Origin: Syntrophotalea acetylenica
GTDB lineage: Bacteria; Desulfobacterota; Desulfuromonadia; Desulfuromonadales; Syntrophotaleaceae
Length of the DNA: 64,000 nt
Reading direction: 5' to 3'
Assembly: GCF_001888165.1 (NCBI RefSeq)
Contig: NZ_CP015455.1
Location: forward strand, 2,908,001 to 2,972,000
The notes under the pieces are model-generated. The model was not told the DNA's origin, made no database searches, and saw nothing but the letters and a program-made list of their open reading frames with translations. The position numbers were made by a program, and so were the translations under genes. Shown in pieces: positions 1 through 64,000 of the stretch (the stretch's first letter is position 1; each line of letters starts with the position of its first letter).

Positions 1-140
1 GCAGGCAGCGGAACAAGCTCCCCGGGGCGGGGCAGCCGGGTGTTTCCGCCGTTCATACCGGCCATAAGCAGATCAGGATATTCAAATACTTCGCCGTTGG
101 CGTCGGCCACCACGGCAAGGATGGTCTTGTTGCTTTTCAT
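1..140 (-). CDS. N-terminal fragment, possible radical SAM protein (runs off left edge)
   Basis: This is the first ~46 residues of a leftward gene whose remainder lies outside the window. The ATG at 140 is preceded by an AAGAGGA ribosome-binding site. The translation begins MKSNKTILAVVADANGEV and continues with a segment containing YPDLLMAGMNGG and RPGELVPLP. I loosely remember this kind of N-terminus from radical SAM proteins of Geobacter relatives, but no cluster motif is in view, so the family is a guess. It is divergently oriented to the radical SAM gene at 298, with a ~157 bp promoter region between them. Confidence 0.55.
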   Translation of the reverse strand, partial: MKSNKTILAVVADANGEVFEYPDLLMAGMNGGNTRLPRPGELVPLP

Positions 141-297
141 GCGGCAGAATCCTCTTTTTTTCGATACGATAACCACTTAGACCGCACAGCATAGCACAGG
201 CAATTGCGCGAGGGAATAGCGTGCCGGCACAATCCCGGCCCGTCGTACATCGATTTTCCCCTTTTCTCGGCCATGATCCTCGGCTATGCTGGCCGCC

Positions 298-2007
298 ATG
301 CGCATTGTCCTGACCACTCTTCACAGCAAATTCATCCATGCCAGCCTGGCCCTGCCGCTGCTGGCCGCCTATTGCCGCCATGCACAGCGGACCCTGCTGA
401 TCCGTGAATACACGGTGCACGAGCCTAAGGAAACGGTGCTGGCCGCGCTGCTGGCGGAACAGCCGGACGTGGTGGCCTTTTCCGTATATCTCTGGAACCG
501 CACCGCCACCCTGGACCTGGCCGACGCCCTGGTTACGGCACGCCCCGGGCTGCGGGTGGTGCTCGGCGGCCCCGAGGTCTCTTTCGACGGACCGGAGCTG
601 TTTACGCGCCATCCCGGCATCAGCGCCGTGGTACGCGGCGAGGGCGAGCTGCCGCTGCGGGCCCTGCTCGACGCCTGGCAGCACAACGCCTCTCCGGAAG
701 GAATTGCGCGTCTGAACTGGCGCGACGGCGCGAATGTTCAGACAGGACCGGACGGGCCGCTGCTCGATAATCTGGACGCCATCCCTTCGCCCTACCCCCT
801 GGGGCTGGTCGATCTGTCGCGGGGTCTGGTCTATCTCGAAACCAGCCGCGGCTGCCCTTACCGCTGTGCTTTTTGCATGAGCGCCCTCGACGAGCGGGTA
901 CGCTCCTATTCGATGCCCCGCATCCGTGCCGACCTGCAATGGCTGATGGAACGCAACGTCCCCTGCATCAAGCTGGTCGACCGCACCTTCAATTACGATA
1001 TCGAAAGAGCCCGCGAGATCTTCCGCTTCATTTTGGAAAACAACCGTGACAGCCGGTTCCATTTCGAAATCGGCGCGCACCTGCTGGACGAAGCGACGCT
1101 GACCCTGCTGGAGCAGGTTCCCGCCGACACCTTTCAATTCGAGATCGGGGTACAATCGACCCTGCCGCGAACCCTGGCCGCCATCCGCCGTGAAACCTCG
1201 CTGGAGCGGCTGGAAACCAACGTCCGCAGGCTGCGCCGCGCCGGCAACATCCATCTGCACCTTGACCTGATCGCCGGCCTTCCGGAAGAAGGCAGCGCCT
1301 CCTTTCTGCAATCCGTCGACCGCATCATGGCATTGCGCCCCCATCACCTGCAGCTTGAACCGGTCAAGCTGCTGCCCGGCGCACCCCTGCGCCGGGACGC
1401 CCGGGCCCTGGGTTTGCGTTTCGATCCGCACCCACCCTACACCGTGCTGGGCACGCCCCAGCTGTCCTTCGAGGAACTGGAGCGGCTGCGGGGCATCAGC
1501 CGGCTGCTCGATCTGACCTGGAACGCCGGGCGGCTGCAGCTGTTCCTGGAGCAGCTTGCCGTGCTTTACGGCAGCCTTTCCGCCGGGCTGGGCGCACTGG
1601 AGGCCTTCTGGCGACGACGCAATCTGTTCCGCCATCCCCTGTCCCAGCGGGGTCTGTTCGAGGCCTGCTGGGAGTTTCTGCAAAGCGGCGCCGGGGCCAC
1701 CGCAGGCACCGAACCGCGGGAAGCTTTGGCCCGGGACTTTTTGCGCGTCGAGCGGGTTGCGCCCGCCCAGGCTCCAGCTTTTCTGGATCTGGACCTGACC
1801 AGCGAAGAGCAGGAACAGGTAAAGGAACAGGTTCGCCTGCAATCCGAAGCCATCAGAGGACAGGGGATCAAGCTGCAGCACCTGGCCTGCGTCTTCCGCT
1901 GCCTGCCCGGCCGCCCCTTGCGCCGCACGGTGCTGCTGGCTCTTTATCTGACCTGCCCCGGAAAACCCATGCAGACCCGGGAAATATATCTTCAACAACC
2001 AACCTGA
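298..2007 (+). CDS. B12-binding-domain radical SAM protein (DUF4080-like C-terminus)
   Basis: 569 residues. The N-terminal ~130 residues form a cobalamin-binding-like Rossmann domain (TTLHSKFIHASLALPLLAAY and VVLGGPEVSF are typical), followed by a radical SAM core with the CxxxCxxC cluster motif GCPYRCAFC at C186, C190 and C193. A long C-terminal region (from ~residue 390) matches the DUF4080 type found after such cores. The family is predicted to use a [4Fe-4S] cluster, SAM and possibly cobalamin; the substrate is unknown. I chose the ATG at 298 because MRIVLTT starts the domain; an in-frame ATG at 286 is possible, and neither has a strong ribosome-binding site. It stands alone, divergent from the gene at 140. 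Confidence 0.85.
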   Translation: MRIVLTTLHSKFIHASLALPLLAAYCRHAQRTLLIREYTVHEPKETVLAALLAEQPDVVAFSVYLWNRTATLDLADALVTARPGLRVVLGGPEVSFDGPELFTRHPGISAVVRGEGELPLRALLDAWQHNASPEGIARLNWRDGANVQTGPDGPLLDNLDAIPSPYPLGLVDLSRGLVYLETSRGCPYRCAFCMSALDERVRSYSMPRIRADLQWLMERNVPCIKLVDRTFNYDIERAREIFRFILENNRDSRFHFEIGAHLLDEATLTLLEQVPADTFQFEIGVQSTLPRTLAAIRRETSLERLETNVRRLRRAGNIHLHLDLIAGLPEEGSASFLQSVDRIMALRPHHLQLEPVKLLPGAPLRRDARALGLRFDPHPPYTVLGTPQLSFEELERLRGISRLLDLTWNAGRLQLFLEQLAVLYGSLSAGLGALEAFWRRRNLFRHPLSQRGLFEACWEFLQSGAGATAGTEPREALARDFLRVERVAPAQAPAFLDLDLTSEEQEQVKEQVRLQSEAIRGQGIKLQHLACVFRCLPGRPLRRTVLLALYLTCPGKPMQTREIYLQQPT

Positions 2008-2370
2008 CGCCTTCCACCAGCCCGGTTTTTGCATTATTTCCCGTTTTTTCCACCTGTTACCGGCACACCATCCTTGCAAGACAGCGACTCTGTGTTACTT
2101 TTTGAACTGTAGAGAAACTGCCGGCCAGCCCCCGCCGTTCGGGGGAGGCCGGTGTTTGCGCCTGACATGTTCCCGACGGCGCACACCAAAAATCGCAGGG
2201 GAGGACATGGCATCGTCCAGACCCCGGCGGTTTCCATTTCATGTTTTGACGATAGCACCGACGACCTGTCGGCAAAAGGGAGGGGACCCTGTTTCCAGAC
2301 GGTTGCGCGGCTACCGGGAAGGTGCCCGGGCAGTCGGCAACCTTTCATGCTGAACATGGAGGTAAAAAAC
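2008..2370. other. Leader region of the first porin gene
   Basis: 363 bp without a convincing gene. It contains a GC-rich inverted repeat at about 2119-2153 (GCCGGCC and AGGCCGGT arms around a CCCCCGCCGTTCGGGGG inner hairpin), a smaller CCGAC/GTCGG hairpin near 2260-2274, and a strong GGAGG just before the porin start. Its length and hairpins suggest a regulated 5' leader, but I could not match it to a cobalamin riboswitch or an ANTAR dual hairpin. Confidence 0.4.
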
Positions 2371-3108
2371 ATGAAAAGACGGAGCGTGTTGTTTCTCGCA
2401 ATGTTCGTGCTGTGCGCCGGGCTGACCACCACCGCCCAGGCCAAGATCGAGGTTGAAGGCGATGTCTACGCAGGCATCTGGGACAAGTACATGTGGCGTG
2501 GTTTCAATCTCAGCGACTCCCGCCCCACCATCCAGGCCGGTATCGACCTGACCCTCGGCAGCGGCTGGACCCTCAGCACCTGGCACAACTGGCAGCTCAC
2601 CAGCGGCCCCAACTGGAATGCCGGCGAACTTAACGAAACCGACGTCATCCTCACCTATGCCTTCGACCTGGGCGACATGATTTCCATGTCGGTGGGCGAC
2701 ATCTGGTACATGATCGAGGGCGAAGACACCAACGAACTGTTCGTCACCTTCACCCTCAACACCCTGCTCTCCCCGAACCTGAAAATCTCCTACGACTGGG
2801 ACCGCGCCGAGGAAGACGGGCTGTTCTACAGCTTCGACATCAGCCACACCTTCGACCTCGGGCAATGGGTTCCCAACACGGCCCTGAACCTTGGGGCCCT
2901 GGTCTCCTACAACCAGCATGCCGACGGCACCGTGGCCGACTATGCCGGCTGGCATAACTACGAGCTGAGCGCCAGCATCGACTATGCCCTGAACGACCAG
3001 ATGACCATCAGCCCGATCTTCATTTTCTCGTCGCCGATCAGCTCGGCCGCCAAGGACCTCATCGACACCGAGACGGCCGCGGCCCTCAACCTGACCTTCG
3101 CTTTCTAG
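2371..3108 (+). CDS. TorF/TIGR02001-like outer-membrane porin, copy 1
   Basis: 245 residues. A Sec signal peptide (residues 1-24, cleavage after TTTAQA) is followed by a beta-rich mature protein beginning KIEVEGDVYAGIWDKYMWRG and ending LNLTFAF with a terminal Phe, as expected for outer-membrane assembly. It resembles the TIGR02001/TorF group of putative porins and presumably forms a channel feeding the periplasmic proteins encoded next. The start is set by GGAGG seven bases upstream of the ATG. It is the first gene of cassette 1. From residue 22 to 10 bp past the stop it is base-for-base identical to the porin of cassette 2, whereas the signal peptides differ. Confidence 0.85.
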   Translation: MKRRSVLFLAMFVLCAGLTTTAQAKIEVEGDVYAGIWDKYMWRGFNLSDSRPTIQAGIDLTLGSGWTLSTWHNWQLTSGPNWNAGELNETDVILTYAFDLGDMISMSVGDIWYMIEGEDTNELFVTFTLNTLLSPNLKISYDWDRAEEDGLFYSFDISHTFDLGQWVPNTALNLGALVSYNQHADGTVADYAGWHNYELSASIDYALNDQMTISPIFIFSSPISSAAKDLIDTETAAALNLTFAF

Positions 3109-3118
3109 GCAGGCGACA
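2434..3118 (+). repeat. 685-bp direct repeat, copy A (mature porin)
   Basis: By direct comparison every base of 2434-3118 equals 11235-11919 (constant offset 8801). The repeat begins three codons before the signal-peptide cleavage site and ends just past the stop codon. The flanking sequences diverge at once on both sides, and the neighbouring cassette genes are related but clearly diverged. Confidence 0.95.
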
Positions 3119-3139
3119 AAGGATCCACAAAACCGGAAA

Positions 3140-3166
3140 CCGGCGGGGGACCAAGTTCCCCGCCGG
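3140..3166 (+). promoter_or_regulatory. Intercistronic hairpin between porin and binding protein, copy 1
   Basis: A nine-base-pair GC stem (CCGGCGGGG / CCCCGCCGG) with a 9-nt loop lies between the porin stop and the next ribosome-binding site, with no T run. It could stabilise the porin mRNA or attenuate transcription. A hairpin of different sequence sits at the same place in cassette 2. Confidence 0.55.
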
Positions 3167-3256
3167 CACCGTTTGACCGGCTTGTTTCCATTCCGGCCAG
3201 GCAGCAACTCAAGGCAACCCACCAACCCCGCACACCAAAACAGCAGGAGGACCACG

Positions 3257-4366
3257 ATGAGAAAGGCATTCTGGAGCGTACCGTTTGTCGGCATCCTGGG
3301 CCTGGTCGCCATCGGCCTGGCACTGGCCCCGGGCTGCAGCAAAACCAAAAAGGAGACCTTGCGCATCACCTGCTGGGCCGGCTACGCCAAACCCTATGTG
3401 GCCGAGTTCCAGAAACTGGTCAAGGAAAAGCACGGCATCGACGTGGAGGTGCAGATTTCCAACCCCACCGATCAGGACGAATTTTTTCAGGCGGTAAAGG
3501 ACAACACCGCTGATCTGATCTCACCGCCCATCGAGCTGCCCAAAACCCCGCGTTTCTATTGTTACACCGCGGGCAGTGAATACCTGCAGCCGGTGGATGT
3601 CAACAACATCCCCAACCTGAAAAACATGATGGCCGTGTTTCGCGACGACATTACGCCCATAAATGCAGGCAACCGCTACGGCGTCCCCTACAACTGCGGT
3701 CCCTATGGACTGGCTTATAACGCGGGCGTCATCGACACCGCGCCGGACACCTGGAACGTTCTGTGGGAACCGCGTTTCGCCGGCAAGTACACCATCAACA
3801 ACAACTTCCCCAAGGTTAACGTCTGGATCACCGCGCTGGCCCTTGGCTACGGCTATGCGGATATCTTCGACATCGAGCGACTTGACCGTGAAAAGATCCA
3901 GCAACAGCTCAATATTCTGGCCCAAAACGCCAAAAGTCTGTGGGACGGCGCCGCCAATCCGGATGAGTTCCCCGAGCTTTCGCTGGCCACCACCTGGGGC
4001 TTCGCAGCCCAGCAGGCCAACCTCAAAGGCGGCAACTGGCGGATCGCGGCTCCCAAAGAAGGCGGAACCGCCTGGATCGATGCCTGGTATCTTGGCGCCG
4101 GCGCCAAAGGCGTGACCAAAACCCTGGCCGAGGAATGGATCAACTTCATGCTTGACCCGGCCCGGCAGGCCGATGTGGTGAAATCCCAGGGCGTCTCACC
4201 CGTCGTGGCCGATACCGGCGACCTCCTCAATGCCGAGGAAAAAGCCATGTTCCACGTCGGCGATGAAAATTACTTCAAAACCGTCGCCCTGTGGCGGGTC
4301 ATGACCGAGGAAACCGAAAAAGCATTCAACGACATGTGGGAGGAGGCGAAAAAACACCGGAAATAG
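3257..4366 (+). CDS. PotD-like extracytoplasmic solute-binding lipoprotein, copy 1
   Basis: 369 residues. The N-terminus is a lipoprotein signal ending LALAPGC with the candidate lipidated cysteine at C27. The mature part is a type-1/PotD-like fold: LRITCWAGYAKPYVAEF near the start, YGVPYNCGPYGLAYN mid-protein, and PKEGGTAWIDAWYLGAGAK with AEEWINFMLDP late, as in spermidine/putrescine-binding proteins. The ligand is probably a small amine; ethanolamine is my inference from the next gene. No permease or ATPase of the matching type is adjacent, which is odd for this family. The start at 3257 follows AGGAGGACCACG. It lies between the porin and the exported EutBC. Confidence 0.85.
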   Translation: MRKAFWSVPFVGILGLVAIGLALAPGCSKTKKETLRITCWAGYAKPYVAEFQKLVKEKHGIDVEVQISNPTDQDEFFQAVKDNTADLISPPIELPKTPRFYCYTAGSEYLQPVDVNNIPNLKNMMAVFRDDITPINAGNRYGVPYNCGPYGLAYNAGVIDTAPDTWNVLWEPRFAGKYTINNNFPKVNVWITALALGYGYADIFDIERLDREKIQQQLNILAQNAKSLWDGAANPDEFPELSLATTWGFAAQQANLKGGNWRIAAPKEGGTAWIDAWYLGAGAKGVTKTLAEEWINFMLDPARQADVVKSQGVSPVVADTGDLLNAEEKAMFHVGDENYFKTVALWRVMTEETEKAFNDMWEEAKKHRK

Positions 4367-4420
4367 AAAACCGCAACATCTCCACTTTGGTATGCGTGTA
4401 AACGAACCTGATACATGGGA

Positions 4421-4440
4421 CCCCGCCAGCAAGGGCGGGA
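4421..4440 (+). promoter_or_regulatory. Hairpin upstream of eutBC copy 1
   Basis: A short inverted repeat (CCCGCC / GGGCGGG) in the 111-bp gap before the exported EutBC gene. There is no T run. It could set relative expression of the binding protein and the enzyme. Confidence 0.4.
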
Positions 4441-4477
4441 AAATTCCCGTGGCTCACCCGAGAAACGGAGGTGTCAC

Positions 4478-6739
4478 ATGCAACGCAGCAGAAAACTTTT
4501 GTACGGCATCACTTTTGGCCTGGCGCTGTGCTTCGTGGCCAGCCTGACCGGAGCCGTCACCGTCAGCGACGTCAAGCCAGGTGAAGATGTCTTCGCCTAC
4601 GTGACACGCGTCAAGGGTCAGTTCGATCAGACCCTTTACCAGCAGGTGGTCGGCGCCGCCAACTCCTTCAAGGAAGGGGACGAGGCAATAGGCGTGGCGG
4701 CCGATAACGACGTCAGCCGCGAAAACGCCCGAAAACTGCTGGCCAACACCAAGATCAAGGATCTGCTGGCCAAGCCCCTGTTCGTGGACGCCCAGTACGA
4801 CCTGATCACCGACACCACCGACAAGGCCCAGTACAACAAGGTCAAAAACTGGACCCTTGGCGAACTCAAGAATTTCATCCTGACCAAGTCCGAAAAAGAA
4901 ATCAAGGGCATCATGTACGGGTTGCACAGCGACATCATCGGCAACGTGGTGAAGCTGATGTCCAACCAGGAACTGACCAAGGTCGGGCAGACGGTCTTCA
5001 ATCCCCTGCCCGGTTCCAAAATCGGAGCCAAGGGTTATTTCAGCGCCCGCATTCAGCCCAACTCACCGACCGACAACCCCGAAGACATCGTCTGGCAGGT
5101 CTTCGATGCCTATTCCTTCGCCGTCGGCGACCTGGTAGTGGGCACCAACCCGGTCGACAGCCAGGAGAGCAGCGTGGAGGCTATCGAACTGGCGCTGCGT
5201 GACGTCATGCAGACCTTTGACGTGGACAAATACAACCCCTGGTGCGTTCTGGCGCATATCGACGTGCAGGCCGCGGTGGAAAAAAACAACCCCGGCAGCA
5301 CCGCCATCTGGTTCCAGAGCCTGGCCGGCGTGGTCGATGCCAACAAGACCTTCGACCTGACTCTGGAAAAAATGATGGATTACGCCAAAATGCGCACCGG
5401 CAAGTACGGTCTCTATCATGAAACCGGACAGGGCGCCGACTTCACCAACGGTCATGGCAAGGGGTTCGACATGGTGGTGCATGAATCGCGCAAATATGGC
5501 TTTGCGCGCGCCCTCAAGCAGCAGGTGGCCGCCGCCCAGACCACCGGCCAGGGTGCCTGGTGCCATGTCAACGATGTGGCCGGATTCATCGGACCGGAAA
5601 TTTTCAAAACCCGCGAGCAGCTGGTGCGCTGCTGCCTGGAAGACATCGCCATGGGCAAGCTGCATGGTCTGATCATTGGCCTTGACATCTGTTCGACGCT
5701 GCACATGCCCGTCACCCTCAACGATCTCGACTGGTGCCAGGACCAGATCGCACCGGCCAACCCCGGGTACATGATGGCCCTGCCGACCAAGAACGACCCG
5801 ATGCTCAGCTACCTGACCACCGCCTATCAGGACCATGTCCGCATGCGTGAAAAGTTCGGTTACAAAATCAACGACGACATGTGGAACTTCTTCAAGAAAA
5901 TCAAAGTCATCGACGCCAACGGCAGGCCCACGGAACATTTTGGCGATCCGATCTGGGTCTACTATCAGTACCGCCTGGCCAAGGGCGACAAGCGCGCCAT
6001 GAAGGAAATCTACGCCGAAGGCCAAAAAGCCGTCGACCGGGTGCAGGGCCGCGGCGTGCCTCTGGCCATCGGCTACGGCAAGAACATCTGGGACCTCGAA
6101 CCGGAACTCGACAAGAAAATTCGTGCCCTTTATGACGACGCCAAGGTCAGCCTGTGGGCCGAATTCACGCCCGAGTTCATCGCCTCCATCCCCAATGCCG
6201 TAACGGTGCAGACCAAATCGGCCGACCGGGAAGACTATGTGGCGCACCCGAGCACCGGCGAGGAATTCAACGACGCCGCCGTGGCAACCCTCAACAAACT
6301 GCGGGCGGCCTGGGGTGGCAAAGCGCCGGACGTACAGGTGATCATTTCCGATGGCCTGAACGCCAAAGCCCTCATGGATGAGAATCACCTCATGCCCTTC
6401 CTTGAAGAACTGCAGGCGCAACTGGCCAAAATGGGCTGGACCCTCGCCAAAGAAAACATCGTGGTCACCAGCGGCCGCGTACGCGCCGGTTATCGCGCCG
6501 GTGAAATCCTGTACACCGACCCCGGCGCCAAACCGAAGGCCATCATCCACATCATCGGCGAACGCCCGGGCAGCGGGCATCACGCCTATTCGGCCTATCT
6601 GACCCGTCTGGCTCCGGCGACCTGGGTGGCAAAAGGCGCCGACCATGACAAAACCAAGGTTATCTCCGGCATCTCCGATACCGGCCTCGAACCGAAAAAA
6701 GCTGCGGGACAGGTTGTAAAACTCCTGCAGGAAATGTAG
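4478..6739 (+). CDS. Exported EutB-EutC fusion ethanolamine ammonia-lyase, copy 1
   Basis: 753 residues. Ethanolamine ammonia-lyase converts ethanolamine to acetaldehyde and ammonia using adenosylcobalamin, normally in the cytoplasm with separate EutB and EutC chains. Here one chain carries EutB (about 30-500) and the catalytic part of EutC (about 550-753, with VQVIISDGLNAKAL and IIGERPGSGHHAYSAYL). Residues matching the E. coli EutB substrate site are present: R191 and Q193 in SARIQPN, N224 in GTNPV, E315 in HETGQG and D403 in GLDICST. The N-terminus is a Sec signal peptide (basic MQRSRK, ~18 hydrophobic residues, LTGA cleavage), giving a periplasmic or membrane-tethered prediction. The ATG at 4478 follows ACGGAGGTGTCAC. 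No eutA reactivase or shell genes are nearby. Confidence 0.88.
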   Translation: MQRSRKLLYGITFGLALCFVASLTGAVTVSDVKPGEDVFAYVTRVKGQFDQTLYQQVVGAANSFKEGDEAIGVAADNDVSRENARKLLANTKIKDLLAKPLFVDAQYDLITDTTDKAQYNKVKNWTLGELKNFILTKSEKEIKGIMYGLHSDIIGNVVKLMSNQELTKVGQTVFNPLPGSKIGAKGYFSARIQPNSPTDNPEDIVWQVFDAYSFAVGDLVVGTNPVDSQESSVEAIELALRDVMQTFDVDKYNPWCVLAHIDVQAAVEKNNPGSTAIWFQSLAGVVDANKTFDLTLEKMMDYAKMRTGKYGLYHETGQGADFTNGHGKGFDMVVHESRKYGFARALKQQVAAAQTTGQGAWCHVNDVAGFIGPEIFKTREQLVRCCLEDIAMGKLHGLIIGLDICSTLHMPVTLNDLDWCQDQIAPANPGYMMALPTKNDPMLSYLTTAYQDHVRMREKFGYKINDDMWNFFKKIKVIDANGRPTEHFGDPIWVYYQYRLAKGDKRAMKEIYAEGQKAVDRVQGRGVPLAIGYGKNIWDLEPELDKKIRALYDDAKVSLWAEFTPEFIASIPNAVTVQTKSADREDYVAHPSTGEEFNDAAVATLNKLRAAWGGKAPDVQVIISDGLNAKALMDENHLMPFLEELQAQLAKMGWTLAKENIVVTSGRVRAGYRAGEILYTDPGAKPKAIIHIIGERPGSGHHAYSAYLTRLAPATWVAKGADHDKTKVISGISDTGLEPKKAAGQVVKLLQEM

Positions 6740-6800
6740 CACCTGCCGGGTCACCGGCGCTGCTGCCGGTGACCTGACAGTTCCTGTTGTTTCGATCAGC

Positions 6801-6845
6801 AAAGGCGTAACGGTCATCTTTTCGCCGTTACGCCTTTATTTGATT
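6801..6845 (+). terminator. Terminator-like hairpin after eutBC copy 1
   Basis: A 13-bp perfect stem (AAAGGCGTAACGG / CCGTTACGCCTTT) with an 11-nt loop, followed by a T-rich tract. It probably terminates or attenuates transcription before the membrane-protein gene. Confidence 0.7.
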
Positions 6846-6902
6846 GTGCATGCCGGCCTTCCGGCCTGTGCTGGCAACCCCGAGGTATAAAGACACCATT
6901 GC

Positions 6903-7742
6903 ATGGACCCTGACATCCCACCCATACCGCCGCAGGACGAACCGCCCCTTGTGGACCACCGGCGCCCGGGCCTGGTGCGCGAAGTTTTGCATAAAACGCA
7001 ACTTTGGGGTCACGCCCTGGCAATCAGCCCATTTTACCGCTTCGGCGAAGCGGGAAATCTCATGTACACGGTCGGTAAAGGCATCCTGGAAGGAGCGGTG
7101 CTTTACACCATGTTCAGCATGGCGCAGACCGAATACCAGGTCGCCGCGATCCTGGGGGTGTTGACCAAATACATCTACCCGGCCATCACCTTCGTCAGCA
7201 GCGTCAAGGTTTCCTCCTTCGTCGATCACCTGGAACGTCATGACAACAAACAATACCAGATGCAAAAGCTCATCGACGGGCTGATGATTATCGGCGTTGG
7301 ACAGACTCTCGGCGCTTTGATGCTGGTATTGTGTTATCCGCCGTTTTTCAGCGCCTGCTTCGACGGTTGGGGCATCAGCCGCTATCTGCTCATCGCCCTG
7401 TATCTGCTGCATCACATCTTCGACGGTTCGGCCCAGGTTGCCGAAGGACGCATCTGGTTCAAACTCATCGAAATCAAGCTGCGCCACGGTAAACTGGCCC
7501 GCATCTCCGGAAATTTCTGGGGCATCCATGCCATGAGTCAGAACATCCAGCTGATACTCGGCCTGATCCTGCTATGGGGAGCCACTTTAATTACGGGGCT
7601 GCATCGCCAGCGTCTCGATGCCGCAATCATGTGGGGCGTCGTTCTGAGCGGCACCCTGCTGACCGGCTTTGCCAAATTCTGCCTGCCCCTGGCCTGGTTT
7701 CTGCGCCTGCGCCATCAGCCGCAATCCGACTCCCCCGACTGA
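6903..7742 (+). CDS. Multi-pass membrane protein of unknown family, copy 1
   Basis: 279 residues, no family recognised. After a hydrophilic, proline-rich N-terminus (~25 residues) there are about five or six hydrophobic segments: around YTVGKGILEGAVLYTMFSMA, VAAILGVLTKYIYPAITFVS, MIIGVGQTLGALMLVLCYPP, LLIALYLLHHIFDGSAQ, QLILGLILLWGATLITGL and AIMWGVVLSGTLLTGFAKF. Conserved blocks shared with copy 2 include EGRIWFKLIEIKLRHG and NFWGIHAMSQNIQLI. It is the last gene of cassette 1, separated from eutBC by a hairpin. Its constant pairing with exported EutBC suggests a role in transport of substrate, product or cofactor, but no motif proves it. The ATG at 6903 has only a distant GAGG upstream. Confidence 0.8.
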   Translation: MDPDIPPIPPQDEPPLVDHRRPGLVREVLHKTQLWGHALAISPFYRFGEAGNLMYTVGKGILEGAVLYTMFSMAQTEYQVAAILGVLTKYIYPAITFVSSVKVSSFVDHLERHDNKQYQMQKLIDGLMIIGVGQTLGALMLVLCYPPFFSACFDGWGISRYLLIALYLLHHIFDGSAQVAEGRIWFKLIEIKLRHGKLARISGNFWGIHAMSQNIQLILGLILLWGATLITGLHRQRLDAAIMWGVVLSGTLLTGFAKFCLPLAWFLRLRHQPQSDSPD

Positions 7743-7751
7743 GCCATAAGC

Positions 7752-7782
7752 AAATCCCCCCTTTTGGGGGATGGCCTTTTAC
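7752..7782 (+). terminator. Probable terminator of cassette 1
   Basis: Inverted repeat ATCCCCC / GGGGGAT with a short T-containing loop, followed by GGCCTTTT, just after the membrane-protein stop and before the riboswitch. Confidence 0.55.
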
Positions 7783-7868
7783 GCGCCTATCGGCTAAAAA
7801 CAGAAGCAGGCGGGAAGGTCAGCGCGGCAACCTTATGATGGCGGCCTTCCCGCCGTACAATTCGACCA

Positions 7869-8028
7869 GGGACAGGTGCCATACAAGCCTGACAGGGAAG
7901 ACGGTGTAAATCCGTCGCGGTCCCGCCGCTGTAACCGGTGACGATGGCCACACAATGCCACTTTTCGCGCGTGAAAGGGAAGGCGTGGCCGGCAGGATGA
8001 TCCGGAAGCCAGAAGACCTGCCTGTCCC
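7869..8028 (+). promoter_or_regulatory. AdoCbl (cobalamin) riboswitch upstream of the cobD-cobQ fusion
   Basis: Typical cobalamin-aptamer landmarks occur in order: GGTGCC, AGCCTGACAGGGAA, GGTGTAAATCC, CGCGGTCCCGCCGCTGTAACC, GGGAAGGC, and the closing GGAAGCCAGAAGACCTGCC. The outer stem pairs GGGACAGG (7869-7876) with CCTGTCCC (8021-8028). By family behaviour it should switch off the downstream biosynthesis gene when adenosylcobalamin is plentiful. Confidence 0.93.
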
Positions 8029-8113
8029 GCACAGGTGCTGTCGCGGCCTTCGCGGATTGAAGCCTGACAATTCAGGGCCGTGTGCATGGATTTTTCTGGC
8101 GGATAAAAACGGT

Positions 8114-8147
8114 ATCCCCGGAGCTTCTGGCTCCGGGATTTTTGCTT
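8114..8147 (+). terminator. Riboswitch-linked terminator before cobD-cobQ
   Basis: A strong stem (ATCCCCGGAGC, TTCT loop region, GCTCCGGGAT) followed by TTTTTGCTTTT lies between the aptamer and the start codon. It is placed to act as the expression platform of the upstream riboswitch. Confidence 0.8.
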
Positions 8148-8160
8148 TTGGGGGCAAAGC

Positions 8161-10761
8161 ATGAACGACACGCAAAGCTTTCGGGTGCACCACGCGACCC
8201 ACCTTCGGCAGCTGGCCATGACTGCCGGAGTGGACCCCGATAAGCTGCTCGACTTTTCGGCCAGCACCAACCCCCTGGGTCCGCCCGAATGGCTGCGGGC
8301 GCGTATCAGCGCCAGCATCAGCGCCCTGCCACACTACCCCGAGCCCGGCAACCAGGCGCTGATCGAAGCCGCCTGCCAGCGCTACGGCGTTACCGCCTAC
8401 CAAATCATCGCCGGCAACGGATCCACCGAACTGATTTACCTGCTCCCCCGTGCCCTCCGGGCGCGGCACGCGCTGATTCCCGTACCGAGCCATCCTGTTT
8501 ACGCCACCGCGGCGAAAGTCGCGGGGCTGGCGGTGCATCTTATGCCCCTTGCCGCCGAAGACGGTTTCGCCCTGGATTTCGACCGCCTCGAAACCGCCCT
8601 GCAGCAATCCGGCGAGGGGCCACGAGTGGTGTTTCTGGGGCAACCGAACAATCCCGCCGGCACCATCTTCGACGCCCTGCGAATACGGTATCTGGCCGGC
8701 CGGTTTCCGGCAACCACCTTCGTCGTCGACGAAGCCTTTGGCGATTTTGTGGAGGATTTCGACAGCCTTACCGCCAGCCGGCCCGCCAATGTGGTGGTCA
8801 TGCTGTCCCTGACCAGGGTTTTTGCCATCCCCGGCCTGCGTCTCGGACTCGCCGTCGCTTCCCCTTCCATAGTGCAGAAGATCGAAGCGCTGCAACCGCC
8901 CTGGTCGGTCAACACCCTTGCCCAGAAAGTCGGCGTCGACGCCCTGCGCGACACCGCATACCTGCAAACATCCCGCACTGCCGTGGCCTCCCTGCGCAGC
9001 ACCCTGCGCCGGCAGCTCGAACAGATCCCCTACCTCACCGTATATCCGGGTGAAGCGACGTTCCTGCTGATCCGCTGCGATCATCGATCGATGGATGCCC
9101 GCGCCCTGGCCTCGCGCCTCATCAAACGGGGTTTGGCTATCCGTGTCTGCGACAACTTCGAGGGGCTCGACGGGCGCTATTTCCGGGTTGCGGTGCGCAA
9201 CGAAGCGGAAAATCGCCAACTGGTGGGGGCCTTGCGCCAGGAGCTGTTCATGGCGCCGCTGGTCACGGCCCGGCGGCGTACCCCGGCCATCATGTTCCAG
9301 GGCACCGGCTCCAGCGTCGGCAAAAGTGTCCTGACCGCCGCCCTGTGCCGCATCATGCTGCAGGACGGCTACCGGGTAGCACCCTTCAAAGCCCAGAACA
9401 TGGCCATCAATTCCTTCAGCACGCCCGATGGCGGGCAGATGGGGCACACCCAGGCGGTGCAGGCCCAGGCCGCCCGTCTCGATCCGGATGTGCGCATGAA
9501 TCCGATCCTGCTCAAACCGGACAGCGATCAGGGCAGTCAGGTCGTGTTGTGCGGCAAGCCGGTCGGCACTATGCGGCTGATGGATTTTTTCCGTTACAGG
9601 ACCGAGGCGTTCGAGCAGGCCAGGGAGTGCTATGATGCGCTGGCCGGCGAATACGATGCCATGCTACTGGAGGGTGCCGGCAGTCCCGCCGAAGTCAATC
9701 TCAAGGCGCATGACATCGTCAACATGAAAATGGCCCTGCATGCCAGCGCACCGGTGCTGATGGTCGGTGATATCGACCTCGGCGGCGTATTCGCCTCCTT
9801 CGTCGGCTCCATGGAAGTTTTGTCGGAACGCGAGCGGAGCCAGGTAGCCGGTTTTGTCATCAACCGCTTCCGCGGCCGCACCGACCTGCTCAAGGATGCC
9901 CTCGACTACACGCTGCGACACACCGGCCGTCCGGTGCTCGGCGTGGTTCCTTACCTGGAAAACCTTGGGCTTTTCGGGGAGGATTCCGTCGGGATCAAAG
10001 GCGGCCTGTTCCATGACGGCGAATGCGCCGGGGATAGCGTCGATATCGCCGTGCTCGATCTGCCGCACATTTCCGGTTTCACCGACCTCGAGCCGCTGCG
10101 TATCGAACCGGATGTGCGCCTGCGGACGGTGCGACGCGGACAGGACCTGGGCCGGCCCGATGCCATCATCCTGCCGGGGAGCAGAAATGTCATCGGCGAC
10201 CTCACCTTTTTACGCGCCGTCGGCCTCGACCGGATTCTGCAGCAAAGGGCACAGGAAGGCGGTTGCGAAATTATCGGCCTCTGCGGCGGATATCAGATCC
10301 TCGGCCGCTCCATCTGCGACGTTCATGGCCTCGAATCGCCGGGAACCAATCTGGTCGGCCTCGACCTGCTGCCCATCGACACGGTCCTGCACCCGGAAAA
10401 GGCCCTTGTGCGGACCGAAGCACGCCACCGCATTTCGGGCCTGAAGGTTGGCGGTTATGCCATCCATCATGACCAGAACCGCAGCGGCCCGGCACCGCCT
10501 GCACTGATCGACAACAACGGCCAGGCGCTGGGCGCCTGCCGTGGCGACGGCCTGGTGTGGGGCAGTTACCTCCACGGCCTGTTCGATTCGGACGGTTTCC
10601 GCCGCTGGTTCATCGATCGGTTGCGCCAACGCAAGGGGCTCAGACCCCTCGGCACCGTACAGGCCTGTTACGACCTGGAACCGGCTTTCGAGCGACTCGC
10701 CGACGCGGTAAGGCAGAGCCTCGATATTTCCGCCATCTATCGACTCATGGGGCTGCGCTGA
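8161..10761 (+). CDS. CobD-CobQ fusion: threonine-phosphate decarboxylase-like domain plus cobyric acid synthase
   Basis: 866 residues in two parts. Residues ~1-365 are CobD-like (PLP fold; LDFSASTNPLGPP, GNGSTELIY, GQPNNPAGT, VVDEAFGDF and IPGLRLGL are seen), the enzyme type that makes aminopropanol phosphate for the cobamide linker. The Schiff-base lysine expected in SLTK is arginine here (SLTR, R219), so decarboxylase activity is doubtful. Residues ~375-866 are CobQ/CbiP: GTGSSVGKSVLTAALCRIM and FKAQNMAINS for ATP, and IIGLCGGYQILG with GSYLHGLFD for the glutamine amidotransferase Cys and His; it amidates the corrin ring. It follows an AdoCbl riboswitch and sits between the two exported-EutBC cassettes. 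Confidence 0.9.
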   Translation: MNDTQSFRVHHATHLRQLAMTAGVDPDKLLDFSASTNPLGPPEWLRARISASISALPHYPEPGNQALIEAACQRYGVTAYQIIAGNGSTELIYLLPRALRARHALIPVPSHPVYATAAKVAGLAVHLMPLAAEDGFALDFDRLETALQQSGEGPRVVFLGQPNNPAGTIFDALRIRYLAGRFPATTFVVDEAFGDFVEDFDSLTASRPANVVVMLSLTRVFAIPGLRLGLAVASPSIVQKIEALQPPWSVNTLAQKVGVDALRDTAYLQTSRTAVASLRSTLRRQLEQIPYLTVYPGEATFLLIRCDHRSMDARALASRLIKRGLAIRVCDNFEGLDGRYFRVAVRNEAENRQLVGALRQELFMAPLVTARRRTPAIMFQGTGSSVGKSVLTAALCRIMLQDGYRVAPFKAQNMAINSFSTPDGGQMGHTQAVQAQAARLDPDVRMNPILLKPDSDQGSQVVLCGKPVGTMRLMDFFRYRTEAFEQARECYDALAGEYDAMLLEGAGSPAEVNLKAHDIVNMKMALHASAPVLMVGDIDLGGVFASFVGSMEVLSERERSQVAGFVINRFRGRTDLLKDALDYTLRHTGRPVLGVVPYLENLGLFGEDSVGIKGGLFHDGECAGDSVDIAVLDLPHISGFTDLEPLRIEPDVRLRTVRRGQDLGRPDAIILPGSRNVIGDLTFLRAVGLDRILQQRAQEGGCEIIGLCGGYQILGRSICDVHGLESPGTNLVGLDLLPIDTVLHPEKALVRTEARHRISGLKVGGYAIHHDQNRSGPAPPALIDNNGQALGACRGDGLVWGSYLHGLFDSDGFRRWFIDRLRQRKGLRPLGTVQACYDLEPAFERLADAVRQSLDISAIYRLMGLR

Positions 10762-11171
10762 CCCTCGAATCACCGCACCGGAACGGGCCGGCAGCGGCAG
10801 CATCCGACTAGTGGCACGGAACCTTTGGCAGGCCATTCGCGTAAAAGTGGCATGCCGGCGGCGTCCTGGACAAACGGCATTTGCAAACTCCCGTGCGGGC
10901 GTCTCGCCCCGGCAATCCCGAAACGCACCTCCCTTCAAGATTTCCTGTACCCCACCGTGCTTCATCCCCCGATTGGGGAGTAAAATTCCCCTCCGTTGGG
11001 GGATACTCCCGCCTGCCTTTCCTGAGGTATTTTATTTCTCGGATATCGGCAGGTTTTATCCTGCCCCCTGTAAAACCGCGTTTTTCCAATCACCGCGTTC
11101 GCGGGCGGTTTGTTTTCCGGATTTCCCGGAAAATTCATTGCCCCTTTTTCATCCCCATGGAGGTGTATCGT
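10762..11171. other. Leader region of the second porin gene
   Basis: 410 bp without a convincing gene. Near 10966-11013 there are repeated C-rich/G-rich arms (CCCCCGATTGGGG, TTCCCCTCCGTTGGGGGA) and near 11050-11075 a GCAGG/CCTGC hairpin. The porin start is preceded by CATGGAGGTGTATCGT; the CATGGAGGT piece also precedes porin 1, but the rest of the leader is different. No known riboswitch class recognised. Confidence 0.4.
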
Positions 11172-11909
11172 ATGAAAAAGTGGAGTGTGTTACTGGTTTC
11201 CGTCTTCATGCTGGCCGTTGGCTTCGCCAGCCAGGCCCAGGCCAAGATCGAGGTTGAAGGCGATGTCTACGCAGGCATCTGGGACAAGTACATGTGGCGT
11301 GGTTTCAATCTCAGCGACTCCCGCCCCACCATCCAGGCCGGTATCGACCTGACCCTCGGCAGCGGCTGGACCCTCAGCACCTGGCACAACTGGCAGCTCA
11401 CCAGCGGCCCCAACTGGAATGCCGGCGAACTTAACGAAACCGACGTCATCCTCACCTATGCCTTCGACCTGGGCGACATGATTTCCATGTCGGTGGGCGA
11501 CATCTGGTACATGATCGAGGGCGAAGACACCAACGAACTGTTCGTCACCTTCACCCTCAACACCCTGCTCTCCCCGAACCTGAAAATCTCCTACGACTGG
11601 GACCGCGCCGAGGAAGACGGGCTGTTCTACAGCTTCGACATCAGCCACACCTTCGACCTCGGGCAATGGGTTCCCAACACGGCCCTGAACCTTGGGGCCC
11701 TGGTCTCCTACAACCAGCATGCCGACGGCACCGTGGCCGACTATGCCGGCTGGCATAACTACGAGCTGAGCGCCAGCATCGACTATGCCCTGAACGACCA
11801 GATGACCATCAGCCCGATCTTCATTTTCTCGTCGCCGATCAGCTCGGCCGCCAAGGACCTCATCGACACCGAGACGGCCGCGGCCCTCAACCTGACCTTC
11901 GCTTTCTAG
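11172..11909 (+). CDS. TorF/TIGR02001-like outer-membrane porin, copy 2
   Basis: 245 residues. The signal peptide (residues 1-24, ending ASQAQA) differs from copy 1, but the mature protein is identical in every residue and every base. It should form the same outer-membrane channel as copy 1, so the two differ only in expression and export. The ATG at 11172 follows GGAGGTGTATCGT. It opens cassette 2, which continues through the binding protein, EutBC and membrane protein into a cobalamin-type ABC importer. Confidence 0.85.
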   Translation: MKKWSVLLVSVFMLAVGFASQAQAKIEVEGDVYAGIWDKYMWRGFNLSDSRPTIQAGIDLTLGSGWTLSTWHNWQLTSGPNWNAGELNETDVILTYAFDLGDMISMSVGDIWYMIEGEDTNELFVTFTLNTLLSPNLKISYDWDRAEEDGLFYSFDISHTFDLGQWVPNTALNLGALVSYNQHADGTVADYAGWHNYELSASIDYALNDQMTISPIFIFSSPISSAAKDLIDTETAAALNLTFAF

Positions 11910-11919
11910 GCAGGCGACA
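11235..11919 (+). repeat. 685-bp direct repeat, copy B (mature porin)
   Basis: Identical to 2434-3118 by direct comparison. The identity stops abruptly on both sides while the surrounding paralogous genes are clearly diverged. This pattern is expected of recent gene conversion rather than of a recent block duplication. Confidence 0.95.
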
Positions 11920-11945
11920 GCCGGACGGAAGTCCCCGTAACAAAT

Positions 11946-11978
11946 CATGGGCGGGGCCGCGATGCGGCCCCCGCCATG
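11946..11978 (+). promoter_or_regulatory. Intercistronic hairpin between porin and binding protein, copy 2
   Basis: A long GC stem (CATGGGCGGGGCCGC / GCGGCCCCCGCCATG with one mismatch) and a three-base loop, without a T run. It occupies the same position as the unrelated hairpin at 3140-3166. Confidence 0.6.
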
Positions 11979-12069
11979 ATGCCGGCGCCATGCCCGAAGC
12001 CCGGGAACTCTGCGACGGGTAAATATCAACGCCGTTTTTCTGAAACCCGCACGCGTCAGGAGGAACGTC

Positions 12070-13194
12070 ATGAAAAGAACCTTGTGGGGAGCCGTCTCCG
12101 CCACGGCGGCCATGGTGGCCGCCGGCAGTCTGCTGCTGACCCCCGCCTGCACCAAACAGGAAAACACCCGGCCCGCCAAGGAAACCCTGCGCATTACCTG
12201 CTGGGCCGGCTATGCCAAACCCTATGTGGAAGATTTTCAGAAACTGGTCAGGGAAAAGTACAATGTCGATGTCGACGTGCAGATCCATAATCCCACAGAT
12301 CAGGACGAATTTTTCCAGGCGGTGAAAAACAACACGGCGGACCTGATCTCACCGCCCATCGAGCTGCCCAAAATCCCACGTTTCTTTTCCTACCAGGAAG
12401 GCAGCCAGTACCTGCAGCCGGTGGACGTGAACAACATCCCGAACCTGGCCAGAATGATGCCGGTGTTCCGCGACGATCAGACCCCCTTCCACAATGGCGT
12501 GCGCTACGGCGTGCCCTATAACTGCGGCCCCTACGGTCTGGCCTACAACCGCGACAAGGTCGTCGAAGCACCCGCCAGCTGGAACGTGCTGTGGGATCCT
12601 CAGTACGCCGGGCAGTACACCATCAACAACAACTTCCCCAAGGTCAACGTCTGGATCGCGGCCCTGGCCCTCGGCTACGGCTATGAGGACATCTTCGATA
12701 TCAACAAACTCGACCGTGCGAAAGTTCAGGAAAAGCTCAACGCCTTGGCCAAAAACGCCAGAAGCCTGTGGGACGGCGCCGCCAACCCGGACGAATTCCC
12801 GGAACTGGCCCTGGCCACCACCTGGGGATTTGCCGCCCAGGCCGCCAACCTTAAAGGCGGCAACTGGCGCCTGGCGACCCCGGCTGAGGGCGGCACCGCC
12901 TGGATCGATTGCTGGTATCTCGGCGCCGGCGCCAGGGACATGACCAAAACCCTGGCCGAAGAGTGGATCAATTTCTCCCTGGATCCCGAAAGGCAGGCCG
13001 ATGTGGTCAAGTCCCAGGGCGTCTCACCTGTCATGGCCGATACCGGCGACCTCCTCAATGCCGAGGAAAAAGCCATGTTCCATGTGGGAGACGAAGCCTA
13101 TTTCAAAACCGTGGCCCTGTGGCGGGTTCTCAGCGAAGAAACGGAACAGGCTTTCAACGCCATGTGGGAAGAAGCCAGGCAGCAGCGTCAATAA
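12070..13194 (+). CDS. PotD-like extracytoplasmic solute-binding lipoprotein, copy 2
   Basis: 374 residues, clearly homologous to copy 1 over its whole length but diverged. The lipoprotein signal ends LLLTPAC with the candidate lipidated cysteine at C26. The PotD-like landmarks LRITCWAGYAKPYVEDF, YGVPYNCGPYGLAYN and EGGTAWIDCWYLGAGA are present. As in cassette 1 there is no cognate permease, so it may deliver its ligand to the exported EutBC or to the cassette membrane protein rather than to a classical PotABC importer; that is inference. The ATG at 12070 follows AGGAGGAACGTC. Confidence 0.85.
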   Translation: MKRTLWGAVSATAAMVAAGSLLLTPACTKQENTRPAKETLRITCWAGYAKPYVEDFQKLVREKYNVDVDVQIHNPTDQDEFFQAVKNNTADLISPPIELPKIPRFFSYQEGSQYLQPVDVNNIPNLARMMPVFRDDQTPFHNGVRYGVPYNCGPYGLAYNRDKVVEAPASWNVLWDPQYAGQYTINNNFPKVNVWIAALALGYGYEDIFDINKLDRAKVQEKLNALAKNARSLWDGAANPDEFPELALATTWGFAAQAANLKGGNWRLATPAEGGTAWIDCWYLGAGARDMTKTLAEEWINFSLDPERQADVVKSQGVSPVMADTGDLLNAEEKAMFHVGDEAYFKTVALWRVLSEETEQAFNAMWEEARQQRQ

Positions 13195-13221
13195 CCGGTC
13201 GCGGGCGACGCACGCCGCCGT

Positions 13222-13259
13222 CCGCATAACCCGATTTTGCCCGCGCCCGCGTTATGCGG
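13222..13259 (+). promoter_or_regulatory. Hairpin upstream of eutBC copy 2
   Basis: A nine-base-pair stem (CCGCATAAC / GTTATGCGG) around a GC-rich 20-nt loop in the 105-bp gap before eutBC 2. It is positionally equivalent to the hairpin at 4421-4440 but unrelated in sequence. Confidence 0.45.
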
Positions 13260-13299
13260 CGGGCGGGATCGCCCCATCAGACAAGACGGAGGTAACCGA

Positions 13300-15567
13300 A
13301 TGTTAAAAAAGGGAAAACTCGCAGCAGGCATTACCGGCGCCCTGGTAATGACCTTCCTGGCCGGGATGGCCGGGGCCGTCACCATCGGCAGCATCAAGCC
13401 CGGTGAGGATGTGTTTCAGTATGTCAATCGCAGCAAGGGCAAGTTCGATCTGAGCCTTTATCAACAGGTCATCGGCGCCGCCAACGCTTTCAAGGAAGGC
13501 GACGAGGGGCTCGGTGTTGCCGCGGATAGCGAAATGTCCCGTCAAAACGCCCGCAAGCTGCTGGCGAACACCAGAATCAAGGACATTTATGACAACCCGC
13601 TGTTTGTGGACGGGCAGGAAAAACTGATCCGCAAAACCACCGACAAGGCCAAATACAACAAGATCAAGAGTATGACCATGGGCGAGCTGAAGCACTTTTT
13701 GCTCACCAGACCGGAAGCCGACATCAAGTCCATCATGGGCGGCCTGCACAGCGATGTGATCGGCTCGGTGGTCAAACTCATGTCCAACGACGAACTGATT
13801 CGCGTCGGCCAGAAAATCTTCAATACCCTGCCCGGTTCCAAAATCGGCGCCAAGGGCTATCTGAGCGCCCGCATCCAGCCCAACTCGCCGACCGACAACA
13901 AGGAAGACATTCAGCTGCAGGTTCTGAACGGCTTCGCCTACGCGGTGGGCGATATCGTTATCGGCACCAACCCGGTCGACAGCCAGCTTGAAGCCACCTT
14001 GCGGGTCGAAAACGCCCTGAAGGAAATCGTCACGGCCTTCAAACTCGAAAAGACGGTACCCTGGTGCGTTCTGGCCCACATCGACGGCCAGGCCGCCGCC
14101 GAAAAGGAAGTGCCCGGCTCCACCGCCATCTGGTTCCAGAGCCTGGCCGGTACCGAGAGCGCCAACAAGACCTTCGATCTGACCATCCAGAAGATGATCG
14201 ACTACGCGAAAATGCGTAAAGGTCCGTACGGTCTCTATTTCGAAACCGGCCAGGGGGCCGACTACACCAACGGCCACGGCCACGGCTTCGACATGGTGGT
14301 GCATGAATCCCGCAAATACGGCTTCGCCCGCGCCCTGCAGCAGGAAATCGCCAGAACCAAGGGCGTGCCCGCCGACCAGGTCTGGCTGCACCTCAATGAC
14401 GTTGCCGGTTTCATCGGTCCCGAGGTGTTCAAAACCCGCGAACAGCTGGTGCGCTGCTGTCTGGAAGATATCGTCATGGGCAAACTGCACGGCCTGGTGC
14501 TGGGTCTTGACATCTGCTCGACCCTGCACATGCCCGTCACCCTCGACGACCTGGAGTGGTGCCAGGACCAGATCGCTCCGGCCAACCCGGCCTATCTGAT
14601 GGCCCTTCCTACCCGCAATGACCCGATGCTCAGCTACCTGACCACCGGCTTCCAGGACCATGTCCGCCTGCGCGAAAAGTTCGGCTTCAAGGTCAACGAC
14701 GCCATGTGGAAATTTTTCCAGAAAATCGAAGTCATCGACGCCAAGGGCAAACCGACCAAACACTTCGGCGACCCGGCCTGGGTCTACTACAAATTCCGCC
14801 AGGCCAAGGGCGACAAGCGGTCCTTCAAAGAGATCTACGCTGAAGGTCAAAAGTCGATTGCCAATGTTCGCGGCCGCGGCGTCGACATGGCCGTGGGTTA
14901 CGGGAAAAACATCTGGGACCTGGAACCGGTCACCAACAAGCGTATCCACGACCTGTATGACGACGCCAAAGTCAGCCTGTGGGCCGAATTCACCCCCGAA
15001 TTCATCAACTCCATCCCCAACGCAGTGAGCATCAAGAGCCAGTCCCACGACCGCGAAAACTACATCGCCGCGCCTTCCACCGGCGAAGAGTTGTCCAAAG
15101 CCGCCGTGGCCACCCTGCAGAAGCTGTCAGCCACCTGGGGCGGCAAAGCTCCCGACGTGCAGGTAGTGATTTCCGATGGTCTGAACGCCAGGGCCATCAT
15201 GGATGACGGGCATCTGATGCCTTACCTCAATGAGCTGAAGAAACAGTGTAAAAAAGCCGGCATGTCCCTGTCGGACAAAAACATCGTCGTGACCGGCGGC
15301 CGGGTGCGCGCTGGATACAAGGCCGGCGAAGTCCTGTACGGCAAGGCCGGCAGCAAGCCCAAAGCCATCGTTCACATCATCGGCGAACGCCCCGGCAGCG
15401 GCCATCATGCCTTCTCCGCCTATCTGGTCAAGGTGCAGCCTGGCACCTGGGCCAAGGCCGGCGCGGTCGACCACGACCAGTCCAAGGTTCTGTCCGGCAT
15501 TTCCGACACGGGTCTGCTTCCCGCCGAAGCCGCCCGCCAGACGGTCAAGCTGCTGATGGAAATGTAA
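13300..15567 (+). CDS. Exported EutB-EutC fusion ethanolamine ammonia-lyase, copy 2
   Basis: 755 residues, same architecture as copy 1: Sec signal peptide (MLKKGK, hydrophobic core, GMAGA cleavage before VTIGS), EutB, then EutC without its N-terminal extension. Substrate-site motifs are intact: SARIQPN (Arg, Gln), GTNPV (Asn), YFETGQG (Glu) and GLDICST (Asp). EutC landmarks VQVVISDGLNAR and HIIGERPGSGHHAFSAYL are near the C-terminus. The two copies are diverged yet both keep an export signal and all active-site residues, which argues that export is functional. The ATG at 13300 follows ACGGAGGTAACCGA. It would need adenosylcobalamin outside the cytoplasm or export after loading; a cobalamin-type importer lies downstream. 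Confidence 0.88.
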   Translation: MLKKGKLAAGITGALVMTFLAGMAGAVTIGSIKPGEDVFQYVNRSKGKFDLSLYQQVIGAANAFKEGDEGLGVAADSEMSRQNARKLLANTRIKDIYDNPLFVDGQEKLIRKTTDKAKYNKIKSMTMGELKHFLLTRPEADIKSIMGGLHSDVIGSVVKLMSNDELIRVGQKIFNTLPGSKIGAKGYLSARIQPNSPTDNKEDIQLQVLNGFAYAVGDIVIGTNPVDSQLEATLRVENALKEIVTAFKLEKTVPWCVLAHIDGQAAAEKEVPGSTAIWFQSLAGTESANKTFDLTIQKMIDYAKMRKGPYGLYFETGQGADYTNGHGHGFDMVVHESRKYGFARALQQEIARTKGVPADQVWLHLNDVAGFIGPEVFKTREQLVRCCLEDIVMGKLHGLVLGLDICSTLHMPVTLDDLEWCQDQIAPANPAYLMALPTRNDPMLSYLTTGFQDHVRLREKFGFKVNDAMWKFFQKIEVIDAKGKPTKHFGDPAWVYYKFRQAKGDKRSFKEIYAEGQKSIANVRGRGVDMAVGYGKNIWDLEPVTNKRIHDLYDDAKVSLWAEFTPEFINSIPNAVSIKSQSHDRENYIAAPSTGEELSKAAVATLQKLSATWGGKAPDVQVVISDGLNARAIMDDGHLMPYLNELKKQCKKAGMSLSDKNIVVTGGRVRAGYKAGEVLYGKAGSKPKAIVHIIGERPGSGHHAFSAYLVKVQPGTWAKAGAVDHDQSKVLSGISDTGLLPAEAARQTVKLLMEM

Positions 15568-15589
15568 CAGGCCTCCTATCCCTGAAATC

Positions 15590-15620
15590 GGCCCGGGCGG
15601 TGTTGCCCGGGCCAGCTTTT
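15590..15620 (+). terminator. Terminator-like hairpin after eutBC copy 2
   Basis: Perfect 9-bp stem GGCCCGGGC / GCCCGGGCC with a 6-nt loop, followed by AGCTTTTCC. It matches in position the hairpin after eutBC 1 and may be an attenuator, since downstream genes appear to belong to the same operon. Confidence 0.6.
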
Positions 15621-15733
15621 CCTCCCTCTGCCCGACGTTCCGCCCCCTGCTTCCGGCCGGAATGCGGATTCTGTAACGTAAATCACCGGGCCGCATCCCC
15701 GCGGCCCGGCTTTCCGGTGACCGCCGTCAGGAT

Positions 15734-16561
15734 ATGTCTATGCCCGAAACAGCTCTGAACACTTCCATGCCGGCGCCCCATCCCCGATCCCGCTCCCTGT
15801 GGCGGGAAGTCATGCACAAAACCGCTCTCTGGATGCAGGCCCTGGCATCAAGTCCCTATTATCGCTATGGCGAGATCGGCAACCTGTTGTACACTTTCGG
15901 TAAAAGCATTCTGGAAGGGGCGGTGCTCTACACCATGTTTTCCATGGCCCAGACCGAATTCAAGGTCGCGGCGATTCTCGGCGTGTTGACGAAATACTTT
16001 TATCCGGGCATCACTTTTATCAGCAACGTCAAGGTTTCCGCCTTCGTCGACTGTCTGGAGCGTTTTGCCGACCTCCGCCTCCAGGTGCGGCGGCTGATCG
16101 GCGCCATGGCGCTGGTGGGCGGCGGGCAGGCGCTGGGTGCGATACTCCTGCTGCTGTGCTACCCGCCTCTGTTCAACACCCTGTTCGGATCCATGGCGGG
16201 CGGGCGCTACGTGCTTATCGTTTTGTACCTGCTGCACCATATCTGCGACGGTTCGGCCCAGGTCGCCGAGGGACGCATCTGGTTCAAGCTGATCGAGATC
16301 AAGCTGCGCCACGGGCGTCTGAGCCGCATTTCGGAAAATTTCTGGGGCATTCACGCCATGAGTCAGAACATCCAGTTGATCGCCGGACTTGTCCTGCTGT
16401 GGGGAACGACCCTGACCACCGGCCTGTTTCAGGATTGCCTCGGCCATGCCGTGATGTGGGGCATCGTGCTGAGCGGAACCCTGCTTACCGCCCTGTCCAA
16501 ATTCAGCCTGCCGCTGGCCTGGCAACTCACCCTGCGCCACCGGATGCAAGAGGAAGAATGA
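15734..16561 (+). CDS. Multi-pass membrane protein of unknown family, copy 2
   Basis: 275 residues, homologous end to end with the protein at 6903. It has about five or six hydrophobic segments, including YTFGKSILEGAVLYTMFSMA, ALGAILLLLCYPPLF, LIVLYLLHHICDGSAQVAEG, LIAGLVLLWGTTLTTGL and GIVLSGTLLTALSKF, and the shared blocks EGRIWFKLIEIKLRHG and NFWGIHAMSQNIQLI. I do not recognise the family. Its stop codon overlaps the start of the following ABC ATPase by four bases (ATGA), so the two are translationally coupled. This suggests a link to the cofactor or substrate importer. An alternative ATG lies two codons in (15740). Confidence 0.8.
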   Translation: MSMPETALNTSMPAPHPRSRSLWREVMHKTALWMQALASSPYYRYGEIGNLLYTFGKSILEGAVLYTMFSMAQTEFKVAAILGVLTKYFYPGITFISNVKVSAFVDCLERFADLRLQVRRLIGAMALVGGGQALGAILLLLCYPPLFNTLFGSMAGGRYVLIVLYLLHHICDGSAQVAEGRIWFKLIEIKLRHGRLSRISENFWGIHAMSQNIQLIAGLVLLWGTTLTTGLFQDCLGHAVMWGIVLSGTLLTALSKFSLPLAWQLTLRHRMQEEE

Positions 16562-17334
16562 CGGCACAACCGATTTTGCAAGTCGAAAACCTCGGATTCG
16601 CCATTGGAGACCATCAAATCCTGGCGGACATCAGCTGCGGTTTCGAAACCGGCGCCATCCACGGCCTGATCGGGCCCAACGGTTCCGGTAAAAGCACCCT
16701 GCTGCGCAATCTCTGCCGCATCTGGGAGCCGCAACAGGGACAGGTACTTATCGAAGGGCGCGACTACCGACGCCTGTCCCGCAAAACCCTGAGTCAGATG
16801 GTGACGCTGGTGCAGCAGGATACACGCCTCGATTTTTCCATCCTGGTTTCCGATTTTGTCGCCATGGGCCGCCACCCGCACCTGAAACGCCTGCAGTGGC
16901 TGCGGCAGCGGGACATGGACATCATCGAACAGGCTCTCCAGGTCACCGGCACCACGGTATTCCGCAACAGGCCGATCAACGAACTGTCCGGCGGCGAAGC
17001 GCAACTGGTCAGCCTGGCCCGGGCGCTGGCCACCGAAGCACCGATCATTCTGCTGGATGAGCCCACCAGCGCCCTGGACATTCGGCACAAGCTCGAGATC
17101 ATGGATCTGCTGACCGGCCTGCGCGATGCCGGCAAAACCATCCTCATCAGCATCCATGATCTCGATCTTGCGCGACGTTACTGTGACACCGTAACCCTGC
17201 TGCAGCAGGGCCGGATCCACTATCACGGCCTGGCCGCGAAAGGCTTCGCCAAGCAACGCATCAAGGAGGTTTTCCATGTCGGCGTCGAGGAAATCGCAAC
17301 CGAGCATGGCGTTTCGCTGCTGTTCTACCGTTAG
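16558..17334 (+). CDS. ABC transporter ATP-binding protein, cobalamin/siderophore (BtuD/FecE) type
   Basis: 258 residues, complete ABC ATPase: Walker A GPNGSGKST, Q-loop region LVQQDTRLDF, signature LSGGEAQ, Walker B IILLDEPTSALD and the H-loop ISIHDLDLA. By neighbours (FecCD-type permease and BtuF/FepB-type binding protein) it energises import of a cobamide or an iron chelate; the AdoCbl riboswitches, btuB and cobalamin enzymes in the same locus make a cobamide more likely. The start at 16558 overlaps the stop of the membrane protein (ATGA). Confidence 0.88.
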   Translation: MTAQPILQVENLGFAIGDHQILADISCGFETGAIHGLIGPNGSGKSTLLRNLCRIWEPQQGQVLIEGRDYRRLSRKTLSQMVTLVQQDTRLDFSILVSDFVAMGRHPHLKRLQWLRQRDMDIIEQALQVTGTTVFRNRPINELSGGEAQLVSLARALATEAPIILLDEPTSALDIRHKLEIMDLLTGLRDAGKTILISIHDLDLARRYCDTVTLLQQGRIHYHGLAAKGFAKQRIKEVFHVGVEEIATEHGVSLLFYR

Positions 17335-18382
17335 ACGCATCCTGGGCTCGGTGATGGTGTTAGCCATGGCCTGCCTTGCAACACTGCCGGCCGGCGCCGC
17401 CGCCGCGGAGACCGCCCGCAGCGCACGCAGGTTCCCTCTGGAGATGGATGCCCTGATGGGAGCGTTGAGCGATACCCGTGTGCCGGCGCTTGCGACCGGA
17501 AAAGGTTTCCCACGCAACGTCAGCTACCGCTTCACCCGTTACGATTTCGCAACGGATAAAATACATGAAGAACGGCGTTCCGTGATCCTGAAGCATCAGC
17601 CGAAGCGCATCATCCCTCACGCCACGGGGCTGACCGAAATTCTCTGGGCTATTCTGCCCCATGAACGCCTGGTGGCGGTGCATGAAAGCTGCAAGGACCG
17701 GCAGTTTTCCTTTCTGGCGACATTGCTGCCCGAAAACCTGCCGACTTACGGCACCGACGACGCCGAAATCGTCATCGGCTACCGCCCCGACCTGGTCATG
17801 ACCTCCTTTTTTTCCAACGAGAACTTTCTCCATCAACTGCGCACCGCCCGCATTCCCATGGCGCAGTTCGGTTTCTTCGACGATCTCGATGCCATCGAAG
17901 AGCAGATCCTGCTGGCGGGGCGGCTGACCGGCGAGGAAGCTTCCGCCCGCAGGCTGGTCGCCGTCATGCACGAAAAACTGCGCGACATCCAGCTGGCGGT
18001 TAACAGGCGGCGCAGCGGCACCGTCAGGCCGCCTTCGGTACTGTATTATGACAACATGGCCTACGTGGCGGGGGCGGGTACCACCTTCGACAGCATGTGC
18101 AAGGCCCTTGGTGTAACCAACATCGCCGCCGCCAAAGGGATTCGCAACTTCAAACAGGTGGACTACGAAACCCTTCTGCAGTGGAACCCGGATGTGATCA
18201 TCGTGCCGGAGGAAAGCAGTTTCGACCGGCAGCTCTACAGCCAGGAAATCCTGGCTGGCGCCAACGCCATACGCCGCGGGAACATCCGCAAGATGCCAAC
18301 CGTCTACCTGCTGAGTTCCTCCCAATATCTGGTGGCCAGCATCAACTACCTGGCGGGACTGCTTTATGAATCGTCCTTCTGA
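17276..18382 (+). CDS. Periplasmic binding protein of the cobalamin/siderophore ABC importer (BtuF/FepB type)
   Basis: 368 residues. A signal peptide with a long n-region (hydrophobic core LGSVMVLAMACLATLPAG) precedes a BtuF/FepB-like two-lobed binding fold; recognisable are QPKRIIPHATGLTEILWAIL, DDAEIVIGYRPDLVMTSFF and YETLLQWNPDVIIVPEESSF. The start at 17276 lies 59 bp inside the ATPase gene but has an excellent AAGGAGGTTTTCC ribosome-binding site. An in-frame ATG at 17306 would also leave a signal peptide. It overlaps the permease gene, so the three importer genes are coupled. The ligand, cobamide versus siderophore, cannot be read from sequence. Confidence 0.82.
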   Translation: MSASRKSQPSMAFRCCSTVRRILGSVMVLAMACLATLPAGAAAAETARSARRFPLEMDALMGALSDTRVPALATGKGFPRNVSYRFTRYDFATDKIHEERRSVILKHQPKRIIPHATGLTEILWAILPHERLVAVHESCKDRQFSFLATLLPENLPTYGTDDAEIVIGYRPDLVMTSFFSNENFLHQLRTARIPMAQFGFFDDLDAIEEQILLAGRLTGEEASARRLVAVMHEKLRDIQLAVNRRRSGTVRPPSVLYYDNMAYVAGAGTTFDSMCKALGVTNIAAAKGIRNFKQVDYETLLQWNPDVIIVPEESSFDRQLYSQEILAGANAIRRGNIRKMPTVYLLSSSQYLVASINYLAGLLYESSF

Positions 18383-19421
18383 GCACCGCCGTTTTTCCCT
18401 GACAGGCTTCGCCGCCTCGATCGCCGCGATGGGACTGCTGCTGACGGGCATGTTCCTGTCGATCCGTATCGGGCCCTGGGCCATCAGCCTGCAGGATACC
18501 GCCCGCATCCTGGCGTCCAGGATGCTGCATATGAACCTGCCGACCGATCCCGCGCTGGAAGCCATTGTCTGGCTCGGCAGGGTGCCCCGCACCCTGACCG
18601 GGGTCATGGTCGGCTTTGCCCTGGGCGCCGCCGGCACCATCATGCAGGGCATCTTTAAAAACCCCATGGCCAGCCCCGGGGTTATCGGCACCAGTTCAGG
18701 CGCGGCCCTCGGAGCGGTAACCGCCATTTATATCGGTCTGGCGGCCACCAGCATCTACGCGGTACCATCCTTCGCCATCCTGTTCGCCTTCGTGTCGATG
18801 CTGGTGGTACTGGGCATTGCCACCAGCGGCGGCTTGACCTCCCGTTATACCCTGCTGCTGGGCGGCATCGCCTTCAACGCCATTTTCGGCGCGCTTACCT
18901 CGCTGGTGATCGTCCTGTCGACGGATCAGTTCGAAATGGCCCGCCAGATCGTCGGCTGGCTGATGGGAGACCTGACCAACCGCAGCTGGCAGCACGTCTA
19001 CATCGTGCTGATCATCACCCTTGTGGGCACCCTGTGGTCGCTGCTGTACGCGCGGGATCTGAACATCATCATGCTCAGCGAAGAGATGGCCGCCAACCTC
19101 GGCGTCAACGTGACCCTGTCGCGCAACATGCTGCTGTTTGTCGCCGCGCTGCTGACCGGCGGCGCCATCGCCGTCTCCGGCGCCATCGGGTTCGTCGGCC
19201 TGATCGCGCCGCATATCATGCGCAGCTTCGTCGGTTCCGACAATCGCCTGCTGATCCCGGCCGCCGGGATACTGGGCGGTGCGCTGGTCGTCTACTCGGA
19301 CTGCGCGGTGCGGGTGTGGGGCGGCGGGGGGCTGCGTATCGGGGTGCTGACGGCCCTGCTCGGCGGACCGTTTTTTCTTTACCTGATCATTCGCGACCGG
19401 CGCAAGTTCGTGTTTTTCTGA
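18366..19421 (+). CDS. ABC permease, FecCD/BtuC family
   Basis: 351 residues, highly hydrophobic with about ten membrane segments in the FecCD/BtuC pattern. It carries the family block GRVPRTLTGVMVGFALGAAG, the region GIFKNPMASPGVIGTSSGAA, and the late block AVSGAIGFVGLIAPHIMRSF, which contains the coupling-helix sequence that docks on the ATPase. The start overlaps the binding-protein gene by 17 bp. It completes the importer that follows cassette 2 and ends 58 bp before the MoxR gene. Confidence 0.9.
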   Translation: MNRPSEHRRFSLTGFAASIAAMGLLLTGMFLSIRIGPWAISLQDTARILASRMLHMNLPTDPALEAIVWLGRVPRTLTGVMVGFALGAAGTIMQGIFKNPMASPGVIGTSSGAALGAVTAIYIGLAATSIYAVPSFAILFAFVSMLVVLGIATSGGLTSRYTLLLGGIAFNAIFGALTSLVIVLSTDQFEMARQIVGWLMGDLTNRSWQHVYIVLIITLVGTLWSLLYARDLNIIMLSEEMAANLGVNVTLSRNMLLFVAALLTGGAIAVSGAIGFVGLIAPHIMRSFVGSDNRLLIPAAGILGGALVVYSDCAVRVWGGGGLRIGVLTALLGGPFFLYLIIRDRRKFVFF

Positions 19422-19479
19422 CCCCTTTCACCGGGCATGTGCCGAATGAAATTCTTTTTTTACCGGAGGCCGCAACGCC

Positions 19480-20507
19480 ATGAACCAGACAGTCAGGGAT
19501 CCCCGCCATGCCGACCCGTCCGTCGCGGAGGAATTCCGTCACAGGATCCAGCAGGTCGAGACCGAAATCGGCAAAGTCATCATTGGCCAGGACCGCATGA
19601 TCGAGTCCATCATCTGCACCCTGCTGGCACAAGGGCACATTCTGCTGGAAGGCGTTCCGGGCCTGGCCAAAAGCCTCGCTGTCGCCACCTTCGCCCGCAC
19701 CATCGGCGGCGAGTTCAAACGTATCCAGTTCACGCCGGACAAACTGCCCAGCGATATCACCGGCACCACCATCTTCAACCAGGCTACTGGCACTTTCACC
19801 TTCCACCAGGGTCCGGTATTCTGCAACATTCTGCTGGCCGATGAAATCAACCGCGCCGCGCCCAAGGTCCAGTCGGCACTGCTCGAAGCGATGCAGGAAA
19901 AACGTGTCAGCATCGACCGCGACCAGTACCGGCTGCCGGAGCTGTTCATGGTGCTGGCGACCATGAACCCGGTGGAACAGCTCGGCACCTACCCCCTGTC
20001 GGAAGCCCAGCTGGACCGGTTTATTGCCAAGGTCACGCTGAGCTACCCCCCCGGGAATTCGAGGAACAGCTGCTCAGGAAAAAAAGCACTGACTTCGACG
20101 AACTGCAAAAAGCCGTTCCGTGCCTGTTGCAACCGGATGAAGTAGTAGCCATGCAACACCACGTTGCCAAACGCGTCATGGTCTCGCCGTTAGTGATCTC
20201 CTACATCCTGGAGCTCTGCCTGCGTACCCGCCCCGAGTCGCAACAGGCGCCCGAGGCGATCCGCGACTTTGTTGCCGTGGGGGTGTCGCCCCGTGCCGGC
20301 GAACATCTTATCGCCTACTGCAAAGGCTTCGCCTTTTTACGGGGCCGGGATTACGTATCCTTCGAGGATGTCGATGCCTGTGTCATGCAGGTGCTGGCAC
20401 ACCGCATGATTCTCAGCGACGCCGCCATTCTGGAAGGCATCCGCGCGCAGGATCTGCTGCAGAACATCGTTGCCTCGGTTGCGCCTTACGCGCTGGTGAA
20501 ACCATAA
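19480..20507 (+). pseudogene. MoxR-family AAA+ ATPase (mxaR-like), broken by a 1-nt frameshift
   Basis: About 342 residues once repaired. Frame 1 (19480-~20050) gives GVPGLAKS (Walker A), [20 protein letters not shown] (Walker B) and [16 protein letters not shown] (sensor 1), then degenerates. The natural continuation ([18 protein letters not shown], then [20 protein letters not shown]) is in the next frame to 20507. Adding one C to the seven-C run at 20046-20052 restores the whole protein. MoxR ATPases act as chaperones that help insert metals or cofactors into enzymes, usually with VWA partners, which follow here. The ATG at 19480 has CCGGAGG upstream. A sequencing error is the likeliest explanation. 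Confidence 0.85.
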
Positions 20508-20522
20508 GGAACGGTTCACACC

Positions 20523-21386
20523 ATGAAACCACGCTTCCACTTTACCATCCAGCTCAAGCATCCGCCGCGCAGCGAGATGGCCGGAGACTGGGCAGGATAC
20601 GACAAGGGCACCGGCTATGAATTCTGGGGCCTGCGCAAATATATGCCCGGCGACAGCTGGAGCCGCATCGACTGGAAGGCGCGCGCCCGCAGCGGCGAAC
20701 TTTACGTTCGGGAGTTCCTCAGGGACAGCGCCTATAACCTGCTGCTGATCTGCGACGTGAGTCCCTCCATGCACTTCGGCGGCAAATACGCCCTGGCCTG
20801 CGATCTGGCCATATCCCTGGCTCACGCCGCCCTGCGCGGCAACAATCCCTGCGGGCTGCTGTTGTTTGCCGATCAGGTGGTGGCCTGGCATCCGCCGAGC
20901 GCCGCGCCGCGGCAGTTTCATCGCCTGGTTACCGCACTGCGGCAGACGCCGCAACCCAAAAGCCGCCAGACGCGCCTGGCACCTGCTCTGGAATTCGTCA
21001 TGAAGCGACTGAGCTCCTGCCTGGGGGTCATCATTTCCGATTTCCATACCGATCTGGGTGGCCTCGGGGGGCTGCTGGATGCCGCCGACAGTCGCCTTCC
21101 GGCGCATGAAATGGTGGCGCTGCACGTGCTTGAAGAAGCCGAGTATCGGCTGAGGGGCATCGGGGACGGGTTGCTGACCCTGCAGGACATGGAGTCCGGA
21201 CGCCAGATGCCTCTGGACCTGAGCCATAAGCGCCAGTTCAATACCCTGCTCCGCCAGAACCGGGAACGCATCGTGCGGGCCCTGGCCAGGGCCCGCATCG
21301 ATTCGGCATTGCTGCCGGTGGGGGCCAACGACCTCCAGGCCCGTGTCAACACCCTGTTTGCCAGGCGGCTTGCTGCCAGACTCTGA
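20523..21386 (+). CDS. DUF58 protein (mxaS-like)
   Basis: 287 residues. It contains the DUF58 hallmark YDKGTGYEFWGLRKYMPGDS followed by RIDWKARARSGELYVREF, and a degenerate VWA-like core (LLICDVSPSMHFGG). DUF58 proteins are encoded directly after MoxR ATPases in many bacteria and are the MxaS equivalents in methylotrophs. It lies 15 bp after the MoxR gene and overlaps no neighbour. Its role is inferred: an adaptor between the ATPase and the VWA proteins during maturation of an exported enzyme. Confidence 0.87.
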   Translation: MKPRFHFTIQLKHPPRSEMAGDWAGYDKGTGYEFWGLRKYMPGDSWSRIDWKARARSGELYVREFLRDSAYNLLLICDVSPSMHFGGKYALACDLAISLAHAALRGNNPCGLLLFADQVVAWHPPSAAPRQFHRLVTALRQTPQPKSRQTRLAPALEFVMKRLSSCLGVIISDFHTDLGGLGGLLDAADSRLPAHEMVALHVLEEAEYRLRGIGDGLLTLQDMESGRQMPLDLSHKRQFNTLLRQNRERIVRALARARIDSALLPVGANDLQARVNTLFARRLAARL

Positions 21387-21414
21387 TACGCACTGCTTAA
21401 GTCGAGGAAACACG

Positions 21415-23292
21415 ATGATGAATGATCCCTGCGCCTGTCGCCAAACCTGCTTACGCACGATCTTTTCAAGATCCGCCAAACACCTCGTCCTGCTGAGCCT
21501 TTTGCTGCTGGCGGGAACCTTGCCCCTGGCCGCGGCGCAACCGTTGCCCGTCACGGAAGACGCACAACGCCAACCTGCCGCCGAGGCATCACCCGAAACC
21601 GGCGTCATGCCGGAAAGCGCGGCGGATCCTGCCGAGACAGCACGGCGTGCCTGTTTTGAACGTGTCTGGTCCGATTACCAGAACGATGTGTGGTTCTATG
21701 GCGAAGATGGCCGGCGCGTGCTACCCCGACCGGACCTGAAATGGCTGGTGGTGCGGCTCGCCGATGGCGGCCCGGCCCCGGCCGGAAGCGCGGTCGAATC
21801 TCCGGCCCCTGTCCCCGCCGATACAAGCATCACACCTGCCGCACCGGAAAACACGGCACCGGAAACCACGGACAGCGGTCCCGACATCGCCGGCGAGGCT
21901 CAGGCCATCGATAGCCCGACCGTCGAGCCCCCTTCGTTTGACACCCTCAATGAACGGTACGGCGAATATTTCAGCCATATCCTGTACGATCCCTTGCGGG
22001 CTCCGTCCACGGCCGCCTACCGATTAAGGCGCGACCTGTCCCAGGAAGCCTATCAGAGTCTGCTGACCCGCCTGCAACAGGACCGGATGGTACGTTACGC
22101 GCATCCGGCCTGGAACATCGGCGACCGCCTCTTCGCCCCTCTGGAACAGATCGAAATCATCTGGAAAACCGCCAGCGACGCGCGCCGTCGACAGGCACTG
22201 CTACAAGCTGTCGCCGCAACGGCCGACGGTGACGGCCCGGTTTCCAGCCGGCAGCAGGTCACCATCGATCCCTGTCGGCAAAGCGTCTGGGAAAGCGCCA
22301 ACCTGCTTGCCGAAGACATTCTGGTGGAGCAGGCCCGGCCGCTGCTGATGCCGTTGGTTCCGCCGGTAGGCGTCCGTTTTTCCCTCGGCATGAACGGCGC
22401 CACTCCAGGCACCCCGATTCCGTTCGTCCTGGAAATCCGCTTCACCGAACGCATTAAAATCGAATCGAGCACCATCGCCAACCTCAATCTCAAGCCATCG
22501 GGGATCTTCCACAATCTGTACGACATCAGCTATGACGCGCCGTTAAGCGCCATAGACCTGAATCACAGCCCCATCCGCATCACCGGAAAACTCAGAATCT
22601 ACGCCACCGGCGAATACAGCATCCCCGGCATCCCCGTCTATTACATCGACAGCCGCGCGCCTCAAAGCCAGGTGCAGCTGATCAAAACCGTCGAAGAACC
22701 GGTGCGCATCGCCGCCATGATCCCGGAAAGCACCGAAGGGTTCGATCTGCAGGTCGCTGCCGCGGGCCCCCTGACAGTGCCCGGACCCCGCCGGGCAACA
22801 AGCTCCCTCACTCTCCAGATAACGCTGCTGGCCGTTGGCCTTCTTTTGTCCGGGCTGGCCGCCGTTGCAACATGGTGGTGGCGTAAAAATATGAAAGAAG
22901 CGGACATACAGCCCGAAAACCATGTTTTAAATCAGCTGCAAACCGATGTGGACAACGCGATTGCCGCCGTTCGTCAACATGGAAGCCGGGATGCGCTGGC
23001 CGGGCTCGGCGTGGCCCTCAAGGCATACCTGGCTGAATTTTCCGGAATCGCCATGGACCGCCAGGGGGGCAGTCACGTGTCATTCCTGCGCCGCATCGAA
23101 GCCACCCTTCCAGCATCTGCCCGGCAAGCCGCCTCCGAGGTGCTTGCCTGTATCGACCATAGCTTGGCTCAGGAAACCGCTGGTATCCCGGAAGATCTGA
23201 CGGCACGGGCGGGATGGCTTATCGAGACCCTGCAGGGATTGGCCAGCCCTGCTCAGCCATCGGACGAGCCGGAGCCAGAACACCATGGCTGA
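21415..23292 (+). CDS. Exported, membrane-anchored protein in the mxaA position
   Basis: 625 residues. A signal peptide (hydrophobic HLVLLSLLLLAGTLPLAAAQ) precedes a low-complexity Pro/Ala/Thr-rich stretch (~115-175), a periplasmic region of ~350 residues, a transmembrane helix near LQITLLAVGLLLSGLAAVA and a ~130-residue cytoplasmic tail. No confident family match. Its position between the DUF58 gene and the first VWA gene, and its topology, match MxaA, which is needed for calcium insertion into methanol dehydrogenase, although this protein is about twice the usual MxaA length. The ATG at 21415 follows GAGGAAACACG; the tail overlaps the next gene by 8 bp. Confidence 0.7.
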   Translation: MMNDPCACRQTCLRTIFSRSAKHLVLLSLLLLAGTLPLAAAQPLPVTEDAQRQPAAEASPETGVMPESAADPAETARRACFERVWSDYQNDVWFYGEDGRRVLPRPDLKWLVVRLADGGPAPAGSAVESPAPVPADTSITPAAPENTAPETTDSGPDIAGEAQAIDSPTVEPPSFDTLNERYGEYFSHILYDPLRAPSTAAYRLRRDLSQEAYQSLLTRLQQDRMVRYAHPAWNIGDRLFAPLEQIEIIWKTASDARRRQALLQAVAATADGDGPVSSRQQVTIDPCRQSVWESANLLAEDILVEQARPLLMPLVPPVGVRFSLGMNGATPGTPIPFVLEIRFTERIKIESSTIANLNLKPSGIFHNLYDISYDAPLSAIDLNHSPIRITGKLRIYATGEYSIPGIPVYYIDSRAPQSQVQLIKTVEEPVRIAAMIPESTEGFDLQVAAAGPLTVPGPRRATSSLTLQITLLAVGLLLSGLAAVATWWWRKNMKEADIQPENHVLNQLQTDVDNAIAAVRQHGSRDALAGLGVALKAYLAEFSGIAMDRQGGSHVSFLRRIEATLPASARQAASEVLACIDHSLAQETAGIPEDLTARAGWLIETLQGLASPAQPSDEPEPEHHG

Positions 23293-24397
23293 TTTGCAAC
23301 TCCAGTACCCTCTGGCGCTGCTGCTGCTTTTTCTGGCGCCCGGATTCCTGTGGCTGCGCCGGCGCACGCGACGCAAGCTGCCATTTCCCGCGGTGCCCCC
23401 GGAAATGGCGCAACTGCGGCCCGGATTCTGGAAACGCAACTACAACGGCATCCTGTTCGCCCTGGTGTATACATGCCTGGTCGCAAGCCTGGCCAATCCC
23501 GGCTACTCTCGCGAAACGATGGAAGAATTCATCGAATCGAAATGGATATTCCTGGCCCTTGACCTGTCCGGCTCCATGAAACGTCCGGTCAGCCGCTACT
23601 CCGACCAGACCCTGGGAGACCTTGCCCTGGATGGCATCGCTTCGTTTGTCGATATGCGCCGCGACGACGACTACATCGGTTTGATCGCCTTTTCCAGCTA
23701 TGCCAAACTGCTGGCGCCGCTGACCTTCGACAAGCAACTGCTCAAGGCCAAACTCGATCTGGTGCGCAGCAGAAACCATTCGCGGATTTACCGTGAACTC
23801 GGTGCGGGGGGCGGCACCAACGCCTCGGAAGCGGTATGGCTGTCTTTGTCCGCGTTTTTTTCCATGCTGCCCGAGGAAAACCGCTTGACCGTCGAGCAGA
23901 TTGCCGGCATGCGGGAATTCCTGCTCGGAAAACCGGGATCCTTGCTCGATATCCCGCGGAAAATCCGCGACGCCGCGCTCGGCAGGGGCATGGCCGTCAT
24001 CCTTTTCACCGACGGGCGCATCGAGCCGACCCAGCGTGCCCATGTGCGCCACGGCGGCCTGCCGAACCTGGTCAACCTCATCACGTTGATGAAAGCGGTC
24101 GGCGTGCGGTTTTACATTATTTCCGTTGGCGGCGAAGTCGATCAGGCGGTGGAGGAAGCCATGCAACCGGCGGCGGGCGAAGCCACCGTCGGGCGCATTT
24201 TCGTCACCTCCAGGGGACTGGACCAGACACAGATCGAGGAGGTCTACCGGGAAATCGATATTCTGGAGACCAACCGCAACCTGACGCGAATTACCCTGCA
24301 ACCCCGCTGGCTGCGGCAGCCACTGACCCTTCTGGGGCTTGGACTTGCCATCCTGCATCTGCTGCTGCGCAGCGTACCGGGGTTGCGCAAACTGTAA
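23285..24397 (+). CDS. Membrane-anchored VWA-domain protein (mxaC/BatA-like)
   Basis: 370 residues. Two N-terminal membrane helices (LALLLLFLAPGFLWLRR and GILFALVYTCLVASLA) are followed by a von Willebrand A domain with a MIDAS motif, LALDLSGSMKRP (DxSxS), and FTDGRIEP, and a C-terminal helix near LTLLGLGLAILHLLL. In the Bat and Mxa systems such proteins work with a MoxR ATPase. By order it is the MxaC counterpart. It starts inside the end of the upstream gene (8-bp overlap), indicating coupling. Confidence 0.85.
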   Translation: MADLQLQYPLALLLLFLAPGFLWLRRRTRRKLPFPAVPPEMAQLRPGFWKRNYNGILFALVYTCLVASLANPGYSRETMEEFIESKWIFLALDLSGSMKRPVSRYSDQTLGDLALDGIASFVDMRRDDDYIGLIAFSSYAKLLAPLTFDKQLLKAKLDLVRSRNHSRIYRELGAGGGTNASEAVWLSLSAFFSMLPEENRLTVEQIAGMREFLLGKPGSLLDIPRKIRDAALGRGMAVILFTDGRIEPTQRAHVRHGGLPNLVNLITLMKAVGVRFYIISVGGEVDQAVEEAMQPAAGEATVGRIFVTSRGLDQTQIEEVYREIDILETNRNLTRITLQPRWLRQPLTLLGLGLAILHLLLRSVPGLRKL

Positions 24398-24483
24398 ATG
24401 GCACTTTGGACCCATGACACGCCGACCGTTGCCGGCGCGTCTCCCAGGGAAAATTTTCCGCCGACCACTGCGAGGAATGCATC

Positions 24484-25284
24484 ATGGCTCTTTTTTCGAA
24501 TATTCTTCGGCGTTATCAACCCGCGATCCCCTTCATCCTGGCCACCATCGGCCTCACCGGTTTGCTGCTGGTGACCATTGGCGGCGTCGGCCTGTGGCGC
24601 AAGGTCCAGCATCACACGGCTCTGGAAAGGCTCAACACGCGCCTGGCAAGCGTGTCCGGCATCAAAGAACACGCCGCCGCCGCGGCCGAACTTGAAAAAA
24701 TCACTGCCGATGCCGAAAAATCCGGACTGTCCCTGCCGCAAGCCGAGTATGCCCTGCTGGCGCGCACATGGCGAGCCCGTGTCGACGACTTCAAACAGAT
24801 CACCGCCGCCCTCAACAATCGTTATCTGGCCGTCTCCCAGCAGCAGGATCTGAAAACTTTTCACGAACAGCTGCTCGCTTTACGCGACAGCTGCACAGCA
24901 GCTCTGGAAAACCCCGAAGCCCTTTTTGCCCCCATGCAATGGAAGTTGCACAATCTCAAGGGGAACGTTTCGGTCATGCTGGCCTACAGCGTACTGGCCT
25001 TCGAACAGGATGGGCGCAAGGCGGCAAAATTTCTGTCCGACGCCGTTGACGATTACAAAACCGCCATCGATCTCGTCGACGGTCTTCGCAGCACGTCACT
25101 GCAAAGGGCAATACCACGCTGGAACCTGGAACTTATCGTCGGGCTCGGTGAATACAGGCGCATCGGCCTGAGTGAAATCCCCCAGGAAAACATGTCCGAG
25201 GTGCAGGAACAACTCGAGGCGTTCATCCCGGATGTGGCCGGCTTCGCGCCCGGCGTGCCCCTGGACACCAGGGTGGAGAAATAG
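24484..25284 (+). CDS. Membrane-anchored protein in the mxaK position
   Basis: 266 residues with one N-terminal transmembrane helix (IPFILATIGLTGLLLVTIGG) and an alpha-helical, probably periplasmic remainder without enzymatic motifs. No firm family call. It sits between the two VWA genes, exactly where mxaK lies in methylotroph mxa operons. The ATG at 24484 follows GCGAGGAATGCATC. Function unknown; association with the VWA pair is inferred from order only. Confidence 0.65.
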   Translation: MALFSNILRRYQPAIPFILATIGLTGLLLVTIGGVGLWRKVQHHTALERLNTRLASVSGIKEHAAAAAELEKITADAEKSGLSLPQAEYALLARTWRARVDDFKQITAALNNRYLAVSQQQDLKTFHEQLLALRDSCTAALENPEALFAPMQWKLHNLKGNVSVMLAYSVLAFEQDGRKAAKFLSDAVDDYKTAIDLVDGLRSTSLQRAIPRWNLELIVGLGEYRRIGLSEIPQENMSEVQEQLEAFIPDVAGFAPGVPLDTRVEK

Positions 25285-25293
25285 GCCAACGCC

Positions 25294-26319
25294 ATGCGCT
25301 TTAGTCATCCGCACTGTTTCTGGCTGTTACTGCTGCTTGTCCCCGTTGCGTGGCGCATCTGGTCCACGGAGCGGTTTCTGGAGCGGTTGCGGCATCGGTT
25401 TCGATTCGATCGTAACGGCAGGGGAGCCTGGAGGCTTTATGGTCGCTGCCTGCTGCCTCTGCTCGGGCTGGCTGGAATGGTAGCCGCACTGGCCGGCCCC
25501 GCCATCACCGTCCTGCGGCAGGGAAACATCAGCGACAATCTGGTGCTGGCGATCGGCATCGATGTCAGCAAATCGATGCTCGCCGAAGACATGGCTGTCG
25601 GACGGCTATCGGGCCAACCGGCGGTGACCTCCGTATCCAACCGCCTGAATGCCGCCCGGCAACTGGTTCTGACGCTGCTGAGCCGACTGGAGGGAGAAAA
25701 GGTCGGTCTGTTCTTTTTTGCGCGCAACGGCATCGAAGTCGTCTCACCGACCCGCGATCACGGATTTCTGCGCTATATGGCGACGCATACCGATCTCGGC
25801 GATCTGACCGAATCGGGCAGCAACCTGATAGCCGCACTCGACAGCGGCATACTGATGGCTGCCAGCCAGACCGGCACCCCCGCCCGTGCAGTGATTCTGC
25901 TGACAGATGGCGAAGATACCGAAAACAACCAGGCAGAAATCCTGCAAAGCATCACCTCGCGTGACGCGCCCCCGCCCCCCGTGTTTACGATCGGCATCGG
26001 CCGCGAACGGGATGTCTTCATCCCCATACGACGCAAAGGCGCCGCCGATATCGACGGTTTTTTCACGGACAGCGAGGATATCCCCCTCAAAACCCGACTC
26101 GATGCCCGGACCCTGCGGGCCATCGCCGAAACCACCGGAGGCTCCTATATCCAGCTGACCGGCGAATCGCTCGATGACGTCGCTTCGCAACTGTTGCGCA
26201 ATATCGGCACCACGGCGGCAACCCCCGCCGATCTGCCCCCGCGCCCCGCGCCTTTCGACCTTGCGCCTCTGTTTCTGGCAACGGGCCTGCTATGCTACAT
26301 CCTGTTTTTGCTGCTCTAG
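25294..26319 (+). CDS. Membrane-anchored VWA-domain protein (mxaL/BatB-like)
   Basis: 341 residues. An N-terminal helix pair (CFWLLLLLVPVAWRIW and a second helix near LPLLGLAGMVAALAGPAI) precedes a VWA domain with an intact MIDAS, IGIDVSKSMLAEDM (DxSxS) and ILLTDGEDTENN, and a C-terminal helix (FLATGLLCYILFLLL). It is the MxaL/BatB equivalent and closes the six-gene block. It starts 9 bp after the preceding gene. Confidence 0.87.
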   Translation: MRFSHPHCFWLLLLLVPVAWRIWSTERFLERLRHRFRFDRNGRGAWRLYGRCLLPLLGLAGMVAALAGPAITVLRQGNISDNLVLAIGIDVSKSMLAEDMAVGRLSGQPAVTSVSNRLNAARQLVLTLLSRLEGEKVGLFFFARNGIEVVSPTRDHGFLRYMATHTDLGDLTESGSNLIAALDSGILMAASQTGTPARAVILLTDGEDTENNQAEILQSITSRDAPPPPVFTIGIGRERDVFIPIRRKGAADIDGFFTDSEDIPLKTRLDARTLRAIAETTGGSYIQLTGESLDDVASQLLRNIGTTAATPADLPPRPAPFDLAPLFLATGLLCYILFLLL

Positions 26320-26467
26320 TCAAAAACCCTGTCAACCCTTGGAAACAAGCCAAAAAACCACGCCGTTTCAATTCCTCCCAAAAACTTTTTTCAATAATGT
26401 TTTCAATGTGTTTTGAAATTCTGGAGAGAATTTATGACCATTTTGGAAATGTATACAGCATACCTTA

Positions 26468-26496
26468 TTGAACTTTCGTTCTATTTTGTGTTATAA
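26468..26496 (+). promoter_or_regulatory. Sigma-70-type promoter of the aldehyde oxidoreductase gene
   Basis: TTGAAC, a 17-bp spacer and TTATAA, in an AT-rich tract about 200 bp before the start codon and just upstream of the structured leader RNA. Confidence 0.7.
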
Positions 26497-26552
26497 GTCA
26501 ACAAATTGGAAAAAGTCTTTGACAACAGCATCAGCACCTGACGCAAAATTCC

Positions 26553-26650
26553 GATCTCCGAGCCTCGCTGCCTACTGGGAAGGTCCTTATGGCGACAGGC
26601 CGAAGGGTTCCGCTGGAAACAGTGGCGCCTCCCTCTCTGGAAAGGAGATT
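26553..26650 (+). promoter_or_regulatory. Probable Moco/Tuco (molybdenum or tungsten cofactor) riboswitch
   Basis: The leader has the look of the Moco RNA motif: outer stem TCTCC...GGAGA, CCGAGCCTCGCTGCC, ACTGGGAAGGTC, GGCCGAAGGG, a GNRA-type hairpin CGCTGGAAACAGTGGCG, and a final TCTCTGGAAAGGAGA hairpin. It precedes a gene for a tungsten-type aldehyde:ferredoxin oxidoreductase, which fits cofactor sensing. The motif is called from memory of the consensus; a covariance-model search would settle it. Confidence 0.72.
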
Positions 26651-26698
26651 TCACCCGGAACCATTCCAAGAAAAGCAAAATTGGGAGGAAGCAAGACA

Positions 26699-28428
26699 AT
26701 GAACAAAATTTTGCGCGTAAACATGAACGACCTTACCTGCAAGGTCGAGGAAGTCCCCGCCGAATACGCCACCCTGGGTGGCCGTGCGCTGACTTCCACC
26801 ATCGTGGCCAAGGAAGTTCCCCCGCAGTGCCATCCCCTCGGCCCCAACAACAAACTGATTTTTGCTCCCGGCATGCTGTCCGGCACCCCGGCCGCCAACT
26901 CCGGCCGCATGTCTGCCGGCGCCAAGAGCCCGCTGACCGGCACCATCAAGGAATCGAACTCCGGCGGCACCAGCGCTCAGCAGTTCGCCAAAATGGGCAT
27001 CAAGGCCATGATCATCGAAGGCCAGCCCAAGGATGACAAATGGTACCGCCTGCATGTCACCATGGACGGCGTGACCTTCGAGGACGCCTCCGAGCTGGTC
27101 GGCAAGCAGAACTTCGACGTCATTGACGCCATGAACGCCAAATACGATACCAAAATCGGCGTCATGACCATCGGCATCCCCGGCGAAAACCGCCTGGCCG
27201 CCGCCAACATCTCGGTGAAGGACCCCGACCAGAAGATCCGCTCCCATGGCCGCGGCGGTCTCGGCGCCGTTATGGGCTCCAAGAAAATCAAGTGTATCAC
27301 CATTGACGCCACCGGCGCCGGCAAGGTTGAAATTGCGAATCCCGAAAAATTCCGCGCCGCCGCCAAGGTTTTCGCCAAAGGCATGCTCGATCACCCCGTA
27401 AGCGGCGAGGGTCTGCCCACCTACGGCACCAACGTTCTGATCAACATCCTGAACGAAGCCGGCGGCCTGCCGACCAAGAACTTCAGGTACGGTACCTGTG
27501 AACACCATGACCTGGTGTCCGGTGAAACCATGTACGACACCATCGTCAAGCGCGGTGGCCACCACAAGCATGGCTGCCACGCCGGTTGCATCATCCAGTG
27601 CTCCCAGGTTTATGTTGACGAAGCCGGCGCGTACATCACCTCCGGTTTCGAATACGAGACCGTCTGGGGTCTGGGCATCAACTGCCTGATCCAGAGCCTC
27701 GACGACTGCGCCCGCATCGATAACGCCATGGACAACATCGGCATCGACTCCATCGAAGGCGCCGTATTGCTCGCCGTCGCCATGGACGCCGGCGTATTGC
27801 CCTGGGGCGATGGCAAGGAAGCCCTGCGCATCATGAACGAGGAAATCGGCAAATGCACCCCGCTGGGCCGCATCCTCGGCAACGGCACCGCCTCCGTCGG
27901 CCAGGCCTATGGCCTGACCCGCGTTCCGGTCGTCAAGGGCCAGGGTATCCCGGCTTACGATCCCGCTCGGTCAAGGGTATCGGTATCACTTATGCAACCA
28001 CGACCATGGGTGCCGACCATACCGCCGGTTACTCCATCGCCACCAACATCCTCAAGGTCGGCGGTTTTGTCGATCCCCTGAAGAAGGACGGCCAGGTTGA
28101 GTTGTCCCGCAACCTGCAGATCGCCACCACCTCCATTGACAGCACCGGTATGTGCATCTTCGTGGCCTTCCCCGCTCTGGACATCCCCGAAGTTCTGCCC
28201 GCACTGGTCGATATGTGCGCCGCCCGCTTCGGCGTCGAAATGAGCGTTGACGACTTCGTCGGCATGGGCGCCAGGATCCTGAAAATGGAGAAGGAGTTCA
28301 ATACCAAGGCCGGTTTCACCAAAGAAGACGACCGCCTGCCCGAGTTTTTCGAATACGAGCCGATCCCGCCCCACAACGCGGTTTGGGATTTCACCCCGGC
28401 TGAAATCGACGAGCTCTGGAACTTCTAA
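26699..28428 (+). pseudogene. Aldehyde:ferredoxin oxidoreductase (tungsten AOR family), one frameshift
   Basis: About 576 residues once repaired. Frame 1 gives MNKILRVNMNDLTCKVEEVP, TLGGRALTSTIVAKEVPP, RMSAGAKSPLTG, GRGGLGAVMGSKKIK (pterin binding) and the cluster motif HGCHAGCIIQC. After IPAYDP it is out of frame; the next frame continues RSVKGIGITYATTTMGADHT and the late cluster cysteine in STGMCIFVAF, to 28428. One missing C at 27962-27964 (GATCCCGC for GATCCCCGC) explains the break. AORs oxidise aldehydes to acids with ferredoxin, using a tungsten bis-pterin and a [4Fe-4S] cluster; acetaldehyde from ethanolamine is an obvious candidate substrate. The start follows GGGAGGAAGCAAGACA. A strong terminator follows. 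Confidence 0.88.
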
Positions 28429-28451
28429 CATTCGCCTTTTTATGCAATGCC

Positions 28452-28487
28452 AGTGGGCACCTCGATGGGGTGCCCACTTTTTTTAAC
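28452..28487 (+). terminator. Rho-independent terminator after the aldehyde oxidoreductase gene
   Basis: AGTGGGCACC / GGTGCCCACT stem with a short CTCGATG-type loop and a run of seven or more T. Confidence 0.9.
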
Positions 28488-28537
28488 CGCCTTTTTCTGA
28501 AGACAAACCCTTTATTTCGACCATGAAAAGGTGCACC

Positions 28538-28762
28538 ATGAAAATTACCGTCAAACTCTTCGCCGGCTTTCGCAACGACCGCTTCAAGGTAGCCGACCAG
28601 GATTATCCCGACGGCGCGACGGTCGGCGATATTCTCGGGGCCTTGAACATCGCCCTTCCCGAACTGGGCGTTGCCCTCATCAACGGCCGCCACGTTCTTC
28701 CCGAACATGTCATGGAAGACGGCCAGACCCTGTCGCTGTTCCCGAAAGTCGGAGGAGGTTAA
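28538..28762 (+). CDS. MoaD/ThiS-like sulfur-carrier protein
   Basis: 74 residues, beta-grasp pattern MKITVKLFAGF with FPKVGGG at the C-terminus; the terminal Gly-Gly is the site of adenylation and thiocarboxylation in this family. MoaD donates sulfur to molybdopterin, so a copy beside a tungstopterin enzyme is sensible. I chose the ATG at 28538 (AAAGGTGCACC upstream) over 28523. It lies beyond the AOR terminator hairpin, so it may depend on read-through or its own promoter. Confidence 0.82.
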   Translation: MKITVKLFAGFRNDRFKVADQDYPDGATVGDILGALNIALPELGVALINGRHVLPEHVMEDGQTLSLFPKVGGG

Positions 28763-28828
28763 TTTTTTCTATAACCGCCTGATCTTCCTTTACAATTCGG
28801 TTCAATCACGCTATCTTTCATGAGTATA

Positions 28829-28989
28829 CGTCTGACGGCGCCTTCGGGCCTAACAGGGAAGAGGGGTGCAAATCCCCCGCGGACCCGCCACTGTAAGCGA
28901 GGACGAAAGACCAATAAGCCACTGGCAACCTTTGCTGGGAAGGCGGTCTTGAGAACGATTCGCGAGCCAGTATACCTGCCGTTTCGGAC
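28829..28989 (+). promoter_or_regulatory. AdoCbl (cobalamin) riboswitch upstream of btuB
   Basis: Cobalamin aptamer landmarks in order: GGCGCCTTCGGGCCTAACAGGGAA, GGGGTGCAAATCCCCC, GCGGACCCGCCACTGTAAGC, CTGGGAAGGCGG, and GCGAGCCAGTATACCTGCC. The ~145 bp between the aptamer and btuB could hold the expression platform. High AdoCbl should repress btuB. Confidence 0.93.
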
Positions 28990-29133
28990 ACCCACATCAT
29001 CTTCCCCGGGCCCTGGGAAGGTGGGCTGAAGCGGCCGTCGCTGATAGGCACATTCCATCTGTTCCGTGCTGATTTCAGAGGCCATGCTCCTCTTCGTGCT
29101 CACTCCAGCCTGGGCACAAAGAGGAGTTTTCTT
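28990..29133. other. Expression-platform region between the riboswitch and btuB
   Basis: Contains inverted repeats near 29003-29030 (CCCACATCATCTTCCC...GGGAAGGTGGG) and an AGAGGAG ribosome-binding site before the btuB ATG. A GAGGAGTTTT/CTCCTCTT complementarity (CTCCTCTT near 29089) could hide the ribosome-binding site, which would fit translational control. Confidence 0.45.
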
Positions 29134-31068
29134 ATGCGCAAAATCCTGTCTTTGGCCCTGGTCGGTGTACTGATGCAACCCGTAATTGCATCCGCCTCCG
29201 ACCTGACCACCCTCGAACCGGTTGTAGTCACCGCCACCAAGCTCGAAACACCACTGCGTGAAGTCGCCAGCTCCGTCACCGTTATCTCTGCCGAGGAAAT
29301 CGAAAACAAACAGCCCAACACTGTCCTCGATGTCCTGCGCAGTGTTCCCGGCCTCGATGTCATACGTCAGGGCGGGCTGGGACAGCAGACCTCAATCTTC
29401 CTCAGGGGAAGCAACTCCATGCATACCCTGGTGCTGGTCGACGGCATAGAAATGAACGACCCTGCCAATCCCGGCCGGTCCTTCGATTTTTCAACCCTCG
29501 GCACCGATAATATCGAACGTATAGAAATCGTGCGCGGGCCAGGAAGCACCCTGTACGGATCGGATGCCCTTGGCGGTGTCATCAACATCATCACCCGCAA
29601 AGGCTCCGGGAAACCCAAAGTCAACCTGTTTGCCGAGTACGGCAGTTTTGAAACCCACGAGGAGAAGCTCTCGGTTTCCGGCGGCAACGAACTCGTCAAC
29701 TACTCGCTGGTGGCCTCCTTCCTCGAATCCAACGGCATTTCCGCGGCCGCCAAACGTTACGGAAACCAGGAAAGAGACGGGTACGATCGAACTTCGGTTT
29801 CATCCCGGATCGGCCTTACTCCGACCGATAATTTCGATGTGGACTTTTTTCTGAGATACATCGACGCGGAAGCAGACCTCGACACCTTTGCCGGCCCCTT
29901 TGGAGATGACCCCAACAATACCTTTGATTCTGAATCGCTTTTTCTGCGACTGCAGGGGCGCTTGATGCTGCTGAACGACCGATGGGAGCAAAAACTCGGC
30001 TTTTCCTTGAGCGATTACGATCGTGAAAACCGCGATGACACCGACCCGGCTCACCCCTTCGACAGCAGCATGACGACCTATGACAGCCGACTCTACAAAG
30101 GTGACTGGCAGCACAACCTTTATCTGCACCCGACCAACACCTTGACCGTTGGACTCGAGTATGAAAAGGAAGAGGCCAGCGGCACATCCGTTTACATCTA
30201 TGCCGATCCTCTCTGGAATACCAACGACAGATTCGACAAAGCCACCGCCGAAACCTACGGCTACTATATCCAGGATGAAATCAGGCTCTGGCGGGATTTC
30301 ATCACCACCGCAGGACTGCGTGTCGATGATCACGAAGAATTCGGCGCACGCATGACCTACCGAATCACCAGCAGCTACCTGTTTCGTCCGACCGGAACCC
30401 GCATCAAAGGCACTTTCGGTACCGCCTTCAAGGCTCCGACTCTTGCCCAGCTTTATGAAAACTCCACCTACGTTCTGGGCAACCCCGATCTGGCCCCGGA
30501 AAAGAGTCGGGGCTGGGATATTGGCCTTGAGCAGCAACTGTGGAACGACAGGGTCCTTTTGAGCGCAACCTATTTTGAAAACCACTTCGAGGACCTCATC
30601 AACACCTTTTACAGCATGACGAGTTTCAAATATGAATATGAAAACATCGATGAAGCCCAAACCAAGGGGCTCGAATTGACGGCATCGGTGCGTCCCGTCG
30701 ACGACCTGACGCTTTCCGCCAGCTACACCTACACCGATACGGAAAACCGCAACACAGGCGAGCAACTTCTCCGTCGCCCAAGGCATAAATACAACCTCAA
30801 CGTCAACTATCGTTTCCTTGATCGCGGCAATGCCAATCTCGATATATTCTATTTCGGTGAGCGGGACGATCTTGACCTGTACAACTGGAGTCAGACCAAA
30901 ACACTTGCCGGGTACACGGTGGTCAACCTCGCTCTTTCCTATGAGGTCAACCCGCACCTGCGCATTCATGGCCGGGTGGAAAATCTCTTTGACGAGGATT
31001 ATGAGGAAACAAACGGATTCGGATCACCCGGCATAGCCGGCTATGCCGGTGCCAGCATTACGTTTTAA
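29134..31068 (+). CDS. btuB: TonB-dependent outer-membrane cobalamin receptor BtuB
   Basis: 644 residues. A signal peptide (to about SASA) is followed by a TonB box in LEPVVVTATK, a plug domain (SVTVISAEEIENK, VLDVLRSVPGLDVIRQGG, IERIEIVRGPGSTLYGSDAL) and a 22-strand-type barrel ending GASITF. The upstream AdoCbl riboswitch and the downstream tonB make it the cobalamin receptor: it moves cobamides across the outer membrane using TonB energy, after which a BtuFCD-type importer such as that at 16.5-19.4 kb would take over. The start follows AGAGGAGTTTTCTT. Confidence 0.92.
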   Translation: MRKILSLALVGVLMQPVIASASDLTTLEPVVVTATKLETPLREVASSVTVISAEEIENKQPNTVLDVLRSVPGLDVIRQGGLGQQTSIFLRGSNSMHTLVLVDGIEMNDPANPGRSFDFSTLGTDNIERIEIVRGPGSTLYGSDALGGVINIITRKGSGKPKVNLFAEYGSFETHEEKLSVSGGNELVNYSLVASFLESNGISAAAKRYGNQERDGYDRTSVSSRIGLTPTDNFDVDFFLRYIDAEADLDTFAGPFGDDPNNTFDSESLFLRLQGRLMLLNDRWEQKLGFSLSDYDRENRDDTDPAHPFDSSMTTYDSRLYKGDWQHNLYLHPTNTLTVGLEYEKEEASGTSVYIYADPLWNTNDRFDKATAETYGYYIQDEIRLWRDFITTAGLRVDDHEEFGARMTYRITSSYLFRPTGTRIKGTFGTAFKAPTLAQLYENSTYVLGNPDLAPEKSRGWDIGLEQQLWNDRVLLSATYFENHFEDLINTFYSMTSFKYEYENIDEAQTKGLELTASVRPVDDLTLSASYTYTDTENRNTGEQLLRRPRHKYNLNVNYRFLDRGNANLDIFYFGERDDLDLYNWSQTKTLAGYTVVNLALSYEVNPHLRIHGRVENLFDEDYEETNGFGSPGIAGYAGASITF

Positions 31069-31203
31069 ACTGTAAGCGAGAGAATTAAGGCCTTGGAACC
31101 ACGAAAACAGGCCGGGTTTGAAGCAACGGCCTTCCGGCAAAACCACCTGCCGGGAGGCCGTGATAAAGCCCGGAAACATCGAAAAGGGAGGAGCCGGACA
31201 ATC

Positions 31204-32025
31204 ATGCCTGCATCGCATGAATCCTTCATACTGTGGCTCATCCTGTCCATGGGCATTCACGCCGCGACCTTGACTCTCTGGCCCATGCCGCCATCCTGGA
31301 AAGTTGGTCACAACACCCATCTGGTCGTTGATCTTCGCTCGTCGGGATCCGGCACCTTGCACGGGCAGGCAGGGAGCAGTGAATTGCCCGCCGCCGATAA
31401 GCCTTCGCCCAGAATGTCGCCTGCCGCGCCGAAAGCTCCCATCCAAAGCGAAAAAACACGAGTCATCAAACCAGTCGCCGCTCCCGCCAAAAAGGCTGTA
31501 TCCCGCCGACAAGCTCCAGCGCCTTCGGCTGTTACCACCCCATCCTCCTCATCCATGGCTTCCGCAATCCCGGCAGCATCCGCAGCCGGTGCAAACGCGG
31601 ATACCGGCAGCAATGCATCAAGCGAACAGGACGCAGGTGCCGCCGGATCGTCTTTAGTGGGGGGAGAGCCGGGCCAGGCAGGCGGCTTTGGTGTTGGCAG
31701 CAACGGTCATGGCGAAGCCGGCGTCAAGGCAAAAAAAGGTGTCACCCGCGCCACGCCGCTGGGCTACGGCGACAACCCCGCCATGCCCTACCCGCGCACC
31801 GCTCGCCGCCGGGGCTGGCAGGGTGAGGTGCTGCTGCGCGTCTCCGTATCGGAAAACGGGCAGGTACTGTCGGCGAGGGTCGAAAAATCCTCGGGATACG
31901 GAATCCTCGACGACACGGCCCTGCAGCAGGTATCCAACTGGCGGTTTCGCCCCGCCCAGCGCAATGGCATACCACGGCAGGATACAGTGATCGTCCCCGT
32001 CCACTTCCAGCTGCACGCTCCCTGA
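31204..32025 (+). CDS. TonB-family energy-transducing protein
   Basis: 273 residues. A short N-terminal membrane anchor (SFILWLILSMGIHAATLTLW) leads into a Pro/Ala/Ser/Lys-rich periplasm-spanning region (~50-180) and a C-terminal TonB domain with YPRTARRRGWQGEVLLRVSV, SENGQVLSARVEKSSG and NWRFRPAQRNG. It transmits proton-motive force from ExbBD to BtuB, which it directly follows. No exbB/exbD is in the window. I chose the ATG at 31204 because of GGGAGGAGCCGG upstream and because the helix begins there. Confidence 0.87.
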   Translation: MPASHESFILWLILSMGIHAATLTLWPMPPSWKVGHNTHLVVDLRSSGSGTLHGQAGSSELPAADKPSPRMSPAAPKAPIQSEKTRVIKPVAAPAKKAVSRRQAPAPSAVTTPSSSSMASAIPAASAAGANADTGSNASSEQDAGAAGSSLVGGEPGQAGGFGVGSNGHGEAGVKAKKGVTRATPLGYGDNPAMPYPRTARRRGWQGEVLLRVSVSENGQVLSARVEKSSGYGILDDTALQQVSNWRFRPAQRNGIPRQDTVIVPVHFQLHAP

Positions 32026-32031
32026 TAGCGG

Positions 32032-32068
32032 ACGCAAAAAAGCCGGACCTCAGGCCCGGCTTTTTTGC
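32032..32068. terminator. Bidirectional terminator between tonB and the cNMP gene
   Basis: GCAAAAAAGCCGG / CCGGCTTTTTTGC, almost perfect, with A and T runs flanking the stem on both strands, between convergent genes. Confidence 0.9.
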
Positions 32069-32084
32069 AAAAAGACTCACGAAC

Positions 32085-32567
32085 TCAAAAGATGGAGGCC
32101 AGACGTTCATAGGATTTTTTCAGGCGACTGGCGAGGGCCAGCAGGATGACGCGGTATAGTTTCATCCCCAGGCCGGGGCACTCGGCAAGGAGTCTTTCGA
32201 AGGCATCGTTGGCAATCTGCGCCAGACGGACATCTTCAAGAGCGACAACACTGACGGCCCTCGGGCTCTGATTCATGAAAGACAATTCCCCGACAACCGC
32301 CTCCGGTCCAAATACGGCGACAACCACCTGCTTGCCCGGAAACTCGGTATCTTTCTTGGCTTCGAGATGACCGGAAAGAACCAGCACCAGGTAATTTCCC
32401 GGCTGTCCCTCCACCCATAAAGTCTCACCTGCGGAGAGCCTGCGCTCCTTGACAAAAGGAAGCAGGCAGCCTATCTCCTCTTCGGAAAAAATATGCAGGT
32501 CCTTCAGGCTCCCACGCACGTCTTCCGACAAGCCTTCCGCCATGCTGGCGTCCGCATCAACGTTCAC
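32085..32567 (-). CDS. Cyclic-nucleotide-binding-domain protein
   Basis: 160 residues. A single cNMP-binding beta roll is visible: LSAGETLWVEGQPGNYLVLV, then FGPEAVVGELSFMNQSPRA (phosphate-binding cassette region), ending in a helical tail. There is no DNA-binding or kinase domain. It is the last gene of the leftward mla operon, 5 bp after mlaC, so it may sense a nucleotide to regulate lipid transport; that is inference. Confidence 0.85.
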   Translation of the reverse strand: MNVDADASMAEGLSEDVRGSLKDLHIFSEEEIGCLLPFVKERRLSAGETLWVEGQPGNYLVLVLSGHLEAKKDTEFPGKQVVVAVFGPEAVVGELSFMNQSPRAVSVVALEDVRLAQIANDAFERLLAECPGLGMKLYRVILLALASRLKKSYERLASIF

Positions 32568-32572
32568 GCCGG

Positions 32573-33211
32573 TTACGCTCCCTGTTTCGGGGAAGGGACC
32601 TTTTGGGCAGTATTGCCCGCCTGCAATTCACGGACTTTATTTTCAAGCCGTTTGAGCAGGGCGTCAAACCCTTCCTGGCGGATAATTTCGTTATAGCTGC
32701 TGCGATAGTTGCTGACCAGGCTCACTTCCTCGACGATCACATCGTATACCAGCCATTGGCCGCCTTTGAGTCGCACGCGATAGCTGACCGGTATCTCCTT
32801 GCTGGATATAACGAGGGTATCCACCTGCCCCCGCGTCCCGCGCACCTGCTCACCGACGTATTCGACCCGCTCGTCCTGATAGGTGTAATTGCGGATCCGT
32901 CCGCGATAGGTATCTTCAAGCAACTGGGAAAACAGCTCGATAAAACGCGCCCGCTGCCTGGGGCTCGCGTTTCTCCAGTGGATACCCAGGGTCCGCTGGG
33001 ACATGGCTTCGAAATCGAACTTGGAGCGCACCAGAACTTCCACCCGGTCGAGAATGGCCTCCTGGGACAGTTCCTTGTTGCGCAGCACTGAAATAATCTG
33101 GTCGAGGGTGGCCCGTAGCTGTTCCGTCGGCCCGGGGACAGCCAGGATCGGCGTCACCCACACACACATTGCAAGCATCAGCGCACACAGCGTGCCAAGC
33201 CTGGTTTTCAT
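32573..33211 (-). CDS. mlaC: MlaC, periplasmic phospholipid-binding protein
   Basis: 212 residues. A signal peptide (LCALMLAMCVWVTPILA) precedes an MlaC/Ttg2D domain: FDFEAMSQRTLGIHWRNASP, FIELFSQLLEDTYRGRI, and YRVRLKGGQWLVYDVIVEEV. MlaC ferries phospholipid between the MlaA complex in the outer membrane and the MlaFED importer. It lies downstream of mlaA in the same operon. Confidence 0.92.
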   Translation of the reverse strand: MKTRLGTLCALMLAMCVWVTPILAVPGPTEQLRATLDQIISVLRNKELSQEAILDRVEVLVRSKFDFEAMSQRTLGIHWRNASPRQRARFIELFSQLLEDTYRGRIRNYTYQDERVEYVGEQVRGTRGQVDTLVISSKEIPVSYRVRLKGGQWLVYDVIVEEVSLVSNYRSSYNEIIRQEGFDALLKRLENKVRELQAGNTAQKVPSPKQGA

Positions 33212-33237
33212 AACCGTTCTCCTTGTTTCATTGCGCT

Positions 33238-34095
33238 TTATTTTTTGATTTTGCCGTCACGGTACTGCTCGTAAGCGTTGCGGACGTACAGATAGGTATC
33301 CAAAGCCTCCTGCTTGACGCTCTCGTAGGTATCCTTGTCGAGCGAAAGATCTGTTTCTTTCTCAAGCCCTGTCAAACCGAGGCGTTCGGCAGGTTTCATT
33401 TCGACATAATGCAAAGGATCCATGAAAAAGTCTCCGACCATGCCTACCGTATCCCGGGCATTGGAAGGCCCCAGAACCGGCCAGACGATGTAGAATCCGG
33501 AACCGACACCATAACGGCCGAACGTCTGCCCCAGATCCTCGTCCTTGCGATCCAGATCGAACCACGCCTTGGCCGGATCGAACAGCCCGCCGATGCCCAG
33601 GGTTGAATTGATCACCAGGCGTCCCAGTTCGGAACCGGCATCGGCCAACTTGAACTGCAACAGCGCATTGGCGAAACGCACCGGCGTGCCGAGATTGGAA
33701 AAAAAATTGGAGACCGACTTGCGCGCCGGTTCGGGAACCACGCGGTAGCCGCGGGCGATCGGCTTGAACAGGTAGAAATACAGCTTGTCGTTCAGCCAGA
33801 ACATGCCGCGGTTGAAAGGCTCGATAGGATCGGCAATGTGCAGTGTTTCGATATCGCCGTTGGTGAAGTCCTCTTCATCCACAAAATCCTCATCGGCTGC
33901 CTCTCCCTGCGGTTCCCCCGCAGTCTGACCGGGAACAGTCTCCGCTGCACCGGCATCGGCTGCAGACACAACAGCCTCTGCCACGGCAGGGGATTCGACA
34001 ACCGCGGCGGCCCGATCTTCGGCGGCTCCAACCTTACCGGCAGGAAATACACCCACGAGCGTGGCGAACAGCACCAGAATCACATAGTGTCGCAT
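33238..34095 (-). CDS. mlaA: MlaA (VacJ) family outer-membrane protein
   Basis: 285 residues. A signal peptide ends near VGAAED; an acidic, Ala-rich linker (~30-85) is followed by the MlaA domain: DPIEPFNRGMFWLNDKLYF, PVRFANALLQFKLADAGSEL, LGQTFGRYGVGSGFYIVWPV and GPSNARDTVGM. The usual lipobox cysteine is absent, so it may not be a lipoprotein. MlaA removes phospholipid from the outer leaflet. Its placement inside the mla operon differs from E. coli, where it is separate. Confidence 0.92.
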   Translation of the reverse strand: MRHYVILVLFATLVGVFPAGKVGAAEDRAAAVVESPAVAEAVVSAADAGAAETVPGQTAGEPQGEAADEDFVDEEDFTNGDIETLHIADPIEPFNRGMFWLNDKLYFYLFKPIARGYRVVPEPARKSVSNFFSNLGTPVRFANALLQFKLADAGSELGRLVINSTLGIGGLFDPAKAWFDLDRKDEDLGQTFGRYGVGSGFYIVWPVLGPSNARDTVGMVGDFFMDPLHYVEMKPAERLGLTGLEKETDLSLDKDTYESVKQEALDTYLYVRNAYEQYRDGKIKK

Positions 34096-34112
34096 GATAT
34101 TGCCTCCCCGCG

Positions 34113-34559
34113 CTATTTTTTCTCGAAAATATACTTACTTACCAGTTTTTCGATACTGACGGCGGACTCGGTTTCGACAATCTCCCCGCCGGGCTGAATA
34201 TAATCATCGAGCCCTCCCGGCGACACCTCGACATACTTGTCCCCGATGATGCCGGTGGTGCGAATGGAGGCAATGGCGTCCTCCTGAAGCTTTACATCGG
34301 CATCGATAGCCAGGCTGATCAGCGCCTCGTAACTTTCAGGATCAAGGGCAATATCGGTGACGGTGCCGATCTTGACGCCGGCCAACTCGACAATCGCGCC
34401 CTCCTTGAGTCCGGAAACCGATCCGAACCGGGCACTGACCGGGTAGGTCTTTTCACTGAAAAGCGCGACATCGCCCAGCTTTACGGAAAGATAGGCAAAA
34501 CAGATGAACCCGGCCACCAGGAAAACGCCGACAGCCATCTCAACGTTAAACCTCTTCAT
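34113..34559 (-). CDS. mlaD: MlaD, MCE-domain lipid transport protein
   Basis: 148 residues. One N-terminal helix (VGVFLVAGFICFAYLSV) then an MCE domain: VSARFGSVSGLKEGAIVELA, GVKIGTVTDIAL and RTTGIIGDKYVEVSPGG. MlaD forms the hexameric lipid-binding ring on the MlaFE transporter. I start it at MKRFNVEM (34559); it overlaps mlaF by 14 bp, so the genes are coupled. Confidence 0.92.
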   Translation of the reverse strand: MKRFNVEMAVGVFLVAGFICFAYLSVKLGDVALFSEKTYPVSARFGSVSGLKEGAIVELAGVKIGTVTDIALDPESYEALISLAIDADVKLQEDAIASIRTTGIIGDKYVEVSPGGLDDYIQPGGEIVETESAVSIEKLVSKYIFEKK

Positions 34560-35346
34560 AAAAAAACCTTTCCTCCCTTTCACTGGAATAAATCGGCCCC
34601 ATGGTTTCCTCGACAAAGGCCTTGATGACGGGGTGGTCGGAAAGCTGAAACTGCTCCGGCGACATGTTGCCGAGAATCTGGCCTTCGTGAATCAGGGCGA
34701 CATAATCAGCCAACTTGAAAATTTTCGGAACATCATGGCTGACGATTACGGCCGTATATTTCAGCTTTGCCTGGGTTTTGTGGAACAGCCTGTAGATTTC
34801 GTTGCTTTTGCTGACATCCAGACCAGTGGTGGGTTCGTCAAAAAACACGATGCGCGGCTGCATGACCAGGGCCCGCGCCAGACCAACGCGTTTTTTCATG
34901 CCCCCGCTGAGCTGGGCGGGAAACTTGGGACCCATATCCGCCAGATCCATAAGCGCAAGCTTTTCTTCAACGTTGTCTCGAATCGCGTCTTCGGACAAGT
35001 CGGTGCGTTCCCGCAACGGCAGCGCCACATTGTCGTACACCGTCATGGAATCGAACAGCGCCACGTTCTGAAACAGGACGCCGAAATCCTTGCGAACCAC
35101 TTTCATCTGCCTCTTGGACATGTCCGCGAGGTTCTGGCCGTACACCAGAACCTTGCCCCTGTCCGGCCGGAGCAGCCCCAGCATGTGCTTAAGAATGACG
35201 CTTTTGCCCTGCCCGCTGGGACCGACGATGACCGTTGTGGTCCCTTCGCGCACCGTCAGATTTACTTTTCTGAGAACCTGCTGGCGGCCAAAGGCGCGTT
35301 CCACATCGATCAGTTCGATGGCGATTCTGGTTTTTTCCTGAGTCAT
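34546..35346 (-). CDS. mlaF: MlaF, ABC ATPase of the phospholipid importer
   Basis: 266 residues. Walker A GPSGQGKS, signature LSGGMKKR, Walker B IVFFDEPTTGLD and the switch His in IVSHDV are all present. It powers lipid movement through MlaE. I start it at the ATG at 35346 (CAGGGACGG upstream), matching the family N-terminus; an in-frame TTG at 35373 is less likely. It lies between mlaE and mlaD. Confidence 0.92.
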   Translation of the reverse strand: MTQEKTRIAIELIDVERAFGRQQVLRKVNLTVREGTTTVIVGPSGQGKSVILKHMLGLLRPDRGKVLVYGQNLADMSKRQMKVVRKDFGVLFQNVALFDSMTVYDNVALPLRERTDLSEDAIRDNVEEKLALMDLADMGPKFPAQLSGGMKKRVGLARALVMQPRIVFFDEPTTGLDVSKSNEIYRLFHKTQAKLKYTAVIVSHDVPKIFKLADYVALIHEGQILGNMSPEQFQLSDHPVIKAFVEETMGPIYSSEREERFFYEEV

Positions 35347-35430
35347 GAAGCCGTCCCTGCTATTTATGGACAAACCGGCACGCTGAACAAGCTCGCATCT
35401 GGTCTTTGACGGAAATCCGTGCCGGAAGGA

Positions 35431-36240
35431 TTACAGCATGATGGCGCTGAGAAGATAATCCCAGACCAGGATAGCGACCGAAGACAGGACAACCGCATCG
35501 GTCGTAACCCGGCTTACCCCTTCGGCACCGAAGCCGCCGGAACGCTCCAGATGGAGGAAATATCCCTTGGCGGCCCCGATCCATATAATCAGCAGTCCGA
35601 AAACCAGGGACTTGACCAGCCCCATTTCGACATCGTTCCAGACCACGCTGGCATACATCTGCTGAAAATACGCGCCCTTGTTGACCCCCAACATGGTGAC
35701 GCCGACCAGATAGCCACCGACGATGCCGGCCATGTCGAAAATAGCCGTGAGCAGCGGCATGGACAGAATGCCCGCGATAAACTTGGGCGCCATCAGGTAC
35801 TTGTAGGGATCGATGGCCATGCATTCGAGAGCATCGATCTGCTCCGAATTGCGCATGATCCCGACCTCGGCGCAGATTGCCGACCCGGCGCGGCCGACCA
35901 CCATGAGCGCCGCGACAACCGGACCGAGCTCACGAATCAGGCTCAGAGCCACCGCGGCGCCGAGCAGTCCTTCGGAACCGAACTTGCGCAGCGTGTAATA
36001 GCCCTGCAAAGCCAGCACCATGCCGGTAAAAGCCCCGGTAAAAAGAATGACGAAGGTGGACCGGGAGCCGATAAAATGCATTTGCCGAACGACGGGGTTG
36101 AGCTTGTATGGAGGCCGCACCGCGCTTGCCAGGCAGGCGCCGAGGAAAATCCCCATGCGACCGGCCTGCTCAAGACAGGAAAGAAAGTCGCCGCCCAGTT
36201 TTTGAAAAAATCGTCCAGCAATATGGACTATCCACATCAT
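35431..36240 (-). CDS. mlaE: MlaE, permease of the phospholipid importer
   Basis: 269 residues with about five membrane segments. Family blocks are clear: FTGMVLALQGYYTLRKFG, RELGPVVAALMVVGRAGSAI, EQIDALECMAIDPYKYL and VVWNDVEMGLVKSLVFGLLI. It is the first gene of the leftward operon mlaE-mlaF-mlaD-mlaA-mlaC-cNMP. No STAS-type MlaB is present. Confidence 0.93.
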   Translation of the reverse strand: MMWIVHIAGRFFQKLGGDFLSCLEQAGRMGIFLGACLASAVRPPYKLNPVVRQMHFIGSRSTFVILFTGAFTGMVLALQGYYTLRKFGSEGLLGAAVALSLIRELGPVVAALMVVGRAGSAICAEVGIMRNSEQIDALECMAIDPYKYLMAPKFIAGILSMPLLTAIFDMAGIVGGYLVGVTMLGVNKGAYFQQMYASVVWNDVEMGLVKSLVFGLLIIWIGAAKGYFLHLERSGGFGAEGVSRVTTDAVVLSSVAILVWDYLLSAIML

Positions 36241-36652
36241 ACCGGCAACATCTCCTTAAAACAACGGTCCGGACACCCAAACCGAAAAACGGCGCCTGGC
36301 CTGCGCAAGGGCGCTCCTCCGAACCAGTTTTTTTTCATTATATCTGGTTATTTTTTCTTTAAGCTCGACATGGTAGCATAACTTTCTCAAAAAATACATG
36401 ATCTTTAGAAAACCGCCGCCTGGTGACGGCGTGCGGATCGATCAGCCGGCAGCAGGTCCGGCAACCCGCACACGGATATTTTTTTTGCAATTTCCCCCCA
36501 CGCTGAGTAGTATACACGCTGCCTTAGCTGTGCCGCGTCGCATCCGGGGAATGTGATCGAGGCGGTCAGACAAGACCATCCGAACCCGAAACCAGAACCC
36601 TTAAACCGCTGAATCACTCCATTGAACCAGCATCCAGAGGAATATCCGCACC
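36241..36652. other. Divergent promoter region between mla and sdh/frd operons
   Basis: 412 bp with AT-rich patches near 36320-36400 and 36470-36500, suited to hold promoters in both directions. I see no convincing gene or known RNA. Confidence 0.5.
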
Positions 36653-37324
36653 ATGCCTTTGAACGACATGATTCGTAGTGCCGTAGGGCGCAAATTGTTC
36701 ATGGCCGCCACCGGCGTAGCCCTGCTTGGCTTCGTGGCGGCCCACCTGCTTGGCAACCTTACCATCTATCTCGGCCCGGAAGGAATCAATACATACGCCG
36801 AGCACCTTCACGCGGTCGGCATGCTTTTATGGGTATTCCGCGCCGGTCTGCTGATCGCTTTCGGCCTGCATGTCGCTTTCGGAATCGTTCTCACCCTGGA
36901 GAACCGGCGAGCCAGGCCGATCACCTACAAGCGGAAAAATCATCAGCGCAGCAGCATGGCAGGACGGACCATGATTTACAGCGGCGCGCTGCTGGGGATC
37001 TTTGTCGGCTTCCACCTGCTGCATTTCACCTTTCACGCCATCGGTCCACCCATTGAAGTGCTCAACAGCGGCCTGCCGAACGTATTTCTCATGATCGTGG
37101 AAAACTTCCGCCATTTCGGCTTCGCCCTTGCCTATATCATCGCCATGGCAGCCCTTTTCTTCCATCTCAGTCATGGCTTCGCCAGTCTGTTTCAGACCGC
37201 CGGCCTCAACAACGACGCGACCCTGCCCTGGCTGCAGCGACTGAGCTATGTCGTGGCGGCCTTGATTGCAGCCGGCTTCGCGTCCATTCCGGTCCTGATT
37301 TATTCAGGCCTCGTCATAAAGTAG
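36653..37324 (+). CDS. sdhC: Succinate dehydrogenase/fumarate reductase cytochrome b subunit
   Basis: 223 residues, five membrane segments, the di-haem cytochrome b type used by Geobacter and epsilonproteobacterial FrdC. Candidate haem ligands are histidines in [43 protein letters not shown] and [10 protein letters not shown]. It anchors the flavoprotein and iron-sulfur subunits and exchanges electrons with menaquinone. The three-gene order C-A-B with a single membrane subunit is characteristic. The direction of the reaction (succinate oxidation or fumarate reduction) cannot be read from sequence. Confidence 0.9.
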
Positions 37325-37334
37325 GGAGTTTACT

Positions 37335-39248
37335 GTGATACTCGACGGCAAATGTCCAACCGGGCCCCTGGCGAACAAATGGGACAAGCACCGCCAGGAC
37401 CTTAAACTGGTCAATCCGGCCAACAAACGCAAATACAGGGTTATCGTCGTCGGCACCGGCCTCGCCGGGGCCTCCGCCGCCGCCACCCTCGGTGAACTCG
37501 GCTACCGCGTCGACGCGTTCTGCTATCAGGACAGCCCCCGCCGCGCCCACTCCATCGCTGCCCAGGGCGGCATCAACGCGGCTAAAAACTATCAGAACGA
37601 TGGCGACAGCATTTTTCGCCTGTTTTTCGATACCATCAAGGGGGGCGACTTCCGCGCCCGCGAAGCGAACGTCTACCGCCTGGCCCAGATCAGCAACGCC
37701 ATCATCGACCAATGTGTGGCCCAGGGCGTGCCCTTCGCCCGCGATTATGCCGGCTATCTGGAGAACCGCTCCTTCGGCGGCGCGCAGGTATCCCGCACCT
37801 TCTTCGCCCGCGGCCAGACCGGCCAGCAGTTGCTGCTCGGCGCCTATCAGGCCCTGTCACGGCAAGTGGCCGCCGGCACGGTCAGGATCTTTCCACGCAC
37901 GGAAATGCTCGACCTGGTGCTGGTGGACGGCCAGGCCAAAGGCATCACGGTACGGGACCTGGTCTCCGGTGAAATCCGTTGCCATGCCGCCGATGCCGTC
38001 ATTCTCGCCACCGGCGGCTATGTGAATGTCTTCAATTTGTCGACCAACGCTATGGGATGCAGCGTCACCGCCACCTGGCGCGCCTACAAAAAGGGAGCGT
38101 TTTTCGCCAACCCCTGTTTTACCCAGATCCATCCGACCTGCATACCGGTCACCGGCGACCACCAGTCCAAACTGACCCTGATGTCCGAATCACTGCGCAA
38201 CGACGGGCGTATCTGGGTACCGAAAAAGGCCGGGGACGAGCGCCAGCCCCGGGACATCCCCGAAAGCGAGCGCGATTACTATCTGGAACGCAAGTATCCA
38301 AGCTTCGGCAACCTTGCGCCGCGCGACATCGCGTCGCGGGCCGCCAAGGAAGTCTGTGACGCCGGCTTCGGGGTCGGTCCGGGCAGGCGCGGCGTCTATC
38401 TTGATTTTGGCGACGCCATCGCACGCCTTGACGAGGACACCATTCGTGCACGCTACGGGAACCTGTTCGACATGTATGAGCGCATCACCGACGAGAATGC
38501 CTACCAGCAACCGATGCGCATCTATCCCGCGCCGCACTACAGCATGGGAGGACTGTGGGTCGACTACAACCTGCAGAGCAATATCGAGGGACTGTTCGTC
38601 CTCGGCGAGGCCAACTTCTCCGACCATGGCGCCAACCGCCTTGGCGCCAGCGCCCTGATGCAGGGTCTGGCCGATGGCTACTTCATTGTCCCCTATACCA
38701 TCGCCGACTATCTGGCGCGTACGGATCCCAACCAGGCCGACACGTCCCATAAAGCGTTCCGACAGTCCCACGAGGAAACGACCCAACTGACCGAAAAGCT
38801 GCTTGCCATCGGCGGCAGCCGAACGGTCGGCGCATTCCACCGCGAACTTGGTCATATCATGTGGGAGAACGTCGGCATGGCACGCAGCGCCGCCAGCCTG
38901 AAGGACGCCCTGCAGGCCATTCCCGAACTGCGCGAGGAATTCTGGCAGGATGTCCGCATCCCCGGCAGCGGTCAGCAACTCAACCAGGAACTCGAAAAAG
39001 CGGGCCGCGTCGCGGACTTCCTCGAATTCGGCGAACTGCTGGCCCGGGACGCCCTGCATCGGGAAGAGTCCTGTGGCGGTCATTTCCGCGTCGAGCACCA
39101 GACCAGTGACGGCGAAGCACTGCGCAACGATACCGATTTCGCCTATGTGGCCGCCTGGCAGTACCAGGGAGAAGGCCGCATCCCCGAACTGCACAAGGAA
39201 ACGCTGACGTTTGAAAACGTGGAACTGGCTGTAAGGAGTTATAAATAA
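37335..39248 (+). CDS. sdhA: Succinate dehydrogenase/fumarate reductase flavoprotein subunit
   Basis: 637 residues. The N-terminal FAD motif [20 protein letters not shown], the FAD-linking His region [16 protein letters not shown], and the active-site block [17 protein letters not shown] are present, as is [10 protein letters not shown] with [20 protein letters not shown] later. It interconverts succinate and fumarate at the membrane. It starts 10 bp after sdhC with GGGAGTTTACT upstream, and its stop overlaps the sdhB start (TAATG). Confidence 0.94.
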
Positions 39249-40006
39249 TGGACCTGACACTGCACGTATGGCGGCAGAAAGGCCCCGAGGACAAAGGATA
39301 TCTGGCCACCTACAAGGCCACCGACGTCAGCGCGGACATGTCCTTTCTGGAGATGCTGGATGTGGTCAACGAAGGGCTGATCAAACAGGGCATCGAACCG
39401 ATCGCTTTTGACCACGATTGCCGGGAAGGCATCTGTGGCACCTGTTCCCAGGTCATCAATGGCGACGCCCATGGCCCCCAGGCCAGAACCACCGTCTGCC
39501 AGCTGCACATGCGCCAATTCAAGGATGGTGACGAAATCTACATCGAGCCCTGGCGGTCACGGGCCTTTCCGATCATCAGAGACCTGGTTGTCGACCGCAG
39601 CGCCATGGACCGCCTGATGCAGGCCGGAGGTTACGTTTCGGTAAGCACCGGCGGCGTGCCCGACGCCAACGCCATACTGATCCCCAAACAAGACGCCGAT
39701 ACGGCCATGGATGCCGCCGAATGCATCGGCTGCGGTGCCTGCGTGGCTGCCTGCCCCAACGGTTCGGCGATGCTGTTCGTAGCCGCCAAGGTCGGGCAAC
39801 TGGCCAGGCTTCCCCAAGGCAGGGCCGAAGCGGCCCACCGCGTATGTGGCATGACCGAGGCCATGCTCAAGGAAGGATTCGGCAACTGCAGCAACCATTA
39901 CGACTGCGAGGCCGCCTGCCCCAAGGGCATCAGCGTCAAATTCATCGCCCAGCTCAACCGGGAATACGCCCTGGCTCTGCCCCGGCTGCGCAAGGAAGAA
40001 AAATAA
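39248..40006 (+). CDS. sdhB: Succinate dehydrogenase/fumarate reductase iron-sulfur subunit
   Basis: 252 residues. The [2Fe-2S] motif [17 protein letters not shown] lies at ~56-72; the later clusters are in [18 protein letters not shown] and [17 protein letters not shown]. It wires electrons between the flavin and the quinone site. Translationally coupled to sdhA. Confidence 0.94.
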
Positions 40007-40035
40007 CCGGGGCCTTTCCGCAGATAAGAGACATA

Positions 40036-40068
40036 ACAAAAGCCGCTTTCGATCGAAGCGGCTTTTGT
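40036..40068 (+). terminator. Terminator of the sdh/frd operon
   Basis: AACAAAAGCCGCTTTCGATC hairpin (AAAAGCCGCTT / AAGCGGCTTTT) ending in TTTTG. Being symmetric, it can also serve the convergent chemoreceptor gene. Confidence 0.88.
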
Positions 40069-40193
40069 TATGCAAAAAAAACAAAAAATCCCGCCTCGCA
40101 TGGCAACCGGAGTCGCTGGACAAGGCGGGCATTGCTGCATGTCTGCGGACAGGCCCGGCCGGGCCTGTCCGCTTCGAGCATAGAGCTTTTGAA

Positions 40194-42416
40194 TCAGGCT
40201 TCGGGGAGCGCCAGCTGGGAGCGTTCCGCCGCCAGGCGCCGGGAAGTCGACGAGCTGCGGCCCTTGAGGCTGAAGCGGTGCAGCAATTGCTGCAGCTGCA
40301 TGGCCTGGCCGGAAAGTTCCTCGGCAGCGGCGGCGCTTTCCTCGGCATTTGCGGTATTCTGCTGGGTCACACCATCGATCTGGTTCAGTCCCTGATTGAC
40401 CTGGGCAAAGCCCTGGGCCTGTTCGTTGGAAGCCATGGCAATTTCACCAACCAGGTCGGACACCTTGGTCGCCCCGCCAACGATCTCCTTGAGAGCGCCG
40501 GCGGTCTTGTCCGCGATGTCGGTACCGTTGCGGGTCTTGCCCACCGAGTTCTCGATCAGTTCGGCGGTCTCCTTGGCGGCGGTGGCGCTGCGTGCCGCCA
40601 GGGTCCGGACCTCCTCGGCGACCACCGCGAAACCTTTACCGTGCTGTCCGGCGCGGGCGGCCTCGACGGCAGCGTTCAGAGCCAGCAGGTTGGTCTGGAA
40701 AGCGATCTCGTCGATAACCTTGATGATCTTGGAGATATCTTCGCTGGACGCGTTGATTTCCCGCATGGCTGCAAGCATTTCCTCCATCAGCCGCGCGCCG
40801 TCCGCGGCGCCCTGGCGGGCGTTGTTGGCCAGGCTGTTGGCCTGTTCGGCGTTGTCGGCATTGAGCTTGGTCTGCGACGCCATCTGCGTCATGGAGGCAT
40901 TGATTTCCTCCATGGAGGCAGCGGCTTCGGTAGCGCTCTGCGACAGGGACTGGCTGGCGTCGGCCACCTGACCGGAACCCGAGGCGATCTGCTCGCCGGC
41001 CGCCTGCACCTGTGTCAGAACATCGTTGAGGTTATCGGTCATGGTGCGCAGGGCGCGACCGAGCTGATCCCTGTCGGAAGCCAGCTTGACCTCGACATCG
41101 AGATTGCCTGCAGCGATTTCCTCGGCGATCTTGGCCGCCCCTTCGAGACTGTCGGCCATTCCATTCAGCGCAACGGCCAGCTGGCCGACCTCGTCCTGCT
41201 GATTGAGGCTGAGACGCTGGGAGAAATCCCCGGCACGGATGGTATCGGCCAGTTCCGCCGCGCGGCGGATGGGACGCGCGATGCCACCGGCAGCCAGCCA
41301 CAGCAGGAACACCGCCAGGCCCACCACGCCTGCCCCGACGATCACCTGCCAGAAAGCGCTGCTGCGGCCACGATCGCTGAGCTGGTTGTTGAGCGCCATG
41401 GCCTCGGCCAGCACGATTTTCTCCGGCACCTGAATCATCACCGACCAGGGCTTGCCGGTGTTGCCCAGGACAATCGGTGAAATCGCCTCGATCATGCCGT
41501 TGTCGGCATTGCTGCGCACCATGGCTTCACCGCCCTGAATGGATTTGAAGACAGCTTCCCAGCCCTCGGCCATAACCTGATTGAAGTGGCCGCCGATCAT
41601 ATCGGGGTTTTCGCTCTGCGCAACCAGCAGACCATTATCGGCGATAATGGACACCTGCCCCTCGCCGCCGAACAGTTCCTTGTCCACCTCGGTAGCGATT
41701 CTCTGCACAAAATCCAGATTGTAGTCAGCCCCGGCGACGCCGATAAACCTGCCGTCGACCATGATGGGCACCGACATGGTGGCCAGCCACACCTGTTTGC
41801 CCTGAACGATGTAGGGCAGAGGACCAAGCACGCTTTCCAGGTTTTTCTCCCGCGGGATGATGTACCAGCCGCCTTTGAGCACACCATTGGGGTGCTTGTC
41901 ATAGGTATCGTATTCCACCAGGGGCTGCACGGCGATGTTGCCTTTGTCGTCCCGGGTCCAATACGGGGTGAATCGGCCCGTCACCGGATTGTTGCCGTCC
42001 CGGTCGACGCGAAAATCGCCGTCGCGCCCATCAATGGCGTTCGGCTCCCAGCAGGAATAGGTGCCATTGAAACCCTTGTTGGCCTTCAGCACGTGCAGCA
42101 GTACGGCGTTGAGCTGGTCACGGCCGATCTGCAGATTGCCCGAGCCTTGCTTGCTGACCTCGAAGGTATTGGCCATGGTGCGGGCGGCATCCAGCGCCAG
42201 TTCCAGCTGGCCCCGGATCTCACCGGCCTGCTCCCCGGCGAGATTCTGCATGTTCTGCATGCTGGTTTCCTTGAGCAGGCTGGAGACCTGCGTGGAAACC
42301 ATGTTCTGCGTGTTTCTGGCGGCGAACAGTCCATACACCACCAGCACCACGACAGCCGACAACAGGCAGAGGCCGGCAATCATGGCAATTTTCAACTGTA
42401 CCGACTTGAATTGCAT
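40194..42416 (-). CDS. Methyl-accepting chemotaxis protein with dCache sensor
   Basis: 740 residues. TM1 at ~10-32, a double-Cache-type periplasmic sensor (~40-345; WYIIPREKNLESVLGPLPYI and DGRFIGVAGADYNLDFVQ are visible), TM2 at ~355-378, HAMP (RPIRRAAELADTIRAGDFSQ) and a methyl-accepting signalling domain with the conserved tip [18 protein letters not shown]. Ligand unknown. Transcribed alone from the region at 42417-42745. Confidence 0.92.
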   Translation of the reverse strand: MQFKSVQLKIAMIAGLCLLSAVVVLVVYGLFAARNTQNMVSTQVSSLLKETSMQNMQNLAGEQAGEIRGQLELALDAARTMANTFEVSKQGSGNLQIGRDQLNAVLLHVLKANKGFNGTYSCWEPNAIDGRDGDFRVDRDGNNPVTGRFTPYWTRDDKGNIAVQPLVEYDTYDKHPNGVLKGGWYIIPREKNLESVLGPLPYIVQGKQVWLATMSVPIMVDGRFIGVAGADYNLDFVQRIATEVDKELFGGEGQVSIIADNGLLVAQSENPDMIGGHFNQVMAEGWEAVFKSIQGGEAMVRSNADNGMIEAISPIVLGNTGKPWSVMIQVPEKIVLAEAMALNNQLSDRGRSSAFWQVIVGAGVVGLAVFLLWLAAGGIARPIRRAAELADTIRAGDFSQRLSLNQQDEVGQLAVALNGMADSLEGAAKIAEEIAAGNLDVEVKLASDRDQLGRALRTMTDNLNDVLTQVQAAGEQIASGSGQVADASQSLSQSATEAAASMEEINASMTQMASQTKLNADNAEQANSLANNARQGAADGARLMEEMLAAMREINASSEDISKIIKVIDEIAFQTNLLALNAAVEAARAGQHGKGFAVVAEEVRTLAARSATAAKETAELIENSVGKTRNGTDIADKTAGALKEIVGGATKVSDLVGEIAMASNEQAQGFAQVNQGLNQIDGVTQQNTANAEESAAAAEELSGQAMQLQQLLHRFSLKGRSSSTSRRLAAERSQLALPEA

Positions 42417-42745
42417 AAAAACTGTCCCTTTCCTTGTTTCCCAGACTGCGATGCATGATGACCTGCGATAAAAACAGACGGGCGTATTTGGGGCCCACGG
42501 TCGGACATACGCAAGCCCGGTGCCGTATACGGTTTATCCGGGACTTTTTCTTTCTGAACCGTGCAAAGATCAGGAATTTCATTAAAAAAAAGGCGACAGC
42601 ATCCATCCCGCAGGCGCTGGCGCCGTGCCGGAACAGCGGATCTCGCGTCAGGAGTGTGACATTCCCTGACCGGCGCCACACTCTTGTGGCGGGTGGCGGG
42701 CCGCACTTTTTTATGAGGTCGACGCAACGCCGGCGGGTCGGGAAA
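42417..42745. other. Intergenic region upstream of the chemoreceptor
   Basis: 329 bp. Carries a GCCACA/TGTGGC hairpin at about 42674-42690, a likely terminator for the leftward gene ending at 42746 only if read with the T-rich tract beyond it, and AT-rich stretches suited to the chemoreceptor promoter. No gene seen. Confidence 0.4.
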
Positions 42746-43936
42746 TCAGAGGCACATCAGGTGGGAAACAGCCTTCTCCAGGCCGTCCAGGCTCAGGCTG
42801 AACATGGGAAAAATCTGTCGGATCAGGCCTATGGTCTGCCCGTAGGGCCACAGGGACGGACTCAAGGGATTCAGCCATACGGCGTGGCGGTAGGTTTTGG
42901 CAAGCAACCGCAGTCGCTCGATGCCGGCCTGGCGGCTGATGCGGCGCACCGTCAGGCCAGGACCGGCATGCAACAGTTCCTCGGGGGCCATGCTGGCATC
43001 GCCGACAATGATCACACGGCTCTGGGGATCGCGGGCCAGAAGCTGCTCGAAGGGAACCGGCGCGTGCATCCGCCCGGGATCGTTCCAGACCCGTTCGTGG
43101 ATCGTATTGTGAAAGTAATGGATATCAAGATGCCGGAACTGATCCCGCGCATGGTTAAAAAGAATCTGCACCGTCGGCACGTGGGTTTCCATGGACCAGC
43201 CGCCATTGTCGATAAGCAGGATCACCTTCAGGCGGTCGGCAAGCCGCCGATCGAAAACCAGCTCGATTTCGCCGCCGTTGCGCATGGTCTCATAGATGGT
43301 TTTGTCGATGCTCAGGGCATCGCGAGGCCCCTCCGGCATCAGGTGCCGCAGGCGCTGCAGCGCTTCGCCAACCTGTGCCCGGGTCAGGGGAGCGCCTCGC
43401 GAATAGTCCCGATAGCGGCGTTCCAGAGCCACCTGCATGGCGGATCGATTGCGGGAGATGCCGCCGATACGCATGCCGCCGGGACGTTGCCCCGAATGAC
43501 CCACTGGCGACACGCCGCCGGTGCCAATCCATTTGCGGCCGCCATGGTGTTCATCTTTCTGATCTTCGAGGCGGTCGCGCAGGTACTGTTCCAACGCCTC
43601 GGGGCTGAGACGCTCCGCCTGTTCGGCGCCCGGTTGCGCCACCTGATCAGGCTTTTTGGGGTTCTTCAGCCACTTTTCAATACGCAGGCGGATCTGCTCG
43701 TCGATGTCGGCGGGTGACGCGTCACTCTGGTCTGCACCCCCGAAATATGCCGCAAACATCCTGTCGTAAGTATCAAAATCCCGTTCGCTTTTGATTAGCA
43801 GGGTTCTGGCCACCACATACAAATCATCCAGCGAAGCGATCAGTCCCATGTTCAGAGCGCGCTGCAGGCGCAGAAATGCGGTCGGAGTCACCGGAATGCC
43901 GGCATCGTGCAGGGCATGGAAAAACGGTCTGAACAC
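42746..43936 (-). CDS. CoxE-like VWA-domain protein
   Basis: 396 residues. After a helical N-terminal half with an Arg/Asp-rich linker, a VWA-like domain has a degenerate MIDAS, ILLIDNGGWSMETH, and VIIVGDASMAPEEL. This matches CoxE-like proteins that partner a MoxR ATPase and mature molybdenum enzymes such as CO dehydrogenase. Here it follows the MoxR/CoxD-like gene by 11 bp, with no obvious client enzyme beside it. Confidence 0.83.
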   Translation of the reverse strand: MFRPFFHALHDAGIPVTPTAFLRLQRALNMGLIASLDDLYVVARTLLIKSERDFDTYDRMFAAYFGGADQSDASPADIDEQIRLRIEKWLKNPKKPDQVAQPGAEQAERLSPEALEQYLRDRLEDQKDEHHGGRKWIGTGGVSPVGHSGQRPGGMRIGGISRNRSAMQVALERRYRDYSRGAPLTRAQVGEALQRLRHLMPEGPRDALSIDKTIYETMRNGGEIELVFDRRLADRLKVILLIDNGGWSMETHVPTVQILFNHARDQFRHLDIHYFHNTIHERVWNDPGRMHAPVPFEQLLARDPQSRVIIVGDASMAPEELLHAGPGLTVRRISRQAGIERLRLLAKTYRHAVWLNPLSPSLWPYGQTIGLIRQIFPMFSLSLDGLEKAVSHLMCL

Positions 43937-43947
43937 CAGTCCCCCTG

Positions 43948-44790
43948 TCAGGCCGAAACCAGCGTCTGCGCCGCACGCAAATCGGCACTCTTTTTAAACA
44001 GGATGCCGAGATAGGGCAGCGCCCCCCTGTCCAGGGACGAAGCATCGATGTCAGGATCCGCCAGCATGGCACGCAGCCAGTTCAGCAATTCGCGGGTGGC
44101 CGGTTTTTTCTCCACCCCCTCGACATCGCGCAGGCGGTAGAATGCGGCAAGGCAGCTTTCCAGCAGACTCCGGTCGAGATCGGGGAAATGCACCGCGACG
44201 ATGCGCTTCATCATCTCTGCGTCGGGAAAGGCGATGTGATGAAAATTGCAACGGCCGAGAAACGGGTCCGAAAGATCCTTCTTGGAATTGGAGGTAATGA
44301 TCACCACCGGCCGGTGACGGGCCGTGACAGTCTTGTCGATCTCCATGATATCGAACTGCATCTGGTCCAGCACATCGAGCATGTCATCCTGGAAATCGGT
44401 ATCGGCCTTGTCGATTTCGTCGATAAGCAGCACCACCCGCCGCTCGGCGGTGAAGGCCTGGCCGATCTTGCCCATGCGGATGTAATCCTCGATGCAGCTG
44501 ACATCGCGGCTGGAATCGGAGAAACGGCTGTCGTTAAGGCGCGTCAGGGTATCGTACTGATACAGCGCCTCGACCAACTTCATGCTCGATTTGACGTTGA
44601 GCACGATCAGCGGCATATCCAGGCTCTCGGCGATGGCGTGGGCCAGGCGGGTCTTGCCGGTCCCGGGCTCGCCCTTGAGCAACAGCGGCAATTCGAGAGC
44701 TATCGACACGTTGACGATTTTGGCCAGTTCATCGTCGAGCACATAATGCGAAGCGCCATTGAAAGCGTTCAGAGAAGGGGTTGTATTCAT
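43948..44790 (-). CDS. MoxR/CoxD-like AAA+ ATPase
   Basis: 280 residues. Walker A KGEPGTGKTRLAHAIAESL, Walker B VLLIDEIDKADTDFQDDML and sensor-1 block VVIITSNSKKDLSDPFLGRC. Forms a two-gene unit with the VWA protein downstream, the CoxD/CoxE arrangement used in enzyme maturation. Intact, unlike the MoxR gene at 19.5 kb. Confidence 0.9.
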   Translation of the reverse strand: MNTTPSLNAFNGASHYVLDDELAKIVNVSIALELPLLLKGEPGTGKTRLAHAIAESLDMPLIVLNVKSSMKLVEALYQYDTLTRLNDSRFSDSSRDVSCIEDYIRMGKIGQAFTAERRVVLLIDEIDKADTDFQDDMLDVLDQMQFDIMEIDKTVTARHRPVVIITSNSKKDLSDPFLGRCNFHHIAFPDAEMMKRIVAVHFPDLDRSLLESCLAAFYRLRDVEGVEKKPATRELLNWLRAMLADPDIDASSLDRGALPYLGILFKKSADLRAAQTLVSA

Positions 44791-44892
44791 CTGCAGACTC
44801 CTTGGTGAAAACGATCGCGACTCGCTGCTGGCATCGTAACAGGTGGCAGAGCCCTGACTGTCAGCACATGGACAGTGACCCGTAGCGATGAC

Positions 44893-45513
44893 TCAGGGGG
44901 TTTCATCCGCGCGCCGGTCAAAACGCAGCCGCGCCAGTTGCCGCCAGTGCCGGATCGCAAACAGGCCGATGGCGGCAACCGCTCCCAGGGTATCAGCCAG
45001 CATGTCCTTCTGCGCGTCCCAGATATCCCCCTGGGATCCAAGCACCGCAATGCCGGCGTCCGGGTCGGCATGCACCGCGTATTGCCACTCGAACAGTTCA
45101 TAGCCGGCTGCCACCGTCACGATAAAAAAAACCGGGAACAGCAGCAGAACCCCGCGCGAGGCCACCAGACGCCGGCGCAACAGCAGTTCGGCGCAGGGAT
45201 AGGCATAAAATCCGACGGTGAAATGGGCCATGCGGTCGTAATGGTTGCGCTGAAAGCCGAACCATTGCGTCACCCAGTCGAAAGGCACACGCTCAAAGGT
45301 GAAATGCCCGCCGATGGTGTGCAGAAAGATAAGGCACGCCATCAGCAGGTATGCGAGATCGGAAAACCGGTATTTCCGGAAGGTCGCCGCCAGCAACACT
45401 ACAATAGCCACGATCGGGAGGTTCTCGGCCAGCCAGACGCCGCGATCATAAGGCGCAATCCCCAGCACCGCAAACAGCAGCAGGTACAAACCCAGCAAAA
45501 CCGCAGGCACCAT
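44893..45513 (-). CDS. YjdF/DUF2238-family membrane protein
   Basis: 206 residues, about six membrane segments, with the family blocks FLHTIGGHFTFERVPFDW, NHYDRMAHFTVGFYAYP and GYELFEWQYAV, and GDIWDAQKDMLADTLGA. Function unknown for the family. I start it at the ATG at 45513 (GGGAGAAAG upstream, matching the E. coli N-terminus). An ATG at 45576 overlapping the stop of the ABC-F gene (ATGA) would add 21 polar residues and imply coupling. Confidence 0.82.
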   Translation of the reverse strand: MVPAVLLGLYLLLFAVLGIAPYDRGVWLAENLPIVAIVVLLAATFRKYRFSDLAYLLMACLIFLHTIGGHFTFERVPFDWVTQWFGFQRNHYDRMAHFTVGFYAYPCAELLLRRRLVASRGVLLLFPVFFIVTVAAGYELFEWQYAVHADPDAGIAVLGSQGDIWDAQKDMLADTLGAVAAIGLFAIRHWRQLARLRFDRRADETP

Positions 45514-45572
45514 CACTTTCTCCCTTGACAATATCCGGTCACGCCCGTTTCCCCTGCGCGATGCCGTCGGCC

Positions 45573-47450
45573 TCATTCCGCCAGCGACTCCAACTCTTCC
45601 CAGCGGGCAAAACAGGCCGTCAGTTCGGCATCGAGCCGCGTCATGCGTTCTCGCAGCAGCGGCACCGCATCGCCCTGCTCCTTGTAGAAAGCTGGATCGG
45701 CGAGTTTCTCATGCAGGCCTGCCTGTTCGGTCTCAAGCGCTTCGATGCGCGCCGGCAAAGCCTCCAACTCGTGCCGCTCCTTGAAACTCAGTTTGCGGGG
45801 ACGGCAGCGTTCCGGCTTACCTTTGGCCACTTTCGCCGGCACCGGCTCCGGGTCCGGCAGCGGTCTTTGCCGCAACCAGTCCTGGTAGCCGCCGACATAA
45901 TCGACAAACCGGCCTTCGCCTTCCCAAACCAGGGTGCCGGTCACCACCCTGTCGAGAAACGCCCGGTCATGGCTGACCAGCAGTACCGTACCGGCGAAGT
46001 CGGCCAGCAACTCCTCCAGCAGCTCCAGGGTTTCCAGATCGAGATCGTTGGTCGGCTCGTCGAGTACCAGCACATTGGCCTCGCGGGTGAACAGCTTGGC
46101 CAGCAGCAGGCGATGGCGCTCGCCGCCGGAGAGAATGCGCACCGGTGTGCGGGCGCGATCCGGGGTAAAAAGAAAATCCTGCAGATAGCCGTAGACATGC
46201 CGGGGTTTGCCGCCCACCAGCACCGTATCCTGGTCGCCGGACAGATTCTGCTGCACCGTGGCATCGGGATCGAGCTGCTCGCGCAACTGATCGAAATAGA
46301 GAATTTCCAGATTGGTGCCAAGGCGTACCTGCCCCTGCTGGGGCTCCATCTGGCCGAGAATCAGTTTCAGCAGGGTCGACTTGCCGGCGCCGTTGGGACC
46401 GATGATGCCGATGCGATCACCCCGCAGGATGGTCGTGGTCAGATCCCGGATCACCGGGTTGTCACCGTAGCCGAAACAGACCCCTTCCAGCTCGGCCACC
46501 AGTTTGCCGCTGCGCGCGGCTTCCTGCAGCTGCAACCGCGCCTTGCCGGTACGGTCGCGCCGCTGCCGGCGCTCCTCGCGCATACGCTGCAGATCGCGCA
46601 CACGCCCCATATTGCGGGTGCGTCGTGCCTTGATTCCCTGGCGGATCCACACCTCTTCCTGTGCCAGCTTGCGGTCGAAACGCTGCCACTGTTGATCTTC
46701 GGCATGCAGAGCCTCTTCCCGACGGCGCAAAAAGGTCTCGTAATCGCAGGCGAAATCAAACAGCCTTCCGCGATCGAGCTCGACGGTGCGGGTCGCCAGC
46801 GCCTTGAGAAACTCGCGATCATGCGTTACAAACACAAGCGTCAGGGAGGACCGCTTCAAAAAGCTTTCAAGCCAGTCGATGGTATCGATGTCCAGGTGGT
46901 TGGTCGGTTCATCCAGCAGCAGCATATCCGGCTCCCCCACCAGCGCGCGCGCCAGCAGCACGCGCCGTTTGACACCGCCGGAAAGTTCGGCAACAGGCAC
47001 TTCGCCATCGAGATGCAGATGCGACAGAACCTGCCCCACCAGCTGTTCCAGCGGCCAGGCGCCCGATGTCTCCAGAGCCTGCTGGGAATGAAGCAGATCC
47101 GCCAGTCGGCTCTCGTCCCCGTCACGCACCTGCCGGGCCAGGCGGTGATAGTTCAGCAGCTCCCGTCCCGCGGCGCCAAGTCCGCACAGCACTTCCTCAT
47201 AAACGGTTCCGGTCAAATCGGCGGGAACATCCTGCGGCAGTGTGGCAATCCGCACGCCCTGGCGACAGATCACGCCGCCGCTGTCCGGTTGCAGTTCTCC
47301 TGCAATCAGCCGCAACAGGGTCGATTTGCCGCAGCCGTTGCGGCCCAGCAGACCGATGCGGTCACCGCTCTCGATGTGTAGATTGACATCCTCGAACAGT
47401 GCCGGCCCGCCAAAAGCGAGACACACATTCTGCAAACTCAACAAAGCCAT
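45573..47450 (-). CDS. uup: ABC-F family ATPase, Uup type
   Basis: 625 residues with two ABC modules: Walker A GRNGCGKST and GPNGAGKST, signatures LSGGVKRR and LSGGERHR, Walker B DMLLLDEPTNHLD and VLVLDEPTNDLD, and the inter-domain linker between. The C-terminal coiled coil (RKLSFKERHELEALPARIEA) is typical of Uup, a ribosome- and DNA-associated ABC-F protein. No membrane segments. Confidence 0.9.
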   Translation of the reverse strand: MALLSLQNVCLAFGGPALFEDVNLHIESGDRIGLLGRNGCGKSTLLRLIAGELQPDSGGVICRQGVRIATLPQDVPADLTGTVYEEVLCGLGAAGRELLNYHRLARQVRDGDESRLADLLHSQQALETSGAWPLEQLVGQVLSHLHLDGEVPVAELSGGVKRRVLLARALVGEPDMLLLDEPTNHLDIDTIDWLESFLKRSSLTLVFVTHDREFLKALATRTVELDRGRLFDFACDYETFLRRREEALHAEDQQWQRFDRKLAQEEVWIRQGIKARRTRNMGRVRDLQRMREERRQRRDRTGKARLQLQEAARSGKLVAELEGVCFGYGDNPVIRDLTTTILRGDRIGIIGPNGAGKSTLLKLILGQMEPQQGQVRLGTNLEILYFDQLREQLDPDATVQQNLSGDQDTVLVGGKPRHVYGYLQDFLFTPDRARTPVRILSGGERHRLLLAKLFTREANVLVLDEPTNDLDLETLELLEELLADFAGTVLLVSHDRAFLDRVVTGTLVWEGEGRFVDYVGGYQDWLRQRPLPDPEPVPAKVAKGKPERCRPRKLSFKERHELEALPARIEALETEQAGLHEKLADPAFYKEQGDAVPLLRERMTRLDAELTACFARWEELESLAE

Positions 47451-47659
47451 GCAAACACTCTCTTCTATCCGGAACTATTGCGCTCCGCTTATGCATCAAT
47501 TTTTCAGCCAGGGCGATTATGGCAGATCCGGCGGGTTTAGAAAAGCCCCACAGGCGAGCAGCGGCGCAGCCAGCTTGACAAAATACGCCGTGCACCCGAT
47601 AAACTTGAGAGAAGACCGTGATGCCGGGCAGGCCGCCCGGGCCGAAGAGGGAGAAAGAG

Positions 47660-48294
47660 ATGCCGCACCGCAACCGCAAAACCCTTGGTACGATCCTTTT
47701 ACTGACGACGGTACTGTGTATCATGGCAGCAAATACGGCTTGCCGCGACCGGACGCCCCGTCTGCAACCGTTGCCGGCCGATGCGTTGATTCTCGCCTTC
47801 GGCGACAGCCTGACAGCCGGCAACGGTGCCCCGAGGCAGGCAAGCTATCCCTCAAGGCTACAGGAACTGACCGGCTGGCGCACGGTCAACGCCGGTGTTC
47901 CGGGGGAAATCAGTGCCGAAGGGGCAAAGCGCCTGCCCGGCCTGCTGCGGCGCCACCGTCCCGACCTGGTAGTGCTGTGCCACGGCGGCAACGACCTGTT
48001 GCGCCGCATCGCCAAACAGACAACCTCCGGCCATCTTGCCGCCATGATCGACATGATCCGCCGCAGCGGAGCCCAGGTAGTGATGCTCGCCGTGCCGCAA
48101 CCGGGCATCCGCCTGCGCCCCCCGACTTTTATCGCAATATCGCAGAACGTTACCGGATACCGCTGGAAGAGGAGGCGTTGCCCGCAATTCTGAGCGACAA
48201 CACCCTTAAAAGCGACCCCATTCACCCCAATGCCGAGGGCTACCGACGGCTTGCCGAAGCGGTCGCCACCCTGCTTGCGACCAGCGGTGCCTGA
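47660..48294 (+). pseudogene. Exported SGNH/GDSL (TesA-like) hydrolase, one frameshift
   Basis: About 211 residues once repaired. An N-terminal signal (LGTILLLTTVLCIMAANTAC) precedes the SGNH blocks ILAFGDSLTAGNGA (catalytic Ser), VNAGVPGEIS and LVVLCHGGNDLL. The last block with the catalytic Asp/His (DPIHPNAEGYRRLAE) is in another frame, reaching 48294. One extra C in the six-C run at 48118-48123 joins them as RLRPPDFYRNIAERY. TesA-like enzymes hydrolyse esters and lysophospholipids in the periplasm. The ATG at 47660 follows GAGGGAGAAAGA. A sequencing error is likely. Confidence 0.8.
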
Positions 48295-48954
48295 TCACGG
48301 CCCCGGAGGCGCAATCGCCCGGGTGGGGCAGACACGCGCGCATTCGCCGCACTTCAGGCAATCGCGGTCACCGATAATGCCACGAGCCTTGTCCCTGACG
48401 ACGGGCAAGGACAACGGGCAGGACTTTTGGCAGGCCCCGCACCCGACACAGGCCGCCGCATCCAGACGCCACCGTTCGCGGTGACCGCCGACCGCCATCT
48501 GCAGGGTTCCGATGGGGCACATGGCACACCAGGCACGCGGCCTGAACACCAGGGCAAGCGGCACGCCGATGAGGGTCGTCAACAGGCACATCTCCCAGAA
48601 AACATGTCCCCAGTGCAGCGGGTCGCCGGCCGCGGCACCGATGCGCCAGACCATGTAGCCGATCATGGTGACCGAAACCAGAGGCCGCCATTTGATGCTG
48701 CGCAGAAACGGCGGAATCGGACGCCGGCCGCCGATCAGCCGCAGCCAGCTGTCGAAAAAAGCCCCCCGCGGGCAAAGATGACCGCAGAACCAGCGGCCAC
48801 GGAAAAACCCCGTGACAATGGCGGAAACCATGACTGCCGGCACGATAAATCCCAATAACGGATATTTCCACCCCAAAGCCAGAACCAGGGGCACGACAAG
48901 ACCCAGAGCCCATTTATAAGGGGCTCGCAGGGCGGATGAAGCGGCGTTACGCAT
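48295..48954 (-). CDS. NapH-like membrane 4Fe-4S protein
   Basis: 219 residues. Three or four membrane helices, the motifs WFCGHLCPRGAF and CAMCPIGTLQM of the NapH/RdxA family, and a C-terminal two-cluster ferredoxin (ACVGCGACQKSCPLSLPV and DCLKCGECARVCPTRAIA). Such proteins move electrons from the quinone pool to periplasmic or cytoplasmic acceptors. It stands alone; its partner is not evident. The ATG at 48954 follows AAAGGAGTGTCCTG. Confidence 0.87.
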   Translation of the reverse strand: MRNAASSALRAPYKWALGLVVPLVLALGWKYPLLGFIVPAVMVSAIVTGFFRGRWFCGHLCPRGAFFDSWLRLIGGRRPIPPFLRSIKWRPLVSVTMIGYMVWRIGAAAGDPLHWGHVFWEMCLLTTLIGVPLALVFRPRAWCAMCPIGTLQMAVGGHRERWRLDAAACVGCGACQKSCPLSLPVVRDKARGIIGDRDCLKCGECARVCPTRAIAPPGP

Positions 48955-49088
48955 CAGGACACTCCTTTTAATATTTTTAAATCATGATATTCGGATTTAA
49001 ATATGTCGTCAAGCCCAAAAATTCCTCGGCCAGACAAGGCCCCCGAGCCGCCCTCTGATTTGGAGCTTCGCATTGCCGGTGGCGACCG

Positions 49089-50147
49089 CTATTTTTCTGG
49101 CTCCCAATAGGCAGCGCCGGCTTCGCCGGTAGCGAAAACCTGCAAAAAGTCCCGTTTCATGCTGATGTCCACGATATCGTCTCCTGCCAGATCCCGGCAT
49201 AGGCCGGCCTCCCCGTTGCCCTGGCATGATATCGTCTTGCCTGCCGCGCCATAGGCGTATTCGCGTTCGGCATCGTCATGATGCAACAGCAGTCGCAAGG
49301 TCGCTGGATAGGGTGCGGCATGGGTGGCGGCAAGCATGGCGCAATCGCCGTCGCTGTTGCCGATGGCCAGGATCGGATACTGACCGATGCGGTAGACAAT
49401 GTTAAGAGCCTTGCCGCGACGCAGGTTGACAGGCTCCAGTTCCCGTGCCAGGCGATAGTAAACCGGCTTGCCGGATGCAAAATCGACATCCAGGGCCACC
49501 AGGGTACCGATGAAGCGGACCGGCGGCAGTGCCGCCAGTTCCGGCTGTTCGGCACACAACAGGCGCACCAGGGTCTGATCCGAGCCGGAAAGCACGTAGA
49601 CAATAAAATCGTGGCGCAAAAGATAGTCGACCAGCTGCAGCATGGGACGGTAGAAAAGCTCGCGATAGGGAAGATCAAACCGGGGATGGCGCTGGTCCCG
49701 CACCAGTGTCTGAAGCCTGGCGCGAAATGCCTGTTCCTCGAATCCGGCACCGGACAGACCGAAGAACAGTTCGAAATGATCACGCCGCATGCGCTTCAAT
49801 CCGTCCTGGCGGGCGGCATCGAAAGGCTGACGGCCCTGCAGCTGCGGCGCGGCGGCAGCCTCCCTGAGCAGGGTCTCAGCAATCAGCATGCCCAGCGGCA
49901 GCGGTCGCTCGCACACCAGTGTCCCGTCCAAATCGATGGTGACAATACGGTCCTGCGGCGGCACATACGCAGCATCCTCCGGATCGGTTACCTTGCGCAC
50001 AAACCCGGTGATGGCCTGCCTGGCCGTACCGTCACGCCACAAAAACAGGCTATCGCAGCTCACGACCTGCCTGGCACAACCCAGGGCGGGCTGCAAAATG
50101 ATCAGCCCTGCCAGCCATATCCACACAAAAAATTTACCGTTCACCAT
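49089..50147 (-). CDS. Exported HAD-superfamily hydrolase
   Basis: 352 residues. A signal peptide (FFVWIWLAGLIILQPALGC, with a possible lipobox cysteine) precedes a HAD fold: motif I IVTIDLDGTLV, motif II VLSGSDQTLV and motif IV AIGNSDGDCAML. It probably hydrolyses a phosphate ester outside the cytoplasm; the substrate is unknown. The start is uncertain: the ATG at 50147 overlaps GGAGGA closely, with a GTG at 50144 and an upstream ATG at ~50162 as alternatives. Confidence 0.75.
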   Translation of the reverse strand: MVNGKFFVWIWLAGLIILQPALGCARQVVSCDSLFLWRDGTARQAITGFVRKVTDPEDAAYVPPQDRIVTIDLDGTLVCERPLPLGMLIAETLLREAAAAPQLQGRQPFDAARQDGLKRMRRDHFELFFGLSGAGFEEQAFRARLQTLVRDQRHPRFDLPYRELFYRPMLQLVDYLLRHDFIVYVLSGSDQTLVRLLCAEQPELAALPPVRFIGTLVALDVDFASGKPVYYRLARELEPVNLRRGKALNIVYRIGQYPILAIGNSDGDCAMLAATHAAPYPATLRLLLHHDDAEREYAYGAAGKTISCQGNGEAGLCRDLAGDDIVDISMKRDFLQVFATGEAGAAYWEPEK

Positions 50148-50199
50148 TCCTCCGCAGAGCATGATCGCAAAGAATTCTCGCCGCTTTGGTGCTGTTTCA

Positions 50200-51468
50200 T
50201 CAGGACCAGTGCGGCCGGTCCGCCATCCATTCGGCGACAATTTCCGGCAGCCATGTCGCCAACCCGGGAGCCAGATAAAAAGCAGGACGCAGCAGATCGC
50301 TGGCGGCGGTTATGATGCCGTCCCGCAGGGCCATGGCCGCCAGCTGGGTGCCGGGGTAGATACGCAGGCCGACGGTCATCTTGAGCGCATCACAATCCAG
50401 GTGGTCGGCAAAGCGCAGGCTTTCCATGACGGTCTCCCGGGTCTCCGCGGGCCCCCCCAGCAACAGAAATCCCAGGCGTCTGATACCATGGCCCCGCAGT
50501 CGGCGCGAGACCGTATCGACATCCTCGGGGCAAAAGCGTTTGTGCATGGCCTCCAGAACCGCACGGGAGCCGCTCTCGAAACCGAGACTGACCTCCGTGC
50601 AGCCGGCTGCGGCCATGGACCGCACCAGCTTTGTGCTGACACGCCAGGGATAGACGATGGCCTTCCATTCGAAGCGCAGACCGGATGCCTGAAAAGCCTC
50701 GCACAACGCCAAAGCGTAACTCTCCGGCAGATTGAAGGTATTGTCGACAAAAAAAATCCGTCGATAGCCGCGATCCAGATACTCATGCAGACTACTGACG
50801 ACCTGCGCGACCGGACGGCGACGCAAGGCGCGTCCCTCGATGGCAGCGGTGGCGCAGTAGCTGCAGTCCATGGCGCAGCCGCGCCGGGTCTGAAACGGCA
50901 CCCACAAATCGGCGGACAGGCCTGGCGGAGGCAACAGCAGATCCTTCCCCGGACGCGGTATCTGCCTTGTGGACAAATCCGGGGATGTGTCGGAAATCAA
51001 AACCTCACGCGCCGGCAGTCTTCCGCGCAGCCCGGAAGGGCTTTGCCGAGGCTGCAGGCGCTGAAGAAGTTCCACGAAGGAAGCCTCCCCCTCCCCGCAG
51101 ATACCATAATCGGCACGCAAATAATCGAGGGCGCGCTGACCGAAGACACTGAAACCGGCTCCGCCAACAATGACGGGAGCCCGGCTGTAACGATGGCAGA
51201 GCGCGACGGCCTGCCGGGCGCTCTCCAGAAAGAAAACCGGCCGTTCAAGGCTCTGGTTATCGACATTGCGCACCGACAGACCAATGGCGTCGGGTTTCAG
51301 GCGGGACAGCAGGGCGGGAAGACGCAATCCCAGCTCGCCGGACCGCAGACTGACCTGCCACACCGCGTAACCGGCGCGACGCACGGCAGCCGCCACACAG
51401 GCCATCCCCAACGGCGGCACCAAAGGCCCGGGCGCCGCATCCTGGATGTGCATCAGCAAAATTTTCAT
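50200..51468 (-). CDS. B12-binding-domain radical SAM protein
   Basis: 422 residues. The N-terminal ~150 residues form a cobalamin-binding-like domain (VPPLGMACVAAAVRRAGYAV, VIVGGAGFSVFG); the radical SAM core has RRGCAMDCSYCATA (CxxxCxxC) and LGFESGSRAVLEAM later. Substrate unknown; such proteins often methylate unactivated carbons or build hopanoid, tetrapyrrole or lipid derivatives. The ATG at 51468 follows GAGGGAAGCGA. It is divergent from the Rrf2 regulator at 51688. Confidence 0.87.
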   Translation of the reverse strand: MKILLMHIQDAAPGPLVPPLGMACVAAAVRRAGYAVWQVSLRSGELGLRLPALLSRLKPDAIGLSVRNVDNQSLERPVFFLESARQAVALCHRYSRAPVIVGGAGFSVFGQRALDYLRADYGICGEGEASFVELLQRLQPRQSPSGLRGRLPAREVLISDTSPDLSTRQIPRPGKDLLLPPPGLSADLWVPFQTRRGCAMDCSYCATAAIEGRALRRRPVAQVVSSLHEYLDRGYRRIFFVDNTFNLPESYALALCEAFQASGLRFEWKAIVYPWRVSTKLVRSMAAAGCTEVSLGFESGSRAVLEAMHKRFCPEDVDTVSRRLRGHGIRRLGFLLLGGPAETRETVMESLRFADHLDCDALKMTVGLRIYPGTQLAAMALRDGIITAASDLLRPAFYLAPGLATWLPEIVAEWMADRPHWS

Positions 51469-51623
51469 TTCGCTTCCCTCGCGCAACTCCGTCCCCCTGC
51501 CATTTCGCACGGGCGGAGCGGACAATAAGCGGCTACATCATAAACCAGATGCCATTGGGTTGCCAGCTGTTTACCCTCAGGAAATTAATCCTGGCACATG
51601 GCAATAAAAACATTTTTTGACCG

Positions 51624-51658
51624 TTGACAAAAGGGGCGGCCAGGGGTTATTTATAACC
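51624..51658 (+). promoter_or_regulatory. Rrf2 promoter with overlapping palindromic operator
   Basis: TTGACA at 51624-51629, a 17-bp spacer and a weak TTATTT -10. The -10 is inside a perfect 14-bp palindrome, GGTTATTTATAACC (51645-51658), 30 bp before the GTG start. This is where an autorepressor would bind. Confidence 0.6.
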
Positions 51659-51687
51659 TTTAAAGTAATATTTCAGGAATACGCGCC

Positions 51688-52200
51688 GTGATCATTACCC
51701 GAGCAACCGAATACGCGATCCGTGCCGTGCTTTTCATGGCGGCAAAACCCCGGGAGGAAATCGTCCTGAAAAAGGACATCTGCCGGGAGCAGGACATCAC
51801 TCCCGCCTTTCTGACCAAAGTCCTGCAGCCCCTGATCAAGGAAGGCATCGTCGGCTCCCATCGCGGCGTCGGCGGCGGGTTTTTCCTGGCGAAGAATCCA
51901 ACCGACATTACCCTGCTCGACGTCATCAGGGCCGAGGAAGGCCCGATCTATCTCAATCTCTGCCTTGCCGATAAAACCAGTTGCGAGCGCGAATCAACCT
52001 GCCCCGTCAACCGCGTCTGGCAGAAAGCGCGGGCCGGCCTGGTCGATGTCCTGGGCAGTTACAGCTTTGCGCAACTGCTCGAAATGGAACCTTCCCGTGA
52101 AAACAGCGGAGCTTCGGAGACAGGCAAAACCGGACACTTTTCACACGGGCCCCACGGCTCCGCCACCGGCCTGGACAGCCGCCCCGGGAGAAACGATTGA
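51688..52200 (+). CDS. Rrf2-family transcriptional regulator, IscR-like
   Basis: 170 residues. An N-terminal winged helix-turn-helix (TRATEYAIRAVLFMAA, ITPAFLTKVLQPLIKEGIV, HRGVGGGFFLA) and three cysteines in LCLADKTSCERESTCPV positioned like the [2Fe-2S] ligands of IscR. It probably responds to redox, iron-sulfur status or nitric oxide. The start is a GTG at 51688. The tail after ~140 is Gly/His/Ser-rich and atypical. Confidence 0.88.
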   Translation: MIITRATEYAIRAVLFMAAKPREEIVLKKDICREQDITPAFLTKVLQPLIKEGIVGSHRGVGGGFFLAKNPTDITLLDVIRAEEGPIYLNLCLADKTSCERESTCPVNRVWQKARAGLVDVLGSYSFAQLLEMEPSRENSGASETGKTGHFSHGPHGSATGLDSRPGRND

Positions 52201-52245
52201 CATTTCCCGGCCAGTCCTTTAGAGTTTGCGCTACATAAAAGCTGT

Positions 52246-52340
52246 CTTTATCAAGAGTGGTGGAGGGAAGGGCCCTGCGAAACCACAGCAACCGATCCGA
52301 CAGTACGGATGCCAGGTGCTAATTCCTGCCCCTGATAAAG
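52246..52340 (+). promoter_or_regulatory. SAM-I (S-box) riboswitch upstream of metX
   Basis: The outer stem pairs CTTTATCA (52246-) with TGATAAAG (52333-52340). Inside are the S-box blocks AAGAGTGGTGGAGGGAA, GGCCCTGCGAAACCACAGCAACC and GGTGCTAATTCCTGCC. SAM binding should stop expression of the downstream methionine gene. Confidence 0.94.
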
Positions 52341-52387
52341 GGGAACGATGAGGATGGAGCCGTCAGCAACAGCACGCATTCGATCGT

Positions 52388-52426
52388 TACGGCCCCTTCC
52401 CATCACCGGGGAGGGGCCGTTTTGCA
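52388..52426 (+). terminator. SAM riboswitch terminator
   Basis: ACGGCCCCTTCCC / GGGGAGGGGCCGT stem followed by TTTTG, immediately before metX; acts as the expression platform. Confidence 0.85.
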
Positions 52427-52438
52427 TTCCGGGAAGGC

Positions 52439-53569
52439 TTGTTGATCTTGGATAATTCTTCTGTAGGCATCGTCAAAACCCGAACCGTCGATTTCGACGG
52501 CGATCTGCGTCTGGAAAGCGGCCGGCTGCTCGCCGCACCCATCACGCTGGCCTACGAAACCTACGGGCAACTCAACGCCGAGCGCTCCAACGCCATCCTC
52601 GTCACCCATGCCTGGACCGGCAATGCCCATGCCGCCGGCAGACATGCGGACGATGACCGCAAGGCCGGTTGGTGGGACGATATGATCGGCCCCGGCAAGG
52701 TGCTCGACACCAGCCGTTACTATGTGATCTGCAGCAATGTGATCGGGTCCTGCGGCGGATCCACCGGTCCGACCAGCAAAAATCCCCGCACCGGCCGACC
52801 CTACAACCTGAGTTTCCCGGTGATCATGGTACGCGACATGGTGCGCGCCCAGAAATGCCTCATCGACCATCTCGGTCTGCGCACCCTGGTCACGGTCATC
52901 GGCGGCAGCATGGGCGCCATGCAGGCCCTCGAATGGGGAGTGCTGTATCCCGAGGTGGTGCGTTCCGTCATTCCCATAGCCGGCACCGGGCGCACCTCGC
53001 CCATGGCCATCGCCCTGAACGCGCTGGCGCGCCAGGCGATCTTCAACGATCCTCTGTGGAAAAAAGGCAATTACCGCCCCGAACACCCGCCCGCGGATGG
53101 CCTGGCGCTGGGACGCGCCATCGGCCACATCTCGTTTCTTTCCAACGCCTCCATGCACCTGAAATTCGGCCGGCGGTTTTCGGCCCGGGACGGCATGTTC
53201 GATTTTTTTGGCCAGTTCGAAGTCGAGCGCTATCTCGAGTACAACGGCCGGGCCTTTATCGACCGCTTCGATACCAACGCTTTTCTGTACCTGGCCAAGG
53301 CCCTTGACCTGTACGACGTTGCCTGGAATTTTGAAAGTCGGCAGCAGGCCCTGGAAAGAATCCGGTGCCCCTCCCTGTGGTTCGCCTTTTCCTCCGACTG
53401 GCTGTACCCGCCCCATGAAGCGGAAGAGGTGATCGATATCCTGCGAGGACTCGGCAAGCCGGTGGAGTATCACCTGATACAGTCCGACTACGGTCACGAT
53501 TCCTTCCTGGTGGAACCGGAAAAGTTCACCCATTTCATCACCGGATTCCTCCAGCGCCTCGGCGTCTGA
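52439..53569 (+). CDS. metX: Homoserine O-acetyltransferase
   Basis: 376 residues from the longest start. Alpha/beta-hydrolase fold with the MetX block [23 protein letters not shown]-like GNAHAAG region, the nucleophile in [15 protein letters not shown] (S157) and the later Asp/His region ([18 protein letters not shown]). It activates homoserine with acetyl-CoA at the first step of methionine synthesis. All candidate starts are TTG (52439, 52442, 52448) after GGGAAGG, so the exact N-terminus is unsure. Under SAM-I control. Confidence 0.92.
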
Positions 53570-53594
53570 ACCGAAACCGCCAGTGCCCCGCTGA

Positions 53595-53777
53595 TTATTT
53601 CTTGCGTGGCGGGCTGAAAAGGTCGAGCTGATCGAACCGATAGTCCTTGACTTTGAAGGGTCGCGGCAAAAAACGGGGGCAGCTGATGACGAGGGTGCCT
53701 TGCGACTGCCGGCAGTCGCGCAGGCAGCGGGCACACAGAGGATTGGGAGGATTTTGTCGGGAAGATGAATTGCGCAC
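53595..53777 (-). CDS. Small cysteine-rich protein, unknown
   Basis: 60 residues, from a GTG at 53777 with AAAGGAACC upstream. It carries LCARCLRDCRQSQG and a fourth cysteine in VISCPRF, spacing that suggests a zinc or iron-sulfur site. It is convergent with metX and 127 bp downstream of carB on the same strand, just past the carB terminator. No family recognised; it could be spurious. Confidence 0.5.
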   Translation of the reverse strand: MRNSSSRQNPPNPLCARCLRDCRQSQGTLVISCPRFLPRPFKVKDYRFDQLDLFSPPRKK

Positions 53778-53857
53778 GGATGGTTCCTTTGACGTTGATT
53801 CACCGCTCCATTCTACCAGCAGCCCGGCGTGGCGGCAACCAGACAAAATCGATGAAA

Positions 53858-53902
53858 CCAAAAAAGGGGGGAGCGGACCGCATCGGGCCGCCCCCCTTTA
53901 TC
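53858..53902 (-). terminator. Terminator of carB
   Basis: Read on the minus strand: AAAGGGGGGCGG / CCGCTCCCCCC-type stem with a run of six T, directly downstream of the carB stop. Confidence 0.88.
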
Positions 53903-53904
53903 TA

Positions 53905-56900
53905 TCATGCCAACCCGTCAATATTCCGATGGTATTCCTGCAGGCTGTGCAAAACGTCGCGCCCCGCCCGCTTGGCCGCAATCCCCTTGGCAGCGGCGAT
54001 GGCGGCCGCCGTGGTGGTGATGTACGGCACCTTGTAGCGGATGGCGGTCTTGCGGATGTAGGAATCGTCGTGCGCGCCGAGCTTGCCGACCGGGGTATTC
54101 ACCACCAGCTGAATTTCGCCGTTCTTGATGGCGTCGGTGATGTTCGGCCGGCCTTCATGCTCTTTGAGAATCGCGCCAGCCGCTACGCCGTTTTCCACCA
54201 GGTAACGGCAGGTACCTTCCGTGGCCTTGACGGCGAAGCCCAGTTCGGCGAAACGCCGCGCCGCCTCCAACCCCCCTGCCCGCTCGCGCTCCGACACGCT
54301 GATCAATACCGTGCCGATTAGCGGCAGGCGGGCGCTGGCCGCTTCCTGGGCCTTGAAATAAGCCAGCCCGGCGTTTTCCGCCATCCCCAGCACCTCGCCG
54401 GTAGAACGCATCTCCGGACCGAGTACCGGATCGACCTCAGGGAACATGCTGAAGGGGAACACCGCCTCCTTGACCCCGAAATGCGGAATCGGACGCCGCT
54501 GCAGATCGAGATCCTTCAGCTTCGCACCGAGCATCACCTGGGTGGCCAACCGCGCCATGGGAATATTGCATACCTTGCTCACCAGCGGCACGGTGCGGCT
54601 GGCGCGGGGGTTGGCTTCGAGAATATAGACCCGGTCATCGGCAATAGCGTACTGAATGTTCATCAGGCCGACCACGCCCATCTCCACCGCGATCTTGCGC
54701 GTATATTCCTCGATGGTATCGATATGTTTCGGCGGGATGCTGACCGGCGGAATCACGCAGGCCGAATCGCCGGAATGAATCCCCGCCAGTTCGATATGCT
54801 CCATCACCGCCGGCACAAAGGCGTCCGTGCCGTCGGCAATGGCGTCCGCCTCCGCCTCGATGGCGTTCTCCAGAAACTGGTCGATGAGAATCGGGCGTTC
54901 GGGCGAGACATCCACCGCCTTGTCCATGTACTCACACAGCATCGCCTCGTCATGCACCACCTCCATGGCCCTGCCGCCAAGCACGTAGGAGGGCCGCACG
55001 ATAAGCGGATAGCCGATACGCGCGGCAATCTCCAGTGCCTGCTCGACGGTACTGGCCATCCCCGAGCGCGGCTGGGGGATGTTCAGCTTCTGCATGACGC
55101 GGTTGAACTGGTCGCGGTCCTCGGCCAGATCGATGGTGGCGGGCGAGGTGCCGATCACCCTGATGCCGTTGGCCTCGAGCTCCGCCGCGAGGTTCAGGGG
55201 CGTCTGGCCGCCGAACTGCACGATCACCCCCTCGGGCTGCTCCTTGCTGTAGATGGACAGTACATCCTCTACCGTCAGCGGCTCGAAATAGAGTTTGTCG
55301 GATGTGTCGTAGTCGGTGGAAACCGTCTCCGGGTTGCAGTTGATCATGATCGACGAAAAACCGAGCTCACGCAGGGCAAAGGCCGCATGTACGCAGCAAT
55401 AGTCGAACTCGATCCCCTGTCCGATGCGATTCGGACCGCCGCCCAGCACCATGATCTTGCGACCGCCGCTCACACCGACCTGATCGGGTGCATTGTAGGT
55501 CGAATAATAGTAGGCGGCGTCCTCGACCCCGCTCACCGGCACCGGCTCCCAGGCTTCCGCCAGCCCCAGAGCGATGCGCCGGGTGCGCACCTGCGCCTCG
55601 GGAATACCAAGAATTTTCGCCAGGTAACGGTCGGCGAAACCATCCTTTTTGGCGCGGATCAGCAGCGCGTCAGGCAGCAGGCCGCCCTTGCACGCCAGCA
55701 GCTGCTGTTCCAGCTCCACCAGCTCCTGCATCTGCTCGATAAACCAGCGCTTGATGCGCGTCAGCCGGTGCAGTTCGTCGATATCGGCCCCCTTGCGCAA
55801 AGCCTCGTACATGAGAAACTGCCGCTCGCTGGTCGGCTCGCTCAGCGCATCGAGCAACTCCTGCAATGGGCGCCGGTTGAAATCCCTGGCGAAGCCCAGC
55901 CCGTAACGGCCGGTTTCCAGGGAGCGGATGGCCTTCTGCAGGGCTTCCTTGTAGTTCTTGCCGATGCTCATCACCTCGCCCACGGCACGCATCTGGGTGC
56001 CGAGCTTGTCCTGTACACCACGAAACTTCTCGAAAGCCCAGCGGGCGAATTTAACCACCACGTAATCGCCGCCCGGCGTGTATTTTTCCAGGGTCCCTTC
56101 GCGCCAGTAGGGAATTTCATCAAGCGTCAGCCCGGCCGCCAGCAGCGCCGATACCATGGCGATCGGAAATCCTGTCGCCTTGGAGGCCAGAGCCGAGGAG
56201 CGCGAGGTGCGCGGGTTGATTTCGATCACCACCACCCGTCCGGTCGCCGGATCGTGAGCGAACTGCACGTTGGTGCCGCCGATCACCTCGATGGCCTCGA
56301 CGATATCGTAGGCATACTTCTGCAGGCGCTGCTGCAACTCTTCGGAGATGGTCAGCATCGGCGCGGTGCAGAAGGAATCACCGGTATGCACCCCCATGGG
56401 ATCGACGTTCTCGATGAAGCACACGGTGATCTTCTGGTTTCTGGCGTCGCGCACCACTTCCAGTTCCAGCTCTTCCCAGCCGAGCACCGACTCTTCGACC
56501 AGAACCTGCCCGACCAGGCTGGCCGCCAGGCCGCGGGCCACCATGGCCTGCAGTTCTTCCATGTTGTAGACGATACCGCCGCCGGTGCCCCCCATGGTGT
56601 AGGCCGGACGCAACACCACCGGCAGCCCCATGCGGGAAGCGATCTGCTCCGCCTGTTCGACACTGGTGGCGATTTCGCTGCGCGCGACCTCGATTCCCAG
56701 GCGAGCCATGGTATCCTTGAACGCCTGGCGATCCTCGCCACGCTCGATGGCATCCACATTGACCCCGATAACCTTGACTCCGTAATTCTCCAGCACCCCC
56801 TTGCGGCTCAACTCCAGGGAGAGGTTGAGTGCCGACTGGCCGCCCAGGTTGGGCAACAGGGCGTCGGGACGCTCCTTGGCGATGATCTCGGTGATGGCGT

Positions 56901-57114
56901 CCACATTGAGCGGCTCGATGTAGGTCACATCCGCCATCACCGGATCGGTCATGATGGTGGCGGGATTGGAATTAACCAGCACGATTTCGTAACCAAGTCC
57001 CCTCAGGGCTTTGCAGGCCTGGGTGCCGGAATAATCGAATTCACAGGCCTGACCGATAATGATCGGCCCGGAACCGATGATCAGAATCTTGTGGATGTCC
57101 TCGCGTTTGGGCAT
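53905..57114 (-). CDS. carB: Carbamoyl-phosphate synthase large subunit
   Basis: 1069 residues, full length for CarB. Two ATP-grasp halves are clear: IGSGPIIIGQACEFDYSGTQ and VLRPAYTMGGTGGGIVYN in the first, MVLGGGPNRIGQGIEFDYCC and LIVRPSYVLGGRAMEVVHD in the second, and a C-terminal MGS-like allosteric domain (~930-1069). It makes carbamoyl phosphate for pyrimidines and arginine, using ammonia from the small subunit CarA. The start follows GGGAGGCACCT. carA, normally adjacent, is not in this window. Confidence 0.96.
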   Translation of the reverse strand: MPKREDIHKILIIGSGPIIIGQACEFDYSGTQACKALRGLGYEIVLVNSNPATIMTDPVMADVTYIEPLNVDAITEIIAKERPDALLPNLGGQSALNLSLELSRKGVLENYGVKVIGVNVDAIERGEDRQAFKDTMARLGIEVARSEIATSVEQAEQIASRMGLPVVLRPAYTMGGTGGGIVYNMEELQAMVARGLAASLVGQVLVEESVLGWEELELEVVRDARNQKITVCFIENVDPMGVHTGDSFCTAPMLTISEELQQRLQKYAYDIVEAIEVIGGTNVQFAHDPATGRVVVIEINPRTSRSSALASKATGFPIAMVSALLAAGLTLDEIPYWREGTLEKYTPGGDYVVVKFARWAFEKFRGVQDKLGTQMRAVGEVMSIGKNYKEALQKAIRSLETGRYGLGFARDFNRRPLQELLDALSEPTSERQFLMYEALRKGADIDELHRLTRIKRWFIEQMQELVELEQQLLACKGGLLPDALLIRAKKDGFADRYLAKILGIPEAQVRTRRIALGLAEAWEPVPVSGVEDAAYYYSTYNAPDQVGVSGGRKIMVLGGGPNRIGQGIEFDYCCVHAAFALRELGFSSIMINCNPETVSTDYDTSDKLYFEPLTVEDVLSIYSKEQPEGVIVQFGGQTPLNLAAELEANGIRVIGTSPATIDLAEDRDQFNRVMQKLNIPQPRSGMASTVEQALEIAARIGYPLIVRPSYVLGGRAMEVVHDEAMLCEYMDKAVDVSPERPILIDQFLENAIEAEADAIADGTDAFVPAVMEHIELAGIHSGDSACVIPPVSIPPKHIDTIEEYTRKIAVEMGVVGLMNIQYAIADDRVYILEANPRASRTVPLVSKVCNIPMARLATQVMLGAKLKDLDLQRRPIPHFGVKEAVFPFSMFPEVDPVLGPEMRSTGEVLGMAENAGLAYFKAQEAASARLPLIGTVLISVSERERAGGLEAARRFAELGFAVKATEGTCRYLVENGVAAGAILKEHEGRPNITDAIKNGEIQLVVNTPVGKLGAHDDSYIRKTAIRYKVPYITTTAAAIAAAKGIAAKRAGRDVLHSLQEYHRNIDGLA

Positions 57115-57547
57115 AGGTGCCTCCCTTCAATACCCTGCAGGTGAAAAGATCGCCTCGGAAAATATTTGCGTCAAAAAACAGCATAAAAAAAGCTAACCAC
57201 GATCTGGTTAACCTCGTCTTTGCCGGCAGGCAGCCCCCTTGTCCCTGAATCAGCCGGTCAACCCGGCCGGTCCAGTGAATGTATGCACTATTTCAAAACC
57301 CGGATGTCACTCAAGTACAAAAGTGAAACAACCTGCCTGAAGAAAAAGCCGCGCTTCTACCGGACACGGTCATGCCCTGTCGGTGGCTTCCCTTTGTAGT
57401 CCCTCGCATTTTTCATGTCAAGAAACTTGTTTTAATGGTGCTGTTTCAAATTCCGCACCATGAATCGTCCTGACGAAAAGGCCGCTCTGCGAAATTTTCC
57501 CGGCAGAGCGGCCCTGAAAGTTCGAGACTGCAAGATTGATATCCGAT
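57115..57547. other. Region between chemoreceptor 2 and carB
   Basis: 433 bp, AT-rich near 57150-57200. It contains an AACCA/TGGTT inverted repeat with AAAAAAAGC around 57185-57215 and the chemoreceptor terminator at 57482-57516 (GGCCGCTCTGC / GCAGAGCGGCC, T run on the minus strand). The carB promoter must lie here. No gene seen. Confidence 0.5.
57482..57516 (-). terminator. Terminator of chemoreceptor 2
   Basis: GGCCGCTCTGC / GCAGAGCGGCC stem with a TTTT tract on the minus strand, 30 bp after the chemoreceptor stop. Confidence 0.85.
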
Positions 57548-59773
57548 TTATCCGGCAGTTATGGCCCGCCGTGCGGACGACTTGTCCTGTTTGAGCTTGA
57601 ACTGGGCAATAAGCGCCTGCAGACCGGCGGCCTGGCTGGACAGTTCCTCGGCCACGGCCGCGTTTTCCTCGGAGGTTGCCGTGTTCTGCTGGGTCACGGA
57701 ATCGATTTGCGCCAGCCCCTGGTTGACCTGAATAATGCCCTCGGCCTGCTCCTGTGAAGACATGGCCATATCTCCGATCAGATCGGTTACCCGGGTGATT
57801 TCCGCCACGATTTTCTCGAGGGCGGCCGCAGCCGTGCCGGCGATCTCGGTGCCGTGCTCGGTCTTTTTCACCGATCCCTCAATAAGCTCGGCGGTCTCCT
57901 TGGCCGCCACCGCGCTGCGCGCTGCCAGATTACGCACCTCTTCGGCAACGACGGCAAACCCCTTGCCGTGCTGGCCGGCACGGGCCGCTTCGACCGCGGC
58001 GTTCAGGGCCAGCAGATTGGTCTGAAAGGCTATCTCGTCGATAACCTTGATGATTTTGGAAATATCCATACTGGAGGCGTTGATATCCCGCATCGCGGAG
58101 ACCATCTCCATCATCTGGACCTTGCCCGTTTCCGCCACACCGCGGGCATTGTCGGCCAGGCTGTTGGCCTGAACGGCATGGTCGGCGTTGCTGCGGGTCT
58201 TGGATTCAAGATCGTGCATGGAAGCGGTGATCTGCTCCATGGAGCTGGCCGATTCCGTGGCCCCCTGGGAGAGCGCCTGACTGCTGTCGGCAACCTGGCC
58301 GGAGCCCGAAGCGATCTGATTGCTGGCCTGCTGAATCTGCGCCATGAGGGCGTTCAATGCCCGGTTGGTGTTCGCCAGAGGCTCGCGGATCAGACCTGCC
58401 GCTTCAAAAGTGAAATCCCCCTCGGACAGACGCTGGAACGCCTCCAGAATCTCATTGCCCAGATTGTCGGCAAACTTGTTCATGGTGGCTGCCAGTTCGC
58501 CGATTTCATCCCTGCCGCGGATGGTAAGCCGCCGATCCAGCCGGCCCGATTCCAGATCGCGCAGCATCTCTACCGCCTCCCCCAGAGGCTTGCTGATGGC
58601 GCGCCCGCCGCAAACCGCGCCAATCACCGTGCAGCCGCCGGCGACCAGGGCAATCACGACGATCCATCGGGCCATGGTGTTGAGATTGCCGTTGACACCG
58701 GCGATCAAAGCCTCGATATCCCTGGCGTCGTATTCAGCCACAATCGCCCAGTCCCAAGGTTTGTAGTAGGATACGACACCTATTTTGGTGGCTGTCTTGC
58801 CTGTATCGTCCTTGAGAACGTATTTTTCCACAAAGGTTGGAATGCTGCCGGAAGCGCTGTTCAGTGAAGCTGCCTTTTCAACGATGTTGCGAATGTAGGC
58901 AGAACCGTTCGCGTCCTCAGCCGACAACAGGTTCTGGCCTTCGACAGCCTTATCCCTGGCCAGCAGAACACGGCCCTTCTGATCAGCGGCCGCGCCCACC
59001 ACGTAAACCTGCCCGGAGCGGCCGACGACGATATCGAGAATCCCCTTGCGCAGGCTTTCGACGTTTTCCTGCTTTTCCCCGAAATACAGCATCCCGATCA
59101 CGCGACTTTTCTGTTTGTCCCAGATCGGCTTGTAGGCGGTAATGTACCAGTCGTTCACCACAAAGGCCCGCCCCACGTAGGTTTTTCCGGCCAGCACGGC
59201 CTCCGTTATGGGGTTGGATCTGCCGTCACGCAGCGCCGGGATGAAGGTCCCTATGGCACGACGGCCATCCTCCTTGAGCACGTTCGTGGCGACCCGCAGC
59301 ATATCGCCTTCCTCGTTCATGCGCTGGAACACGGTGGCGGTGCCGCCGACCAGTTCGAAGACTTTGTCCACCAGCGGCGTTTTCACCTGGGCCTCGGTAT
59401 TTATGCCGAGCCACTCGCCACCCATATGCATTTTCGGAAGTTCCACGGCAATCTGCTGGCCGGTGAACTGGTTGACGGCATCCCAGGCTACGGTCTCGCC
59501 GGCCAGAGCAATGCCGCCGGCACTGTCCAGAACTTCCTGGGCAACGTTCAGGTTCGCATGCACCTGCTTGGTGACGGATTCCGCCATGGCCTGGGACATC
59601 AGATAAATGTTCTGGGCGACCTTTTCGCCCTCCTGCGCTGCCAGGGTTTCAATTTCACCGTCGATGCGTTCCTGAAGGACACCCTTCTGGTACAGTGCCA
59701 CACAGACAATGCTCACGGCGGTCAAAAAAATCAGCAAAACGCCGCCAAAGGTTATTTTCCCCTGAATTTTCAC
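57548..59773 (-). CDS. Methyl-accepting chemotaxis protein with Cache sensor
   Basis: 741 residues. TM1 at ~8-28, a periplasmic Cache_3-Cache_2-like sensor (~35-340; [34 protein letters not shown]), TM2 at ~350-372, HAMP ([19 protein letters not shown]) and a signalling domain with [18 protein letters not shown]. The signalling half closely resembles that of the receptor at 40.2 kb; the sensors are different. Ligand unknown. Confidence 0.92.
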
Positions 59774-60134
59774 GATGCGTTACCCTCCTGAAAAGAAAAC
59801 CACATGCAAGTCTGCGAAAAGGTGTCGCCACAACGGTAAAATCGAATATTCAGTTATTTGCCGACGCATGGTATCAAATCCGGCAAACAGGAGCAACTAC
59901 TTAAAATTATTCACTTCTAGCTGGTTTCCATCCGGAAACGGCCCTTTTCCGCCGTGGCGGCGTCAATCCGCAGGCTTGCTTGTGCGGCGTACCGATGTAC
60001 GCCTCCGCGCAACCCCTTGATTTCCTTGCCACAACGAAAAATTGCTCGTTTCCCATATGAAAACTACGCTGTATCCATCCGGAGTTTCCGGATGGATACT
60101 AGCTGGAACCGCACGGAGGGTTTTGCGATTTTTC
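59774..60134. other. Intergenic region with a perfect inverted repeat
   Basis: 361 bp between two leftward genes. At 60071-60099 lies a perfect 12-bp inverted repeat (GTATCCATCCGG, 5-nt loop, CCGGATGGATAC). Related pieces, CTAGCTGG and CCATCCGG, recur near 59919-59936. There is no clear T run, so it may be a terminator of the MATE gene or a dispersed repeat remnant. No gene seen. Confidence 0.5.
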
Positions 60135-61511
60135 TCATGGTCCTGCCATGGCCAGGGTCTTCCATTTGCCACTGCGATAACGCAGATAAAACACCCCGCT
60201 GAAAATCAGAAGGAAGGCGATCAGCGCCAGCCACGCCGCCTGGGGCGGCAACGCCAGCACCCGCAGGAACAGCGCCAGCACCGGCACCAGCAGCCAGTGC
60301 AGGGCCACCGAGGCGCACATGGCCCAGAAGGTATCGCCCGCGCCGCGCAGGGCGCCGCTGAAAACCAGCATCACCGCATCGGCCAGCACGTAAAACGCGG
60401 CCAGGCGCAGCATGCCGGTGGCCAGCGGCGCGGCCTGGCTGAAAATAGCGTCGGCCTGGTGCGGCTCGAACACCGCCACCAGTTCCGCCGGCAGGGATAC
60501 GAACAGCACCAGGATCACCAGCGAATAACTGCAGGCCATTTTCAGCCCGGAGCGGGTGGCGCGCGCGGCGATATCCGGGCGCCCGGCACCCAGATAGCGG
60601 CCAACCAGACTGACCACCCCGATCTGGATACCCAGCAGCGGCACGAAGGAGACCAGGTCCCAGTTGAAGACAATGGTCACTGCCGCCGCGGTCACCAGGC
60701 CGTGAGCGTGAAACAGCATGATCATGGAGGTGAAGGCCAGCAGGTTGAGAAACATCTCCACCCCGGCCGGGGAGCCGAAGCGCAGCAGCTTGAGCATCAC
60801 CGCGCGATCGAAACGCAGCGCCGCCAGCACAGCGTATTCACGGCGGTTCCGGCGCCCCAGATAGGTGGCCAGCAGCACCAGCAAGGCACAGAAGCTGCCC
60901 ATCAGGGTGCCGTAGGCAGCGCCCCGCAGCCCCAGAGGTGGCACGCCGAGCCTGCCGAAAATCAGCACATAGTTGGCACCGACATTGACCAGCATGGCGG
61001 TCATGGCGGAGAACATCACCACCCGCGTATGGCCAATACCGGAAAAAAAGCTGCTCAGGCAGCTGCGCAGCAACACCAGAACAGCCCCGTAGAGCAGGAT
61101 GTCAAAATATACGCGCTGCTGCAGCGCCTGCTCCACCGGCAGATCGGCGAAACGGAAAAACGCGTGGGCCAGCGGCCGCGCCGCCAGAATCAGGGGGGCG
61201 GCCAACAGCGAAATCAGTGCCGCCTGGCTGACCACCAGAGCGCAATGGTCCCTGCGCCCGGCACCAAGGTACTGGGCCGCCAGCGCCGTCACATAGCCGG
61301 TCAGACCGATAAAAAAGGTCATCATCATGAAGGCGGTCAGGCCACCGGACATGGCCGCGCTCATCGGCACCGGACCAAGGCGCGACAAAAACACCCGATC
61401 GGTAAAAATAAGCGCCGTTTCACAACCATGGGAGATGACCATCGGCAACGCCAGGGTGATCATCTCCCGCAGGCCGCCCTGGCCCGAGGGATCGGTTACG
61501 TGGGTCTGCAT
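60135..61511 (-). CDS. MATE-family multidrug/Na+ efflux transporter
   Basis: 458 residues, 12 hydrophobic segments in two similar halves. The first half shows ALPMVISHGCETALIFTDRV and ALAAQYLGAGRRD; the second VSLVGRYLGAGRPDIAARA and GALRGAGDTFWAM, all typical of NorM/MATE exporters. Substrate unknown. Downstream (60 bp) of the sulfotransferase gene. Confidence 0.92.
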   Translation of the reverse strand: MQTHVTDPSGQGGLREMITLALPMVISHGCETALIFTDRVFLSRLGPVPMSAAMSGGLTAFMMMTFFIGLTGYVTALAAQYLGAGRRDHCALVVSQAALISLLAAPLILAARPLAHAFFRFADLPVEQALQQRVYFDILLYGAVLVLLRSCLSSFFSGIGHTRVVMFSAMTAMLVNVGANYVLIFGRLGVPPLGLRGAAYGTLMGSFCALLVLLATYLGRRNRREYAVLAALRFDRAVMLKLLRFGSPAGVEMFLNLLAFTSMIMLFHAHGLVTAAAVTIVFNWDLVSFVPLLGIQIGVVSLVGRYLGAGRPDIAARATRSGLKMACSYSLVILVLFVSLPAELVAVFEPHQADAIFSQAAPLATGMLRLAAFYVLADAVMLVFSGALRGAGDTFWAMCASVALHWLLVPVLALFLRVLALPPQAAWLALIAFLLIFSGVFYLRYRSGKWKTLAMAGP

Positions 61512-61572
61512 GTCGTTCTAAATCCTGTTCTGATTCGGGTCCCGGCAGTCTGCGGAACCCGCCAATCCGGCG

Positions 61573-62379
61573 TCAGCCGCCGGTCAACCAATCCTGGCAG
61601 TCCCAGTCCAGAACACGTTCAAGCTGCCGTATCTCAAATTCATATATGGATTGCAGGTATTGCCGCTCCCGCTCCGCCATTCCAGAGGCATATGCCCGCG
61701 CATGCACCCTTTTGATTTTGCCTTCTGCTGAAACGCTCACGCCCAGAAATGCGCACACCTTCCGCATCGTCTCCCGCGGGTCGTGTTTCAGATCCTCATT
61801 TTTAAGGATCAGAATCTGATCTTTCGGAAAAAACTCCCAGAGCCTGCGCAACTGCTCCAGATAAAAACCCCTGTCAACGTAGGAATAACGGCGGTTCTGG
61901 TAAGGCAGGGAGGACCGGCACCGTTCCTGTTCCCTGTGGAGCGCATCCCAAAAGGACAAAGGTTCGAGCTGCTTCTGGCGCTGCATATTCCAGTGGGAAT
62001 AAGCCCTCTCGATGGGATTGCGCAGAAGCACGATCATTTTCATCTGCGCGTTGTATTCCCAGATCCGCCTGGGCGCATCGCGCCAATACATATAGCTCGG
62101 CGTCGCTTCGCCGACAATTTTATGGGGTGCACAGGGATCGAAAGCGGCATGATAACGAGCGTAGTCGGGCCTGTTTTTTCGAAAAAAATCCTCGTTGTCG
62201 AAAAAGTGCACCTCTTTTTTCCGGGCCATGCAGATTTCTGGATGTTCCCGCAGGCAGGCATCCAACGCCGTGGTACCACCCTTCTGGGTGCCACATACAA
62301 TAAAATCCACAAGCCGGACGGTGTTTTTCCCCCAGGGAAACCACCGTCCGGCCTTCAGTCGCTCGATTGAATAGCGCAT
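61573..62379 (-). CDS. PAPS-dependent sulfotransferase
   Basis: 268 residues. The 5'-phosphosulfate loop is VCGTQKGGTTALDACL and the 3'-phosphate site VLLRNPIERAYSHWNMQ, as in heparan-sulfate-type bacterial sulfotransferases. It would transfer sulfate from PAPS to a hydroxyl or amine of an unknown carbohydrate or lipid. It stands apart from any glycan cluster in view. Confidence 0.9.
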   Translation of the reverse strand: MRYSIERLKAGRWFPWGKNTVRLVDFIVCGTQKGGTTALDACLREHPEICMARKKEVHFFDNEDFFRKNRPDYARYHAAFDPCAPHKIVGEATPSYMYWRDAPRRIWEYNAQMKMIVLLRNPIERAYSHWNMQRQKQLEPLSFWDALHREQERCRSSLPYQNRRYSYVDRGFYLEQLRRLWEFFPKDQILILKNEDLKHDPRETMRKVCAFLGVSVSAEGKIKRVHARAYASGMAERERQYLQSIYEFEIRQLERVLDWDCQDWLTGG

Positions 62380-62620
62380 CCATCAACCCCAAAACCCTGC
62401 GATGCATCATTTGCAGCGCAGCGCATCAACAGCAAAGCCCGGCCCGTCAACAACCATCGGGACCGGCGAATTCACGACGAGGGTAACAAACACCTGAAGC
62501 CTTTATCATCCTTTGCCACCGGCGGCAATCGAAAACTGGCTGCCCGCTGGCCGGTCCTCAATCATTGCAGACCGGCCCGGGAGCACTGATATTGTTGAGA
62601 GATTTGGCGATTCGCTCTCT

Positions 62621-63205
62621 CTAAAACCGGTATCTGAAACCCGCGCCGACCAGATTGGAGCCGCCGGACACGCCGTCAAACAGACCGAACACCCCGGAAC
62701 GGTGATGCACCCTCAGAAAATAGTCCCAACGAGGATGTTGCGGCAGGCAAAAAGCCAGCTCGAACAGCAGGTAGTTCAATAATTGCGAGGTCCGGCCATG
62801 TTTTTCAACCTCGATGGCCGGGTCGCGCGTGGCATAGGACAGCCCTTCACCGACGGCGAAACTGGTATCCAGGTAGCGGTCCCAGGGGAAAGGCAGCCAG
62901 CGAAGCACCACCAGGGCGTTGACTTCGAAATGATTCATCAGGTCGAAGTGTTTGACGAGCTGCCCCTCGGCCTCCAGACGCAGATAGTGTCGGTAGCCGG
63001 TCAGTTCCCGGCCGACAAGCAGGGCCGCGGCGTAGGAATCGGCGTATTCGCGGTCGGACAAAACCTCCCGGAGCGTATCGTACACCGCCCTGCCGCCGTA
63101 AAAGCCGAGGGACCAGTCCGCCTCACCGTGCGCGGTTCCCCCACCGAAAAAAACCAGCAAGACTCCCAACGACAGAACCACCCTTCTCATAGGCACGCGC
63201 ATCAT
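62621..63205 (-). CDS. Outer-membrane protein, possible PagL-like lipid A acyloxyacyl hydrolase
   Basis: 194 residues. A signal peptide (RRVVLSLGVLLVFFGGGTAHG) and a beta-rich mature protein ending GAGFRYRF with a terminal Phe. The late block VHHRSGVFGLFDGVSGGSN has a His-x-Ser pair like the PagL catalytic His/Ser, which is the only basis for the enzyme suggestion. Tandem ATGs (63205, 63202) follow AAAGGAGC. Not in an operon. Confidence 0.6.
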   Translation of the reverse strand: MMRVPMRRVVLSLGVLLVFFGGGTAHGEADWSLGFYGGRAVYDTLREVLSDREYADSYAAALLVGRELTGYRHYLRLEAEGQLVKHFDLMNHFEVNALVVLRWLPFPWDRYLDTSFAVGEGLSYATRDPAIEVEKHGRTSQLLNYLLFELAFCLPQHPRWDYFLRVHHRSGVFGLFDGVSGGSNLVGAGFRYRF

Positions 63206-63820
63206 GCTCCTTTCTGGCGATAGCGGATCCCCGCTTTGCACATAAATGGTAGAGCCAAAAAACCGGACATAGCCAAACCGGCAGACCACACTGCGTTCAT
63301 CATCCATGGCAGCATCGGTTGACAGAAACCCGCCAGGAGCGCCACGGGCGGGGAGCATCCCACCACCGGCAAACCGAAATTGCACGATAGCCTTATTTTA
63401 CACCAATGCTCATGCGGTGGAATACCGATCGATTGATGGGCCTACCGGCGGCTCGAAATTTTTTTCGGAGAGGGCCAGTTGTCAGATGCGACGTTCCGCA
63501 GGGAGAGCCTACGTTGCCTCGTGCCTGACCGTAACCGAACGCTGCATCGCCCACCCCTCACACACCCTGTAGAAAAAAATTGACGGGGAGGAATCAAAGG
63601 CCTACAAAGGATACTAATAATATTTTTCCATGGAATAACTCATGATCACGAAAATTCCTGAAATGCTGTCGGTATTTTACCGACCGGCGAACGGCACCCT
63701 TCCCGGAGACCGTGCCAGAAATACGCAGCCGTCAAACCTTACAGGAACATGGGAAGAGAAGTTCTTCAAAAGTGGAGGAAGCGAAGTTCCGGAAGACTGT
63801 TTCTTATCAGCGAGGTGGGC
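63206..63820. other. Intergenic region without a convincing gene
   Basis: 615 bp. AT-rich around 63560-63650. Short open frames here lack good starts or family features. I do not see a known riboswitch. Confidence 0.4.
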
Positions 63821-64000
63821 ATGCGAAACGTTCTAAAAAAAGGGAAAATCCGGCTTTTCAAAAAAAACAAATGGTTGCTGTTTGCTTCAGTATTCCTATT
63901 GCTTTTATCGCATGCAGGGCTGGTGAGCGGAGGCGATCTTTTGGTAACGGGCAGCGACACCTTCGCCTATCCAAGATCGAGGATCCCAGAGCCGATTTCC
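63821..64000 (+). CDS. N-terminal fragment of an exported protein (runs off right edge)
   Basis: The first 60 residues. A basic n-region (MRNVLKKGKIRLFKKNK) and a hydrophobic core (WLLFASVFLLLLSHAGLVS) form a signal peptide or anchor, followed by GGDLLVTGSDTFAYPRSRIP. Function unknown. The ATG at 63821 follows GAGGTGGGC. Confidence 0.6.
   Translation, partial: MRNVLKKGKIRLFKKNKWLLFASVFLLLLSHAGLVSGGDLLVTGSDTFAYPRSRIPEPIS

Follow-up and report, generated by a model that had tools for sequence, protein, structure and literature searches.

Characterized ethanolamine ammonia-lyases (EutBC) are either cytoplasmic or located within a shell. The same locations are given in the available parts of a review (PMC5821096). 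The closest genes in print are eutBC1 and eutBC2 of P. carbinolicus (Pcar_0491 and Pcar_0467), a duplicated fusion described in a 2012 genome paper which, in the parts available, reads the set as a system of ethanolamine or choline uptake and proposes choline for one of the copies (PMC3543383). Within the literature set and the terms searched, this was the only paper found to describe these genes, and none was found that joins ethanolamine ammonia-lyase with twin-arginine, or that treats ethanolamine ammonia together with meliloti and pSymA. The initial annotation of the DNA considered here had recognized no described equivalent, a statement which must be withdrawn for the duplicated fusion and its neighbors, both in print for P. 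carbinolicus, but which stands for the export of the lyase, as far as the available passages of that account go, given that they do not mention it (PMC3543383).

In the window, i.e., the whole stretch of 64,000 nucleotides of S. acetylenica that was analyzed, two cassettes lie at 2371-7742 and 11172-16561, each running from a porin through a binding lipoprotein and a EutB-EutC fusion to a membrane protein (MEM), and the positions, the order, and the joining of EutB and EutC in a single chain are all as initially annotated (all genes given here are on the + strand, as is the riboswitch at 7857..8039). The first cassette opens with an outer-membrane porin of the TorF/Gcw_chp family with a signal peptide (2371..3108; P0001, 49.7 bits with the TorF family profile TIGR02001, above the cut-off of 47.15), and the mature part of the second porin gene (11172..11909) is identical to it in DNA (666/666 bases). 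The solute-binding lipoproteins that follow (3257..4366, a match to SBP_bac_6 with the lipobox-like signal LALAPGC, and 12070..13194) match PF13343 with E 6e-48 and 4e-49 and are nearest to PotD/YdcS in NCBIfam, but with scores far under those cut-offs, and no ABC permease or ATPase that might serve them was found inside the cassette. The fusions themselves, P0003 (4478..6739, 753 aa) and P0007 (13300..15567, 755 aa), are 70% identical, and in both the EutB part matches PF06751 (E 9e-146 and 9e-148; 486 and 493 bits, cut-off 25) and NF011649 (648 and 649 bits, cut-off 554), while the EutC part matches PF05985 (E 6e-36 and 1e-32; 124.5 and 113.5 bits, cut-off 25.8) without reaching the EutC equivalog NF003971 (97 and 88 bits vs 230). 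The cassettes close with MEM 1 (P0004, 6903..7742), a six-helix membrane protein with a half-MFS-like model, and MEM 2 (P0008, 15734..16561).

Between the cassettes, a cobalamin riboswitch (7857..8039, 113.4 bits) stands upstream of a gene that fuses threonine-phosphate decarboxylase (CobD) with cobyric acid synthase (CbiP/CobQ; 8161..10761). Directly behind cassette 2 there is a BtuCD/FecCD-type importer, composed of an ABC ATPase (16552..17334; best NCBIfam profile the corrinoid ABC ATPase PRK09536, 240 bits, under the cut-off of 537), a periplasmic binding protein (Peripla_BP_2; 17276..18382), and a FecCD/BtuC-type permease (18366..19421; best profile BtuC PRK09535, 257 bits, under the cut-off of 461). 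Farther along, an aldehyde:ferredoxin oxidoreductase-type gene (26660..28081) comes after a Mo/W-cofactor riboswitch (26544-26663), and a second cobalamin riboswitch (28821-28997) precedes the gene of a BtuB-like TonB-dependent receptor (29134..31068; TIGR01779, 386 bits, cut-off 599.7). A conserved role of the cobalamin riboswitch in controlling the cassette is unsupported, given that none was found above threshold in seven loci of other genomes with Sec-type enzymes, nor in eight further loci (six of Tat type, plus L091 and L094). In the window it precedes cobD-cbiP.

The two cassette EutB are the only ones in the S. acetylenica genome, and, as had been claimed at the outset, the cassettes contain neither EutA nor BMC nor any further eut gene. 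Neither the BMC shell nor EutH has a match in the whole genome, and the single genome-wide match of the EutA profile, over 44 positions, was rejected, as it falls inside a frame that looks like FtsA and is flanked by FtsQ- and FtsZ-like frames (all named by eye); the BMC shell, EutA, and EutH by which a shell-type eut system is recognized were therefore not found here. BMC also has no match in 46 of the 47 other genomes with clade members (the one match being in G028), and a microcompartment was ruled out on these counts.

Both fusions begin with what reads as a Sec-type signal peptide, MQRSRKLLYGITFGLALCFVASLTGA before a cleavage site at VTVS in copy 1 (26 residues, 4478..4555) and MLKKGKLAAGITGALVMTFLAGMAGA before one at VTIG in copy 2 (13300-13377), in each case with a K/R-bearing n-region, a hydrophobic h-region, and a small-x-A site, the cleavage sites having been placed by eye. 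The sole ATG with a good ribosome site sits upstream of the hydrophobic run in both genes. The pN/pS of the signal codons is 0.49 in copy 1 (compared with four orthologues) and 0.24 in copy 2 (compared with five), whereas the 100 codons that follow give 0.13 and 0.19, which indicates that the signal codons are constrained at the protein level. In the AF2 model of P0003, residues 1-24 have a pLDDT <50 and contain one helix (6-21). The charged n-region, the h-region, the small-x-A site, the upstream ATG, and the codon constraint together bear out the Sec-type signal first annotated. The extension might otherwise be a microcompartment encapsulation peptide, such as that of EutC, shown by GFP fusion according to the available parts of a review (PMC5821096), but the probability of this is negligible, given that the segment is no amphipathic helix but is hydrophobic and has charges in its n-region, and that BMC is missing from the genomes as described above.

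Among the relatives, export was assessed by a scan for a hydrophobic stretch of 12 residues, free of charges, ahead of the EutB core, followed by hand classification. A hydrophobic export-type N-terminus was found in 57 of the 58 distinct fusion-clade genes, with L007 (Cyclobacteriaceae) failing the scan, and 49 genes were classified as Sec-type and eight as Tat-type (xRRxF-like); the Sinorhizobium/Pararhizobium plasmid EutBC (L150-L153) were Tat-type in all four read. The formal matches among the controls (1/13 low-identity fusions and 2/28 split EutB) proved to be artefacts on inspection, which leaves 0/41 cytoplasmic-type EutB with a real export segment. The initial annotation had named orthologues that start past the hydrophobic segment as the finding that would tell against export. 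An ATG with ribosome-site support lies upstream of the segment in 54/58 clade genes, and some downstream start candidate is present as well in 9/58. Six of the nine have a weak site (4 bases), and the stronger downstream starts belong to L008, whose downstream ribosome site falls within a conserved region, and to L032 and L035, which come from the same clade of three genes. In addition, L037 has a Tat motif without an in-frame upstream start codon, and L034 is truncated by a contig end.

The starred branches of the tree put a Tat clade inside the Sec radiation, forcing two switches, although two switches are not certain, since a tree with one Tat clade survives the AU test (p 0.09). The neighbors of EutBC are envelope proteins in several families. 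On the other hand, the enzyme could be cytoplasmic, with an N-terminus that forms an inward-facing membrane anchor or is skipped via an internal start, and with a cassette that imports ethanolamine. The nine genes with downstream candidates speak for this reading, as do the locations of the characterized EutBC. The lipoprotein and MEM were also taken as uptake proteins in the available parts of the 2012 paper (PMC3543383). The Tat motifs found in part of the clade would, however, be useless to a cytoplasmic protein, n-regions with at least two K/R are present in 53/58 genes and a loosely defined small-x-A site in 57/58, the signal codons are under constraint, and the controls, once the artefacts are removed, have no such segment. 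Export persists through changes of signal type between Sec and Tat, a pattern that a cytoplasmic enzyme fails to explain, and we consider such an enzyme quite improbable. The extracytoplasmic location first proposed thus gains from the clade-wide signals, the Sec/Tat interchange, the envelope neighbors, and the lack of signals in the controls, and the EutBC fusion very probably works outside the cytoplasm.

In P0003, residues R191, Q193, N224, E315, and D403 (counted on the alignment to E. coli EutB) align with E. coli R160, Q162, N193, E287, and D362, which we take to be the ethanolamine-contact residues. All five are invariant in 64/64 rows (the 58 clade genes, four genes from plasmids, and a second count of both proteins of the window) and in 19/19 sequences of a smaller alignment, being kept across Desulfobacterota, a Cyclobacteriaceae gene, and the Rhizobiaceae plasmid genes. 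The EutC motifs SDGLN, GRVR, and GERPG are retained, and the AF2 model of P0003 (pLDDT 83.8) matches the fold of 3abo_A (E 7.6e-28, TMt 0.87). The ethanolamine deamination of the initial annotation is inferred from the invariant residues, and the enzyme probably has activity toward ethanolamine or a closely related amino alcohol. Two cysteines, C405 and C420, are also invariant; outside the cytoplasm such cysteines are unusual, as is an AdoCbl radical cofactor, which counts against the export reading.

An exported EutBC may instead act on another amine, such as choline, 2-aminopropanol, or a headgroup-derived compound, and the two copies could differ in substrate. Several genomes retain two diverged cassettes, and the binding lipoprotein is nearest, if weakly, to polyamine binders, both of which favor this alternative, but the invariance of all five E. 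coli contact residues opposes it, and anaerobic choline cleavage is known from a glycyl-radical enzyme, which counts against choline. Even with the separate ethanolamine and choline lyases suggested for P. carbinolicus in the available parts of its genome paper (PMC3543383), another substrate appears unlikely.

The same unknown membrane protein had been annotated after both fusions, and indeed neither copy of MEM reaches a family cut-off in Pfam or NCBIfam. There is no real PHROGs match for MEM 1, and for MEM no Pfam MFS match, nothing at E <0.001 in Foldseek, and no match on 72,556 plasmids. VIA-align paired it mostly with halves of MFS-type transporters (Z 13-15, maximum 15.2, over ~200 residues), a level that chance may give for helical proteins, and the model offers a hint of half-MFS likeness.

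According to whole-genome searches, MEM is present with 41 of the 48 Sec-type genes (one being a remnant) vs none of the eight Tat-type genes, although this link comprises two independent pairs and is not significant. The count includes G316 on a 48-position match and omits L038 (<600 aa), L007 (signal type unsure), and the gene pieces without an N-terminus, and the seven Sec-type genes without MEM are L019, L032, L034, L035, L102, L110, and L112. Judged on few independent events, it is Sec-type and not Tat-type enzymes that are accompanied by the cassette and, following MEM, by a corrinoid-type ABC importer, and no such importer adjoins EutBC at the Tat loci. MEM has a match in 40 genomes (25 + 15), in 36 of which clade EutBC is also matched, in G029, G601, and G612 only as pieces without the N-terminus. 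There is no EutBC match in G526 and G565, where MEM is broken and the ABC importer frames are intact, nor in G114, where the contig ends just upstream of MEM, nor in G439, although there MEM is intact and the ABC ATPase, at least, is present (at a contig end). Conversely, G316 has a EutBC frame and the importer, with MEM reduced to its two ends, in an 85%-complete assembly in which an assembly fault is possible. A strict tie of MEM to EutBC is weakened by G439 and G316. A part for MEM in cofactor or substrate movement is conceivable but doubtful, and the specific export of AdoCbl is improbable, both estimates having been lowered slightly because EutBC persists in G316, where MEM is down to a remnant.

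Taken as a whole, an extracytoplasmic AdoCbl-dependent ethanolamine ammonia-lyase appears reasonably likely. EutB and EutC would be made as a single chain and exported, here via Sec, a step that has the support of the sequence; the TorF-type porin would then admit ethanolamine to the periplasm, where the lipoprotein would catch the substrate and may pass it to the enzyme. Judging from the invariant residues, periplasmic EutBC would split ethanolamine into acetaldehyde and ammonia, and the uncharged acetaldehyde would diffuse inward and be disproportionated in the cytoplasm, perhaps through the aldehyde:ferredoxin oxidoreductase-type gene at 26660. As acetaldehyde would enter by diffusion, an ethanolamine transporter and a shell are proposed to be unneeded. 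More speculatively, AdoCbl, made inside in an ATP-dependent manner, has to get to the exported chain. Tat-type relatives could take it along when they leave the cytoplasm, while for the Sec-type enzymes MEM may carry it outward and the spent corrinoid may come back through the BtuCD-like importer for re-adenosylation, which would replace EutA. At its boldest, and this is unlikely, the reading makes EutBC the first AdoCbl radical enzyme to work extracytoplasmically and gives it a shuttle of its own (MEM out, BtuCD-like importer back); the Tat relatives would take AdoCbl out within the folded protein and need neither part. We know of no bacterial cobamide exporter, and, if the shuttle were true, MEM would be one.

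The corrinoid-type importer and the BtuB-like receptor close by, and the failure to find EutA, also fit an envelope protein that is no longer a lyase and instead binds a corrinoid or an amine, as a reservoir, sensor, or scavenger from which the adjoining importer is fed; that AdoCbl is not known to be produced outside the cytoplasm counts in the same direction. This is very unlikely, however, in view of the contact residues kept from Desulfobacterota to Cyclobacteriaceae and Rhizobiaceae plasmids, the Tat loci without such an importer beside EutBC, and the aldehyde:ferredoxin oxidoreductase homologues that recur close to EutBC in 7/48 loci.

If the extracytoplasmic lyase is real, it would overturn the view that AdoCbl and its reactivation are confined to the cell interior, and there would be a shell-free way of keeping the production of toxic acetaldehyde away from the cytoplasm. 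The main question raised is the route of AdoCbl to the extracytoplasmic enzyme, and both the outward passage of AdoCbl across the inner membrane and the rescue of a self-inactivating enzyme without EutA become testable, with the Sec/Tat interchange as a natural experiment and with Sinorhizobium meliloti, a model symbiont that carries a relative on its pSymA plasmids, as a tractable host.

The E. coli (3abo) and Listeria (2qez) EutBC have in common with the window enzymes their domains, fold, substrate-contact residues, and EutC loop motifs, at 31-32% identity in EutB, and differ from them in that the window enzyme is one chain with an export signal, for which no EutA, shell, or EutH was found. 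The same-phylum cytoplasmic-type fusions (L039-L044 and L144) are also fused, at 34-36% identity, but form a separate clade without the export signal. The plasmid EutBC (L150-L153), annotated as EutB in the one annotated record read, are 58-61% identical to P0003 and bear a Tat signal, unlike the Sec signal of the window, with MEM on no plasmid searched. Reductive dehalogenases such as PceA have no adenosyl radical chemistry, another fold, and Fe-S clusters, unlike EutBC. Nevertheless, PceA is a cobamide enzyme bearing a Tat signal peptide, according to the available parts of PMC5500849, and in both respects resembles the Tat-type EutBC relatives. Finally, in the available parts of its genome paper, P. 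carbinolicus resembles the window in the binding protein, the multi-helix protein, and a fourth neighbor with a third paralogue, as well as in the cobalamin genes between the copies and the ABC and BtuB-like genes behind them (PMC3543383).

Export of the EutB-EutC fusion was surveyed at class level, where 60 of 277 genomes had a match, at phylum level, where 36 of 395 did, and in six contigs from a pattern scan. The N-termini were read wherever the DNA covered them, and once duplicates were removed, 58 genes at least 50% identical to P0003, the fusion of cassette 1, had an N-terminal region. A signal was defined as an uncharged 12-residue stretch, with a mean hydropathy of at least 1.6, lying 5' of the EutB core, and this hydrophobic run is present in 57 of the 58 genes. 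Among the controls of the same searches, formal scores arose in one of 13 low-identity fusions and two of 28 split EutB genes. All three are artefacts, given that in L043 all start codons of the frame lie 3' of the run, the run in L122 is the tail of a neighbouring gene ahead of a stop, and L047 is fragmentary, with its core outside the frame, which leaves a real signal in 0/41 controls.

The initial annotation had named orthologues starting downstream of the hydrophobic segment as the finding that would count against export. An ATG with a ribosome site stands 5' of the run in 54 of the 58 genes, and some downstream candidate exists in nine; the genes without such a supported upstream ATG are L007, L034 (at a contig edge), L037 (no upstream start codon) and L115 (an ATG with a poor site). 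The pN/pS values of the signal codons (0.49 and 0.24) indicate constraint. Cytoplasmic-type EutB-EutC fusions (L039-L044, L144), 34-36% identical to the exported ones, also occur in the phylum and form a clade of their own.

The class of signal, assigned by hand across the 58 genes, is Sec-type in 49, counting L034, which is cut at the contig end, and twin-arginine, with an xRRxF-like motif, in eight (L008, L024, L033, L037, L109, L113, L114 and L115). The Cyclobacteriaceae gene L007, with its unusual start SRKTFL...WNAC, is in neither count. Relatives 58-61% identical are found on Sinorhizobium and Pararhizobium plasmids, where 148 records match and 51 cover more than 80% of the query; the count takes in more distant EutB-EutC pairs. 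All four plasmid genes read (L150, at 8959-11307, and L151-L153) have Tat signals, e.g., GLTRRDLLLMAGATATLASYSHAAKSA. The S. meliloti pSymA record, which is annotated, labels the fusion EutB and has a phosphoketolase and a glycosyl transferase close by.

With the signal region left out, two quick trees were built, one of 64 proteins and one of 68, and in both the starred branches force two Sec/Tat changes, with one Tat clade nested within the Sec radiation and joined by Sinorhizobium in the larger tree. A single Tat clade is not rejected by the AU test (p 0.09), so at least one Sec/Tat switch is needed, and two are likely. Export kept through a change of export machine is the pattern predicted by selection for an outside location.

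The EutB and EutC domains of both fusions score far above the Pfam cut-offs. In the alignment to the E. coli structure 3abo, R191, Q193, N224, E315 and D403 of P0003 correspond to R160, Q162, N193, E287 and D362 of E. coli EutB, which we take to be the substrate contacts, and all five are invariant in 19/19 aligned relatives and in 64/64 rows (58 genes of the clade, four from plasmids, and the two proteins of the window counted again). The EutC motifs SDGLN, GRVR and GERPG are retained, and the AlphaFold2 model of the fusion (pLDDT 83.8) matches 3abo_A with an E of 7.6e-28 and a TMt of 0.87, its residues 1-24 having pLDDT < 50 and containing one helix. Searches of the whole 3.2 Mb genome, in which the window is G000:C1:2908001-2972000, returned no EutB match beyond the two fusions, no BMC match and no EutH match; a profile match to EutA was rejected, as it sits inside an FtsA-like frame.

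The two cassettes first annotated here are borne out, with the porin (TorF-type), binding lipoprotein, EutB-EutC fusion and MEM, a membrane protein, following in this order twice on the same strand, at 2371-7742 and 11172-16561. The interval separating them contains a cobalamin riboswitch (7857-8039) and a CobD-CbiP fusion gene (8161-10761), both halves of which exceed the NCBIfam cut-offs. Directly 3' of cassette 2 are the three genes of an ABC importer (16552-19421), for the ATPase, the binding protein and a permease of BtuC/FecCD type. They are followed by MoxR/vWA genes, an aldehyde:ferredoxin oxidoreductase-type gene (with a Mo/W riboswitch 5' of it) and a BtuB-like receptor gene (with a second cobalamin riboswitch 5' of it). 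At 19480-20507, a MoxR frame of 221 aa overlaps the next frame, of 126 aa, the two being possibly a single frameshifted gene. The oxidoreductase frame (26660-28081), which stops after 473 codons and covers its C-terminal Pfam model in part, is possibly frameshifted or cut short. Directly 5' of cassette 1 is a DUF4080 protein (286-2007) of the B12-binding radical-SAM type, which also precedes the cassette in several relatives, and a SAM riboswitch (52245-52354; 80.9 bits) is distant from both cassettes.

Between the cassettes, 869/1107 aligned bases are equal in the lipoprotein genes, 1666/2259 in EutBC, 585/825 in MEM and 666/666 in the mature porin genes, which are spanned by a 685-base identical stretch (2434-3118 and 11235-11919). 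The porin signal codons 5' of this stretch share 46/72 bases, the DNA 3' of it also differs, and porin DNA identity elsewhere is 666/696 in one relative (G117) and 75-87% in five others; on this sequence comparison, the stretch appears to be a sharp, recent gene-conversion tract. A third porin paralogue, 59% identical, lies outside the window (G000:C1:2216343-2217086).

MEM has no family above threshold in Pfam, NCBIfam or PHROGs. Its model (pLDDT 91, pTM 0.85) consists of long helices packed in a bundle, with six read as membrane-spanning. Foldseek gave no significant match for it, and VIA-align gave Z 13-15 to MFS-type transporters (often one half) and ferroportin. A half-size MFS-like carrier acting as a dimer is possible. 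One long helix carries the invariant charged residues E181, R183, K187, E190 and R194 at its end.

The porin, lipoprotein and MEM recur beside Sec-type EutBC across several families, in varying order and orientation. MEM is found in 33 of the 48 loci examined, with the ABC importer 3' of it in 27 (26 distinct places, L006 and L098 being the same one), and aldehyde:ferredoxin oxidoreductase genes are close to EutBC in 7/48, one at just 34% identity and with a 25% match in L138 left out. The eight Tat loci have no porin, lipoprotein, MEM or cassette-type importer within the DNA flanks covered, which are short upstream in L141 (370 bases) and L143 (704 bases), and their genomes have no MEM match; a 24% match in L142 comes from a generic ABC ATPase. 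By gene, MEM accompanies 41/48 Sec (one of them, in G316, a remnant) versus 0/8 Tat, which, with two independent pairs, is not significant. The Sec genes L032, L034 and L035, which lack MEM and form one clade, may differ in kind from the others, given that two have the best internal starts and one is cut at a contig end. Of three genomes without an EutBC match, two have a broken MEM and intact importer frames, and the third has an intact MEM.

Under the proposed mechanism, ethanolamine would enter through the porin, be captured by the lipoprotein and be cleaved by EutBC in the periplasm, from where acetaldehyde would diffuse in to be oxidised and reduced inside the cell, the ammonia remaining outside. 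The hard point is AdoCbl, as a loaded enzyme can be exported by Tat and not by Sec. A shuttling of AdoCbl by MEM and the corrinoid-type importer, whose proteins have corrinoid-type profile scores below the cut-offs, would fit their pairing with Sec rather than Tat, a link that is correlative, with exceptions in both directions.

Reductive dehalogenases lack the adenosyl radical chemistry of EutBC. They are likewise cobamide enzymes with a Tat signal and offer a precedent (PMC5500849). The genome paper of P. carbinolicus describes a duplicate EutBC fusion (copies 70% identical), with eutA absent, cobalamin genes between the two sets, and binding proteins, multi-transmembrane proteins and a fourth neighbour around them, a third paralogue of which adjoins an ammonium transporter, and suggests the uptake of ethanolamine or choline (PMC3543383). 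Given this, the initial view that no equivalent had been described does not hold for the duplicate fusion and its neighbours and may stand for export, as the ethanolamine/choline section of that paper does not mention lyase export, and its main text never uses "exported" and has "signal peptide" three times, about cytochromes and pili (PMC3543383). What is new relative to the known EutBC is, then, its probable export and the Sec/Tat interchange.
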